Source: Pseudisothecium myosuroides
Taxonomy: Eukaryota; Streptophyta; Bryopsida; Hypnales; Lembophyllaceae
Direction: 5' to 3'
Assembly: GCA_951799445.1 (NCBI GenBank)
Contig: OX637294.1
Coordinates: 20,485,452 to 20,549,451, forward strand
Length of the DNA: 64,000 bases
This document shows positions 1 through 64,000 of the stretch, piece by piece. Position numbers and translations under genes: made by a program. The notes beneath the pieces were generated by a model that saw only the letters and a program-made list of their open reading frames with translations, ran no database searches and was not told where the DNA came from. Numbering within the stretch: the first letter of the stretch is position 1; each line of letters begins with the position of its first letter.

Positions 1-187
1 AACTCTGCAAAAACGAGAAGGAAAGAGGAGGAACTCGGGTGCCCGCCGCGCGGTTTACACCAAACCCTAACTCACGGACGAACTTGTTCGAACTGAATGG
101 ATGAAGTTCGTGGATGAAAATAAATGAAAATTTGGGATGACACTTCGTTGATATTATTAGCTTATGTATGGAGTTTTGGAAGTGGCA

Positions 188-691
188 TTCCCTCCATCCC
201 AAAATAATCTTCAAATTGTTGCACTTTGTGACGTTACAAATCGATCAAATTCGGCTTTCAATTGCTATCAAGGACTAACAAAAGAATTCCGAGTAATAGT
301 TCCCCCTTCATTCATGCAATCATTAATCAAAAGACAAATGAAATGATCAAAGGGGTCAATCAACACTATTCATTATTATTTTTTGCATCTCATTGAGTGT
401 TGCCCGAATGAAGGGTTGATGAGGCTCTGGAAGGCATAACAGAGGTCCACACATGGTCTTTCACAAATACTAATTGGTCATTGGTGCTCCTTGAAAATGC
501 CCAAAAAATTCCACTTTTTTTAGTATCCCAAAACTGCATGTTGAAAAAGGCTCAAAAACTCAAAAGTTTCTTGGATGAAAGGAGTGCACCAATCTCTACT
601 TACAACGTGAAACGGGTTTTTTTAAATGTTATTTTCAACCTTAATCCGGAACATTTTGTCCAACAAAACAATTATTTTGGGATGGAAGGAG
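188..691. mobile_element. Stowaway-like MITE (Tc1/mariner class)
   Basis: Two 21-bp ends, 188-208 and 671-691, are inverted copies of each other at 19 of 21 positions. They read (T/C)TCC(C/T)TCCATCCC followed by AAAATAAT, which resembles the CTCCCTCC start of plant Stowaway MITEs. The right flank is TA (692-693) and the left flank is CA, a likely decayed TA. At about 500 bp it is long for Stowaway. Reading frames inside are short and look non-coding. Class is inferred from the termini only. Confidence 0.55.
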
Positions 692-693
692 TA

Positions 694-1129
694 TTGACAA
701 AGTATTTGGATTTGGTAGAATAAATGTACGTTCGGACTTGGCACCAAGATAAGTGGGCAATATAAGAAGAAGAATTCCGTGTGAGTTCCTACTTGCCTTT
801 GTCTCCAAATGCTAAGCCTAGTTGGACACCCACTTGGCACCAAATAAGAACGGTGGTTAGTAGCAACTTGAAGTCCACTATTTCAATAGTTACGACATTT
901 TTAGCATGTTTTAAATAAGACTAGAATTAGGAATAAACAAAAATTTGAGATATTTGCAACTGGTTTTAGCTAATGTGACTCACGACGGCAGATTAATAAA
1001 GAATGGCCCTCATGTTTTTTCAACTAGCAACGCTAAAGCCAAAAAGCCTACAAGTTTTAATTGACACCATATCAAATCTAGAAACATGGAAATCAATGAT
1101 GATAGTGAGATACATTTGATTTGTGGATA
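694..1129. other. intergenic, no gene seen
   Basis: Between the MITE and the pogo-like element I see no coding region, RNA gene or clear repeat. Confidence 0.5.
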
Positions 1130-1639
1130 TAAGGTAGCTACACCCATAACCATGACGTCCCCATGGGCGTTCCCTGTTTTTTCACCCATATCCGTTGAGT
1201 TCAGTCCTATGCCTGTGAAGTATAGAAAAAGCACGGTTATGGGTGAGAATTGTGGCAGAATGCAGTGCCAGTGGCTTCGGGGATGGGTTCTGTGCATGAC
1301 GGATTATATGAACCACCCACTCCTGAAATTAAATGAGAATGTGGCTGCGGGTTTGGTTTATTGCTTTGTGGCCGGCAGTTTTGGGCCTAATTAAAACGGA
1401 TCAACTTACAATCTCTGGTGACTGCAATGTGAATAGAAGCAGATATGGGTGTCTCTGCAACATTATTGCATACCTGTAATATCATCAAAATGAGCTCCAA
1501 CTGTCGACGCCTACAAACAGACACCGCAATTTAATGTGAGATGGAAAATGTTTATAAGTGCGATTTTGTGCTTGGGATTGTGGAAGCGAAGTGGTGAACC
1601 AACTGATCGACGGGTTGAGTTACCTTCCGAACTAAGCTT

Positions 1640-1895
1640 ACACATGGCTGCTGAATGCTAAATCAAGTTACTGACAGAGTGATCGACATGAGAGAGCGAC
1701 TTTTTCAGTAAGGTTTGTACCTATTTAACTTACACTCAGTGATTACTGAAGTCTGCGATAGCTTGGGCGGAATGATTATGTGAGTGCTTAGCATCACTTA
1801 TGCTTAGTTTGCAATTACTTGAGCGGAGTGATAAACTTAGCTGAGCGATTAGGGGAGTGATTAACAAACTAAGTGGAATTAGTGAGTGATCACTT
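1640..1895. repeat. subterminal GAGTGAT-type short repeats of the pogo element
   Basis: Within the 5' non-coding part of the transposon, the motif GAGTGAT and close variants (GAGCGATT, GAGCGACT, CAGTGATT) recur about eight times in 250 bp, in GAGTGATAAAC, GAGTGATTAAC and GAGTGATCACTT contexts. Clustered subterminal motifs are commonly transposase-binding sites in DNA transposons; that role is an inference here. Confidence 0.5.
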
Positions 1896-2302
1896 CAACT
1901 TCCATCTGGAAAGGCCAGCGTTACTGTAACAATATGCAAGACGGTCAGGGATCATGGGCACCCGAGCTCCAGTCCTATGGACTTTCGGGAGCAGGCAGTT
2001 GGTCTTCGTTTCCCGATGTTGATTAGGAGCTGCCGTTTGAAGTTGCAAGACCTACAACGACGCATGCAACACGATCAAGTTGGAGAGGATGGCGGGGAGG
2101 GGTGCAGGATCAACGTCCTGTAATGGACAACTTCAACAGCCATCACGATGCACTCATCAACGAGCAAAGGCCTTTCGGTCAGCAACCAAATATCGATAGC
2201 TTCGATCACTTCCCAGAGCGAGGTGCGGTGGGAGATGGAAGTGGAGGCAGTAACTTCCAAAGGCGAGTGAGCGGGGAAGGCGTCGAATCTGCATCGGGCT
2301 GA

Positions 2303-3700
2303 ATGAGAAGCGGGAGAATGTCGACATCAGCGGGCATCAGCGGCGCAGGAGGTCCGATCCGAAATGTCAGGAGGCGGCTAAACAAAAGGCGCATTGGAAC
2401 ATGGACCGATGTTCAACTTGCAGCAGCAGTGGCTGCAGTGGACTCCGGCAGCCCGCTTGCAACAGTCGCGAGGGACTTTGGAATCCCACAGTCATCCCTC
2501 AGCGACCACGTTCACGGAAGAATACTACAACGGAAGAAAGGGCGTCAAGGAGTCTTGAGCGTGGAGGAAGACACTGCGCTTGTCAACTGGATGCTTGAAA
2601 TGCAAGAACACGCGCATCCTATCACAGTCATTGAGTTGAGGAGAAAAGTCACGGAGATCACTCAAGAGCGTTGGATGCCCTTCAAGGAGGGCATCCCTGG
2701 ACGTGGCTGGCTCCGCTGGTTTCGAAATCGTCATCCAGAACTGACTTTAAGATCTCCACAAAGACTAGAGGAGGGGCGAGCAAAGGGATTGAATCCTAAC
2801 AGTGTAGCTTCCTTGTACGAGAATCTAGGACGAGCATATGAGCAACATAGATATCCACCGTCTCACATCTGGAATGTAGATGAGTCGGGAGCACAAGCAG
2901 GCAAGAATGAAGGGGGAACTCTTGTGTTTGCACGACGTGGCAGCAGATCTGTGCATCAGGCGATTCCAAACAGTAGAGAATACGTGACAGTCCTCTCATG
3001 CGTGAACGCAGCAAGTCATTACATCCCAAACTATTACATTTTCAAAAGTAAACGCAAACTTCGAAACTTCATTATCAGATGTGAACGTGGTGCTTGTATG
3101 GCAATGCAGCCAAAGGGTTGGATGACTGCCTACTTGTTTTCTGTCTGGATCACTCACTTTCTAGGTGTTGTAAAAGAGAGATACGAGATCTCACATGACA
3201 ATACACACCTTCTACTCCTAGACGGTCATGGATCCCATGTAACACTTGAGGTCGTCCAGAAAGCCACAGAGCAGGGCCTTGACATCATCACGCTTCCTAG
3301 CCACACAAGTCATAGATTGCAGCCCCTTGATGTTAGCATATTCAAACCATTCAAGGTAGCATTTCGAGCATGCAGAGACAGATGGACCATAGACAACAAA
3401 GGAAAAGGAGCAAGCAAAGAAGACCTTGCAGAGTGGGTGTCCTTGGGATTAAGGAAAGCACTCACCACAGAAAAAATCAAGAAAGGATTCTCCACCACTG
3501 GCATCTGGCCCTTGGATCCGACTGCAATGAATGCTTACATGAAGCCCAGTGCGTGCTATGCAAACGATGAAGAGCACGAAGATGTGATCCCCAACATTGA
3601 CGAAGAGGCGGAGGCCAGTATCTCCGAGACTGCGGAGGACGAAATGGACTACATCCCCGAGACTGCAGAGGACCAGCTCGACTGCATCCCCAACAGCTAG
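2303..3700 (+). CDS. pogo/Tigger-like DDE transposase, N-terminal and catalytic part
   Basis: This 465-residue frame encodes the transposase of the surrounding element; it would bind the inverted repeats and cut and paste the DNA in the nucleus. Residues about 33-72 look like a psq/CENP-B-type helix-turn-helix (WTDVQLAAAVAAVDSG and following). Residues about 85-160 look like the second, Tc5/CENP-B-type DNA-binding domain (PGRGWLRWFRNRHPEL). The catalytic domain has D193 (WNVDESG), D307 (LLLLDGHGSH) and D343 (LQPLDVSIFKPFK), a D-D-35-D arrangement typical of pogo-like enzymes. The ATG at 2303 follows directly on an in-frame TGA (2300-2302). The frame ends at TAG 3698-3700, but the same frame stays open beyond it to 4195, so this looks like a truncated version of a roughly 630-codon protein. 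No intron is evident. Confidence 0.9.
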   Translation: MRSGRMSTSAGISGAGGPIRNVRRRLNKRRIGTWTDVQLAAAVAAVDSGSPLATVARDFGIPQSSLSDHVHGRILQRKKGRQGVLSVEEDTALVNWMLEMQEHAHPITVIELRRKVTEITQERWMPFKEGIPGRGWLRWFRNRHPELTLRSPQRLEEGRAKGLNPNSVASLYENLGRAYEQHRYPPSHIWNVDESGAQAGKNEGGTLVFARRGSRSVHQAIPNSREYVTVLSCVNAASHYIPNYYIFKSKRKLRNFIIRCERGACMAMQPKGWMTAYLFSVWITHFLGVVKERYEISHDNTHLLLLDGHGSHVTLEVVQKATEQGLDIITLPSHTSHRLQPLDVSIFKPFKVAFRACRDRWTIDNKGKGASKEDLAEWVSLGLRKALTTEKIKKGFSTTGIWPLDPTAMNAYMKPSACYANDEEHEDVIPNIDEEAEASISETAEDEMDYIPETAEDQLDCIPNS

Positions 3701-4195
3701 TCTCCTCGAGCACAGTACTTCGTGGAGTCAGATTCAGACTCCGATCTTCATTCCTCCGAGAGCACGGAATCGGAAGGAGAGGGAGTAGGTGCTTCAACAC
3801 TGGCCACTCTATTCCCATTGCCGCAAGTGCAACGTCGAAATCGCAGACAACCACAAGCTGGAGAACTCGTGGTTGATTACTCCAAGTCGATCTTGATGAC
3901 CTCCGAAGACTACATCGCTGCAATGACTGCAAAAGCAACAAAGAAGGCAGCCGTTGCAAGAGAACGTGAAGAACGCAAACTCCAAGCAGAGCAAAAGAAG
4001 ACTCAACGCCAGCAGGAGAAGGCTCGTCGAGAAGCTGAGAAGGTCATGCGTCGGATTCAGGCCGAGCATAAGAAGGCGGATCGTGAGCGTGAAAAGGCGC
4101 GGAAAGCAGCTGAGAAGGCCAAAAAAGAAGCGGAACTTGAATCGCGAAGGCGCCGGCGCACGGGAGCAGAGTTCAAATTGCCCATAAGCGCCTGA
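3701..4195 (+). pseudogene. C-terminal tail of the transposase, beyond a premature stop
   Basis: After TAG at 3698-3700 the reading frame continues in phase to TGA at 4193-4195. It encodes an acidic serine-rich stretch (ESDSDSDLHSSESTESEGEG), then a long lysine, arginine, glutamate and alanine-rich helix with coiled-coil character (repeated KKA, EKARREAEK, EKAKKEAEL). Acidic and charged coiled tails are usual at the C terminus of pogo/Tigger transposases. The simplest reading is a point mutation that cut one gene in two; stop-codon readthrough cannot be excluded. Confidence 0.75.
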
Positions 4196-4891
4196 CGACG
4201 TCCGTGGATCCAACGGCACCTGCAACGGCTACCACGACTTTCGTAAGTTGCGATCGAGGATCATCTTGGCCACAAAGGGAGCGGTTTTACATCGACGATG
4301 CCGAGCAGCAACTTACCGTTGAAGGCGGAGCAGCGTGGGTCCTTCATTGACGGAACTGCTGGATACAGCATCGACAGGTGAGTGGGCGCCAGGGATGAAG
4401 GCAGAAGCAGGAGCATCGGAGGTGGATCAAGTTGCAGTGGTCCCAGGGCCACAATTATCATTTGGCAGGGCAGTTGAGTGCGGTTCAGTGAACGCACATG
4501 GCTGGACCCACTTTTGGCACTTTTGCTTTTAGTTACTCACATGCACGGTCTTGGAATACCCTTGGCGTGGTATTTTGGTCACTTTACGGATGGATTAGTC
4601 TTCAGAATCTTTCTATTACAGAACCTGACGAGGCTGGTATTTGATTATTATAGAGCAGTGAAGTATGCAACTCCCCTCTATTTTAGCATAGCCTGCAGAC
4701 GAGTACACATTTTTCTTGATTTTTCACTTTGAAAATCTTTTGCGAACACATGGCTGTGATTGAGCCTCAGCATTCGATGCCAATATTTTTGGTTTTGTCT
4801 CGCTAACTTTTCAATATAATTTTGAAGCTTCAGCAATCAGTTTTGATACACGAAAGTCCTTAATTTCATGGTTATGGGTGTAGCTACCTTA

Positions 4892-6412
4892 AACTTGAGT
4901 TCCATGTTCACACATTCCCTCTCTCTCTCCAAATAGTAGTTCGTGTACTACTACAATTCAACACAACAATTTATAGCCTCTGATCAAGTGCATATCAATT
5001 CTCCTTTGTCTTTGCTCCCAATTTATATTCACAGCAAATTCATTTCCTATATATGTGCACAACGTATGTAATCATATTCATTCCGTTCACTTAAACTTAT
5101 TTGAAGCTGCAGGACTTCAATCATGGAAAACTTATTGGATGTTGCAACATATAGTGCAACAACTAAAAGTGCAACCGTCCCAACAAAGGATAAGTTCTAT
5201 CTAATGTTTACCTTCTCTTCCCATTCCTTTAAACCTTTTGGACCTACACAACACAAACTTCACTTTAAACTACAATAACTATTTTGCAATAAAATTCAGC
5301 GAAATTTGATGAGTGATCGACAATGAAAGTATTGTTATGGCCTTGAATCTAGATGTTACATTGAAGGTTATTGTTGATATAAAAACATAGATTGTTACAT
5401 TAAAATTGTAACAATCTATGTCACCTAAAATCTGTCATCTAAAACAAAAGTTTGTTACAATTAAATTCAGACGCTAGTGTATAGATACAAGTCAATCAAG
5501 AAGTGATGAAGGTTAGTTTTTCACCATCTCTGTGATGTTGCAGCTTGCAAGACCAAGTAGAATCAATTTATTCCAAATTACAAGTGCATCACAGATTTTT
5601 TTTGCTAGAATTGGCAAGAATGGAGCTGAATATTAGGGCTTCACAATAGCAAAACAGAAAAGTGAGGGACTACCACATTCATTTCCCTACGATGTCTTCT
5701 ACAGCATTCACAAGTAGTACAAAAATTGACATAGTATACAACCTCTTCATACTAGAGATTTGCTCTCCAATGAAGACAACAACTAGAGGGTTCACAGACC
5801 TTATATTGTTATCTAGCCAGTACATTGTTCACATTGAGGATGTTCTAAAAGCTTTTCCTGTCACCCTTGATACAACCCTTGTAACGCCACACGTGCGACC
5901 TAGACTACTATATGAAATGCAACGGTTGCACATATCTTTAGAACTTTTGGATTCAAATTCTCTGTTGTAATAATGACTCTTTGTCTTTTCTCAAGTTCAA
6001 TGTAAATAAGATGAATTATTCACATTCACAGAGATCAAGCATAATTGCAAAGTGTCTTGAACTACTCCATTGTCAAATAGTTTGAAGGCTTCTCTAGGCC
6101 TTTTATCACAACCCATTTATTTTGGAGGTAGGTTGGGGATATCCTTGCTCTTTTTCATAAACCATTCCAAAGGCAAATAGATTATATTGTGCAAATAAAG
6201 CATTTTATTAGAAATACCGAGTAGCTAGTAACTGTGGATTTTTTATTCATTGTTTTTCTGTGTTTCTTTATCATCCACAATAATCTTTGTCTCTATGTTC
6301 ATAAAAATACAACATATTCAAATTGTACCTGATATTCATGGGATAAGTCCTATATTGTTTGTCATTTATGAAAATTGTGTATTTCAATGGCTACCATCAT
6401 TGCTCATTTAGG
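4892..6412. other. intergenic AT-rich DNA
   Basis: Holds a short CT-rich run near 4918-4930 and the perfect hairpin listed separately. An open frame at 5662-5970 (102 codons) has no recognisable domain and no conservation signal that I can see. I find no convincing gene. Confidence 0.45.
5385..5421. repeat. perfect 15-bp inverted repeat (hairpin)
   Basis: ACATAGATTGTTACA (5385-5399) is followed by a 7-nt loop and its exact reverse complement (5407-5421). No flanking target duplication is obvious. It could be the core of a tiny foldback element or a transcript hairpin. Confidence 0.6.
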
Positions 6413-6662
6413 AGGGTTGCTATTATGTGAGCATAGGAGTATGAGCCTAGAATACTACATACCTATGTTATAAGTGTATATACTATAGAAGCCGTCTATG
6501 ATTATACGATATATATGTTACAAATACTCATGTTATAGGTGTTTACAGTATGATACATACACTTTCTATAGTGTATGGTATCTATATTATAGGTACCTAT
6601 ATTATAGGCTCAATGCTCACAAGCTCGCATTCCTTGGGCTCACATACTAGCACCGTTGCTAT
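6413..6662. repeat. dispersed TIR-like repeat K, copy 1
   Basis: This stretch resembles 14262-14525: both begin GGTTGC with TGTGAGC about 15 bases further, both are rich in CTATAATATAGGTACCTAT-type palindromic motifs, and both end with CACAT(A/G)CTAGCAC. The ends are roughly inverted relative to each other, as in a short MITE. It lies about 450 bp upstream of the presumed peptidase transcript. Confidence 0.5.
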
Positions 6663-7268
6663 GGAATGTGCATTGGAGAGACAACAAATCTTTCTATTGA
6701 TAATTTTCCTATTGTGGTTTATGTTGAGTAGTCTATGCAAAAGATAGAATTATACTAAAAATCAATCATAATTATACTAAAAAATCAAGTGTTCTTCATT
6801 AAGCTCCACCCTCCTCGTCGTCCCATTTTTTAACATTATTCCCTGTCTGGCATGGATTACCCTATACTACTTCACTCCAAAATTCATATTAGAACCGCTA
6901 GGAGCCTAGGTGGTTCAAACATAAAACGCTACGTCAGCAAGACGTCCCAACGTACGTACGAACGAACGAACGCGACCGTCGCCTCCGAACGAACGAGCCG
7001 GCGACGAAACGTCCGACCACCCACCATTCAGTGGTGCCCCTCTGAATCCCCTGAGGCCGGCCACCGCGACCGCTTCTCTTTTTGTTGCTTCAGTGGCAAA
7101 ATTCCCTTCTGCTGCTGCTGGCTCTCTGTCACCCACACCGCACGCCCACACACTCCCTCGTCTCGTCCTTGGCGATCCCAATTGCACTGCAAACCCACTT
7201 CACCATTCCATCGGAGCTTGGCTGAATGGAAATCCGTGGTGCCTAAGCCTTTCTCTCCACTTCATCAG
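6663..7268 (+). promoter_or_regulatory. presumed promoter and 5' leader exon of the peptidase gene
   Basis: Base composition turns GC-rich from about 6930 (a short CGTACGTACGAACGAACG run, then CT and CA-rich sequence). A good splice donor, CATCAG|GTCAGT, lies at 7268/7269, and a matching acceptor, GTGCAG, ends at 8516, 53 bases before the start codon. This supports a non-coding first exon here and a 1.25-kb leader intron. Promoter position is inferred. Confidence 0.45.
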
Positions 7269-7816
7269 GTCAGTTAAGTCATCGTGGCTGCACTCTTCTT
7301 TTCACTTCGAATAATGGCTTGCTTGTCCGGTACTGGGCAAGTGCTCAAGGTTTGCGTATAGAGATCTGATGAAAGCTTTCTTGCTGGGTGGGAGGCTTGA
7401 GGAAGTGGTCTGCTTGGAAATTGTGGGATGGGATATCGCCGGATTTTTCTCTGACACATAGTGAATCCAGTTTGAATTGGGGAATTCACGATTTGGGGAT
7501 GTGATTAGTGGTCGCGAATCTTTTCTGTGGATGTTGTTATTGTCTCCAGTGGTTGTATTATTTAAACTGATTGACCTACGTTTGGGATTGATTGGTGGGC
7601 TTCCTCTGTTCTCTGATAACTGATATTGAGGTTTGGAAGTAGTGCGACGTAAGTGTTATGTGGTGGCATACCCTTTTATGTGAGAAATTTTGGGGGAGTC
7701 TTGTAATGTGAGTGCTTCATTGTATGCTTAGGATCGCAAGGATTGTGGGTTCGGTTTGAGGGTAATGGTAGCACGCAATGCTGGTCGTTTGTGTATATTC
7801 TATTGTGATTTCTTGA

Positions 7817-7900
7817 TTTCAAGGAAATCGTTAATTCAAGGAAATCGTTAATTTTAAGGAAATCATTAATTTCAAGGAAATCTTTGTTCCAAGGAAATGG
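7817..7900. repeat. short tandem repeat in the leader intron
   Basis: About five units of 17-19 bp with the core AAGGAAATCGTTAAT lie in the presumed leader intron of the peptidase gene. Confidence 0.75.
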
Positions 7901-8569
7901 TTTATACGTTAATTCCAGTTACTTTCCGAATTGGGTAATGGGGGAGTGGATGGAATACACGGTTCCCTGTCATATAAGCTCTCAGGGAAGTTAGTGCTGA
8001 AACATTGGATTTGGTTATCTGGTGCTGCATCTTCATTTGAGAACACTGTTGATATGATGCTAGTGGGGTTCGTATGCTGAAATCATGCACAAGTGAAAGT
8101 TATTTCATATGGTACACGAATGCATGAGGTCTGAAAAGCTGACAATTAAGTGCTTATCAGTCTTACCGTACCGGTAAGCTTTGAGATCACATAATAATTA
8201 CACCCGCTCTGGAAATGAAAGATTTTCAGTGTAGCTGTGTCTTTATTTAATTCTTTTTCTTTCCTTTTTGCATCTTTGCACATCTTTGGTACTTGGTGTT
8301 TCCTTTACATTTGTTCGATCGATCAATTTTAGTGATCATATGGAGGCTTCCTCATGATACGATGCTTGAGATTTTAGGGATACGTCCCTTTGAATTTTGG
8401 GGAAAATTCTCTTTATTATGTTCCTGAAGCAATAATTTTCAGTTGATTGTGATTCTTCATGATGTTGTATGATCGTTTGATTATGTGTTCACATCACTGA
8501 ATGTTTTGTGGTGCAGAGAAGGGGCGTCCATTCAGCGAGTAACAGGCAGTGCAATTGCAATAAGCAGAA

Positions 8570-10207
8570 ATGGGGTCCGAAGCTCCGGAGTTGGTTGAGT
8601 TTCACGTTACTGGGTTCAAGAAATTCCATGGAGTGGCGGACAATCCAACTGAGATTTTAGTTGCGAAGATCGAAGAGTACATGAGGACGTATGGGATGCC
8701 TTCTGGGGCTCAGCTCGGGAGTTGCACGATCCTTGAAACGGCGGGTAAGGGTGCACTGGTCCCTTTACTGCAGTTGCTAAACGCACCTCACGAAGCGATT
8801 GAACGTCCCGTGATCATGAGCACAACTGGAGATTCACAAGGTGTACAATTGAGTAGGGGTTTAATGTCAGTTCCTCACAAGCGCATTGTCTGGGTAAGCG
8901 ATGTACACCCTGACCTTTCCATTCTGACCGCAACAAAAATAACTGACATAGTTTGAAATGTGTGCTATTGTCCATCATGGTGTGACAAGTGTGCAAGTAT
9001 AGCAGGATGTCGGTTTAGCGGTCATATTAGAATGAGTTCTGTATTTGCTATGACTTTGATTACATTCCCCCAAAATGACTATTGCGTAGTGTGCATGTGT
9101 GACAAGTGTGCTACAGTCAGTGTTTGTGTGACAAGTGTACTTCTTAAACTTCTGAAAAGTAGAGGATAGATTCGTTTTAAAGAATAATCAGGATGGAGTT
9201 GCAGTTTTTCTGGTAAACTTGCAGATCATAAAATTCTTATGATTTGTTCCTCTGTTGTTCTCAGGTTCATTTTGGTGTGAATAGTGTTTCCAATAACTTC
9301 GCCGTAGAACGACGTGCCGTGAATGAAGCCACATTTCGTTGTCCCGATGAGCTGGGTTGGCAGCCTCAGGTTTGCCTATTACTGAAAAACAGCTGAAGGC
9401 TCTTGTGAATTTGTACTTTTGTGGTGATAGAATAATCCTTGAATTTTTTTTGTATTTTGATTGTAGTTATGCTTGTCGTTTCATGCTTCTCTCATGACAG
9501 GGTGTCGTCATAATAGCAGTTGTGGGTGTGTGTTGCCTGCAGCGAGAGCCGATTGTTGTTGAAGATGGTCCTACATCCTTTATTCGTGAGGTATCAATCA
9601 TTGATTTTCCTCACCATATCTTGCAAATCAGCCTCTGAACATTCCAGTATTTTCATACACGTAACGCTAAGTCAAGAATTAATCAAGAACAAAAATTCTA
9701 TTAGTGCAATATCTATGCAGTCTACCTTTGAAACGAGTCACCTATGATAGCACTTGCTGTCTGCGTCCATGTGATGTGGTTAGTAGAACTACCCCAATAG
9801 ACTCCGCATTCACTCTGGTCGTAGGACCTAAGTTCTTCGTCGGCAATATCTCAACATCTAGAAGTACAGTGCTTAAATGGCTAAATAATGTTATGCTGTA
9901 CAGCTCCTTCCGCTTCAAAAATATTTTTTTCCATAGGCTGAAGACGTATGCTGATGTGAATTTGCAGACAACGATCCCAGTAAGGGACATTGTGGGTCAT
10001 TTAAAGAAGGAAGGGTTTGACGTGATGGAGTCTTACGATGCGGGCCGGTTTGTATGCAACTACGTCTACTACCACTCCTTGCACCAAGCACAGAAGAATG
10101 GCGTGAAGAGCATCTTCGTGCATGTGCCCATGTTCATGGTGATCAACGAGGATCGTCAGCTGCAGTTTCTTGCTGCTCTACTCAAGGTGTTAGCCACTTT
10201 CTGCTGA
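8570..10207 (+). CDS. pyroglutamyl-peptidase I (peptidase family C15)
   Basis: Coding exons are 8570-8893, 9265-9369, 9543-9590 and 9968-10207, all phase 0 with GT-AG borders, giving 238 residues. The enzyme removes an N-terminal pyroglutamate from peptides in the cytosol. The product aligns well with the Arabidopsis C15 peptidase At1g56700 (MGSE start, TGFKKFHGV, GSCTxLETAGxGAL, VHFGVNS, AVNEATFRCPDELGW, DAGRFVCNYVYYHSL, VHVP). The catalytic triad is intact: E123 (VERRAVN), C189 (RFVCN) and H211 (FVHVP). The ATG at 8570 is the first in frame after the acceptor at 8516. Residues about 75-105, before the first intron, are longer and more divergent than I recall in Arabidopsis, so the exon 1 border could shift slightly, although phase and sequence on both sides fit. 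The last intron holds an unrelated open frame that I take as chance. Confidence 0.95.
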
Positions 10208-11391
10208 AGGATCTGTGCACCCTGATTCAAGATTTCCGAATTTTACGGTTGAATGTATGTATTGAGCACCTTCAAAAGCTTGTAAAATTTTGAGTACAAC
10301 ATTGCTCATGGAGGCTAGGATTAGGATTCGTACTCATTTCTAGGAAAGTGCTATTCTAGTTTTTCAGAAAGAACATAACACGTTGGATTTTCCGAATCTT
10401 GAACATGCAGCTCATTATTGTATCTTATCTGTGAGCAGCCTTGTTTAGAACTGTTGCTTGTAATGGTACAGTATGGTTCTCTTGTGCCTCAAATTTACGT
10501 GATAAGGTAGGGATATTCAAAATCACTACTTTTGGCACTGAACATAGTGCCTACTATTAGATTGGTCAAATTCTTACGTGTTCTTGGTAGCAAATGAAAG
10601 AGGGTTCCAATGCATTAAAGAGTGCGTTATTTGGATACCGGTTTTCAAATGTTGTAATGGTTCACAGTTTTATTGATGACCTATAATTGATAATTGATAC
10701 TTGGACAGATATTTTAGTGAACATCAATATGTACTCGTTGTGGGAGGTTTTAGGGTGGCAAGCTTGGGTGTTCCGATCTTCTCAGTGATTGACTTATAGG
10801 AGATGAAGGAGACAGCTTCCTAGCCTGGCAACCCCGTTCTACTCGAGTCTGCCCAAAACTATCAAATGTGCCGTTATTTTCATTGCTCTTGCTTGCTTTG
10901 ATGAATTGGTAATTGGTAAATGCCAATGTAAGGTGATTGTTCAGAAATTGTGCCTATGATGTTGAGAGGATAATCATGCTCTACCCTACGTGAGGGTCAG
11001 ATTCAGATAATATTATCAAAAATAGGTAAATCTGTGGAGTATTTTTTACTTTCTATTCTTAAATCTTGATTTGGACGTTCAAAATGATTTGTTTTGATTT
11101 TGAACTAATCCACACAATAAACCTTCTAATGTCTAATTTCTTAATATGAGTGTTTACATGGAATTTGACATTTCGAAATTACATTTCGAAATATAGAATC
11201 GTGACAAGAAATTTGGTTTTTGCTTTGATGTTCTCCAGAGTAATATATATCGATGCTGAAATTTTTTTATTTTCAATCATATTTAGTATTTGATATGAAT
11301 TTTTTTCACTTTTTCTTCAAAGGAATTTCAAAATTTTACCAAAAAATTGGATTTCTTTTTACTAATAGAACACATGTGCATGGTTTAAATT
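10208..11391. other. 3' flank of the peptidase gene and intergenic DNA
   Basis: Presumably holds the 3' UTR (AT-rich, several possible polyadenylation signals, none decisive). I see no other gene. Confidence 0.5.
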
Positions 11392-11395
11392 TTAA

Positions 11396-12309
11396 CCCCT
11401 AAAGGACCGGCATGCATTTTTTGGCTGTATAGAAATTTTGGGCAGGTACGTGTGACTAGAGATTTCCATATTTTAAGCTGAAATTTTAATAGAAGGTGGG
11501 CGCAAGGAATATCTTCATATGCACTAAATTTCATAACATTTGGACATAGGAGTCAAAAGTTATGGCCAAATATGTTATTTTTTTTTGTAACTGGGCAGTC
11601 CGGGCAGATAAAAAAAAACACTTTTTTCAAAAATAAAAATTTGAAATTGGTTTTCTAGATTTATATAAACGTGGAAAGGTTTGAATCATTCCATTTTGAC
11701 CAATGAGTCAAAAGTTATGAGGGTTTTTAATTTGCGGGCAGTTATAGATTCTTTACTCTGAAATAAACTTTGAAGTTGTTTATTTAACTCAATTTTTAAT
11801 ATTTTTTGAAAAAATCATAGGATGAAGGTTGTTTATTACAACATTACAACCATTGGGATTGACATTTTTCAATTCCATAATTAAATTCTTAACAATTTAG
11901 TATTTTGGATCATTCTCTACTTCTTTCTACTTACTATTTTTTTGTATATGTTGTACAATTCCAAATGATTTGAAAAAATTTAAGCATGTAGCCAACTTGT
12001 TTAGGAAAAAAATTTAAAAGAAGCACCACCATTTTGGACATTTTTTCATGCAAATGTGACCTTGTGAAGTGCAGCTGCCCTGTTTTTCGCAGGGACAAAA
12101 AAAGGATTTTTGCCAATTCAAATGCTAATATCTTCCAATCCGCATAGTGGAAAATTCTGAATTTTTTTCCACATCTTCTAAAACTAGTTTACTATAAGAT
12201 CCTACGGTTACAAGTGTCAAAAAAGTTTTTTTCAAAAATTTGGTACTTCTATTAAAAATGGCAGTTTTTGAGTGTTTTCGGTGAAAACATAGTCATGGAA
12301 CTTTAGGGG
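11396..12309. mobile_element. TTAA-flanked non-autonomous element, family A, copy 1
   Basis: The 914-bp element starts CCCCTAAAGGACCGG and ends ACTTTAGGGG. It is flanked by TTAA at 11392-11395 and 12310-12313. It is nearly the same along its length as 17035-17958, including the internal CTGGGCAGTCCGGGCAG stretch and the right-hand GGCAGTTTTTGAGTGTTTTC. No transposase reading frame is present. Termini beginning CCC at a TTAA duplication point to piggyBac-like or Sola3-like mobilisation by an enzyme encoded elsewhere. Confidence 0.85.
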
Positions 12310-12313
12310 TTAA

Positions 12314-13079
12314 GGATACTCCTATTGGAAGGACCACTCATATTTTAAAGAGTGCTACTTCTTCTAAAATAAAGGCATTTGAGTCCCCCTCTAAATAGGA
12401 GTAACACTCAAAAGAAAAATTTGGAATACATAATTTAATTTTTTTAAATTAAAAACTAAAAGAAAACATTTTTGCATTGACTACATTATTATTAGCTGCG
12501 CTGTAAGATAACATTATTAAGTGAGTCTAGACATTTGCCATAATAGATGGCTTGAGGCAGTTGTAGCTATCAAATCTCTTAATCTCAAGTAAATGAAGAT
12601 ACACACATTATATTGCTTTTTTGACCAAGACTTTTGATCTTCATGGATTTTCGAGGAGTATATTTTGAAAACTTGTGACTCTTAAAGATTAATAATGTTA
12701 GAAAGATAATACCATTAGTTCAAAGAGTCTAATAAAGTATTTCATAGTACTCTAATAGAATTACTGGAGATCATTCATCTTGCCTATTTTGTTATTGCTA
12801 TGACTTGAAATTGTCATGTAGGAAAAAATTGTATTATTAAAAATACATTTTTTTATCCATTGAAGATTTTCCGCCATAGACATATTTTATACTCCAATTA
12901 ACTCATCATAAAATTTAGTTTTTTTTTAAACCCTATTTATTTGAAAATTTCTTAAATGAATGAATAATAGAAGCAAGCCTAAAATAAGAATTAAATATAA
13001 ATAATTTTTATGAACTCTCTAGATAGAAGACTCAACATACCAAAATCTATTATTCTAAAAATTGGGATGGAAATGAACT
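12314..13079. other. intergenic AT-rich DNA
   Basis: No gene or clear repeat recognised. Confidence 0.4.
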
Positions 13080-14012
13080 AAAGTCCCATGAAAGGACTTG
13101 AAGGTTTGGGCAAGTACCCATGATTTCAATTTTTAGCAAGACCTTTTGAAACTTTTTTTTTCAAGATAAAAAAACTAATTAGCTTTCTAAAAATCTAATT
13201 TTTGTTTCAATCGGGGCCTGGGAGAAAAACTTATGCCACAATAACCCTAAAACAAGCAAGGGGCAGGTAGTAAAAATTTTAAAATTTTAAATTAAAATAA
13301 TTTTTTATAAAAACTATTTATTATAGATTATATTTTTTTCTATGTAGAATGATTTGATTCATTCTATTTGATAAGTAATGTGAAAGCTATAAAGCTTCTT
13401 GTTTTGTAGACAATGTTAACAAATTTTTGAAAAAATACTGTATTGGATCCATTTTTTAATTCAATTTTAATTATTTTCAAAAAAAAATTTGCTCATGGTT
13501 TAGTTTGTTTTTAAGAACAATCTCACTATTGAAATTAGTATGTTTCAACTCCATCTTAGAGCTATCAACAATTCAAATTTATTTGCTATCTTGTACCTTC
13601 TTTGACTTAATAATTCTTTAAAAGAATGAAAATTATAGGACAAAGGTTTGAAATTTTTTTTAGCTTTGAACTCAATTCTTTAGCATAAAAAAAATTTATT
13701 TGACAATCTATGGTACAAAAAAATTTAATTAAGAGGGTTCAAAGCCTTATAAATTTATAAAGCTAGGAGCCAAGAAACTTGTTTTCTTCACTTTAAACTC
13801 TTACATCTTGTAATCGATAAAGTAAAAGTTTTTGAAATTTCTTCCAGACATTTTCATACTAGTCTAGTGCAAGCTACTACAATTGGATATGAAAAAATAA
13901 ATGTAAATAAAAAATATATATATTTATAATTGAAATTTTTTTTGTTTGCAATGAAAATGGCAATTTTGAATGATTTTTGATAGAAAAATGACCTCGCATT
14001 AGGACTTTAGGA
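13080..14012. mobile_element. decayed TTAA-type element (family B-like)
   Basis: The left part (GGACTTGAAGG, GGGCAAGTACC, CTTTTGAAAC followed by a T run, then a GGGGCCTGGGAGAAAAACTTATG-type stretch) is a diverged version of the start of the copy at 45665. The right part ends AGGACTTTAGGAG. Length, about 930 bp, fits the family. Both TTAA flanks are lost and the ends are approximate. Confidence 0.45.
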
Positions 14013-14261
14013 GGGTACTGGTAATATGGCAAAAAGCACAAAATGAATTCAAACAATGACTCATATTGCAACCTAAAGATTCTTTACAATAATCAATAAG
14101 ACCATGTGCACCCCTTTATATACATTTCAAACATGTGATACTTAGATTTATCATATATTACACACAACAAATTGGTAATAACTTCTTCCTCCTAAACTTT
14201 GATGTAAGACTTAAAATTAATGCCTTAAACCTTTAAATTGTACCAAATTTAGAGATTGAGG

Positions 14262-14525
14262 TTGCAACAATGCTAATGTGTGAGCGTAGAGACATGAACC
14301 TATGAGCCTTGAACGTAGTTGTAGGTATGTACATGTGTTCAACCATTCAAAGGTGTTTATATCATATATTTCTATAATATAGATACACTATAACATGAAA
14401 AGAGTCTATAATATAGGTACCTATAACATAGACACCTATAACCATAGAAGGTGTCTATAATATAGACCCTTAGGTTTATGGTCTTATAGATTCTATATTC
14501 ACATGCTAGCACTCTCCAGTGAGGT
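14262..14525. repeat. dispersed TIR-like repeat K, copy 2
   Basis: Second copy of the repeat at 6413-6662, with the same GGTTGC start, GTGAGC motif, CTATAATATAGGTACCTATAA core and GCTAGCAC end. Confidence 0.5.
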
Positions 14526-16634
14526 TGAAGTCAGTTCCACTGCACCAATGGAAGAAACTGACTTCACAAACACAAAAATAAGGTGTTGGATTAAGAACGC
14601 ATGTTACTTGTTAATTACACCAATGCAAGTGCCTATATATATTTTCAACAATCAAACTTATTCTCGTAGTGTACAAAAGCAAAAAATAATGTACCATTTT
14701 TTTATAACAATTTGTTCGGAGTTTTAAAAAATGGATTAGAATAGCTCCAACTCCTTCAAAAATTTCATAATTAGAAGTAAGGCTAAACACTTTTTTGAAG
14801 GTGAGGCCAAACAATTATTGTCCACTTTTCATTCTAAATTGAAGATGGTTGGGTGATTCTTGTATTAACCTCTAAGTGCTCAATCATCTACTAGGTTGGT
14901 GATGAATGTTTTGAAAAGTCACTTTTTCCAATTAGTCATTCATCGACAAAGCTTCAAGGAAAAAAAATCAACAGAAAGAAGAGAAGATGTTCAAAATCAA
15001 TTGATGATATAGAAATTAGAAGGTTGCAACAATTGTTTTTCATGATTTTTTAAAAGTGAACTTATAATCTTCAACTCAAGCAATTAGAATTCAATTGGGT
15101 GCTTTTATTCATTTTTTAATTCTTCTTCTATGTCATTGTAGTGTACAGTGGCCAAGGCTAGATCACATTTTGTCTTCAGGATTCAAATTTAAATTCCTTT
15201 GGGAACTAATGTCAAAACTTGTTATTGATTGTAGATGATATTATTTGAAAATTTTGAATTTATGTTTGCAATCAATGACCTGAATATATTGTTGGCCAAA
15301 AATGCAAAATTAACCCCTATTGCAATGTAATTTTTTAAGATTCAAAATTGGTTCAAAATACTCATTTCTAAAGTATGGCTGAGGGTGATTGCAAGAATGA
15401 CCTACCAATTTTGTTCCACTTTGGAAGGTTTTAGTCTTTTTTCAGGAGTATCATAAATTAGAAAAAAAAATTAAATATTAAAAATATATCTTAAATATAA
15501 ACCTATAAGAAAAGGGTACCTAAGAAGGAAAAGCATAAAAAAATTCTCAAAGTAGGAGAACTAGAAAAGTGTAGAATCCACAAAAAATAGATATTTTGAC
15601 GTTTAATTTGTAAAAAAATTAAAAACTGATCGTTTGGGAGAACTTTATAGTGAAGAGATTTCACCAAAAATATGATCGTGAAACCATCTTCAATGTTCAA
15701 AAGTGTGCGTGCAAGGGAGTCCTATTTGCATAAGCGTGGAGGACATAAAATAATATATTTTCAAAATAATATCAATGGAATTTGTCCATGTGTTTCAAGG
15801 GAAAAAAAATCCTCATAACTTTCAACTTAATCAAGTATTTCCTCCTAAAAATTTTAAGAGAAAATTCCCACTAATTACAATATTGTAATGTGTCAAGTTT
15901 ATAACATCTTTTTTCTAATTAATTCCAAATATGAGATTTTGTATTTCAATATCTTTATTTTAAAAAGGTGCATCCAACAATTTTCACATTTTGACAACAT
16001 ATTTGAAAATGAGTTGAGAATGTACAAGAAAAAAAATAATTCCAAAAAATCTCATAACTATCTTTTTTTTCCAAACAAGTGAAAAGAGGGATAAGATGGA
16101 AGAAAAAATTAAATTGCTAATAAATTTGATTTGAAATTGTGGAATGTCAATCCCAATAGTGAAAATGTTGTACTTCGTAGTAAATAAGGAGTATTCAATG
16201 CGGGAAAGGAAGATCCATTTTAAATTTCAAAAATTGATCTCAAAAAAAGATATGAAGGTTATTTTTGCCTTCATTCCCCCCAAAACAAAAAACCTTATAA
16301 TTTTTCAAACTCATTAATCCTTGGAGGTTTAAAGTCAATTAAATATATGGTACTGTATTTGATCTTAGAATACAGGTTATGTACTAAAATATGGTAGGAT
16401 GTACTAGGGGATGTATACCACTAGATTGAAAATTCAACGAATATATTTCATTTGGATGTCATTTTAGCATCTATGACTTATTACGCTCAAATTTCGTAAC
16501 TTCTTAGATTTAGAATACGTAGCCATTTGGCAACTTCATAGGGCTGGTTCACACCAAGGCCAAACCAAAGACCAAAAACACTTTAGAGTAACCCTCTATG
16601 TTAGATGATCTGACATTGCCAACCGCAAGATCAA
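14526..16634. other. intergenic AT-rich DNA
   Basis: No gene seen. A TTAACCCCTATTGC at about 15310-15323 resembles a left end of the TTAA-type elements, but I find no partner. Confidence 0.4.
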
Positions 16635-16638
16635 TTAA

Positions 16639-18467
16639 CCCCTAAAGAACAAGCATGTTTAGAGGCCCAAAACTGCTTCAAAATACTCGTCCCCAAGGCA
16701 GGGTCAAAATCTTCATCAATATTTACATTTTAACAAATCCAACCGTAAGATCCTTTGGTTAACTTGTTCTAATACGTTGTTTAATTTTTAGAATGAATAT
16801 CCCTACCAATTGCAAGTTCAATGTGCCTAAACTTCAAAATGAAGGCTTTTCTACCCCTTTCCAAAAGATGACGTTTTGTCTTTCAACATTTTTAGAGAGA
16901 AACATGTATCTCTTATAACTTGTTTGTTTTAGCCAACATGTTGAAAATGAATTGAAAACATATAAGTAAAATCTTGAACAAAAATACTTTCATATTCATC
17001 TTTTTAAAAATTGTAATGTGGAAGGTAATAATAACCCCTAAAGGACCGGCATGCATTTTTTGACTGTATAGAAATTTTGGGCAGGTACATGTGACTATAG
17101 ATTTCCATATTTTAAGCTGAAATTTTAATAGAAGGTGGGCGTAAGGAATATCTTTCATATGCACCAAATTTCATGACATTTGGAAATAGGAGTCAAAAGT
17201 TATGGCCAAATATGTTATTCTTTTTCGTAACTGGGCAGTCCGGGCAGATTAAAAAAAATAAAATTTTTCAAAAATAAAAATTTGAAATTGGTTTTCTAGA
17301 TTTATATAAACGTGGAAAGCTTTGAATCATTCCATTTCGACCAATGAGTCAAAAGTTATGAGGGTTTTTAGTTTGCGGGCAATTATGGATTCTCTATTCT
17401 AAAATAAACTTTGAAGTTGTTTATTTAACTCAATTTTTAATATTTTTTGAAAAAAATAAAAATAGGATGAATTTTGTTTATTACAACATTACAACCATTG
17501 GGATTGACATTTTTCAATTCCATAATTAAATTCTTAACAATTTAGTATTTTGGATCATTCTCTACTTCTTTCTACTTACTATTTTTTTTGTATTTGTTGT
17601 ACAATTCCAAATGATTTAAAAAAAATTTAAGCATGTAGCCAACTTGTTTAGGAAAAAGAACTCAAAGAAGCACCACAATTTTGGACATTTTTTCATGCAA
17701 ATGTGACCTTGTGAAGTGCATCTGCCCTGTTTTTCGCAGGGACAAAAAAATGATTTTTGCCAATTCAAATGCTAATATCTTCCAATCCGCATAGTGGAAA
17801 ATTCTGAATTTTTTTCCACATCTTCTAAAACTTGTTTACTATAAGATCCTATGGTTACATGTGTCAATAAAGTTTTTTTTTCAAAAATTTGGTACTTCTA
17901 CTAAAAATGGCAGTTTTTGAGTGTTTTCAGTGAAAACATAGTCATGGAACTTTAGGGGATAAATGAAATAAAAACTAATTTGCTAATAACTTTTACATGA
18001 AACTGAAAATTCTTAATTTTAATGGTGAGAATATTTTAGTAAACAATTAGTACCCTTTATTTTTACTTGAAAATTTTCAAAATTGAGAACAAAAGGCAAT
18101 TTTATATGGGTTTTTTTACCTTTATAGCCCGCAAAATAAAACTCTTCATAACTTTTACTTCATTATTCAAAATCAAATGGTTCAAATGTTTTTTAGTAGG
18201 TATCAATCTAAAAAATTCCAAAAAAATAACTAATATTTTTTTTTAGAATACTAGTACATTTTTTGTTGTTTGATTTGGCATTGAATTTTTTTTTTAAACT
18301 TCTAACTTTTCTAATATTTATCAGAATGATATAAAACAAAGCTTCACACGTAGATTATGATGAGTAGCATCCATCCTGAAAAATTCATTCAAATTCCAAG
18401 TTATAAAGTCAATAGAAGCTGCCCAAGTTATCAAAAGCCCAAAGTGGGTTCCTTGATACTTTAGGGG
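16639..18467. mobile_element. TTAA-type element interrupted by a second one
   Basis: The left end CCCCTAAAGAACAAGCATG follows TTAA (16635-16638). The right end TACTTTAGGGG is followed by CTAA (18468-18471), probably a mutated TTAA. A family A element with its duplication (17035-17962) sits inside. Removing it leaves about 901 bp, close to the 907-933 bp of the other large copies, which supports the pairing of these two ends. Confidence 0.65.
17035..17958. mobile_element. TTAA-type element, family A, copy 2, with ATAA flanks
   Basis: 924 bp, near-identical to 11396-12309 and in the same orientation. The 4-bp flanks match each other but read ATAA (17031-17034 and 17959-17962) rather than TTAA. 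That confirms a 4-bp duplication and shows that the target preference is not absolute. It is nested in 16639-18467. Confidence 0.85.
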
Positions 18468-18471
18468 CTAA

Positions 18472-18999
18472 ATAGACAAAATCTATGGTTGTGAGGTTCT
18501 AGCATGTCATGGTTTCTTAGAAATCCGTCAAGCTTACCTTAAAAGAGGTGGTCACGAAAAAAATTCCTAAAAACTGGCAAAATCTACTTTCACCATATAC
18601 GATTTCAAGTAGACTTTTCATCAATGAAAAATAACATGGGTCTTGACCAAAGTGTAAACCCAACTTCAACCATGCCTATTTCTCCATCAATCCCTATTTT
18701 AATAATCCCTGCTTTCAAGAGGGCCTTTGGTCCAACCCTTCATAACATTATTATGTAATGTAAGAGGGCCCCCTTTAACTCCCTCAAATGTAGAGATTGC
18801 TCCAGCATTACAATTGGAAGGTTGTCTGGCAACATTATAAAACAAGAAACATTAGCCAATCTAAAGTTCAGATTTTAGCAAAAATCAAAGTAAAAAGGTA
18901 TCTTTGTAAAATTATACCTTCCAGGTTGCAGAACTCTTCAGAAGTCATTGTACAATGTTATGTATGTTGTATAAACGGCCTTAGATGTAAGATAGGAAA
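18472..18999. other. intergenic DNA
   Basis: No gene seen. The open frame at 18797-19066 runs into the MITE that follows and has no recognisable domain. Confidence 0.4.
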
Positions 19000-19283
19000 A
19001 TGGCCAATTTCATTAAAATGGCGGTATTCTGTTATTTTGGCACTTTTAGTAGTTCAGACCGCATAGACTGAACTATTTTTTTTGTACTTGAATCTATACC
19101 AGTACTAGATTTTTGAAATCTATATCAATCCAAGATTTTTTAGTTCGTGCGGTCTAATATCTATGTCAATTATAGATTTCTAAAATCTATAACTGACCTA
19201 GGTGTTAGCAATGTAAACTTGTCCTAAATGGCACGGTTTGAAAATGGCACATGAAATACCGCCATTTTAATGAAATTTGCCAT
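19000..19283. mobile_element. MITE J, copy 1
   Basis: The ends are inverted: ATGGCCAATTTCATTAAAA at 19000 and TTTTAATGAAATTTGCCAT ending near 19282, and the inverted match extends inward through GGCGGTATT/AATACCGCC. The interior repeats GAAATCTATA-type motifs. A second copy lies at 53378-53679. No coding content. Superfamily not assigned. Confidence 0.7.
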
Positions 19284-20034
19284 GAGGTCTTTAAATCGCC
19301 TATTTAAAAGTTGAAACCGAATTTTGGGGAGGTGAAACGTCTTGAAATAATTCTTTCTCTCAAGTAAATATTCCTTGAAAGACAAGTGGAATTGGCATCT
19401 AACCCTAGTCATTTCATATTTTTTTGGAGCTTTGTGGAATTAGTTACAAAAATTTGAAGTTGAAATGGCACAGGCCTCTGCAATCGCCCCTCTCCTAAAA
19501 CGTACACTATTTGTACATTGCCAAAGGCTACGAAAAAAGCAACATGTACAAGTAATTTACATTTGAGGAGGTGGGCAATTTTAGAGCCTACGCCCTTGTA
19601 GAACCTCCTACCTTACATGACGTGCAATAGTTATCCAAATTGGGAGTGCCATGTGTCATTGGACCCGGCTCACCAAACTTTTTCTCACTGCAGCCCGTTG
19701 GACAGAAAGGCCAAAGCTCCAATTTAAAAAAGCCGGCGGGGGAAAAAGCAAATCCCTATCATGAGCCTTCACTTTTCCCCGTCAGTGTCCTTTAACTAGT
19801 CCACCAATGCTCTCCCCGCGATTTCTGCGTCCACCGCAAGGAAAGCTGCCGTGATCCGTGCTGCCATCATAAGGTGACGGCATTCATTCTCTTTCTTCTT
19901 CTTTTTTCCCTTGAACCACATGGACGGCATTCATTCTTTGATCGTGCCATTTTTGCGTGTTTTTTCATTCACTTTCATGATGGAGTAGCCTACCGACTTT
20001 CTTCGCAATTTCAGGCGATGATGAAAAGCTGTGA
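19284..20034. other. intergenic DNA, GC content rising
   Basis: From about 19620 the sequence becomes GC-richer with short pyrimidine runs, resembling a plant promoter or leader. An open frame at 19874-20080 is unsupported. Confidence 0.35.
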
Positions 20035-20700
20035 GTCCCGATTCTATGGATGCAGCAGTTTGTTTGCTTTTGTAACTTAGTTTAGCTTTTTTTTCTGACT
20101 TTCAGATGGAAAAACAATGCAATGCAATGCGCAATGAGTGTTGCTGTTCTTTTTGAAATTTTTAACACTGAAATTTCTTATTCTACTGCGGAAATTGAAC
20201 GTGTTTGAAAGCACGACAGGTTCGAGTACAGATTCTATGGAATGATGCAGTTTGTTTGCTTTTGAAACTTAATTTTGCTTTTCTTTTCCTGACTCTCAAA
20301 TGAAAAACATGCAATGCGCAATGGTGCTGTTCTTTTTGAATTTTTTAACACTGAAAATTGTATTCTACTGCGGAAATAACGCGTTTAGAAGCACGACAGC
20401 TTCGAAGAAGGTAAGTTAGTGGACAAAACGACGACTAAGTTAAGCTTATTAATTTTGTGAATCTGTGACGGACGCGAGCCAGTTTTGCTTCTGTAACTTA
20501 GTTTTTCTTGTTTTCTGACTCTAATGAAAAACATGCAATGCGCAATGATGATGCTGTTCTTTTTGAATTTTTTAACACTGAATTTTTTTATTCTACTGCG
20601 GAAATCAATAACGTGTTTGGAAGCCCGACAGCTTCGCAGAAGGTACTGTAGTGGGCGATAACGACGACTAATTTTGTGAATTCTTTGATGGACCCGAGTT
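20035..20700. repeat. tandem repeat, three units of about 190-260 bp
   Basis: Three successive units, starting near 20040, 20226 and 20485, share CAGTTTGTTTGCTTTTG, AAACATGCAATGCGCAATG, CTGTTCTTTTTGAA, TTTTAACACTGAA, TTCTACTGCGGAAAT and GACAGCTTCG. Units differ by small insertions. The repeat lies upstream of the small gene at 22557 and could be part of its leader or promoter. Confidence 0.8.
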
Positions 20701-22541
20701 TTGAGGCAGTCATGAAAATTTACATGAAATTTTGTGCAAAAAGTAAGTTCTTAGATGCGGGCGCTTTTTGTAGGATACCGATGTAGGGAAATCCTGACTC
20801 ACGCCCTGCCGGCTGTGGGACCGATTGGAGCAAGTTTCGGCGCCTGATGAGGTGATCTGTGATTGCACGGGATGGGAGCAATCGCTGCAAGTCTGGGAGT
20901 ATCTTGGCATCGAGTATGTGGGACGAAGGCCTATCGTGCGCTACCGTGTCGTCCTGCAATGGCGACATGTGACGGCGTGACGGCGACGGCCTACTTGAGG
21001 TGCTGTTGTCGTTTAGGATCGTCCTGGAGTGAGCGTTTCTTGAGTTTTTTTTCCGATCTGATGAGTCTTTGTTTTTATTTTTTTTGGATTCGGTCGGAGA
21101 ACAAAAGTTCGTGCAGGTTTGTTTGTCTTCCTCCGAGGTCATCGGCGGCTTTCGTTTCGTGCATTGTTGTCCAAGGAGTGAAACGTACTGCTTGACGGAA
21201 TGACCTTTGTTAGGTGGAGATTCTTATTTCTAAAGAAGTGAGAGAGATGCTGGACAAGATTCGTGTTTAAGGTGCTTTGGCGTCTTGGTCTCGGTCAGCA
21301 CTGCCTGACGCAGTCAAAGTGTCTACCTTTTCGGTTTTGAATAAGTTGCAGTTAATCTGGTGTAGTGTCCTCCTTTTCGAGCGGTGCAGGTCTGATGTTT
21401 CTTGTTTGATGTCCTGAAGCAGATGCAGGATGGTTTTACCTTGGCGTGAAGGACGTTAAGTCTGGAGATACTGCATTATTCGAGTGCAGTAGACATGGTG
21501 GGAGTCTTCGCGAAGTCCCCGCGCGGACGCGCTAATGCGCTCCGCTCGAAATATTTCTCGGTTAGTGTCGCCACACGTTCGTGATTGACATCCTTCCCGT
21601 GTTTCAATACTATCGATTCTTTCAAGTGACGAGCGAGGCCACGTCAAATGGGGGCGTTGAAACATGTTTGTGTTGGTTCTGACTTCATCTGGTTTCTTGA
21701 TAAATGAGTTCACGCAGTGCTGTTTCTTTGTCTATTTCCTTCGTGCTCGCTACACACGTTCCGGAACGTGGAATGCATCTCAACCTGGATAGCGAAAATC
21801 GATGTCTCCTTAGTAGAGAGAGGGAATCTTTATAACTACACGATTTGACTTGACTGGAAAAAGAAGGAAATACAAGTTACTTTTGATGGAGGTTTGACTC
21901 GTCCAATTAGCTACTGATATCCGACACGATGAGATTTGCCTCGTTTGATAAACCAAGAACATGACGAGGTTCTTTTAGTACATAGAACATTAACAGGCGA
22001 GCAGGTCTGAAAGGATGTTTTAGAAGCTTCTCGGAGCTCTGCAACGTAGAATGAGTGAAAGAGAGTTTCTTAGAATTTTGAATCGTTCGTCTCTGTCGAG
22101 ATCTGCTCTCAATTTGGCGAGCGAATTCTCCAGGCCTTCGCTTCGGTGCTTCTTATCTGATACCCCTCCCTGTCTACTGTGGCTTTGATGCCCGTTGCAG
22201 AGCTCGTAAATCATCTAGTGTTATGCGAAGGGAAATGGATTTTCTGCGCAATAGATTTTGGCAAGTTGAGTTTGTTGTTGGTTGCAAGTTCTTAGACATC
22301 GCAGTTTTAAAGTACTCTGAAAAGTCGGTCTGAGGGGGCTTGGTGTGATATTAAGAGTTAACATGGACGGAGCTGGTTTTGAATGGGAAGTAATCTAAGA
22401 GCTCTAGTTGCAGCCTGAAGAATGACTGACCTCAATATGTTCATCCGCCTCTCCTTACATGCACCTCTCTTATTGCCTCGATTGCTGTCTGAAATACAAT
22501 CGTCTTGTTAATTGACATGACATGGCGTGATCAATGTGCAG
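20701..22541 (+). other. GC-richer stretch, probable leader of the next gene
   Basis: Composition resembles the leaders of the other genes rather than the surrounding AT-rich DNA. Open frames at 20863-21195 (+) and 20720-21142 (-) overlap and show no domain. I treat the region as promoter, leader exon and intron ahead of the acceptor at 22541, but exon borders cannot be placed. Confidence 0.35.
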
Positions 22542-22556
22542 GATGACAGAGTCGGT

Positions 22557-23659
22557 ATGACGAGGATTAGTCCTGCAGCGTCACTGCAGAGTGAGGCAGT
22601 TTTTGACTCCTTTCAACCTGCTGAAGTGCTCCGAGAGCCCTTCGAGCTTGACCAGCCTATTCAGTGTCCGTCGCCCGAGTCAAGTGTCATGGAGGTAACT
22701 CCTGACGTTACTTGCAGACTCGTCAATATGCCATTCAAACTGAATCATTGAATCTGTTTTTCTCTGTTACCACACCTTACAGTTAGCGGCTGTTCTGAAT
22801 GATTTCTTTCTAGACTATCATTATTATATGTTTTCTTTGTGATGGTACCTCGGATTTCTGCGACCGCTGGGTAACGGGCGTGCTTTGTAGTTGGTACCAT
22901 TGGGAAGCCCTCGGGGAGGAGGTTTGAATGAGCATTAGTTTCTCGCCATTCCGAACCACCGAGTGGAAGATATTTAAGAGTTTCAAGAAATTTTGTCACT
23001 CAAAATTGCAGAATCTAGAAAAGAAGAGAATCAAGGTTTCTTGGAAACTTTTCAACCTTATCTTGAAAAGAACATGGGTCGCTGTGGCTTACAGGCGAAG
23101 CTCACAAGTCATAGTCAAACCTCGACTATAAGAGGATTACTTGGTCATACTTTCACTCAATTTTGATATATGAAGCGGATGATATTGAAATTCAAACTAT
23201 TTTTGTCTTAATCAAGTAAAGGAATTAGGGGAATAACCAAATAGTGGATTTCGCACAGACCATACATTGAGATAAATGGAAGAATTTGTAATATAATTAG
23301 AAAGCCCTCACAGAAGGGGTTGTCATGCTTATAGTTTCATGAACCTAGAACTCAGCAGACAGGAAAGATCCTAAATAGCTTAAAAATAAATAAAAAATTG
23401 ACGTGAGATATGTTAGCATGGGTTAAAGCTGGAATAGTTGTGGGGAGGACAAAGGGCAGAGTAGTAAATATGAACTCTAATTACCACAATTTCATTGCAG
23501 GAAGGCACACTATGGAGGCCAAGGATACTTGAAAACCTTCGACGCAGAAATGACCTTTGGTCTGCATCAATACAGCAGGAGTCTATTTTGCGTGGAGGGA
23601 TCATTCCAAACAGGCGTTCTTTGGAGCATTTTCTATTCGCAGGACATGGGCGCACCTGA
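22557..23659 (+). CDS. small uncharacterised protein, two coding exons
   Basis: Exons 22557-22694 and 23501-23659 join in phase 0 (GAG|GTAACT donor, TTCATTGCAG acceptor) to give about 98 residues. The frame entering the first exon is open from the acceptor at 22541, with ATG at 22557 as the first in-frame start in the exon, so a coding exon further upstream is also possible. The N-terminal half is acidic and proline-rich (VFDSFQPAEVLREPFELDQP). The C-terminal half is basic and looks conserved in style: LWRPRILENLRRRND, then RRSLEHFLF, ending GHGRT. I do not recognise the family. No signal peptide or membrane segment is visible. It is convergent with the reductase gene, with 457 bp between stop codons. 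Moderate confidence rests on the splice sites and the in-phase join only. Confidence 0.5.
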
Positions 23660-24116
23660 ATACGAATTTAGAAAAATTGCTCGAGTGAATTCAAAACTTA
23701 TGAGAACCTTCGATTTCTCGAGGTGCAGGTCGCATAGATGCATTTGTAAAATACTCGTTTCTTGTCCTTCAAGTTCCAGTTCCACTAGTTACTGTAGTGC
23801 AATGCCATGACGTAATAAAGGTAGAAGCAGAAGTTTTCACTGGCATTTAGAAGTCTCAATCCAGTGTACCTGCTTGGAAGCAGTTTGTAACCAGAAGTTG
23901 CTGTATTCCGCTTAATCTAATCATTCTGTTTTACTTCCTCTGGAATAATTTTACCTATTGAAATCTTTACTTCTATACCCTAGCATTGCTTCATAAAGAT
24001 CGTGATTGATCTCTACAGAATTGGAATCGACACTCAACACGGGAAGGACAATCGCCAGAGGTAAGCGCCGTAATTTACAAATGCTTACACAATGTTGGAA
24101 TTTGGGGCAAACCCGC

Positions 24117-25658
24117 TTAAGCTCTACGGTACTCATCCCCACAATCTCCGATCATATCTTGCAAATCCCTTCCTCTGCTAGTAACGCTCATAATTCTATT
24201 GTTGTCGTCCTCATCCAGCTGCAGCTTGAAAATGGCTTGAGAATCTTTGATATGCTCTTTGAGTCCTAATCTGACGCCAATCATAGAGCCCGCTACCGCA
24301 GGTTGGTCGAGAATGTACCTTACAGCCACAGTGGACATGGACACCCCATGCTTCTTCGACACCGTCTTCACCTCCCTCAGAAGCTCCTGAAACAGGTTCC
24401 ATCCACCCCAAGCGTCCACCATTCGCTTGTACTTGTTAAGGGACGGAGTGTCCAGAGGTGGACCAGCAAAAGGAACGGAGATGTTGGCATCCAGAAATTT
24501 CTCCGATAACAAGCCGCCCATCACCGTCCCATATGTGATTAATTTCACTCCCATCGTGTTGCAAAGATCCGCCATGTGAGCCTGCGGACGCATGTCTACC
24601 AGGGAATGCTGCACTTGGTTGCTCACGATCGGGATTTGATTCTCCAGAATCAGCTGCAAGCGCTTGGTGTCGAAATTGGTCAATGCCAACGTCTTGATCT
24701 TGCCCTCCTCTTTTAAATCGGCCAAGTGCTTTAAAGCGTCGAGATAACCCTTGTCCGCGTAGTCCCACCAATGGAACTGCAGCATATCCAAGGCCTTCAC
24801 GTCCATGCGTTTCCGGGAGCGGTCTATGTTGGATTCTACGTACGCTCGAGTCATCTTCACTGGCGGAGGTACCCATTTGGTTAGCCCGCGCACTTGCGAT
24901 GCAGGCTCGTCTCCCCGCTCCCGCCTCACCCTATTAATGAAGAGCCCGTATAAGTCCTCGGCTGGCCCGTCTGCGACATTATCAAAGCCAAAAGAACCAA
25001 GGCAATGAGCACATGACAGGTCCGCAAATTCGTCCAAGTGTCTGCAATTTCAACATTTCAGAATCAAACCGACATTTAATATCGAACCGAACTGTCAAAT
25101 TTATGCTTGCCCGTGTAATTAGCTGCAGCACAGTCTTTTTGAAAAATTGAGAAGCGTCCCTAAAGCCAAGTATCAAGATCTCCATAGCCAGGTTCCAGTG
25201 CAGCCAAGTATCATAGAGCTCCAAAGCCAGATTCAATCCAAGTAGAGATATTACTCCCCGTCATTGTTGAAGAATGCAGAGATACAGGGACATGCAAAAT
25301 AGGAAACGGAAACTGGCTTACAATGATCAGCCATGTCGAAAGTATCAAAGCCGGCATTCACATAGCGCAGCATGGCGTCAACAGCATCGTCTCGCTCAAT
25401 TCTGCCCCACCCACCGCTGGTCTGCCACATTCCATTAATCACCCGGCAAATCTCCAGCCGATCATCGCCACTGGAAACCACGGCGTGATCTGCTCGCTGC
25501 TGCTCTGCAGTGTCGACGTCCGCAGCAACGGTGGTGGCCAATCTCCTCCCCACTCTACACCTGAAACTCACGGCGCTCCGGTGTACCAACTTCGCTCCTG
25601 AGAGCACTGCCATGGACGACGCCATGGGGTGCCGGGAAAGAGTGGAGGCGGACGCCAT
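24117..25658 (-). CDS. plastid-targeted aldo/keto reductase (NAD(P)-linked oxidoreductase)
   Basis: Complement of exon 1 25322-25658 and exon 2 24117-24970; the intron (24971-25321) is GT-AG and splits one Tyr codon. The product is 396 residues. It belongs to the aldo/keto reductase superfamily, which reduces carbonyls with NAD(P)H in a TIM barrel. The tetrad is intact: D108 and Y113 (FDMADHYG), K144 (LTKWVPPP), H179 (LQFHWWDY). The sequence matches the plant subfamily with SNQVQHSLVDMRPQ, YGTVMGGLLSEKFLD, MVDAWGGWNLFQ and a C-terminal IGDCGDEYRRA, which I recall from an uncharacterised Arabidopsis member. The first 45 or so residues are rich in Ser, Ala and Arg with few acidic residues, as in a chloroplast transit peptide. 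The ATG at 25658 sits in a good GCCATGGCG context. The substrate cannot be told from sequence. Confidence 0.95.
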
Positions 25659-26574
25659 GGCTCTCACCTCTCCCAATTTCAATTTCAATTACAACAAAAT
25701 TCCCAGCTCTACCTAATTTGAAATAGCCAGTGCGTGCCCCGCTCTCCAAACATGAGCCAACTCTTTAATATTAAGCTAAATCTAATGCTATCAAGCGCGA
25801 ATTTGATCTTACAGGTCTGGAATACGAGCTGCTAACTTTGTTCTTGCTAACTCTAGGTTTTGTGGAAGCTCGCGACCCTTGCACACATTCAAAACGGGGA
25901 GAGGTGTGTAACAAAAGCTCCGAGGACAGTTGTCTGCGGGCAAGCGATGGAATGCTTGCTACAAGGACTAGGATAGAATCCCGTGGATTGTAAGCATCCC
26001 CACCAGTCATGAACTTGGAGGGCTAAGTTATTTAGGGCATACTTCGTCTTCTGCATATGCTCTCAAATCGAGATTTGAAACTGTATATGAGGTAGACTCT
26101 TTGATCCCGGAAACTCAGGAATCAGTACAGTTCGTCTTCCCAATTCTGTCGTGTCGGAGTCTTTTTGAAACCTTACAACATCATATGGATAATTCAAAGA
26201 TGCACTAGTGTGCCGTGTGCCTTTGTCATAGCCAAAATAAAAGTAAAAGTAATTTTCTAATTTTTCAATGCATAAAAATTTCAAAATTCAATAACTTTCC
26301 CAACATAGGTCTAAATGTCACAAAACAAAGCCCGTGCACACCTCCTCGTAGAGAGCTTTTCAACGATACCAAGAACACGTCCAAATGACGCATGATCCAA
26401 AAGAGACATAATTTAGCATGATTTAAGATCCAAAAATAATTCAAAAATCCATAATTTTCACACTGTAGGTCGGGATGCCACAAAACAAAGCCCGTGCACC
26501 CCTTTTCGCCAAGCACTTTATGACGGTACTAAAAATGCAACAGGGGACGCATGGTCTAGGAGATCTCATCTCAA
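25659..26574 (-). promoter_or_regulatory. upstream region of the reductase gene
   Basis: Presumed promoter and leader, read on the minus strand. Two imperfect copies of CAC(A)AAACAAAGCCCGTGCAC at about 26318-26340 and 26478-26500 mark a direct repeat of roughly 160 bp in the distal part. No specific promoter element can be assigned. Confidence 0.35.
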
Positions 26575-26735
26575 TGTAACAAACAAACAAATAAAATAAA
26601 ACAAAACAAACAACCTATCTTAATGGGATGGATGGATGGATGGGATGGATGGATGTGGTAACCATATCTGGGGGTTAACAAAACAAACAACCTATCTTAA
26701 TGGGATGGATGGATGTGGTAATCATATCCGGGAGT
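26575..26735. repeat. duplicated ACAAAC/GGAT simple-repeat block
   Basis: AACAAACAACCTATCTTAAT followed by (GGAT)n and GTGGTAA(C/T)CATATC occurs twice in tandem, the two copies differing mainly in the number of GGAT units. Confidence 0.8.
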
Positions 26736-26763
26736 CAACCGTGTATCGCTATTGTGGACATTT

Positions 26764-27075
26764 GACCCTATAAGGGCAAGCCTATAACCACTAAGTTTTA
26801 GTTTCATTGTCCATTACTTTGTTTGCTGCCATTTTCTAACTAGGTATGAATGAAATGTTTTATATTTATTTAACCCTATAAGGACAAGCCTATGACCAAT
26901 GTACATTATTCTATTTGTTGCCATTTTCCAACTAGATATGAATGAATTTTTTTAATATTTATTTAACCCTGAAGGACAGGCCTATGACCACTGAATTCTA
27001 GTTTCAGTGTCCATTATTCTGTTTACTACCATTTTTCAACTAAATATGAATGAAAAATTTTATATTTATTTTTGG
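26764..27075. repeat. tandem repeat, three units of about 105 bp
   Basis: Units start near 26764, 26872 and 26965. Each begins ACCCT(A/G)(T)AAGG(A)CA, followed by AGCCTAT(A/G)ACCA, and ends with AAC-TATGAATGAA and TATTTATT. The unit starts resemble the CCCTTAAAGGAC termini of the TTAA-type elements, and the first bases of units 2 and 3 follow TTTAA. Confidence 0.75.
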
Positions 27076-27079
27076 AAGA

Positions 27080-28261
27080 TGAAATCACATGTTTGCTATA
27101 TTTTGTAAAATTTCCAAAAATTTGGAATTACTGTAATTTTTTAAAGAAAAAATGAAACAAATTCATATCAAATACAAAATATACTCAAAAAAATTGAAAT
27201 TTTCATTGGAGATGTAGAATATAATATATAACATTATGGTATAAATCAAAGTTACCGCACCATTCTATATTTAAAAAATCAGCAAACCATGTTTATAGGC
27301 CTAAGATTCATATTGCTATAAAACATTGAAGTTTGAATTTTTTCCAAAATTTCCAATTGGAGTAGAAAGTGAAATGGATAAGCTTCATTTCATTAGTTGG
27401 ACTCAAATTCAAAAAATTCAATATCACTTTTATGACTAAAATTCGCAACAAGAGTAAATAGCAAGAAATGGTCTAGATACACTACAAAGGTGATATGTGG
27501 ATTAACCCTTAAAGAATGTTTAAGTGACCGTGAAAATCATCCATTTGGATACCATGAAAATCATTGGATTAAAAAAATGGAAAAGTACTCATTGAAAGTT
27601 AAACTACTGTAGAAGACCTCTCCTTTTCTTACACAAAAGGATTCTCTGTCATTCATCAAACACAAAATGTCTGAGGCGTCGTTCATGGGTTAAGCATCTT
27701 GTTCTTTAGAAAAGTCAATAAGATCATAGTAAGGGACTTCGCAATATTATTCTTCAAAAATGTACTCAAGTATCCTCCTTATGAATAAATTGGTTCAAAA
27801 AACAATTTTTTCCATCTTCCAGTCTCAGCTAAAGTCATTCATCAGACACTCAATGTTTGCAGCAACGATTTTAGGGTAAATTCTATTTTTTATAAATTTT
27901 TAAATTAATATTTACAACTTATAGAAGATGTAATTAATCTTTGAAAAATATATTGAATTTTTTTAAATTCATATTTAGTTGCAAAATGATAGCATATAAA
28001 GTGAAGAATTGTGAAGTTTAGGTATAAAACTAGATTTTAGAGCTAATTCCTAATATACAAGGCCCAAAGTTTAAATTGCAAAATAATATTGATTTAAAAA
28101 AATTCAAATTCTCCAATTGGAATAGAATCCAATTGATAAGACTTAATAAGACTTGTTTCAATAGTTTGACTCAAAAAAATCATTTTTATGGATAAAATTC
28201 AAATCAAGAGTAAAGAACGAGACGTGTCAAAAATACTTTGTAGAAGTGATTCGTGTATTAA
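27080..28261. other. AT-rich DNA with two diverged copies of one unit
   Basis: The stretch leading up to 27505 and the stretch leading up to 28261 are diverged direct repeats (TCCAATTGGA(A/G)TAGAA, then TTTTATG-TAAAATTC, AAGAGTAAA, and both end ATTAACCCTT). No gene is present. The second TTAACCCTT may be the left end of a further TTAA-type element. Confidence 0.5.
27506..27689. mobile_element. TTAA-type element, family C, short copy
   Basis: Starts CCCTTAAAGAATG after TTAA (27502-27505); ends TTCATGGG before TTAA (27690-27693). The interior (AAAGTACTCATTGAAAGTTAA, CTACTGTAGA, ATTCATCA-ACAC) is the reverse complement of part of the element at 42923-43367. It holds one internal unit where that copy holds two. 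The right terminus is weak, and related sequence continues to about 27876, so the right boundary is uncertain. Confidence 0.5.
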
Positions 28262-30291
28262 CCCTTGAAGGTCTCCGCATCACCCGATTTGAATGAGCCT
28301 TGGTCAAACTTGATTGTAATTTTAGAAACATAAAGGTATCCATTTGTGGTTTTGATTGAAATTTACAACATGATATCTAATAAGTTATCTTTCTACTCCA
28401 TTTCAAAGCTTTGAAAAACTATGGAAAAATCCAAAAATTCAAAGGTTTATTGCAATTGGACGTTCCATGTGTTGAAATTCAAATATCCAAATATTTTATA
28501 TATTTCATTCAAATTTTTTTCTTTAAAAACCAATAAAAGATTCTAAATTACAAAATATTGTTCCTCGTTCTAACTTTTATTTTTTTTAATTAAATTTTTT
28601 TAATATATATTCCAAATAATATAATTTTATTTAAAATTTATTATTTAAAAAATCACAATATTTTTTTGATAAGGTTTTCATTAAGGTTTTTTAAAAAAAT
28701 GTTTGTTCATTCGTTAAAATTATCAAAATTTTATTTGCAAATTATACTCTAGTCCTTCAAATTTTTGGCCATTTTGAAGGTGTCTTGGATCTTGATTTTG
28801 TAAGTTACAAAGGATTGAAGCTCAAAAGAAAGATGAGTCATTTTTAGGCAAAATTAGTTATAGGATCTTGTAGAAATCCAAGTCCTTATTATCTCTACAA
28901 AGTTTGGTTTCAATCCAAGTCATAAATTGGAAGATTATAATGTAAAAGTGAAGGTTACTACAAGGAAATCAGTGTTTGGGCGTAGCTGAAATTACACTTT
29001 GACTGGCTCTTTTAAATACATAACATTTTAGAAATTTAGCATCCTACGCTCATTCTCAAGGTAACCAAGTTCCACATGCATGGAAACAAGTCTTGTATTT
29101 TTAGGACCAAAAATGAGTGTGAAAATGGTCTTGTAATAGTAACCACTTCAATGTTAAATTTCAGAAATTATCAGATAAATGGAAAATTCGTCACAAATCT
29201 GGAGCCAAAATTCAAGATCAAACATGGTAGAGTGAAAGATCATAAGAATAGATGTACAATAGGAAAAAAAATTGGAAAATGGCTCAACTCCAATTGCGAG
29301 ATGTATATTCCAATGGTTGTTTGTACCTTCAAACTAGCATATTTAAAAAAAGGAGGAGGGCTGTGCCGCTCCAGTTCTACTCTATTATTGGGCATTTTGT
29401 TGAAAAAGGAACCCATTAGAATTCCAAGCATCATCATTGTCCTCACTATTCTTCCCCTTGAGACGGTTTTCAATGATTTTCTCCTAAGATGTTCCTCACA
29501 TAGTTTCCCATGCATTACTTCTAAAAGCACGCCAAAAGTCTTCAATTGCCTCTCTCCCAACCCAAAGTGTGGGCCCAACCTTGCTAACACTTGGTGGCAC
29601 AATTATGGCTCTATCTACCCATGAACACATGCCTCCACATGATTGACCAGAGTTCTTGAAACTGATGGATCTTTGCTACATCCCCAAACCACCTATGCTT
29701 TGAATTTTTTTGTAAATTCAATAGTGAATCTTCTTTTAAATTTGAATACACCACTTGATAGCTAACTTGATTCTCAGTCTTGTGATTGAGTCGAAGCTCA
29801 AGTGACTCTTTACATATCTAAGTCTAAAAATGGACGTTCTAAAAATGGATCGATCCATTTTGGATTGTTGCAAAATTTAAAAATTAAGGATATATTTAGC
29901 TTGATGGTGATGATATGACTTGAAAGTTTTTTGGATTGTAAAATAAAAAATTGTTAGTTGAACAATATTTTTACTATTCTTTATAGCTACTTTTATCTCT
30001 TGAAAGAATTTCATATAAGTTAAATTGTTTTTAATATTTACTACTTTAGTTTCATATTTTTGTTTTAAATCATACTCCAATTTCACGGAGTAATTTTTAA
30101 GATTTTTTACAAAAATAAAAGAGATTTTTCACATTGTTTTCATATATAAGCCATATGTAGTCATATATCTCATATATCTCATATAACCAAAATATTACAT
30201 TGAAATTTTGAATATGATTTAAAAGGCTCAATTGAATTCAAAAGCAAAGTTTGACTATACAATGGCAATGAATGCAATTGTCCTTTAGGGG
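28262..30291. mobile_element. candidate larger TTAA-type element (low confidence)
   Basis: The left end CCCTTGAAGGTCTCC follows TTAA (28258-28261). The right end TGTCCTTTAGGGG is followed by TTGA (30292-30295), one base from TTAA. At 2030 bp it would be the largest uninterrupted member. The ends may instead belong to two separate broken copies. The centre carries the longest open frames of the non-genic part: 29076-29624 on + (182 codons) and 29240-29602 on - (120 codons). Neither shows a domain that I recognise, and no transposase motif is visible. Confidence 0.3.
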
Positions 30292-30295
30292 TTGA

Positions 30296-31235
30296 CTATC
30301 TTCTTTTGTAGAAAAGCAATAATACTTCAAATAAATGAAGGAATTTCTAACTCCAACTTTTGCAAAAGTGTTCACACAACTTCCGTAAAAATTGGATGAT
30401 TTTTTTATCCATCTAGCACGCCTTTTGGAAATCATTTATTGGACACAAAAGGTCGGCATTCTCATTCTAAAGATAATAAATTTAAAAATACTATTGGAAC
30501 ATACCTTGATGTACAACTAATGATTATTGAAAAGTGAAAAACTCATTTTTGTCAAGAAAAAACCAATAAACACCAAAATTATCTTTTTTTCAGCACATGG
30601 GGCTTTCTCATCATGTTCCAATACTTGTAATTGTTGTTCATATGTGGTGCTTCTTATTTGAAAATGTTAGAACAATAATGTAGTGATTTTTAAACTATTT
30701 CCATTATAATGTTTATTATTTTTAGATTTGAAGCAATTGTCATTCTTATTATTTTGAGTGATTTTATTGATCTTGAAGGAATTAAGTGCCGTAATTTAGA
30801 ATCCAAAACTCTTGCCCCTTTGTTAAGAAATTCAATTTTACTTTGTTTATATTGATAGTAAACAATATCTATCTTCTATTTATAGGATTCAAAACATCAA
30901 ATATAATTCTAATTTTTTTTAAATCTAAATATTTTTATTTGATATATCTCAAATATTATCAAAAATATATAAGAACTATGGAGTAATATTTTAAGAACAT
31001 CATTATTAAAGCAACCAAGTTTTTTTTCATGAATGATTTAATTGCAATATCTACTTTTAAAAAACAAACTAATAAAAAATATTGGAAAATCTAACTATTT
31101 GAATATCATATATTTAGATATTTCATCTATGTTGAAAGTATTTTAACAAATCAAATTCAATGGTATATTAGATTATATGATAAGATATATTGAATTATGC
31201 TAATTTTGAATTTCAAGACAAATTCATTTAATTCA
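30296..31235. other. intergenic AT-rich DNA
   Basis: No gene or clear repeat seen. Confidence 0.45.
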
Positions 31236-31737
31236 TTAACCCCTAAAAAAACACTCAAAACTGCCATTTCTATAGCAAAAAGTTAAAAAAAATTGAAAAA
31301 CGTTTTTCTTACACATCTAACCATAAGATCTTACACCTAATTAGTATGAGAGTGTGAGGAAAAAATTTGAGAATTTTTGACCGCACAGGTTGCAAGATAT
31401 GTGCGTTTAAAGTGAAAAAAACAAGTTTTTCATCACATTGCGGGACTAGATTTTTTGACTTTGAACATTTTAACTTAAAATTTTTGCACTACAGAGTTTT
31501 GAGCTTTAAATCTTTATAATAGAGAATTGAGTTGAGAGTCTAGGAAAAAAAACAAAATTCAAAAAAACTTAATTATCATTCTTAAAAAAATTGTTAAGTA
31601 GAAGTGGATAGAAGATAGAAGGAAAATCTAAAATATTCATATATTTTAGATGGAATTAAAATGCACTAATTCCAATGGTGAGATTGTTCTATCAACGTAA
31701 CATTTTGTAGTAGTCACTGGCTCTGCCATCTCCCGAA

Positions 31738-31805
31738 CAAAATGGTGTGGAATATACCACACCATTTCATCCGAGGGATGAAATTGTGCGGTATATTCCG
31801 CACCA
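31738..31805. repeat. two adjacent hairpins with related stems
   Basis: AAATGGTGTGG-AATAT-ACCACACCATTT forms a near-perfect hairpin. After a short CATCCGAGGGATG dyad a second hairpin follows, built on GTGCGGTATATTCCGCAC. The two hairpin sequences resemble each other. Confidence 0.7.
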
Positions 31806-32035
31806 AATCAATAGTTACGGGGATAGTTGTTAATAATTGTTAGAACTTAACTTGGTGCCCGCACCGCAACTGTACACTACAAGTAGTGGCAAGTTAAAAA
31901 TTTCCAAGTAAAATTGAAAACTTAACAATAGGAACTTTAAACAAAATACTAATAAATTCATTGAATGAGATTATTGATTTCTTTGTTATTGTAGAATTAC
32001 CTCACTTTGAATTTGAATCCATTTATGCATTATGC

Positions 32036-32670
32036 TTTTGAAGTGAGAAGACAACTCTTTATATGCACATGGAGTGGTAGGAAGTAGAACAACCCATGTG
32101 GGATATATAAATTAGAATTTGTAGGTTCTCATGCACTCATAGTTAAGTCAAAAACAAAGAACTGTATTAAAAGTAGAATTTTAGACCTCATTTAGGCATA
32201 GTAAAATAACTTTTCTCAAAAAACTTTGAACTAAAAAAAGTTGGTAAATGAGGATGAGTTTCACCTCCAAAAATCCGTTTGTGATTTTGAATCTCCAATA
32301 AAAAGTTATGGACAAAATTTGAAGAGGATTTTTAATAGACATTTCCTTTAACACTTTTAAAAATCCATTCCAATCACTCTCCGAAATTTGTCTATAGATT
32401 TTGATCGGAGATTCAAAATCCCAAATGGATTTTTAGAGGTGAAACTCATCCTCATTTACTAACTTTTTTTAGTTCAAATTTTTTTAAGAAAAGTTATCTT
32501 ACTATGCCTAAATGAGGTCTGAAATTCTACTTTTAACACAATTCTTTGTTTTTGACTTAACTATAAGTGCATGAGAACCTACAAATTCAAATTTATTTAT
32601 CCCACATGGGTTGCTCTACCTCCTACCACCCCATGTGTATATGTAGAGTTGTCTTTTCACTTAAACACCC
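32036..32670. repeat. large imperfect inverted repeat (foldback), arms of about 260 bp
   Basis: Left arm 32036-32296 (AGACAACTCT, ACAACCCATGTGGG, TAGTTAAGTCAAAAACAAAG, CCTCATTTAGGCATAGTAA, GATGAGTTTCACCTC) is matched by its reverse complement in 32407-32670. The match continues with gaps into the 110-bp centre. A transcript across it would form a long double-stranded stem, a typical source of small RNAs. No coding region is present. Confidence 0.85.
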
Positions 32671-33775
32671 AAAACAAGTTATTGATTGCAAATACTAATA
32701 ATGCATTAGTGTATTACTCATTGGACTATTGGCCAACATCTTTCACTACAAATATTTGTTGGTTTGTATGTCTGAGGTAGTTTGCTCTAAAAGCAAGTGG
32801 CCTCTTCAAATCGACCTTATATTTAGGTCTGAAATGGACATTAGGTGATCCTTAAATGGACCTCTCAAGCCATTGAGAGAATCGAGAGAAAAACATTATT
32901 TATTGCAAGAGCCAATCATTGGCCTTCATTTACTAAAATCACTTTAGAAGTTGCAAGTGGTCAGATTTTGGAAGACCTAGGGTCACAAATAGGTGCCTAC
33001 AACAATTTTTTTTGAAAAATCATAAGTAATTCAAAAATGATTTAAAAAATATGAAACCACTTGTGTAACGTTCACACCCATTTTTCTTTCTCTGAAAAAT
33101 GATCCAAAAATATTTCTATTCATGGAAACTTGTGAAAAAGGCAAATCAACCCTTAAATGGTCGCTATTAGGCCATACTACCTTAGTCCTAAAATTAAGAA
33201 AAGAAAATGGAACATACCATAATGTATTGTCACTATCCCGGTAATGGAGCTTACATTAATTATGTGGGGATGAAAGTTGTGGATGAGGACTCCAGAGAAG
33301 AAAAGGCAAACTCTCTAAAGGCTACTAAATGCTATGAAGTAAACTAAACCATGCAAAAAAAAAATTGAATTCAAAAATGAATCCTACAAGTTATTTGTTT
33401 CAAGAAGATACTCTGACTGCCCGAAAAACAAGAATGTCCATAACTTTCTCATAACAAATCCAAATGAAATGATTCAAAGCTTTCCAGATAGACAAAAATA
33501 TAATCTATAAGAAAAAAAATTATATAAGAAAAAAATTTAACTTTTGCAATTTTTTTTTGCTACCCGGGCTGCCCCCCGTCCCCTGTTTTGAATTTATTTG
33601 GTCATAACTTTTGTTCCCGGGCACCAATTGTGGAAAAAATTATATTCCCATACAGCTTATCAGTTTTTCTATCTTCAAAAAAAGTTTCAAAAAATCAAGA
33701 CAAAAATTCAGCCGGTAGGTACCTGCCCCAAATCGCATTTGTCCCCCGAAGGGACAACGGTCCTTTAGGGGTTAA

Positions 33776-34640
33776 TTGGCAAAATGAAGTGAATAACAAT
33801 TGCAATACTCTTTATGAGTGATTTGAAAAAATAAAATTAATTATCAATTACTTTATTAATGTATATTGTTAGTAGGGTTATAGATTTTTAATGTTGGAAG
33901 AAGTATTATTGTTGTTTTTAGTGTTTTTGAGGAAATAACTATTAGACCAAGCAAGATGAAAGAGAGCTAGTTTGGCTACCATGATTGACATATAAACATT
34001 TCTTTTAAATCATCAATTTCTTCAAGCACGTATTAAATTGTGATATTCATTTATACCGTGATTCATAGTTAATTCATGAGTTCCAAGTAGTATGGGATAA
34101 ATGACATGTTTCAATATATTTGTATTTGTGTAGCCATATCCATATAGGACATAGTTGGTATAGATGGCATTTTTAATTTTAATATTTTGACCCCTTGCTA
34201 GCCTTTTTGAAATGTTGTGTTTGGAGTTTTGAAGTAATAGTTTGTGATTACTATTTGATACATATATTAAAAATTATTGAATTTCTTGTATGTCAATCTT
34301 TAAATTAATAGTTTGTATCAAATTTATTATTAATAAAAATTAATTGAGTCATTTTGTTGAACAAAACTTTTATAGTACATCTGTATTCTCAAGTATTCTT
34401 TAAAACGTTGGTGGAAATTGTCACCCATCTTAGAGAAGTTAATATTAGTTTTCAATGCTATTAAAATTTTATCTTCATGATTTGAAGAATGAAGATTCAT
34501 CTTTCTCTTGTTATAATATTGAAAGAAGATAAGTTTTAGAGTATCTACTAATTGTGCTTCCTTGTATTAGTCCTCCCATTCCAATCATTTTGAAAACAAA
34601 TCTTATAGCCTCTAATAAAGGCATGATGATTTAAGCTTCA
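33776..34640. other. intergenic AT-rich DNA
   Basis: No gene or repeat recognised. Confidence 0.45.
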
Positions 34641-35053
34641 TGTAATGTTTGGTAAATGGGAGGTTCTTTTTGCAAGAGGCCCTTGACATGTATAGGCATT
34701 ATAACTTAGCCCCGTCTTCTATTTTGTGGATGGAGAAAGGACCATTTTGCAAGATGCCTTTGATATAGGCATTATAATTAAACCTCACCATTTATTTGGT
34801 GGGTAAATGCTCCACTTACAGGAGGCCTCTATCAAAGGCATTATAACTAAAGCTTAATTTTGTGATTGATAGGTATTCCCTTTTGCACAAAGCCCCTGAT
34901 AAAAGCATGACAATTTAAACCTTACTTAGTGATTGGTGAGGGGTTCCTTTTGTAGGATGCCCCTGACATAGGCAATTTAATTTAAGCTTCACTTAGTATT
35001 TGGTGGCGGAGGTCCCTTTTACCAAGCGAACCAAGCAAGGCATTGCAATTTAA

Positions 35054-35274
35054 CCCTTAAATCCTCCAATTTCCATATTCTTGACAATGAATAGAGGTAT
35101 TGAAGGCACTATTTTGCCTAGCCAACTTCTCATTCATCCAATGTAATACTTGAATTTTAAAAAGGACAATCTTTTTTTATGATCAATTTTGTGAAATTAC
35201 AATAAATGATTTATCTTTACAAAGATATAAGTAAAAATGTGTAGTAATTTAAAAATGATTAAGGCATTAAGGAA
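35054..35274. mobile_element. TTAA-type element, family D, inserted in the satellite
   Basis: 221 bp starting CCCTTAAATCC after TTAA (35050-35053) and ending before TTAA (35275-35278). It is related along its length to 48734-48936 (TCCATATTCT(T/A)(G/A)ACAATGAA, GGACAATC, ACAAAGATATAAG). The satellite consensus ACAACTTAAGCC is split exactly at its TTAA, so neighbouring units show the empty site. Confidence 0.8.
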
Positions 35275-35659
35275 TTAAGCCCTCAATTAGTGTTTGGTAG
35301 TGGTGGGTTCCTTTCACATGAAGCCCCTATCATAAGCATTTTAACTTAAGCCCTACATAGTGTTTTAAAAGGGGTCTTTTTCACATGACGCCTTGGATAA
35401 AGGCATGACAACTTAAGCCTCACTCACTAATTTGGTGGAGGGGCCCTTTTGGAGGACATCCAAGATAAAGGCATGACAACTTAAGCCTCATTTACTGATT
35501 TGGTAGAGGGTCCCTTTCATAGGACCTTCTTAATAAAGACATGGCAACTTAAGCCTCATTCAGTAGTTTGATGGGGGATTCTTTTTGCATGACGTTTTGG
35601 ACAAAGGCACAACAGCTAAAGCCGCATTTAGTGATTTGATGGAGGGTCCCTTTTGTATT

Positions 35660-35822
35660 CACTAGAAGAAACCCGCATTGGTCTAAACAAAAAATGTGGG
35701 CTGAAATTTGTTGAGAATCATGTTTCCAATGCTGGAATCCCAGAATTTTGCGTTGGAAACATGGTTCTCAACAAATTTCGGCCCACATTTTTTGTTTAGA
35801 CCAACGCGGGGTTCTTCTAGTG
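35660..35822. mobile_element. 163-bp palindromic MITE with CACTA-type ends
   Basis: Starts CACTAGAAGAA and ends TTCTTCTAGTG. The arms, about 70 bp each, are nearly perfect inverted copies (TTGGTCTAAACAAAAAATGT and its complement; TTGTTGAGAA), separated by a centre of about 20 bp. The CACTAG terminus suggests the CACTA (EnSpm) superfamily, but I cannot see a clear 3-bp duplication. It interrupts a satellite unit. Confidence 0.75.
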
Positions 35823-36640
35823 AGATCGTAGAATGTTTGGACAAAAGCAATACTCTAAACAAAGGTATGACAACTAAAGCCCCATATAGTGATTTGATAG
35901 GGGTCCCTTTGATATGGCATTCAGGACAAAGGCATGACAGCTAATGCTTCATTTAGTGATTTGGTGGGTGGGGGGGCCCTTTGCAAGTCGTCCCAGACAA
36001 AAATACAATAAATTAAGCATCATGTGACATTTATACTTACTCAAAAGTGAATGAGTCAAAAATACAATTTTTTAGGGGGTCCCTTTCGCAAGACCCAAAG
36101 ATAAAGGCATGATAGTTGAAACCTTGTTTAGTGATTTGGTGGCGTCCCTTTTGTAGGATGGATAAAGACATGACAGCTTAAACCTCATTCAATGTTTTAG
36201 GGGAGTTATTTTTCACACCACGCTCTCAACAAAGGCATAATAGCTAAAGTCTCTATTAGTGATTTGGCAGTGGGTTTTCTTTTGCTAGATGTATTGTATA
36301 AAGGTATGACATCTAAAACCTCGTTTATTGATTTGGAAGGGGGTTCCTTTTCGCTGAACGTGTTGGATAAAGGCATGACAGCTAAAGCCTCATCTAGTGA
36401 TTTGGTAGGGATTCCTTTCGCAAGATGTCCTAGACAAAGGTATGACAACTAAAGCCTCATTTAGTGATTTGGTGAGGGGTCCCTTTTGCTGGACGTGCTA
36501 GACAAAAGGCATGACAGCTAAAGCCTCACCTAGTGATTTGGTGTGTGGGGGGTCCTTTCGCAAGACGTCTTGGACAAAAGTATAATATCTTAAGCATCAT
36601 GTGCTGTTTACTTTTACTCAAAAGTAAGTGAGTAAAAAAT

Positions 36641-37899
36641 ACGATGAATTTGATATAGAAATACTAAATTTTAGGTAGCATGTATAGAAGATAATTTTAA
36701 CTTTTAGTTTTGGAAACTCGATGATAGGTATCTTGGTAAGGCTTCCAAAGTAATCTATGACTTTTAGAGGAACAAAGCCAACCAGCATAGCCATGTTATG
36801 TAAGTAGTAGAACTTACATCTAGAAAAAATAAAGTAGCTTCACTCACAAGTATGTATAAGTACAAAATACTGAAAATATTTGTTGGCCAAGTCACTTGAC
36901 TTGCTTGTGAGAATGAGAAAATGCCCTATCACCACCCAGAGTATCCCTCAAAGCATTATACCGCCCTCTTCTACGGACAATTTTACACATTTTACTACAA
37001 AACTATATAAGTTATATCCAGAAGAAAGCAGTGGATTTTTCCAGCCCTCAATACATTTTAAACCCACAGTAATTTTGAGCCCCCAGTAATTACCCTTTCT
37101 GGAGCCCTGAAATGGGTTCCGTGAATATCCAATTGCCTTTTCCCAAATGGAAACTGAATCCTAGAGCATAAAAAGCAGCTTGAAATCCGGAAGAAATCTA
37201 ATTTTCTGCCCAAAAAGACAAAAAGGAAAAAAGACAATAAGGAAAAAAGATTAAAAACAAAAGGAAAAAAAAAAGAGGGTAGCCCACTACGGTTGAGCTG
37301 TAACGTACGGTACAGGTATAAATTCGAATTTTTCGTTCAAATACTGTGGGCTTCAAATAGTGTGGGCATTGACCCTATACTTCTTCTTATTGTATTGTAT
37401 GGTGTATTTGAATGAATGCATTGGCCGGGTATTCTCACTACTGGTCTGTTACTAATTACAGCCCTGTATGGTAGGTGGTTCAAACTTCAAACCACGGCAC
37501 CCACGGCGTTAATGGTGTGGCCTTCCTAAAATCTACCAATATTACATCTACGAATCTCCTCAGTTCATCCACCCATATATAAACATCACGGAACTGTCCG
37601 TCTCGCGTACATCACGTCGCCTTCAAAAAAACCTAGATAATCTAAATGTCGTGAAAACTCAGTTATTTTCAAAAAAATCTAATGATCGCGAGAAATATCT
37701 GAGAATCGAACATTTTAGCTCCTAAATTTTTATCTACGAAATAGGTACATTCTATTCGGATGCGTGAATCTAGGAGAAGCGCGATTTGTGTGAGAGAGTA
37801 CGGCTTGACGGGGGTTGGCGATTCATGTAACTCTTGTGTACATTTATTGATGTACCTATCATTTTCATTTATTCATCTAACGACAGTGTACATAGTTTG
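36641..37899. other. intergenic DNA
   Basis: AT-rich, with an A/G-rich run at 37215-37275. From about 37300 the composition moves towards that of a promoter. No gene seen. Confidence 0.4.
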
Positions 37900-38463
37900 A
37901 TCTAGGAAATGCTTGATTTGAGTAAGGGTGAAGGGCGTGAGGGGGGGCTGGCTATGGCAGAGGGCTTGGAGTTTTGTGCCGGTTTGATGCATTGTTGCGG
38001 ATGGCGCTCTTGTAGTGTTGCCCGATTTCGCTCCTCGCACGAGTCGAAGAGCAAGTGCTTGGATAGTGTGTTTTTCAGGGAATGTTTTCATTGTCAGAGC
38101 TCTAATGTTCTTCGTTGCAAACTAGGTTGACGATTTTTTATTTTTTATTTTTTCGCCGCAAGGATCGTGCGTGAGGGAGGCGGAGGCGCGGAGGTTGCGG
38201 CTTCTGGAGTGCGCGAAAGGAGGAGGAGGAGGCTCTTTTTGAGCCGCAGAGACGGCAAAGGGAATGGATGCGGAATGAGGGAGGGAGGGCTTGGCTTGGG
38301 GAGATGAGATGGAGGCGAGGTTTCGAATGTTGAGGGTCTAGAAAACTTGAGTTGGAGTGTAGTTGCGTCTGCAAGGAAGTGGAAGCTAGGAAAAGATGTA
38401 GTGGAAGATATGGAACAATGAGGAGTTGCCATTTTGCATTTTGAGTTGGTGGTGAACTTCTTC
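37900..38463 (+). promoter_or_regulatory. presumed promoter and leader of the F-box/kelch gene
   Basis: A purine-rich, GC-richer block (GGAGGCGGAGGCGCGGAGG and similar near 38175-38330) lies directly upstream of the start. Its complement gives Ser/Pro-rich open frames (38138-38465, minus strand) that resemble transit peptides but lack a splice donor or a continuing exon, so I treat them as chance. Confidence 0.4.
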
Positions 38464-39534
38464 ATGTGGAATCGAGGAAGTATGCTGATTGACGAAGATC
38501 ACCACCGCGTCCGCAATGCATCGGGCTGTACACCCCGTTCCTCAGGTAAGACAGACAGACAGAAGTTGGAGTGTTGGAGTCCTTTTGCATCTTGGCTTAT
38601 CAATACATTTCGTTTGTGGCCGTGGTTTGAAGTTATTGAAAGGTTTCTTTATTGACAAGAAAAGTCCCGTGAGAGTTAGCAACAGCAGGATGAGGTCTGA
38701 GACGTTAAAGAGGTTCTTTATGCTTGAATAGGTTCTTTTGCGGTTTAGAGCGCTGCTGTCTTTGTTTTCTTTTCTGGAAGGAGATGGGACCGGAGTCGTT
38801 CTTCTATTTTCTGAACAATCACGGGTTTGGTAAGCGAGTCCTTTACAAGTAATGCTAGTATCTATCGCTTTAATTAATGTGAAACGGCGGTCGTGGAGAG
38901 CTTGTTTTTTTTCGGTTGTCAACTTTGACTGACCGATAAATGATGTCGTGTACCTATGAACCGTGAATGTGAGTGCTCTGCAACTGTAGCAGCAATAGAT
39001 CCAATAAGTTCAGAACTCACTGTTTGCAATTGGATTCTCACGAGAGTATTAATTAGTTCGACAATCCAACCCGTCACTGATCGGGTTTTGAAGGTGGTCT
39101 TACAAATGAAAATTAATTGAGACATAGTGGATGTGAAGTAGCTCGCATAAGATGGAGAGTATTGTTTTCGATCGATTTTTAAATTCACATGACAGTGCTT
39201 TAGACTCAATCATATTCAATTGCCGAAAGAGAGCTGGATTCGTTTGAATTTAGTGCGCTCATTTGAACCATTGGTGCTTAATTTTTTGTATATATGTAGA
39301 GGTGCATGATAGCGATTCTATCGTAGAGATGCATAGATGGTGAGCATTATATGTCTTGGAGAATGTACAATATGAACACCATGTAACCCATCAGCTTGAT
39401 ACTCGTTGGCCTGGATATTCTCTGCGTTCAAATGTGAGAGGTGATAGTAGTGCATCTGCACTTCTTTAATTTCTTGCTTTCCTGATTCGAGCGATTCTTG
39501 CACAATCATGGCTGAATTTGGACTTTCAGGTTGA
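38464..39534 (+). other. upstream ORF overlapping the F-box start codon
   Basis: An ATG at 38464 opens a 28-codon frame in another phase. It runs past the main ATG (38516), crosses the intron, and ends at TGA 39532-39534 in exon 2. If the transcript includes 38464, this overlapping uORF would lower translation of the main protein. The transcript start is unknown. Confidence 0.45.
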
Positions 39535-41612
39535 GACCGCAGCATGTTACTGTGGGGGAGTAGACGCAGGCCTGTCTGTGGGTGGGAGAAGATTTGTACC
39601 AGGTAGAACAGTAGGTCACTGCGTTAGACCAGACATCAAACCTACTATTACCCTGCCAAAGAAGCCAACGCGAGGTGAAAGACGTATTCCTTCTGAATTG
39701 CTGCCGGGGCTTCCAGACGACCTTGCAATTGCTTGCCTCATCCGAGTACCAAGATTTTACCACCGAAAACTACGTGTTGTCTGTAAAAGATGGGATCGAC
39801 TTCTTGCTGGCAACTTCTTCTATTCCCTTCGACGACGGCTGGGTATGGCTGAAGAATGGGTCTATGTTATAAAGCGAGACCGTGAAGGCCGTATCTCTTG
39901 GCATGCTTTCGACCCTAGGTACTAATCTTCCATGGTCTTGGACATTTTATTGCGCCTGAATACATCGAGTCTTTAGTTCCTACACACTAGTACACGTGTA
40001 AGCACCTGGTAGTTAAAAGCTTTTGAAATATTTATGAAGTGTTTCGGAGTCTCTGTGAGGTATGTTCGAGTCTTTAATGGCCATGTGCTTTGGAAGATGT
40101 CTCAGCTTGGTTTTTTACGTCTGTATGTCCGTAAACCTAGTTACGATTTACTGGAAACTTGCAGTACACAGTATCATTTATTCTTGTTTTTCTTATCAGT
40201 ACTCTTTCTGAAGATTAGGATTGGATGCTGCAGGTATCAGCTGTGGCAGCCTCTGCCTCCTGTCCCAGTTGAGTATTCAGAAGCACTTGGCTTTGGTTGC
40301 GCTGTTTTGAGTGGATGCCACTTATACCTTTTTGGTGGGAAGGATCCTTTGAAAGGTTCCATGCGCCGCGTTGTCTATTATAGTGCACGAACAAACAAAT
40401 GGCACCGTGCACCGAATATGCAGAGGAAGCGGCACTTCTTTGGCTTCTGTGTTATAAACAACTGTCTTTATGTGGCTGGAGGGGAGTGTGAGGGAATTCA
40501 AAGATCTCTAAGGTCTGCGGAAATGTATGATCCAAATAGAAACAAGTGGTGTTCCATCTCTGATATGAGCACTGCCATGGTTCCCTTCATCGGGGTGGTA
40601 TATGGTGGAAGGTTAGTTCCATTTCCCTACTAGAAGCACACGTCTTCTTTATCATCCTTACTTGTATGTAGTTTCTATATTCATCTGATTTCAGAAGGTC
40701 AAGATACTGCACACAAAAGTATTACTGATTCTCAAGACAGTAGGTTATACTTGGTTCAAAAGGCTTTAGCACGCTGGTGATTTTGTGATAATGCATCACC
40801 TGCTGTGAATTTTAGCCACGGCAGTGAATTAATGCTTGGTGCTTATAGCTTCTACTTGAGAACTAGAATTTGATTTTTAACAGTTGTAGTGTACTCTTAA
40901 TTAGTTCCCTTTGGATGATTGGTTAAGATGCGATGGTGCCTCATCATTTATAGGTTGAGAATCTGAGCTGAAGGTTTCTAGTAGATCTGTAAAATTCTTG
41001 GTTTGAGATTTAGCTAGACCTCAGACCTCCATCAAGAATTCTGAGGTTTAATTTCGCTCCCTGTGTTTTGAGCAAGAACTACTGAGCTTCAATGTGTTGA
41101 GCTGACAGAGTTGTACATGAATTTCCAGGTGGTTTCTCAAGGGTCTAGGATCTCAGAGGCAGGTGATGAGTGAGGTCTATGTGCCGGCAGCAAATCACTG
41201 GTCTCCTATCATGAATGGAATGGTGGCGGGTTGGCGAAACCCATGTGTCGAGCTTCATGGTAATTTATATGCTTTGGATTGTCGGGACGGATGCAAGTTA
41301 CGGATGTATGATCGAGACAGTGATGCATGGAGTCGATCTGTTGACAGCCGACTCCATCTCGGAGGCTCTCGAGCCATGGAGGCTGTTGCTTTGGTGCCCT
41401 TAGGAGGGAAACTTTGCATAATTCGAAACAACATGAGTATTACTCTGGTCGATGTAGCCAGTGCGGAGATACCTGAAAAGCAGGGACAACTATGGGAAAC
41501 CATCTCTGGGAAAGGTCAATTCAAGTCATTTGTGACCAACCTCTGGTCCAATCTTGCAGGCCGAAACCGGCTGAAATCGCACATTGTGCACTGCCAAGTG
41601 CTGCAAGCCTGA
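38516..41612 (+). CDS. SAGL1: F-box/kelch-repeat protein, SAGL1 orthologue
   Basis: Coding exons 38516-38545, 39530-39918, 40234-40611 and 41129-41612, all GT-AG, join in phase to 426 residues (Arabidopsis At1g55270 is about 434). It is the substrate-binding subunit of an SCF ubiquitin ligase. The F-box lies at residues about 67-111 (LLPGLPDDLAIACLIRVPR, KLRVVCKRW), followed by kelch repeats (LFGGKDPLKGSMRRVVYY, LYVAGGECEGIQRSLRSAE, LYALDCRDGCKLRMYD) and the conserved C terminus KSHIVHCQVLQA. In Arabidopsis, SAGL1 is reported to act on CER3 and phenylalanine ammonia-lyase, linking it to cuticular wax and phenylpropanoids; carrying this over is an inference. The start at 38516 is the first in-frame ATG after an in-frame TGA at 38486. 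The N terminus keeps the conserved TAACYCGGVDAGL and RPDIKP motifs. Confidence 0.96.
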
Positions 41613-42918
41613 GCTCCAGCTGAGTAAGGGCACCGCTTGGGTGTATCATTCTTGTTATTCATTTTACTGGTCTCTCGTTTCCTTCCATTAAGTTACAAAC
41701 CTCAGAACCAGAGTATTCCTTAGAAGACTCTTGGGATAGATGTAGCAGCTACCATTCTGACAATAGAAAGTGTCTGTTGCTTTGGTCCCTCACTTGGTTT
41801 CTTGAATTTGGGAAGAAATAAGCATAGCAATCTACAGTTAGATTTACTCCATTTCAAACTGAAGTCTGGCAGAAATGATGCCAGACTGTTCACCAATGTT
41901 TCTGGTATTCCACCTAGAATTCTTTTGAATCAGCTGGTTTGATGTTTACTGACACTTCACTTTATTGGTTGTTACAGTTGATGTCGTGTGTTATTAGTTG
42001 TTTATGGCACGCACATCTTATGAAACAGGATATGGAAACAATCTTGACTTTGCAGCAGGAACCTGCTCTGCCTTCGTGAACCTTAAATTCCAACTAGAAG
42101 TTGGTACTCTTTTTTGTAAGCAACATCGTGGCTACGACATTATTGTGGACCTGGAATTTCTAGTTGGTCTGCATCGGTTGGTGGTACGCGATCCTATTCC
42201 AAATTTGAAATGTGCACTCTTGCTACATATTGGCAGAAATAGGTGGAACTGAATTGGTGGCACAAATAGGATGGCTCACCTTACATACTTTTAGTTACAG
42301 CTTTTGATCTGTGGCCACTTTCTACTTTTGATCTGTGACCACTTTCTACTTTCGATCTGTGGCCACGTTTTTTCACTCTGATTGCACTGAAGGTGTATTG
42401 TATGGACTCTGAAGCCCCTTAACCTATCCACCTATGTTGAGTTACTGTAGCAGTGTAGCATGACATGACCTCTACTCAACATTTCTTTTTCACTGCGTTT
42501 GTCTTCCATGTCTACAGTGTTCGTATTTTAGGCCCATATTTTGTTGATAGAAAATGGCATACTGGGTAAAATGCTACTGCATTGTGCGACGCGGCCGCTG
42601 CAAGCGGAAAGACTAAGCTTACCGGCAAATAATTAAGGACTAGGGTGTTCAACTGACAGAGAACTATGCTTTTAGTCATGCTTTTAGCCTAGTTTAATGT
42701 ACTTGAATCAATTACTAAAGCTACAGTGAGAATGAAGTACAGAGATGCCACAGATGTGGCAGGAGTACAAGTACTTTGAACCCCCGGACGATGGCCCCTG
42801 TGACTGCACTTGAGGCTGCAGAGAGCATAATATCAGTTTCTTATTCTTCAGAAATGTTATCACATGTTTAGTGTAAGTCAGTTAACTTAATTTGGAGAAT
42901 TTTTGCCAAACAATGATA
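41613..42918. other. 3' flank of the F-box gene and intergenic DNA
   Basis: Likely contains the 3' UTR. An 84-codon frame at 41998-42252 is unsupported. Confidence 0.45.
42301..42367. repeat. 24-bp tandem repeat, nearly three units
   Basis: CTTTTGATCTGTGGCCACTT plus TCTA is repeated at 42301, 42325 and 42349 with single-base changes. Confidence 0.9.
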
Positions 42919-42922
42919 TTAA

Positions 42923-43367
42923 CCCTTAAAGGACGCCGCCATTGTTTTCGGCTGATGAATGACAAAGAATCCTTGTAACTTATGTAGGACAAAAGTGTAA
43001 CTATTCATCTTTGGAATTTTGTGTGAAAAAGGGAATAGAGTAGTTTGACTACCAATAAGTGCTTTTGGATTGTTTTAAACCAGTGATTAATCCAATAAGG
43101 ACGCCGCGGACCATAAGTGTCCGATGAATGATAAGGGATTCTCCAATGTAGGATAGAACTACAACTATTCATCCTTGGAGTTTTTTGTGGAAAGTGGAGA
43201 ACATCTACAGTAGTTTGACTTCCAATGAGTACTTTTGGATTTTTTTATTTCAATGACTCTCACGGTTATACAATGCATGATTTCTAGGGTCACCCCCCGC
43301 ATCCTTACAGAGTTAATATGGTACCAAAAGGATTGATTTCCACAATCACCAATCTGTCCTTTAAGGG
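42923..43367. mobile_element. TTAA-type element, family C, with internal duplication
   Basis: 445 bp with 12-bp termini CCCTTAAAGGAC and GTCCTTTAAGGG in perfect inverted order, flanked by TTAA at 42919-42922 and 43368-43371. The left part is a tandem duplication of about 170 bp: AAGGACGCCGC, CCGATGAATGA, GTAGGA, ACTATTCATC and AGTAGTTTGACT appear in both halves. The short copy at 27506-27689 has one unit. Confidence 0.85.
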
Positions 43368-43371
43368 TTAA

Positions 43372-43975
43372 CCTTGAATTGCTTCAAAGGATGTTTTGAA
43401 TCCTTTTGATGATTTCAAGGAGGCCTATGGGACAAAAAAGTAGTTTTTCATCTAATTTGGGGGAGGGAATTGCTAGAATGTATTTCAAGGGGATGGAATT
43501 GGATATTCCCTTATTGTGGTATATTGACTTTTCAAAATGAGAAGATGTTCAATCCATAAATCCCCTTGTAGTGTATTTTGGCAAATCCCGCAAGCTCCTT
43601 GTTTTTCATATGAATTTGAATTGTGAAAGTGATCTTTTTTCAATGTTGGCTCAACTAATAAAATGGAGGTAATGAACTTGGAAAATTCCTAAAATTATAT
43701 ATTTTATTGCAATTTGAACGTAGGATCTATAACTGTGGGCTCTTGATTTTGTATTTATGGAAAGACATGACAAATATTTTTACTCCAACATAACCTTTAC
43801 TGCTATGTACACCCATTGAGAGATTTTAAGATTTTTTCGAACATATTTTGGATTTGATATGAATTTTCTTTACTTATCCTTAAGAAATTCAAGCATAAAT
43901 AATCACAAAATGGAAACAAATAGGGTGGAAGGATTTCAAGGTTCAACTTCATAGTTGTAGGTATGTCCTTTCAAA
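43372..43975. other. intergenic DNA with a dispersed repeat
   Basis: About 43660-43920 resembles 56290-56500 (TTTATTGCAATTTGAAC, TGTACACCCAT(T)GA, TTGATATGAA), so this is a diverged dispersed repeat. No gene seen. Confidence 0.4.
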
Positions 43976-43979
43976 ATTA

Positions 43980-44609
43980 ACCTTGGATGGACGTGGCCCA
44001 TTCACCAAAGTAGTATGAAAGTTTTATTTTTTTATTTTTCAAAATCAAACACTCTAAAAAATACTCATTGCAAATTGTCTCAAGAAGAAAACCTAGTCAA
44101 TCCAAGGCCATTCTAAGAAACAAATCCCATAGTTTTGCAAGTGGGCAAGGGATTGATTGGTTGAAGCATATAGTAAGTGGATACGGTCAAGTGAAATTAT
44201 TGTTTTTCTAATGTTACATATTTCACTTGATTGCAAGGCTATTAAAACAATCTTGCATTTGCTCCAATCCTTGTGAAATTAGTAAGCATATTTTTAACTA
44301 TTTATAATTACATTTAGTCAAACATGACAAACTTTCTTTAGTTTAAATTTGAAATGTAGTCCCTTGAAATCATTTTGCACCGGAATTTTTTTTCCCAAAA
44401 ATACTCAACTTTAATTGAAGATACTTCAAAATCTATATGGTAAAAGCTTTTGAAAATTAGATGGAACTAGTAGATTAATTTGATAGTAGTGAATAAGATT
44501 CTACGATTAGATTTTTCAAAAAGAAATTTTAAGAAATTTTATACTTTCATTCAAAAACGGCAGTTTAGAGGTCATTTTGGAAGGAGGACCTCCATTGGAC
44601 ATATAGGGG
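43980..44609. mobile_element. TTAA-type element, probable
   Basis: The right end ACATATAGGGG precedes TTAA (44610-44613), and inside it AAAAACGGCAGTTTAGAGG matches the subterminal GGCAGTTTT motif of families A and B. The left end CCTTGGATGGACG after TTAA (43976-43979) is a weaker match. About 630 bp. Confidence 0.5.
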
Positions 44610-44850
44610 TTAATGTTATTAAATTAAATTAAAAGAAGTCTTGTGTAAAGAAGAAATGGATAAGATTTTAGGACAAGTCTATGCAATTTGAGAATACAAG
44701 TAGAATGCATGACCATTGTATAGCTTCTCAGACATGTGGATAGAACAATATGTATTGATTTAGATTTGGTGTGCTATATATACAGTGACTCCCAAAAGTA
44801 GTTGGCCACCCTAAAAATCGCTCTTATAAATTGAAAAATTGGAATTTTAA

Positions 44851-46694
44851 CCCCTAAAGGTTTTTAACTATGTTTTCACCAAAAACGCTCCAAAACTGCC
44901 ATTTCTAAAACTAGTGCCAAATTTTAGAAAAAAACCATTATTGGACACATGTAACCGTAGGATCTTGTAGTAAATTTGTTTAAGAAGATGTGGAAAAAAT
45001 TTCAGAATTTTCCACCATGTGGATTGCAAGATATTAGCATTTGAATTGACAAAAATCCTTTTTTTGTCCCTGCGAAAAAACGGGCAGCTGCCCTTCACAA
45101 GGTCACATTTGTATGAAAAAATGTCCAAAATGGTGGTTACTCTTTGGATTTATTCTTCAAGGCAAGTTGGCTACATGCTTGAAAAATTTCAAATCATTTG
45201 GAATTGTACAACATATAGGAAAAAAATAGTAAGTAGGAAGAGGTAGAGAATGATTCAAAACACTAAATTGTTAAGAATTTATTTATGGAATTGAAAAATG
45301 CCAATCCCAACGGTTGTAATGCTGTAATAAACAATCTACACCCAGTGTTTTTATTTTTTTTCAAAAATATTAAAAATTGAGTTAAATAAAGGACTTCAAA
45401 GTTTATTTTAGAGTTGGGATTCCATAACTACCCTCAAACTAAGAATCCTCATAACTTTTGACTCATTGATCAGAATGGAATGATTCAAAGCTTTCCACTT
45501 ATATGTAAATCTAAAGAACCAATTTCAATTTTTTTTTTTTTTTAAAAGTGATTTTTAAAGAAGTTTTTTGCTGCCCAGGCTGCCCGCCGAGCAATGAAAA
45601 TAACATATCATGCAATAACTTTTTAACAGTGTAGTCAAAAGTTATGAAAATTGTTGGGCCTTAACCCCTAAAGGCCCAAAGTCCCCTCGGGGGACACTTG
45701 GGATTTCGGGCAGGCTCGTGCGACCTGAAATTTCGACCTGATTTTTTGAAACTTTTTTTGAACATAGGAAATCACATTAGCTTTCCAAAAATATAATTTT
45801 TTTTCAATCTGTGCCCGGGAAAAAAAGTTATGCCGCCTGAAGTCAAAAAAACAGTTCACCCAGCAGAAAAAAAAAACTTTAAAAAATTGAATTTTTTTTT
45901 TTTTGATTTTTTTTCTCAAAGATCATGTTTTTGTCTATATTTGAAGCTTTGATTCAGAATGAGAAAGCTATGGATAATCTTGTTTTTCGGGCAATCTAAG
46001 CGTCTTCTTCAAAAAACAACTTATAAAATTCATTTTTGAATGCAATTTTCGAAATTTTTCAAATTTTATTTTTTGAAAAGGTTAAATTTGTTTGCAAGAA
46101 CAATCCCATCGTTGGGATTATGGTCTTTTAATTCCATCTAAGAGCTATTGAAGATTTAGTGTTTTGTTCAATTTTGGACCTACTTCTACTTAACAATTTT
46201 TTTATATGTGAAAATCAAGTTTTGACATTCTGAAATTTTTTTACCTGACTCTCAACTCAAATGTTCAACATAAAAAATTTTAACTTTATGGTGTGTAGTG
46301 CAAAAAAACCCCACAAATGGCTGTCAAAGTCATCTGAAATTGCAATCCAGAGTTCAAAAAAACTTCTTTTTCCAACTTCAAACGCTAATATCTTCCTATC
46401 CGTACGGTCAAACTTCATGAAATTTTTACCACATGATTTGAGACAAGTGAAGTACAGAATCCTACGGTTAGATTCTAAAAAAAAAGTTTTTTTTGGTTTA
46501 GGGAGTGATCGCAGCAGAAATGGCAGTTTTCAGTGGTTTCGAAGCCAGAAAATGCCTTGGGCCTTTAGGGGTTAAAGCTACTCCTCGGGAAAATGTTGTG
46601 TGAAAATTTGAAAGAAAAAAAATAAAAACTCCGCTCGTAGTGAGCTGCCCAAAAAAGCTATATTCTCAAAAAAACATGTTCGGTGCTTTAGGGG
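44851..46694. mobile_element. TTAA-type element, family A, reversed, itself interrupted
   Basis: Starts CCCCTAAAGG after TTAA (44847-44850) and ends GTGCTTTAGGGG before TTAA (46695-46698). Its left part is the reverse complement of the right part of 11396-12309 (CCAAAACTGCCATTTCTA, ACAAGGTCACATTTG). A second TTAA element (45665-46571) is inserted in it; without that the length is about 933 bp. Confidence 0.85.
45665..46571. mobile_element. TTAA-type element, family B, innermost of the nest
   Basis: 907 bp, CCCCTAAAGGCCCAAAG to CTTGGGCCTTTAGGGG, with matching TTAA at 45661-45664 and 46572-46575. The termini CCCCTAAAGGCCCAA are perfectly inverted. It is a reversed relative of 57738-58651. A perfect small dyad, GTCCCC-TCG-GGGGAC (45681-45695), lies just inside the left end; the other family B copies keep a mutated version. 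Confidence 0.88.
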
Positions 46695-47544
46695 TTAAAG
46701 TGAAATTTAGACATGTTGTTGTACAAAAGGAATTCTACCCTCATGTGTAATTTCACTTTTAAATGGACTATGTTTAGACCTATTATTAATTGAATGAAAT
46801 TTCAATGGAAAAAAAAACTTTTTGTGAGAAGTCAAAATGTTCCATTTCTTTTTATAGGAAGAATGTACATCTTGACAAGAATCACATGTTACAAGTTTCA
46901 TGAATTTTGGATTTTTATTGATTGAGATCTAATTGACTGAAATTTGATCCCAAAATTTTGTTTTTTTAATTTTTCACTCTATAAATTGCAAAAAAATAAA
47001 ATTAAAAATTAAAATAATGTAAAATAATTATATATATCAAAACATATTTTTTTGTAATTTATGGAGTGAAAAATAAAAATAAATAAAAATTTGGGGTCAA
47101 ATTTCAGTCAATTAGATCTCAATCAATAAAAATCCAAAATTCATGAAACTTGTAACATGTGATTCTTGTCAAGATGTACATTCTTCCTGTAAAAAGAAAT
47201 GGGACATTTTGACTTCTCACAAAAAGTTTTTTTTCCATTGAAATTTCATTCAATTAATAATAGGTCTAAATATAGTCCATTTAAAGTGAAATTACACATG
47301 AGGGTAGAATTCCTTTTGTACAACAACATGTCTAAATTTCACTTTAAAATTCCAATTTCTCAATTTATGAGAGCGATTTTTAGGGTGGCCAACTACTTTT
47401 GGGAGTCACTGTAGGTCATTGGACTTGACCAAGCAAGAAGACAAACTTTTGCCATTGTTGTACACGACAATTCATGGACTTTGACCTTATATATAAAATA
47501 TACTAAAAGTATCACATTCTGACGACAATTCCTTATTGTTTTAA

Positions 47545-48113
47545 TCCCTTAAGGACCATGAATGCAAATTTTGAAGAATGAATGAACAGAAACACATTCC
47601 AAACTCACTGAAATGCATTTTTTCATCCATCATTTTTTTTTATAATTCTTGTATTAGTTCTTTTACATTTGTATGGTATAGATCATAAAGATTTTGCTTT
47701 ATACATATTCTATAATTCAAAGGGTATTGGTAGGTCTAGCCTCAAAAAATAACTTTTTTCAGTTCAAAAAAATGTCCCTTCAAAAACAACTTGAATAAAA
47801 AAATAAAATAAAAATCTTCAAAATTCACTATGATTTGAACTTAGCATTTTGAACTTATAAAAAAAAATTCTTTTAAAAATTATAAATATTCAATCTACAA
47901 TTGATCTTAGAAAGAATTTTCAACTTCTGGCTTCATATTTTATTGTAAAATATTGGTTTGTATAATTGTTGATCTAATTATATAGATGTGATCTATAAAT
48001 TATATTTTACAACTATTTTTTGAGAGCCATAATTAAAATATTGTTCTAGGTTGCATTTTATAATAGATCTTCACAATTTTGGAAGTTTGGACACCCCCCT
48101 GGTCTTTTACGGG
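47545..48113. mobile_element. TTAA-type element, family E
   Basis: 569 bp starting TCCCTTAAGGACC after TTAA (47541-47544) and ending TGGTCTTTTACGGG before TTAA (48114-48117). The interior does not match the other families by eye. No coding region. Confidence 0.65.
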
Positions 48114-48117
48114 TTAA

Positions 48118-48729
48118 ACCTCCATAGTTAAGCCCAATTCTAGGTACAATATATTTTTTTGTGTATATTTGTTATAGAAAATGCATGAATTGAGCAATAT
48201 AGTAGTAACAAAAGATTGTATTCACACTAAGCTGGGTCCAATGACGCACGATACTCCCAATTTGAATCATTATTGCACCTTTTTTACTTTACTTTTCAAA
48301 AGCTACAACATGGTTATGTATTTTGGGTGTATGGTGTCATGTTATATGGTTTCAATGTTAAAATGACATACAAATGAAAGGTGCTACATGTTGAATTATC
48401 AGTCAACCAAAGTATGTCTTGCCATTTTTTAGTATATGGTTTACAATCTAAAGCCAAATATGGTACCAAAAGGGCCAGGGTGAATTGACCCCCTCACTAC
48501 CCCGCAGTTTATCTTTGGGGGAAGATACTAAATTTTTTTATTTGCAATACATGATAAAATTTGGAATTTTTGAATTAATATTTGCAATCAAAGGCCCCAA
48601 ATTAGTCAATAGAGGTGAAGAAGTACAAAAATACGTGGTACAAAATAGAAGGCAATTTTTTACGTTTACCCTTGGCTGGGGCAATGAGGGGGTCAACCCT
48701 CCATGACCAACCAATAAGCCATTTAAAGA
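48118..48729. other. intergenic DNA
   Basis: No gene recognised. A 114-codon minus-strand frame at 48602-48946 runs through the adjacent MITE and is not supported. Confidence 0.4.
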
Positions 48730-48733
48730 TTAA

Positions 48734-48936
48734 CCCTGAAGCGCTCCAACATCCATATTCTAAACAATGAACAGAGGGCTTCAAGGCAATGTTTAGTCCA
48801 ACTAACTTACTTGAATCTAGAAAAGACAATCTTCCTTCATGACCAAATTCATAAAATTCAAGTAAATGATGCTTCTGTACAAAGATATAAGCAAAAATGA
48901 GCAAAAATTCAACAAAAGTATTGAGGCATCTAGGGG
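48734..48936. mobile_element. TTAA-type element, family D
   Basis: 203 bp starting CCCTGAAGCGCTCC after TTAA (48730-48733) and ending GGCATCTAGGGG before TTAA (48937-48940). Related to 35054-35274. Confidence 0.75.
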
Positions 48937-48940
48937 TTAA

Positions 48941-49950
48941 ATGCAAGCTTCTAAAATCAGGTTCACTTAAACTTTCAATTAGTATACCGTATGTGAAGGT
49001 CTGATTTGGTGAAGCGCCAAATTAGTTTCTTTTTTTAGGCGCAAAGGGATTCGACAGGTGATATATTCTAAGATATTCCAGAAATTCACTTGTAATATAT
49101 TCAAAAATTCAGACATCCAAAAAATACTTAATTTATGTCTGAATCTGACCTTCACGTAGGGTACCTCTCTTGAAGAAAGGGCCTCGGGTTTCCCTGAAGA
49201 ATTCTTCTGAAAAATGCTTCCCCCGGCCCGACTCACTCAGCGCCCTGCTCTCACTTCAATTGCGGAGCCCGTAATCCCTTCCCTGTAGCACAGATCAGCA
49301 GTTTCTGCGCCTCGATGTTTGGAACGCCCTCATCGCGTTTCCCTGGCGTTGCATTCGAATTCATTCAACACTTACCACCGACGATCACGCACGTCTTCTC
49401 CCGCTCCAATGCACGTAGACTGATCGTGATCGCCTCGGCGTGAGCAAACAAATACTGAATCCCTACACCATCTCATCTCGTTGCCCGAGTTTTTGCAGCT
49501 CAGCTTAAGTTAGCTAGCCGGAGATTGCTTCGTGATCTTTTTTGAGCCTTGGACTAAGAAACGCCAGGATGAATCAATCCCGGTCTCGTGGTTTTTTCTA
49601 GCATTCTCAGAGATACACAATTGTTCCGTGTAGCAAGTCAAATGTCGTCATGTAGGATGTATGTAGGAATCTTGTCTCCGGGTTATGTGGGCATTTGAGT
49701 TTACTATTAGGTTTGTTTCAGTAAGGTCTTGGCGCTGTTTCCTCGTCGTCGTTGCACCAGCAAACTATAGATTCTGCATTTGGAGTGAAGCCGTGGTGAA
49801 TTAGTTGCTAGCATTGGAGCATGAAGGCTGAGTGAGAAGAAGATTTGAGATTTGGAGTAGTTGGAAAATCAATTTTCAACTAGTTTGTGATGATGCGCGC
49901 GCAGTTCTAGTACAGATTTTGGCCGAGATTTTACAGAGCAGTAAACAACG
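48941..49950 (+). promoter_or_regulatory. presumed promoter and leader of the membrane-protein gene
   Basis: From about 49170 the sequence becomes GC-richer and lacks repeats, as upstream of the other genes. The leader may contain an intron, but no donor and acceptor pair stands out. Confidence 0.4.
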
Positions 49951-50505
49951 ATGACGTTCTTGGATCAAGCGACGAGGCGACGAGCAGTACAATCTTTCTT
50001 GTTATTACTTTTGCTCCTCACATTTTCTTGCTACGTTTTAGCCTCCAACTCTCCAATTTCCGGCGGTAACGTCAAGTCACGCAGGTGTTCTCCAGATGTT
50101 AAGGTGCACGATCGCACGGAGAGGAAGCTAGCTGCGGTACCAGCACCCGAGCCGGCTGTCTCTGGAAATGCTCCTGCGCCAAGCCCTTCGAATCCGCCTC
50201 GGCCTCCCCCGCCGCCTCCTTATTCGGAACCGGCACTACTTTCTCCTAGTGATGATACGCCTGGGCCAGACTTGCCACCGAGGATCCTTTCGCCACCTCC
50301 TGCATCTGAGGCGCCAACAACCTCTCCCATTCTCTCGTCGAAGCAATCAAACGTGGCGGTGATTCTTGGAGTCACCTTAGCAGTGCTCGTGTTTTTGTGT
50401 GGTATTTCTTTGTTAGCAGTGGCGTATTGGAGACCGGAATGGCTGCCGTGCTGCCAACCACGTAGCAGCGAATTGATTCAGTACGAGCGTCATGTGTCTG
50501 CGTAG
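49951..50505 (+). CDS. proline-rich single-pass membrane protein, uncharacterised
   Basis: An intronless 184-residue frame. Residues about 12-31 (RAVQSFLLLLLLLTFSCYVLA) form a signal peptide with an Arg-rich start. Residues 61-128 are rich in Pro, Ala and Ser, with AP, SP and PPP runs (NAPAPSPSNPPRPPPPPP), as in arabinogalactan or extensin-like wall domains. Residues about 134-158 are a membrane span. A 25-residue tail follows, with a juxtamembrane Cys pair (LPCCQP) that could be acylated, and QYERHVSA at the end. The predicted topology is outside N terminus, cytosolic tail. This layout resembles the ectodomain of class I formins or proline-rich receptor kinases without their cytosolic domain. 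I do not recognise a specific family. The frame stops just before a GTTAAA, so an alternative spliced extension cannot be excluded. Confidence 0.7.
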   Translation: MTFLDQATRRRAVQSFLLLLLLLTFSCYVLASNSPISGGNVKSRRCSPDVKVHDRTERKLAAVPAPEPAVSGNAPAPSPSNPPRPPPPPPYSEPALLSPSDDTPGPDLPPRILSPPPASEAPTTSPILSSKQSNVAVILGVTLAVLVFLCGISLLAVAYWRPEWLPCCQPRSSELIQYERHVSA

Positions 50506-51066
50506 GTTAAATCACGTACTGGAGTGACCGGGTGCATCCGCATGAAGGTTTCTTGCTTGCCAGTGAGAAAATCTTTTGTAATCCATGACAAGGAGCAAAT
50601 GGAGACGGTTTCCTTCTTTAGAGCTGACATCTCGTCAAGATTTTCGCGAACTGGAGGTACAATCTTGATTGGAATTTTGACCTGAACATCAAACCTGATA
50701 GGGTTGCTGATTTTTCCGTTCTTGACATCAGGCTTGGTCGGATTTAGTGCAACGCTGAGGTCACGTAAAGCTTTAATCGGCAAGTATGTAGTATCCTGAT
50801 GACAGAACGTCAAGAAGCTTACTTAGGTGTTTTTCTTTACAATCGCCTGGAAGGATCGGAAGAGGGTACAAGTTGAAAGAAGATTGTTGTTTAGGCATTG
50901 CTGGAATTGTTAGCAAAAGGTGAGGACGGAAATGCTTCGGACTCAAATTGCCATCAGCAAAGCAGTGATATTCAAGGATATCTTTGAGCGCAGCAGAGCT
51001 GCCATGAAGTTGCTTGCATAAACTCATTCCCAATGAAGGATATGTCTGTGAATGGTACTCTGACAT
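50490..51066 (-). other. overlapping antisense open frames, status unclear
   Basis: Two minus-strand frames (51066 down to 50773, and 50813 down to 50490) lie in the 3' flank of the membrane-protein gene. Their composition is gene-like rather than AT-rich (for example LPIKALRDLSVALNPTKPDV and VQVKIPIKIV). Joining them would need an intron of only a few dozen bases. I recognise no family. They may be 3' UTR read backwards, or a decayed gene. Confidence 0.25.
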
Positions 51067-53377
51067 TGGTTTAGTTCATATCTTCAGCAATTGCAGTGTT
51101 ATTGCAGTATAAGCTTTTTTTTTTGTTGAACTATCAGCAAGCTCATAAGTTCATTCTTTCCAATATGTACTGATTCCAAAATGGGGCCCTACTTGGTCAT
51201 TGGACATAATCCTCTCCTCCAATATGGTAAAATCTTGGAAATCTACAACTCTCTGAAAGAGTTGCTGGAGGATGGTGTTATGAGTTTAAACTTATTTGCT
51301 TGTTTTGGACTACATTGTGTGTCATGTGAAAAGAGAAAGTTATCATGGTCAAATTTCATGGTTGGTGAGGCCTTGTGTTGGTGTGATTGGAGAATGTGGA
51401 TTTACCATATTTTTGGATATTTTTCATCTAGATAGAATGCGTGTGGAATAGTATTCTTGAAGGTTTGTCACACTTGACATTTGGTGGTATTTGAATTTTT
51501 TTTAGGGTTACAACCTGAAAGTTTAACAATCTCATCTCATGACCCCCTCATCCTTTCTTGTGGAAGGGTTTCAAAAAATAACAATGAAAATGCCTAAGAC
51601 TCTTGCTTGAAGAGGTTTACAATCTGATTGTTCTAGTGGTAAGTTTATAAATGATTGCAAATTCAACTTTTCTTCTATGCATGCCTTTGTAGGAAAGTTC
51701 ACAACAATGGAGAAAGAATAATTGTACAAAATAGCCCTTTTTTTTGTAATTTTGACTAGAACACACCATTGATGTAGAAATTCACCAAAAATACAAAAAT
51801 TGGAGTACATTTCTAAGTACTACAAAGAACTCAAGAATACCTACCAAATACATCTTAGAAAAGAAGGTTGAAAAGTGAGTTTCATTTGTTTGTATAGATA
51901 CATGGAGAGGAAACACATGTCTAAACTCCCCAAATTCAACCAAAAATAGTACTAAGTTGTAATCATAATATTGATGGTACTAATTTTTAGAAACTAAGAA
52001 ACGCAACAAATAGTACAAGCATTTAGTCTTTCAATCAACCATTGATTGCAACAATATACTTTAGTAGGAAATTTAATTTATATAAGAAGCTTTCTTCCAA
52101 TGCACTGCTTAGATTAGTGTTGTGAACTTGAATCACCAAGATCCCATTAACCTCTAAATAATAGAGTGACCATTTTTTAGTGCCATGTTTAAAAAGTCTA
52201 TTTAAATTTTTTGTTACAACATAATTAATCGAAGTCATATTTCTATTTGTAACTTCTAGATTAAAATTTGTAATGGTTATTTCTATTTGCAATGTTGTTG
52301 CCTTTTAATGAACAAATGAGTATAAATTAATTATTATTTGAAGAAGTAAATGAGGTTATAATAGCGACTATTTTAATGTTTTCCACTAGAAAATATAAAA
52401 TATTAATTTTATCAATTACTTGCTTCTTTTGATAAAAATTTCAAATAAGTTGAAAAAGACATATTTTATAACAAATCTAATTTTTGTTTTATAACATATT
52501 TTGGAGTTGATGCCTAAATCATTTATTGAATTTATGTTATTTTTATGTATTATGTAAATAAATGATCAAATGTGTTAACTACCACAATGTCTTAAAATCT
52601 TAAGGAATTTAAATGAACTCAAGCATAATTTAAAGAAAACATCACCATAAATTCTTTAATGGGGACTAATTGAAACACTTGTACTATTTCCCGTCATGCG
52701 TTGCATGTGGAGGTGATTTTGTAGCATAACTATTGCAAAAATGATCCAATGAATTCCAAATTCATAGCAAAGGTTCTATTGATCCAATGAACTCCAAATT
52801 CATAGCATTGGAAACTATTAGTGTGTTTGAATTTTTTTTAAATTCTAATAATATTCTAGCAGGTTTGAGTGAATTTTTTGAATATGTCATACTTTCAATT
52901 TTTGGGTTTTTCAGTATTGTTGAGTAATGGAAATTTAATGTAGCAAATTCTAAGTTGAGTTTTGGTGAGCCTCTTTCCATAAGCAACGTATACCTTCTGC
53001 CGAGAGGGATTCTACAAACCTTGCTTCAAGTGTCTTCCGTTTTGCCCTAAAGTGTGTTTCATTGAGCATGCAATTCCAGAAAATAGAATTTGATAATTAT
53101 GTGTTTTTTTCATGCTTACTTTTTCCACTAAATTCTCTACAAAAGCCATTTTTTTCCACAATTTTTTAAGCGGTTTCACTAATTCTTAAAAATGGAAATG
53201 TCCACAACCTATTTTTCAACGGCAATTCCCATCTCTACCAAAAGGTAGTTTTGCAGAGTTGTCCACAATTGGTAAGGTCTACTTCGAATGACATTCACCA
53301 ACGTGGATTGCATTGGGTTTAAGATTTTCAATTGTTGCAAATTGGATGGCATCCCCATTGGATGTACACGAGTCAAT
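51067..53377. other. intergenic AT-rich DNA
   Basis: No gene seen. Near 52750-52805 the phrase GATCCAATGAA(T/C)TCCAAATTCA is repeated as a short direct duplication. Confidence 0.4.
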
Positions 53378-53679
53378 ATGGTCAATTTCATTAAAATGGC
53401 AATATTCCTTGACTTTTGGCACTTTTAACAGTCCAAAATAGCCAGTTTGAAATCTACATTTGTCATACATTTTTTAAATTTTCATTTGTCCTAGATATCT
53501 GAAATCTATATTAGTCCTAGATTTTGTAGAACGACCAGTCTAAAATCTATATTGTTCTTAAATGTATGAAATCTATAGCACTTTTAGATGAGTGAAATCT
53601 ACAGTTGTTTTAGATGTTCAGAGTGGGCGGTCTGAAAAAATGGCACTATGAATATCACCATTTTAATGAAATTAGCCAT
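53378..53679. mobile_element. MITE J, copy 2
   Basis: Ends ATGGTCAATTTCATTAAAATG and CATTTTAATGAAATTAGCCAT are inverted, as in the copy at 19000-19283. The flanking CAAT on both sides (53374-53377 and 53680-53683) may be a 4-bp duplication. The interior again repeats GAAATCTATA and GTCCTAGAT motifs. Confidence 0.7.
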
Positions 53680-54323
53680 CAATGGCCCTCAAGATCCAGA
53701 AAAAGGTCAACGATCCATGTCTCTTGATCCATGCCCCCTCTGATAGTCACAATACTTGAAGTACCTATAATATGCCACATTTAACTACTTTAGGACTTTT
53801 GAAAATCCAAAATTAATGATGGTCATCAAAAGAAAAAAATAGTCATCAAGAGATAATACAAAACATTGGGAGATCAATACAAAACATCCGGAGATCTATA
53901 CAAACATCAGGAGATCTCCTTATGTTATTATCTGGAGATCTTTGGATGTTTAGTCCAGAATTCATTGATTTGTCCAGAAGTAGTTAAATGTGGCATTAAT
54001 ACTAACTAATCCAAAATGCAAAACACAACAAGTAGTACAAGTGTTTTGTGCAATGGCCTTGTTCATCATTCAAAATATGAAATTCAAAGTCATTTGCAAG
54101 TTAAAATGTATAAAAGCTTAAAAGCACCTTATGCAAACAAAAAAAGAAATAAAAGATTGAGAATAGGTCACATGAGTTGAATTGATGACAACTTGATAAT
54201 ATAGTCGTTAGATTGAGATTATAATTAATACTTTATTCTAATCTACATGTGATTTTGCCAACAAAAATGAGAGTTCATTTTTCTACTACTAATACATGTT
54301 GTACCAACGAAAAGGTGGGTGAA

Positions 54324-55044
54324 TGCAAGAAACACCTGTACTATTTTGCGTCACACCTAGTGTTTTGAATAGTTTTTTGGCCATAACTTTTGTGTTTTGG
54401 CTCCAAATGACTCAAGATTTATAAGTAAGGTAATCATGACTACTACCGTATACACCTTGCCTATTTTTTTTGTAATTTTCAAAAATAGTTTATTGTCCAA
54501 AAATAGCCCCCAATTTTATGTCACACTTGCCAATTTAGAGGTTTTTAGTACTATTTAGTACCCAAAAAAACCAATTTTGAGCTAAAATTTGGAGGGGATG
54601 GTCTTCTAATAGACTTGTAGCTACTGTCTAAAGGAATTGTAAAAATAATTAATTATATGTCATGTGGAAGTCCACAAAGTGTGCTTCTTTCTACTTGCAT
54701 TTTGTAACATATAAAATAATATTTTGGAGTTTTTTGGGGTGAATGACCATCTCCATAGAGTTCTTACAAATGGACAATTTTCATTTAATGTATTTACTTT
54801 TTTTCTATTTTTAACTAATCAAAACATCAAAGTATCCATTTTCTTGAGATTTGGCACTTTTCTAGTTCTCCTGCTTAGAGAATTTTTTTAATGAATTTCC
54901 TTTGGTGGTAACCTTCATCTTAAAGGTATATACATTAGACATATTTTTTATTTTTTTTAAATTATTTTTCTAATTTTAAAGTACTGCAGAAAAAAAATGA
55001 TGAGTACTATCAAAACGCAACAAAATTGGCAAGTGTTTCTTGCA
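54324..55044. mobile_element. MITE I, copy 1
   Basis: The left end TGCAAGAAACACCTGTACT is mirrored by CAAGTGTTTCTTGCA at the right. About 721 bp, non-coding. The interior includes GGTTTTTAGTACTATTT and CCAATTTTGAGCT, shared in inverse order with the next copy. Confidence 0.6.
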
Positions 55045-55333
55045 TTTACCTAGGTTCAACATTTACTTATATAATTCAAATCAAAATTAACCAAAATAAC
55101 TTAAGTTGCTTCTAACCTTATAAAAAGGAATTCATTTTCAAAATCTTAACATGTGGGTGTTTTAATAGAAGTATTCAGATCACATGTTTTAGTGTTCCAA
55201 ACTTGTTTCATCCAAATAAAGTTAACATCTATATAAATACAATCTCAACTTGGTGCATTGATGAATTTTTAATCAATTTTGAAGAAACCAAATTAAAAAG
55301 AATTTTAAAAGAATTTTAAATGGCATTGGGTCA

Positions 55334-56027
55334 TTGCAAGAAACACCTGCCGGTTTTGGCTCAAAACAGCCATAGTACTCAATATCTATGACTTTTGGAA
55401 TAATAATTTTTTTAAATGTAATTAAATATGGATAATTTGTAAAGCATTCAAAAACTTTAAATGTGAAAATTTAAGCCTAGCAAAATTTATCTCTTAAAGT
55501 TATGCACAAAATCTCTTAAAGAGTGTTGAAAAATACAAGAAAATAGATATTTTAGAATTTGATTTTTAGAAAATAGTAAAAGATTCTGTAAATTCTATTA
55601 AATAAAGACATTTTTTCTAACTTAAAGATGCTCCTTCTTAATCAGTTTCATCTTTGAAAAAATAAAATTGTGTTCTATGCATTTGCACAAAGGTAGTGCA
55701 GTTTGAGCACATGTGGAAGGTGGAAAATTTACTATTTTTAGAAAATCTTTAATAAATTTGTGAAACTTTAGTAGAAGTCCTTGTATCCCAATTTTGAGCT
55801 TTAGATTCGCATTTTTTGGTCAAAATAGTACTAAAAACCTCCAAATTGGCTAAGGTAGAAATAGTAAAATAATTTTAAAAAAACTTGAAAAATTATTCAA
55901 CATTTGAAACTACCATATGTACCTTCACTTCAAGTTTTATTAAAAACAAACAAACAATGCAAAAGTTATAAGCAAAATACCACATGTCCAAGGTCAAGGC
56001 GACAAAAACAACAAGTGTTTCTTGCAA
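55334..56027. mobile_element. MITE I, copy 2
   Basis: Ends TTGCAAGAAACACCTG and CAAGTGTTTCTTGCAA, flanked by TCA on both sides (55331-55333 and 56028-56030), a possible 3-bp duplication. About 694 bp, roughly reversed relative to copy 1. Non-coding. Confidence 0.65.
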
Positions 56028-56289
56028 TCAGACACCCCTTTAGATTTCTTTTGTGATTTTTCAAATTAGATTCTTTTGAGGGCAACTTGTCAATTTGAAC
56101 TTAAAATTTCAACAAGAGAGTTTCAACAAGATGAGTTTGAATCTTGGTTTATTTTTTAAAAACATGATGTAAAACTATTTGCACTAATCAATTTCATCCA
56201 TAAATATTTTTGTTTCATATTCTTGCTTGATGATTTGTGCAACATTCTAAACCTACTTCTACACCAATTTGAAAAATTGAAAACTTTCC

Positions 56290-56500
56290 AAATTAAAAAT
56301 ATTTATTGCAATTTGAACTTTGAGCCTATGACTATGGACTATTGATTTTCTAATTAGAAAATGATAAAGAACTTTTGTTTACACAATGATTGCCATTTAT
56401 TCTACTATATACACCCATGACAAAGTATTTAAAATTTGAAAGTACACATTGTACGGAATATTTGATATGAAATTTATTCAATAATTCACCATAATTTCAC
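56290..56500. repeat. dispersed repeat, second copy
   Basis: Resembles 43660-43920 (ATTGCAATTTGAAC, TACACCCATGA, TTTGATATGAA). Ends are not definable by eye. Confidence 0.4.
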
Positions 56501-56546
56501 CATTTAAAAAAAAACATAATCTTTCAATCCTAGAAAATATAATATA

Positions 56547-56600
56547 CTCCCTCCATTCCAAATAGATCTTCCTATTGGCCTCGGGGTTGGGACTTATTGC
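56547..56600. mobile_element. isolated Stowaway-like terminus
   Basis: CTCCCTCCATTCCAAATAG follows TA (56545-56546), as in Stowaway MITEs. I find no matching inverted end downstream, so it may be a fragment. Confidence 0.4.
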
Positions 56601-57733
56601 ATTTTTTTCAAACACCTGAAATAACCGCCTAGTATATTGGAGGGTATTATTTCTAAAACTGAGTATTAAATTGACCCTTTAATTAAAAAAACAACTAAAT
56701 TTGCCCATTTTTTAGTACCCTATATTTCATTTAAATGAAGGGCAAGCAAATCAGTTAGTACCCTATTTTACTTCTAAATTTTTAGCTTCCACTCATTGCA
56801 ATTGTTTGGGAGTGTTTCTTCATAAGCAAGATTGAATGGCATAAACAAAGCTTGCATTCACGGAGTTGTTATAAGCAAACTACTATTTCAATGCGGCTAG
56901 ATTGGGAAGAAACAAAATCAAAATCAAGACTCGTACACACAAGCATCTGCAGCACTAACAAGGCCAACGAGTTCTAGCAATTGCAATGAATCCAAAAACA
57001 AAGCATTGCAACAAGGCAAGACAAGCAACCCATAAAAACCATAAGAACCTAACAGAAACACCTGCATCAAACATAGCACAAAGCAAATGAAAGAACTGTT
57101 ATTAGAAATGAAATTAGTGTTAAGAAACACAAGTTTCTGTAATTCCCTCACTCCCAACATTTACAAAAACTGGCATTATTCACAACCTAACTGTAGAGCA
57201 TTAGAATTTGGAAAATTGAATTCAATCTATCCTAATTACAGTATTTGCCTTCAAATACATTCTCAATCTAAAAACTCAGACACAAATCCCTTCCTCAAAA
57301 AACTACAAATGAATTCATGATGAACACTCCATCAAGAATGCAAAAAATCGGTCCAATGCACTTCAATCCACCTACTGGGTGCCCTGCAATCTGCACACAG
57401 CACGCACATTTGCATTCAGGTATAGAGCTAAATGTCCCCAAAAAATTTGAACTACTACAAGTGATCAATCTGCAAATTCGCATTCAGATGTACATCTGAA
57501 TGCCAAACTAAAAAAGGGAATGAAAAACTTCAGCCGATTCTAATTACAAACCAGAAATTCAAAACAAGAACAAGGTTCGTAGTTCCATACCTGTAGATTT
57601 GACGCCACCTCCCTCACATTCAGATCAGGATCTGAATGCCAAAAAAAAGTTAAGAGTCCATGGGCGCTTAATTACCTACCCTTGGTAAAGAAGCAAACAC
57701 GACTAGGTTCTTAGCTTTTATCCACTTTTTGAT
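56601..57733. other. intergenic DNA
   Basis: Slightly less AT-rich, with several short open frames (for example 57317-57499) but no recognisable gene. Confidence 0.35.
57481..57638. repeat. pair of related perfect palindromes
   Basis: A 22-bp perfect palindrome at 57481-57502 (half CATTCAGATGT) and a second at 57617-57638 (half CATTCAGATC, 2-nt centre). Both are followed by CCAAA and an A run. Confidence 0.8.
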
Positions 57734-57737
57734 TTAA

Positions 57738-58651
57738 CCCCTAAAGGACCGAGGCCTATTTTCTGCCAAAAAACACTCAAAACTGCCATTTCTTTAGCAA
57801 AGAGTAAAAAAAAAGTTTAATTGTTTTTTCTCCCACATCTAACCGTAAGATCTTGCACCTAACTAGTATTAAAAAGTGTGGAAAAAATTTCAGAATTTTT
57901 GAACGCACAGATTGCAAGAAATTTACTTTTAAAGTGGAAAAAACAAGTTTTTCAGCACATTGCGGGACTGGATTTTTTGACTTTGAACATTTTTAACTTA
58001 AATTTTTGCACTACATAGTTTTGAGCTTTATATTTATAGTGGAGAATTGAGTTGAGAGTCTAGAAAAAAAAATTCAAAAAAACTTAATTATCATTTCTTC
58101 AAAAAATTGTTAAGTAGAAGTAGGTACGAGATAGAAGGAAAATCTAAAATATTAATATCTTTTAGATGGAATTAAAATACACTAATTCCAATGGTGAGAT
58201 TGTTCTAGCAAGTAAATTAAACCATGAAATTTTATTTTTTTGAAAAATTGCAAAAATTGCATTCAGAAATGAATCCTACAAGTTATTTTTTTTCAAGAAG
58301 ATGTTCTAACTACCCGAAAATCAAGAATGTCCGTAACTTCCTCATAACAAAGTCAAATGAAATGAATCAAAGCTTTACAGATAGACAAAAATATAATCTA
58401 TGAGAAAAAAATATTTAAAAAAAATTCAAAATTTTGCAAAATATTTTTTGCTGCTCCGCGTTCCCACGCATTCCAAGAAATGGCATAACTCCTCGCTCGA
58501 AGGTCCGATTTCAAATATTTTTTTCCGCCACGTATCTCTCTCAATTCTTCATATTCACAAAAAGTTTCAAAAAATGGTATGAATTTGTCCCCCCATAGGT
58601 ACATGCCCTAAGTCCCATTTGTCCCCCGAACGGACAATGGTCCTTTAGGGA
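57738..58651. mobile_element. TTAA-type element, family B, uninterrupted copy
   Basis: 914 bp starting CCCCTAAAGGACCGAGG after TTAA (57734-57737), ending TGGTCCTTTAGGGA before TTAA (58652-58655). Thirteen terminal bases match in inverted order apart from the final base. It serves as the reference for the split copy at 31240-33771. Confidence 0.85.
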
Positions 58652-58929
58652 TTAAGGGGTATTGTGAGTGCGGTCCACTATGCCTTCTAAGCAATGGATC
58701 TTGCTAATGTTTCCTAAGTGTCATGGATGGGCAAAAGAATTGCCTAGAATGCGAGTGATGGGACTTCCAAGCTAATTGTCAATTATCAATGATCACGGTA
58801 ATCTAATGGTGAAATCCTACTGTCCTAACTACCTATCCAATGTCGAGGGTGGACTCGGTAGTTGGTGCCATTTCTAATTACCCGAATTAACTGAAATGGG
58901 GACCCCTATGTTCCTTCCATGAACCCCTA

Positions 58930-59490
58930 AGACTATCTTCTATGTTTTAACTTCCAACCCTAGAATTCTACTTCTAAAGACTAACTCTAAGTTTTAACTC
59001 CTATTCTAAATTTTAACTTCTAACTGTAACTCTAGATTTTTACTTCTTTAAATTAACTCTAAATTTTAACTTCTAAAACTAACTCTAGAATTTAACTTCT
59101 AAATTCTTACCTCTATGTTTTAACTTTTAATCCTAGAGTTTTACTTCTAGAATTATCCCTAAAATTTAACCTCTAAGTTTAACTTTATGTTTCAACTTCT
59201 AGATTAATTCTAACTTCTAAATTTTACTTAAAAAATCTGACTTTTAACTTCTAATTTTTACTCGGATTTTTGACTCCTAAATTAACTCTAACCTTTACTC
59301 CCAAACTACTCTAAGATGTAAACTCTATTTTAACCCTAGAATTTTCACTCCTAATTTTCACTCTAATTCTTACTTCCTAAAGTTAACTCTAAATTTTGAC
59401 TTTAGAATTTAACTTCTATGATTAAACCTTTAAGTTGACTCTAGTATTTAATCGTTAATTAATTCCTAATTTTAAGCCTAGATTCTACTT
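58930..59490. repeat. degenerate tandem repeat based on TTTTAACTTCTAA and ACTCTAA
   Basis: Dozens of short, diverged units of TAACTCTAAATTTTAACTTCT type, strongly strand-biased (few G). A degenerate microsatellite-like block. Confidence 0.75.
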
Positions 59491-60609
59491 CTAATCTAAA
59501 TTCCTAATTTCCGTCCATTGTTCCTTTTGGATGAAGTTTTAATCACGTTCATCCATCCTACCCCTTAATGCTTGACCTCACTTATCGTGGTTAAAACAAG
59601 ATCAAATCTTAAGTTTAATATGTTTCCGGAAACCTCTAGTCCTAATCTATGGGTTTTCAAATTCAAACTTCTATCTTTAACTTGCCTCTGCTTGCTAACG
59701 TGGATTAAATACTAATTAAGATAATTAAGAGCTAATTAGGAAAAAACACCAAGGGTTAGTTTAACGACGTACCTTGTCACTGCTGGTGTTGGAAATAACC
59801 TCGTCCACGTCTGCATACGCATCCTCGTGCTCCATGGTAGTCACTCGGTTAATTGTTTGTTTGTTTTTCCAAAGCTCTCCACTTAGTTTGTAGAGACTAG
59901 TACACGCTTGATGATCTAACTATCTTCCTTTCCTTCCCCTTTCCTTTTCTTTTTCTTCCTTTCTTCTCCTCTAAAACTATTCCACCAAATGTCTTTATGG
60001 GGTTTGACACTATGGTCTCAAACTCTGAGAGAGAATTAATGGTGCTCCTACCCTCTTATACCTTCACACCTTTGTGTCATCCCAATCCTCATCCTAACGA
60101 TCACCACGAATTCTTGTGGATTTCCTCCCTAGGCCTACCTAATCCTCGATCTAAACACTATTTATCGTCTCTCTCCTTCTCCCGCCTATTTCATCTCCTT
60201 CTTCCCTAATCTCCTTCCATTCTTGTCGTTTCCGTTTTGTTGGTGAGAGTATATAGATGGGAGTGCTTGTATGCAAGTTTGACGCGTACAGGTGTTGCTT
60301 CTATTCTCCCCCTTTTTTTTTTCTCCCTTTTTCCTAATTTTTATTCCCCCACTCTAAACCCCTAGCCTATTAGAGTCCTAATCCCCATTTTTGGAAAGGA
60401 AAAAAAAAAACCAAAAAAACGTGTGAGAGCCCTTGGGCCTTCGGACCCCAAGCTGCCGCCTACGTTAGACTAGTTCACTACCTGCTGCCTATCAGGCTCC
60501 CCTAGCTGGCTGGCAGGGGGGGTCGGGTATTTTATTTTTATTTAAATATAAATTTTTTTTTTCCGATCCTTGATCTGATCGGACTGCTGGTTGACTGGTT
60601 TCTGAACTA
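59491..60609. other. intergenic DNA
   Basis: Pyrimidine-rich stretches near 59925-59970 and 60150-60350. An open frame at 59997-60209 lacks a recognisable domain. Confidence 0.35.
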
Positions 60610-60830
60610 TTTTTTCCCATTGAGCAAAACTGGATTTTGCCAAAACTTGGAGAAAACTGGATTTTTGCTAAAAACTTGGATAAGGACTAGATTTTGCTAA
60701 AACTTGGCTAAAACTTGGACTTTGCTAATACTTGGGTAAAGACTGGATTTTGCTAAAACTTGGCTACTTTGGACTTTGCTAAAACATGAATAAAGACTTG
60801 AACTTTGCAAAAAATAGATAACACGGGACT
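60610..60830. repeat. degenerate tandem repeat, core TTTTGCTAAAACTTGG
   Basis: About eight diverged units of 20-30 bp carrying GGATTTTGCTAAAACTTGG or GGACTTTGCTAA. Confidence 0.75.
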
Positions 60831-62953
60831 TGCTAAAACTAAATATCTTGGAAGCTAAACTTTGGACGTTTCCTAAAAGGTCTTGGAAACTATACTTTGG
60901 AACTAAGTACTGAGGAGGTTCAAAGCTTCGCCGTAAAGTTGGGTTTAACACCAACTTTAGGACTTTGTGGCACTCCGGGGGTTCAAAGCTCAGTCGTCCG
61001 GAACCGTTTTAACACACACTGTAGGAGTTGACTTAGTCACAAGTTCAAAGTTTCGCCGTCCCAGGGGGGTCCACACAACAAGGGTGATTTTAGAAGAAGG
61101 TAGAAAAAAAAAACATTTAAAGAAAATACACAACGAAGTCAAAGCTTCTCCTAGAGGGGGGTCCACTCAACAAGGGAGATGTTAGAAGAAGGTAAAAACA
61201 TGTGAGCAAAGGGAACAAAATAAGTTAAAACAAACGTAGTGGCAAGAAAGAACCGGGGGCATAACTTATATTCTAAAGGCCCCCCAAAGCGGCATTGCCA
61301 AGGTATGGTGGGGGGTTGCTCTAGGATTAGTGCAAGACTCCAAAAAGACTCCTAGATCACACAAGTTAGCTCACGAAGATACACGAAAGATACACAAAGG
61401 ATAGAAAGACTCTCAACTCACAACAAGAGCACAAAAAGTACACAAAGAATACACTAGGCAAGATAGAAAGAATCCCAAGGACCTTCAAAGCTTGAAATAC
61501 AACAACAATGGAGTCAAAAGTGCTCCAAAAACACCGTAGAGGTTTTTGGCTTAAAACGCCAAAATATCCAAAATAATTTGGACCCACAGACCCACAGACC
61601 CAAAACAAGTATGGGGGTGATTCTAGAGAGAGAAATGGACCCCTTATATAGATTTTCAAGGGCCACCTCTCCCTTTCAATTCCTAACGTAACCTTATCAA
61701 CTTGGATTTTCATCCTCATTCTCAAAGATTTTCATCCTAATCCCTAAAAAATGACTATCTACCATTTATGGTAGACCAACATCCTAACTTTTGGAGATTA
61801 ACTCCAATCATCAAACGGATTGCGCCGTTGGCTCCAAATTGCCGTGTTTAGTCCCACACCCTTCTATCTCCCACACCGGGACCAAAAACCCATCGTAGGC
61901 TAATTCAGATTAAAAATCAAGTTGTGATAAATTCCTAAATCTTAGGGGTCTCCTATTTTGAGAAAAGTAACTAGCCTAGGGTCTCTAGTAGGTGCAAGAG
62001 AGTAGGAAAAGACTCTTGGTTGACTTTGTTTCGCCATCGTATGGTCCCAGAATGTCGGTCAATGTCACGGGGACCCCACCACGTGATTAATTCTCGAGGA
62101 ATCTTGCCGGTTCGGGTACTTGCCGCTACCGGAATGTTGCAAAACTTAACAAAGCGTATTATTAACATAAAATAAGCTACTGCAATTTTTAGTGAGATTT
62201 TACCGCAACCTAGTCAATTTACAAGAAATTCCCGTTGGAGGTTAGAACGGTTGACCGCCCGGAAGAGGTTCTTTTGCAAGTCGGAAGATGCCGAAAATTT
62301 TCATGGGACCTCTCAGGGAGTATCATGAAAAATGTAGAGGTGCGTTTCTATATCTGGCACAATTTGTCAGTGGAGATCCAAATTGGCCATCTCCTTAAAT
62401 TGTTGATGGTGTGGAAATCTTCTGCAAATGAGGGAATCTTGATAAATCGATTTTGCCGTTGAACTCCTGGCGTGGAATTTCTCCTAGAACATCATTCTTC
62501 GGCAGTAGATTCTTCCATGAGCCCGTCTTGCGTTAGTGGCTCCTACATGCTAACAATCAGGATTTTGGAAATTCATTGATCTAATGGGGAATTTGAAATC
62601 TAACTCTAGGACCCAACCTAGTGGCCTCGCTGTGGATCTCTTGGATCGACTTAACCATGAATTGTCACATTCACAGTGGGATTTAGCCCTTTTGGGTCTA
62701 TATGACTCAAATGCAACAAATCCTGCTATCTTGTGATTTCTATTCAATTTTTAGGCGAGGTTTGGGAGAGTTCTAGGTATAAAATCAAAACCAAACCAAA
62801 TGCTATAATGGGTATGACACAACCCTATTTTGGTTCTACACCCTTCTTATTATTTTTTGTATACTTTTATCAACTTTAAATTACAAATTTCAAAAAAAAA
62901 AAATCTACAAGTCCCAAGTGACAAATTAAGAGCTCACACTGTGGGACACGCCA
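60831..62953. other. intergenic DNA with short repeats
   Basis: GGTTCAAAGCT(T/C) and GGGGGGTCCAC(A/T)CAACAAGGG phrases recur between 60910 and 61170. No gene recognised. A 119-codon minus-strand frame at 61366-61725 is not supported by any domain. Confidence 0.35.
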
Positions 62954-64000
62954 ATGGCTTCGAGTTCATCAAACCTTTCGTCATTAAGCCAGAAGAAACA
63001 AATGAAGGAGCCAAACATTAACTATCCCCCCAAAGAGTATTTAGCTGCATGTAAGGGCTACGGGATAGAATTCTACAATAGAAGAACTTTTCAAACATTG
63101 GAGAGGTCCTATTTGAATAGGAACAAAAATGATTATATGATGCGTTGAATAAGGAGTTATGGGAGGTATTTGAATCAAAATTGGAAACATTTGAAAAATT
63201 CAACAATTACACTGATTACTCTGATTATTCGGATTTTTTCGATAAAGCGGTGGTTGCCTTGACTACCAATGTAGTGGCATGCTGGAAGTACGTTACTAAA
63301 AAATCTCCAAATGACCCTAATTTGAATCACTTGGAGCAAGAATTAATTTCAAAATTTTAGATGGTCCAAATATGGTGTCAGTTATATTTTGTTTGCCGCA
63401 ATAAGAGGAGATACTAGTGGAGAGAAACAATAGAGAGCCGTATCGTGGCTGATTGCGGGGACGGACGGAATTGTTGGCTTCTACGTTCACTGAAAGTGAT
63501 AGAAATGCCGAAAAGAGAAGCAATAGGCGCGTACGGGACCTTGAGGAAGGTACGGATCACTAAAATTGCAAGCATCCCCAGTTGGGTAGAATTTGCAGGA
63601 AAGGATTTGAAGATTACAGACGCAAAGGAGAAGCATTGAGAAATCATGGTTGAGGCTATGGATGTCCGGTGGAGCATCCAAACATCATTAGACTTACGTA
63701 CCTTCATCCAAAAACAATGGAAGGTTATTTTCTTTGGTACAATGGGGATTTTCTACTTCCTTTCCTGCTAAACTACAATAAAATAGTTGCAAAATCAACG
63801 AGCATGGGTGACATTGTGAAGCAAACGGGTACCAGGTTGAACAATGAGGAACTCGAGTGGATTGCCACTTACTGTACAAATTGCGTGAATTTGGCATTGT
63901 CATTGCTTGTTATTGTGGGGAAATGCCACGAGGTGGACTATATGCACAACAACATCTCTACATCCAATGTTCTGCTTCATTTCGATCTTTATGCAGAAAA
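62954..64000 (+). pseudogene. protein-kinase-like pseudogene, truncated by the window end
   Basis: Successive + strand frames read as one protein broken by lesions: 62954-63148 (PPKEYLAACKGYGIEFYNRR), a frame change near 63145, 63145-63360, another change near 63355 (then RWSKYGVSYILFAAIRGD), an in-frame TAG near 63430, then PKREAIGAYGTLRKVRI and IPSWVEFAGKDLK up to TGA 63637-63639, and a frame change near 63705. The last 290 bases stay open, with GKCHEVDYMHNNISTSNVLL. That resembles a kinase catalytic loop (HxDxxxxN) with the catalytic Asp replaced by Asn. It looks like a decayed member of a kinase-like family. It runs off the right edge. Confidence 0.6.

Follow-up and report, generated by a model that had tools for sequence, protein, structure and literature searches.

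The window analysed here, a 64,000-nt stretch of a 388-Mb moss genome, carries many short elements with TTAA on both sides, and the question is which transposase moved them. PiggyBac is a kind of transposon best known from animals. It is absent from the lists of plant TIR superfamilies in two recent reviews, which give six and seven (PMC9033089, PMC10741241), in agreement with the original prediction that neither piggyBac nor Sola3 is usual in plants, but PiggyBac is named for plants in other papers (PMC4438587, PMC6890710, PMC10794571), among them an entry of 1,230 copies and 122 kb for C-fern, and one moss, Physcomitrella, is known to carry Sola (PMC9033089, PMC10741241). The plant piggyBac listings concern the same superfamily in land plants; as given in PMC6890710, PMC4438587 and PMC10794571 they stand in tables or lists and come with neither autonomous elements nor target-site evidence, unlike the data below. 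The window elements are very probably gene-less piggyBac MITEs of the moss nuclear genome, which would be mobilised in trans by its full-length piggyBac elements. The repeats found in the window were as follows.

11396..12309, plus strand: family A piggyBac MITE, TTAA on both flanks
about 13144..13900, plus strand: degenerate family B copy with undefined ends, 65% over 768 columns
16639..18467, unstranded: weak, degenerate CCCCTAAAG-ended element of ~900 bp, host of 17035-17958, with TTAA left and CTAA right
17035..17958, plus strand: family A MITE, ATAA on both flanks, 94.6% to 11396-12309
27506..27689, minus strand: degenerate family E copy, TTAA on both flanks, 78% over 116 columns
31240..33771, minus strand: interrupted family B MITE, TTAA on both flanks, with a 1.66-kb insertion at about 31701-33360
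35054..35274, plus strand: family C MITE (about 200-220 bp), TTAA on both flanks, degenerate right end
42923..43367, unstranded: outer TTAA element with CCCTTAAAGGAC ends, host of 43091-43312
43091..43312, plus strand: family E 222-bp MITE, TTAA on both flanks
44034..44609, unstranded: repeat of uncertain membership, with CCCCTATATGTCC next to TTAA (reverse strand) at its right end and no TTAA at its left end
44851..46694, minus strand: family A MITE that contains a family B MITE, TTAA on both flanks
45665..46571, plus strand: family B MITE inside 44851-46694, TTAA on both flanks
47344..47347, unstranded: lone TTAA in the right arm of the palindrome, matching the 44851-46694 insertion site in its empty state
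47545..48113, plus strand: family D 569-bp MITE, TTAA on both flanks
48734..48936, plus strand: family C MITE, TTAA on both flanks
57738..58651, minus strand: family B MITE, TTAA on both flanks

The coordinates and 4-bp flanks of the nine elements originally predicted to lie between TTAA copies were confirmed, as was ATAA on both sides of 17035-17958. Some of the proposed elements kept their flanks and proved to be built differently: 31240-33771 is not a single element but an element of ~0.87 kb plus the insertion, 42923-43367 is a composite in which a 222-bp element of another family is nested, and 35054-35274, which belongs to the same family as 48734-48936, lacks an intact right end. The weaker candidate 16639-18467 matched family A over only 295 bp, at 66%, and reads as a degenerate element into which 17035-17958 was inserted. 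For 43980-44609 the TTAA-adjoining right end stood, but the left boundary was unsupported because other genomic copies, among the matches listed, start at query position 55 or later. An addition to the original list is the family B copy, degenerate in sequence, at about 13144-13900.

Ends of the form TTAACCC[CT]TAAA occurred 14 times in the window, whereas 200 simulated first-order Markov sequences had on average 0.065 of them and never more than 1. Exact matches to TTAACCCCTAAAGG numbered 10,581 + 10,486 (21,067) genome-wide, as against 1 + 0 for the reversed-pattern control; a chance origin of the ends was rejected on these counts. In a genome-wide search of the kind that the original prediction had proposed, TTAA directly preceded 12,717 of 14,269 exact CCCCTAAAGGACC ends (89.1%), and 10.9% of them had no preceding TTAA.

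A transposase gene was not found within the window. A longer partner sharing these ends, as had been called for, was found elsewhere in the genome, as elements of 5.4-6.6 kb whose CCC ends are set within TTAA (TTAA/CCCC) and which contain both a match to the Pfam profile PF13843 and catalytic DDD motifs. All 116 scored candidates, from 899 in the genome, exceeded the PF13843 cut-off (best 1.7e-83), and a search of 14 control genomes with this profile gave a match in none. The DDD motifs were present in all six element types read (PBa-PBf), and the three D columns were invariant or at least 90% conserved among 42 related database proteins. Cys/His clusters lie at the C-termini in all six types and are predicted to represent the Cys-rich domain of piggyBac transposases. 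Terminal inverted repeats starting with CCC, as in piggyBac, were found, with a perfect match of 12-15 bp in PBa, PBd and PBe and a shorter one in PBb, PBc and PBf. The nearest solved structures to the moss transposase were piggyBat (1.7e-28) and piggyBac (2.5e-20). Many transposase frames contain stops, and open frames are also present among the full-length elements; the left boundary of one element (L045) is ambiguous, at 317 or about 749.

Sola3 and Kolobok also use TTAA. Either of these superfamilies might mobilise the MITEs instead, and Sola elements with 4-bp duplications do occur in Physcomitrella (PMC10741241, PMC9033089), but piggyBac transposase genes are carried by full-length elements that have the same CCCCTAAAGG ends and share subterminal sequence with the MITEs, which makes this explanation very improbable. 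The original reading of CCC ends plus TTAA as piggyBac is supported by two full-length elements, L043 and L044, which share termini with the two main MITE families. Neither of the findings that would have spoken against that reading, flanks other than TTAA or a partner from another superfamily, was obtained: TTAA adjoins 89.1% of the exact ends and the partner is piggyBac.

The flanks were compared among copies of each family. Of 10 distinct full-length copies of family A, 7 had equal flanks (6 TTAA, 1 ATAA) and the other three a one-base mismatch, and both family B copies compared had equal flanks; a target duplication was seen in 4/4 family D loci and 3/4 family E loci examined, and the flanks of family C were mixed among the loci examined. 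The TTAA target-site duplication of the piggyBac superfamily is thus present, with exceptions among the family A copies. An empty counterpart exists for the insertion of 44851-46694, where the joined flanks and the empty site in the right palindrome arm are identical at 131 of 134 bases and the filled and empty arms differ by exactly one TTAA. The nesting of 45665-46571 in 44851-46694 is weak evidence when taken alone, because the family members have diverged at the junction.

A 3-bp TWA site of PIF/Harbinger would overlap TTAA. The MITEs could accordingly be Tourist-like members of that superfamily, common in plants (PMC10741241), with a TAA or TTA duplication that has been taken for TTAA, but ATAA on both flanks of 17035-17958 needs four bases, the palindrome arms differ by a whole TTAA and the coding partner is piggyBac; with 4-bp ATAA and TTAA duplications found in place of the 3-bp TWA one, a PIF/Harbinger origin is extremely unlikely. 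For piggyBac MITEs, the known piggyBac mechanism (PMC7351741) suggests that the transposase would bind the element ends, cut via a TTAA hairpin intermediate that leaves a seamless gap, and integrate at TTAA, which would place TTAA on both sides.

In the phylogenetic tree, 19 moss transposases and 39 unnamed proteins grouped together in a single clade (100/100), separate from the eight animal proteins that carry names. The moss loci were 18 of the 30 loci L009-L038 plus L042, with near-identical or less distinct ones left out by choice; 70 of 75 database proteins were used, five being dropped as shorter than 200 residues, and the tree was rooted at its midpoint, with long branches on some animal rows. 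Contamination of the assembly by animal DNA, to which one might turn as the eight organism-named relatives are all animal proteins, has a negligible probability and was rejected, given PF13843 matches on every one of C1-C11, MITEs that flank, on either side, a gene in the window with 93% identity to Ceratodon purpureus, and the separate clade.

The moss elements have in common with the piggyBac superfamily (moth piggyBac, bat piggyBat; PF13843) a DDD transposase of the same Pfam family, and also the C-terminal Cys-rich region, short inverted ends starting with CCC and the TTAA target (PMC10813416, PMC7351741). They differ from animal piggyBac in their moss host, their separate clade and the very abundant MITEs here. 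Coral CMITEs are likewise MITE families tied to piggyBac-like autonomous elements, but, as described in PMC2872659, they occur in an animal and are marked by a conserved internal region whose origin is unknown; in the moss MITEs it is the ends that match the full-length relatives. What is new is the moss transposase clade, separate from the named animal proteins, together with a conserved companion ORF (ORF1).

As for parentage, positions 1-211 and 543-914 of family A matched the two ends of L043 at 76% and 74%, and positions 1-96 and 608-907 of family B matched those of L044 at 93% and 77%. Families A and B would have originated when elements like L043 and L044 lost their middle. Exact parents were not found among the full-length elements read, since the matches (73-93%) were confined to the ends. 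The original prediction spoke of a burst, a word that calls for qualification. The autonomous pairs compared are near-identical: over 5,417 columns one pair differed by 1 substitution, besides 2 gap columns, and the other by 1 substitution over 5,633 columns, each on different chromosomes with unrelated flanks. Copies one substitution apart at unrelated sites indicate that full-length piggyBac elements have moved recently in this genome. The family A MITEs, used for the age estimate as the best-sampled family, diverge by about 6.6% (4.5-8.3% pairwise, seven copies) and are moderately old, so that their spread is the earlier event.

In this moss, piggyBac makes up an abundant repeat system, and its near-identical full-length copies make a native plant piggyBac directly testable. 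Annotation with the usual plant list would probably leave the TTAA MITEs unclassified. Insect piggyBac already serves for precise marker excision in plants (PMC10905368), so a native system would be of practical interest.

ORF1 lies upstream, on the same strand, of at least 59 of the 116 transposases; 59 is a lower bound because one match list was entered in full (150 rows) and the other, also of 150 rows, up to row 69. ORF1 belongs to many of the full-length elements, where it may be a helper protein in its own right or may form the transposase gene's first exon. No match to ORF1 was obtained in Pfam at the curated cut-off (best E 0.022), in NCBIfam (three ORF1 proteins scanned) or among solved structures up to E 5, and its relatives in the protein database were three unnamed proteins. 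The animal piggyBac elements surveyed in PMC10813416 have single ORFs, whereas many moss copies carry the extra ORF1. PIF/Harbinger is a plant DNA transposon that likewise has a second ORF, a Myb-like one, but its transposase family and target duplication are other ones (PMC10741241) and ORF1 has no known-domain match. A plausible though tentative proposal is that mosses have a deep piggyBac clade of their own that works as a two-protein system, in which a DDD transposase travels with an ORF1 that may aid transposition, targeting or escape from silencing, and that this system moved recently and gave rise to short derivatives numbering well above ten thousand in 388 Mb. ORF1 would be a testable addition to a well-studied transposase. 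The ORF ends in the motif ILGW..R..FP...ELWPD, and it overlaps a downstream frame in PBa and PBb but not in L043.

All nine TTAA-flanked elements of the original prediction, and a tenth with ATAA on both sides, were present in the window (C8:20485452-20549451). The short CCC-ended MITEs were assigned to five families, named A to E for this analysis.

MITE families of the window
11396-12309, 17035-17958 and 44851-46694: family A
45665-46571 and 57738-58651: family B
31240-33771: family B, holding a 1.66-kb insertion
about 13144-13900: family B, degenerate copy
35054-35274 and 48734-48936: family C
47545-48113: family D
43091-43312: family E, nested within 42923-43367
near 27506-27689: family E, degenerate copy

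Together the elements take up about 8.5 kb (13%) of the window, as summed from coordinates with the degenerate copies and the host element 16639-18467 counted. The end pattern TTAACCC[CT]TAAA occurred 14 times in the window; 200 simulated first-order sequences averaged 0.065 occurrences and never had more than 1. The assembly comprises 388 Mb in 222 contigs, of which the large contigs C1-C11 (16.9 to 55 Mb each) sum to about 380 Mb; a set of eleven chromosomes would suit a hypnalean moss. Genome-wide, TTAACCCCTAAAGG was found 21,067 times versus once for the reversed control pattern, and the expected TTAA preceded 12,717 of the 14,269 exact CCCCTAAAGGACC ends (89.1%). First-look searches, with 40 matches scored per query, gave 9,161 genomic candidates for family A, 917 for family C, 2,759 for family D and 4,748 for 42923-43367, the last mostly in its family E part among the matches listed.

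Insertion at a single TTAA was read from a palindrome, the left arm of which holds the family A element 44851-46694 and the right arm of which is the corresponding site with one TTAA; the joined flanks match at 131 of 134 bases. This palindrome (44783-47411 minus the inserted element), both host of the piggyBac MITE and source of the empty site, has CAGTGA/TCACTG ends with TA on both sides and resembles a Tc1/mariner or pogo foldback MITE. The family A element 44851-46694, the larger part of which is 83% identical to family A positions 131-914, contains the family B copy 45665-46571 with TTAA at either side. As evidence of insertion the palindrome is clearer than this nest, because family members have diverged close to the nest junction and beyond it. 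Flanks were equal in seven of ten distinct full-length family A copies (six TTAA, one ATAA), the other three differing by one base, and in both family B copies; TTAA was present on both sides at four of four family D loci and three of four family E loci (the left end of the fourth, L054, being ambiguous), and flanks were mixed at the family C loci examined. At another locus (L048:583-2422), two adjacent family A MITEs in the same orientation have one TTAG in common and TTAA on their outer sides.

Longer relatives encoding a piggyBac transposase, which the proposed check had called for, were recovered. The Pfam profile PF13843 gave 899 genomic candidates, and all 116 scored exceeded the cut-off (best E 1.7e-83), with no matches in 14 control genomes; some of the frames are interrupted by stop codons. 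The ends of full-length elements were fixed by two copy pairs with unrelated flanks.

Full-length piggyBac elements outside the window
PBa: 5,408 bp, TTAA followed by CCCCTCAGGGCCGG ends, from a copy pair with unrelated flanks
PBb: 5,624 bp, TTAA followed by CCCCTAAATGTCC ends, from a copy pair with unrelated flanks
L043 (PBc): 776-6333, single locus
L044: 132-5749, reverse, single locus
L045: left end ambiguous, single locus
L046 (PBf): 698-7260, reverse, CCCTAGAGC ends, single locus

All six types read have a DDD motif and, at the C-terminus, a Cys-rich stretch, and the closest solved structures to the moss transposase were bat piggyBat (1.7e-28) and moth piggyBac (2.5e-20). The elements carry the piggyBac features that this analysis could examine, and both the window observation and its piggyBac interpretation stand. 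A C precedes the left TTAA in all four full-length copies with both flanks read (L039-L042), which may be coincidence or reflect a target preference extending beyond TTAA itself.

Family A positions 1-211 and 543-914 were 76% and 74% identical to the two ends of L043, and family B positions 1-96 and 608-907 were 93% and 77% identical to those of L044. The MITEs look like the ends of L043- and L044-like elements minus the coding middle, the compared sources being relatives rather than exact parents. Between the two copies of the PBa pair, an alignment of 5,417 columns contained one substitution and two gap columns; for the PBb pair, a single substitution was present in 5,633 columns. Five PBa copies on five chromosomes showed at most three substitutions and four gap columns across the 4.1 kb compared. 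Pairwise divergence in family A was 4.5-8.3% (mean 6.6%) among seven copies picked by search for closeness to 11396-12309. Judged by these differences, the spread of family A is not fresh and the movement of PBa and PBb is recent.

In a midpoint-rooted tree of 89 domains, with long branches on some animal rows, 19 moss lineages and 39 database proteins without organism label formed one clade (100/100, branch 0.59), separate from the eight animal sequences with names and from another 23 that are unlabelled. No plant name was attached to any of the 75 relatives found, though the database includes named moss proteins; the search detects only proteins with short exact words in common.

Upstream of the transposase, a conserved frame (ORF1) is common to PBa, PBb, PBc and, weakly, PBf (tblastn: PBa versus PBb 9e-16, PBa versus PBc 6e-9, PBb versus PBf 3e-6). 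Comparisons with Pfam, NCBIfam and solved structures assigned it no known domain, and three database relatives, without organism label, were found. It lay within 6 kb upstream on the same strand of at least 59 of the 116 scored transposases (gaps 1.3-3.5 kb), versus 0.125 on average and at most 2 under random placement; among the matches listed it was never upstream on the opposite strand or downstream, nor beside the remaining 57, including the L017 and L018 lineages. This frame may be a separate protein or the first exon of the transposase gene.

That piggyBac is not usual in plants, as had been supposed, holds only in part. In their accessible text, reviews of 2022 and 2023 list six and seven plant TIR superfamilies, with Sola and without piggyBac (PMC9033089, PMC10741241); in that of other sources, a 2015 survey places PiggyBac among the superfamilies present in every group studied, land plants included (PMC4438587), a fern table gives 1,230 copies and 122 kb (PMC6890710) and a 2024 review counts it among plant superfamilies (PMC10794571). 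Isolation from plants too is stated in the summary of PMC10813416, and full novelty is weakened because these four sources name piggyBac for plants. Among the matches listed from the open-access literature, which is partially covered, no title or abstract start named autonomous piggyBac elements in a moss. What sets the present elements apart is an unusual host, a clade distinct from the named animal elements and an unexplained companion ORF.

Other features of the window
2303-3700, + strand: 465-aa open frame, Tc5/pogo-like transposase (DDE_1 3.4e-21, HTH_Tnp_Tc5 2.7e-7)
24117-25037: aldo/keto reductase exon, sharing 93% identity with Ceratodon purpureus and 79% with Sphagnum, which marks the host as a moss, probably other than Ceratodon
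about 31701-33360: the 1.66-kb insertion in the family B MITE, no TTAA seen at its edges; nearly perfect foldback with arms of about 300 bp (32038-32344 / 32359-32665)
34834-36645: degenerate tandem array, unit 67-69 bp, with two interruptions: family C MITE 35054-35274 and a short inverted repeat (35659-35823)
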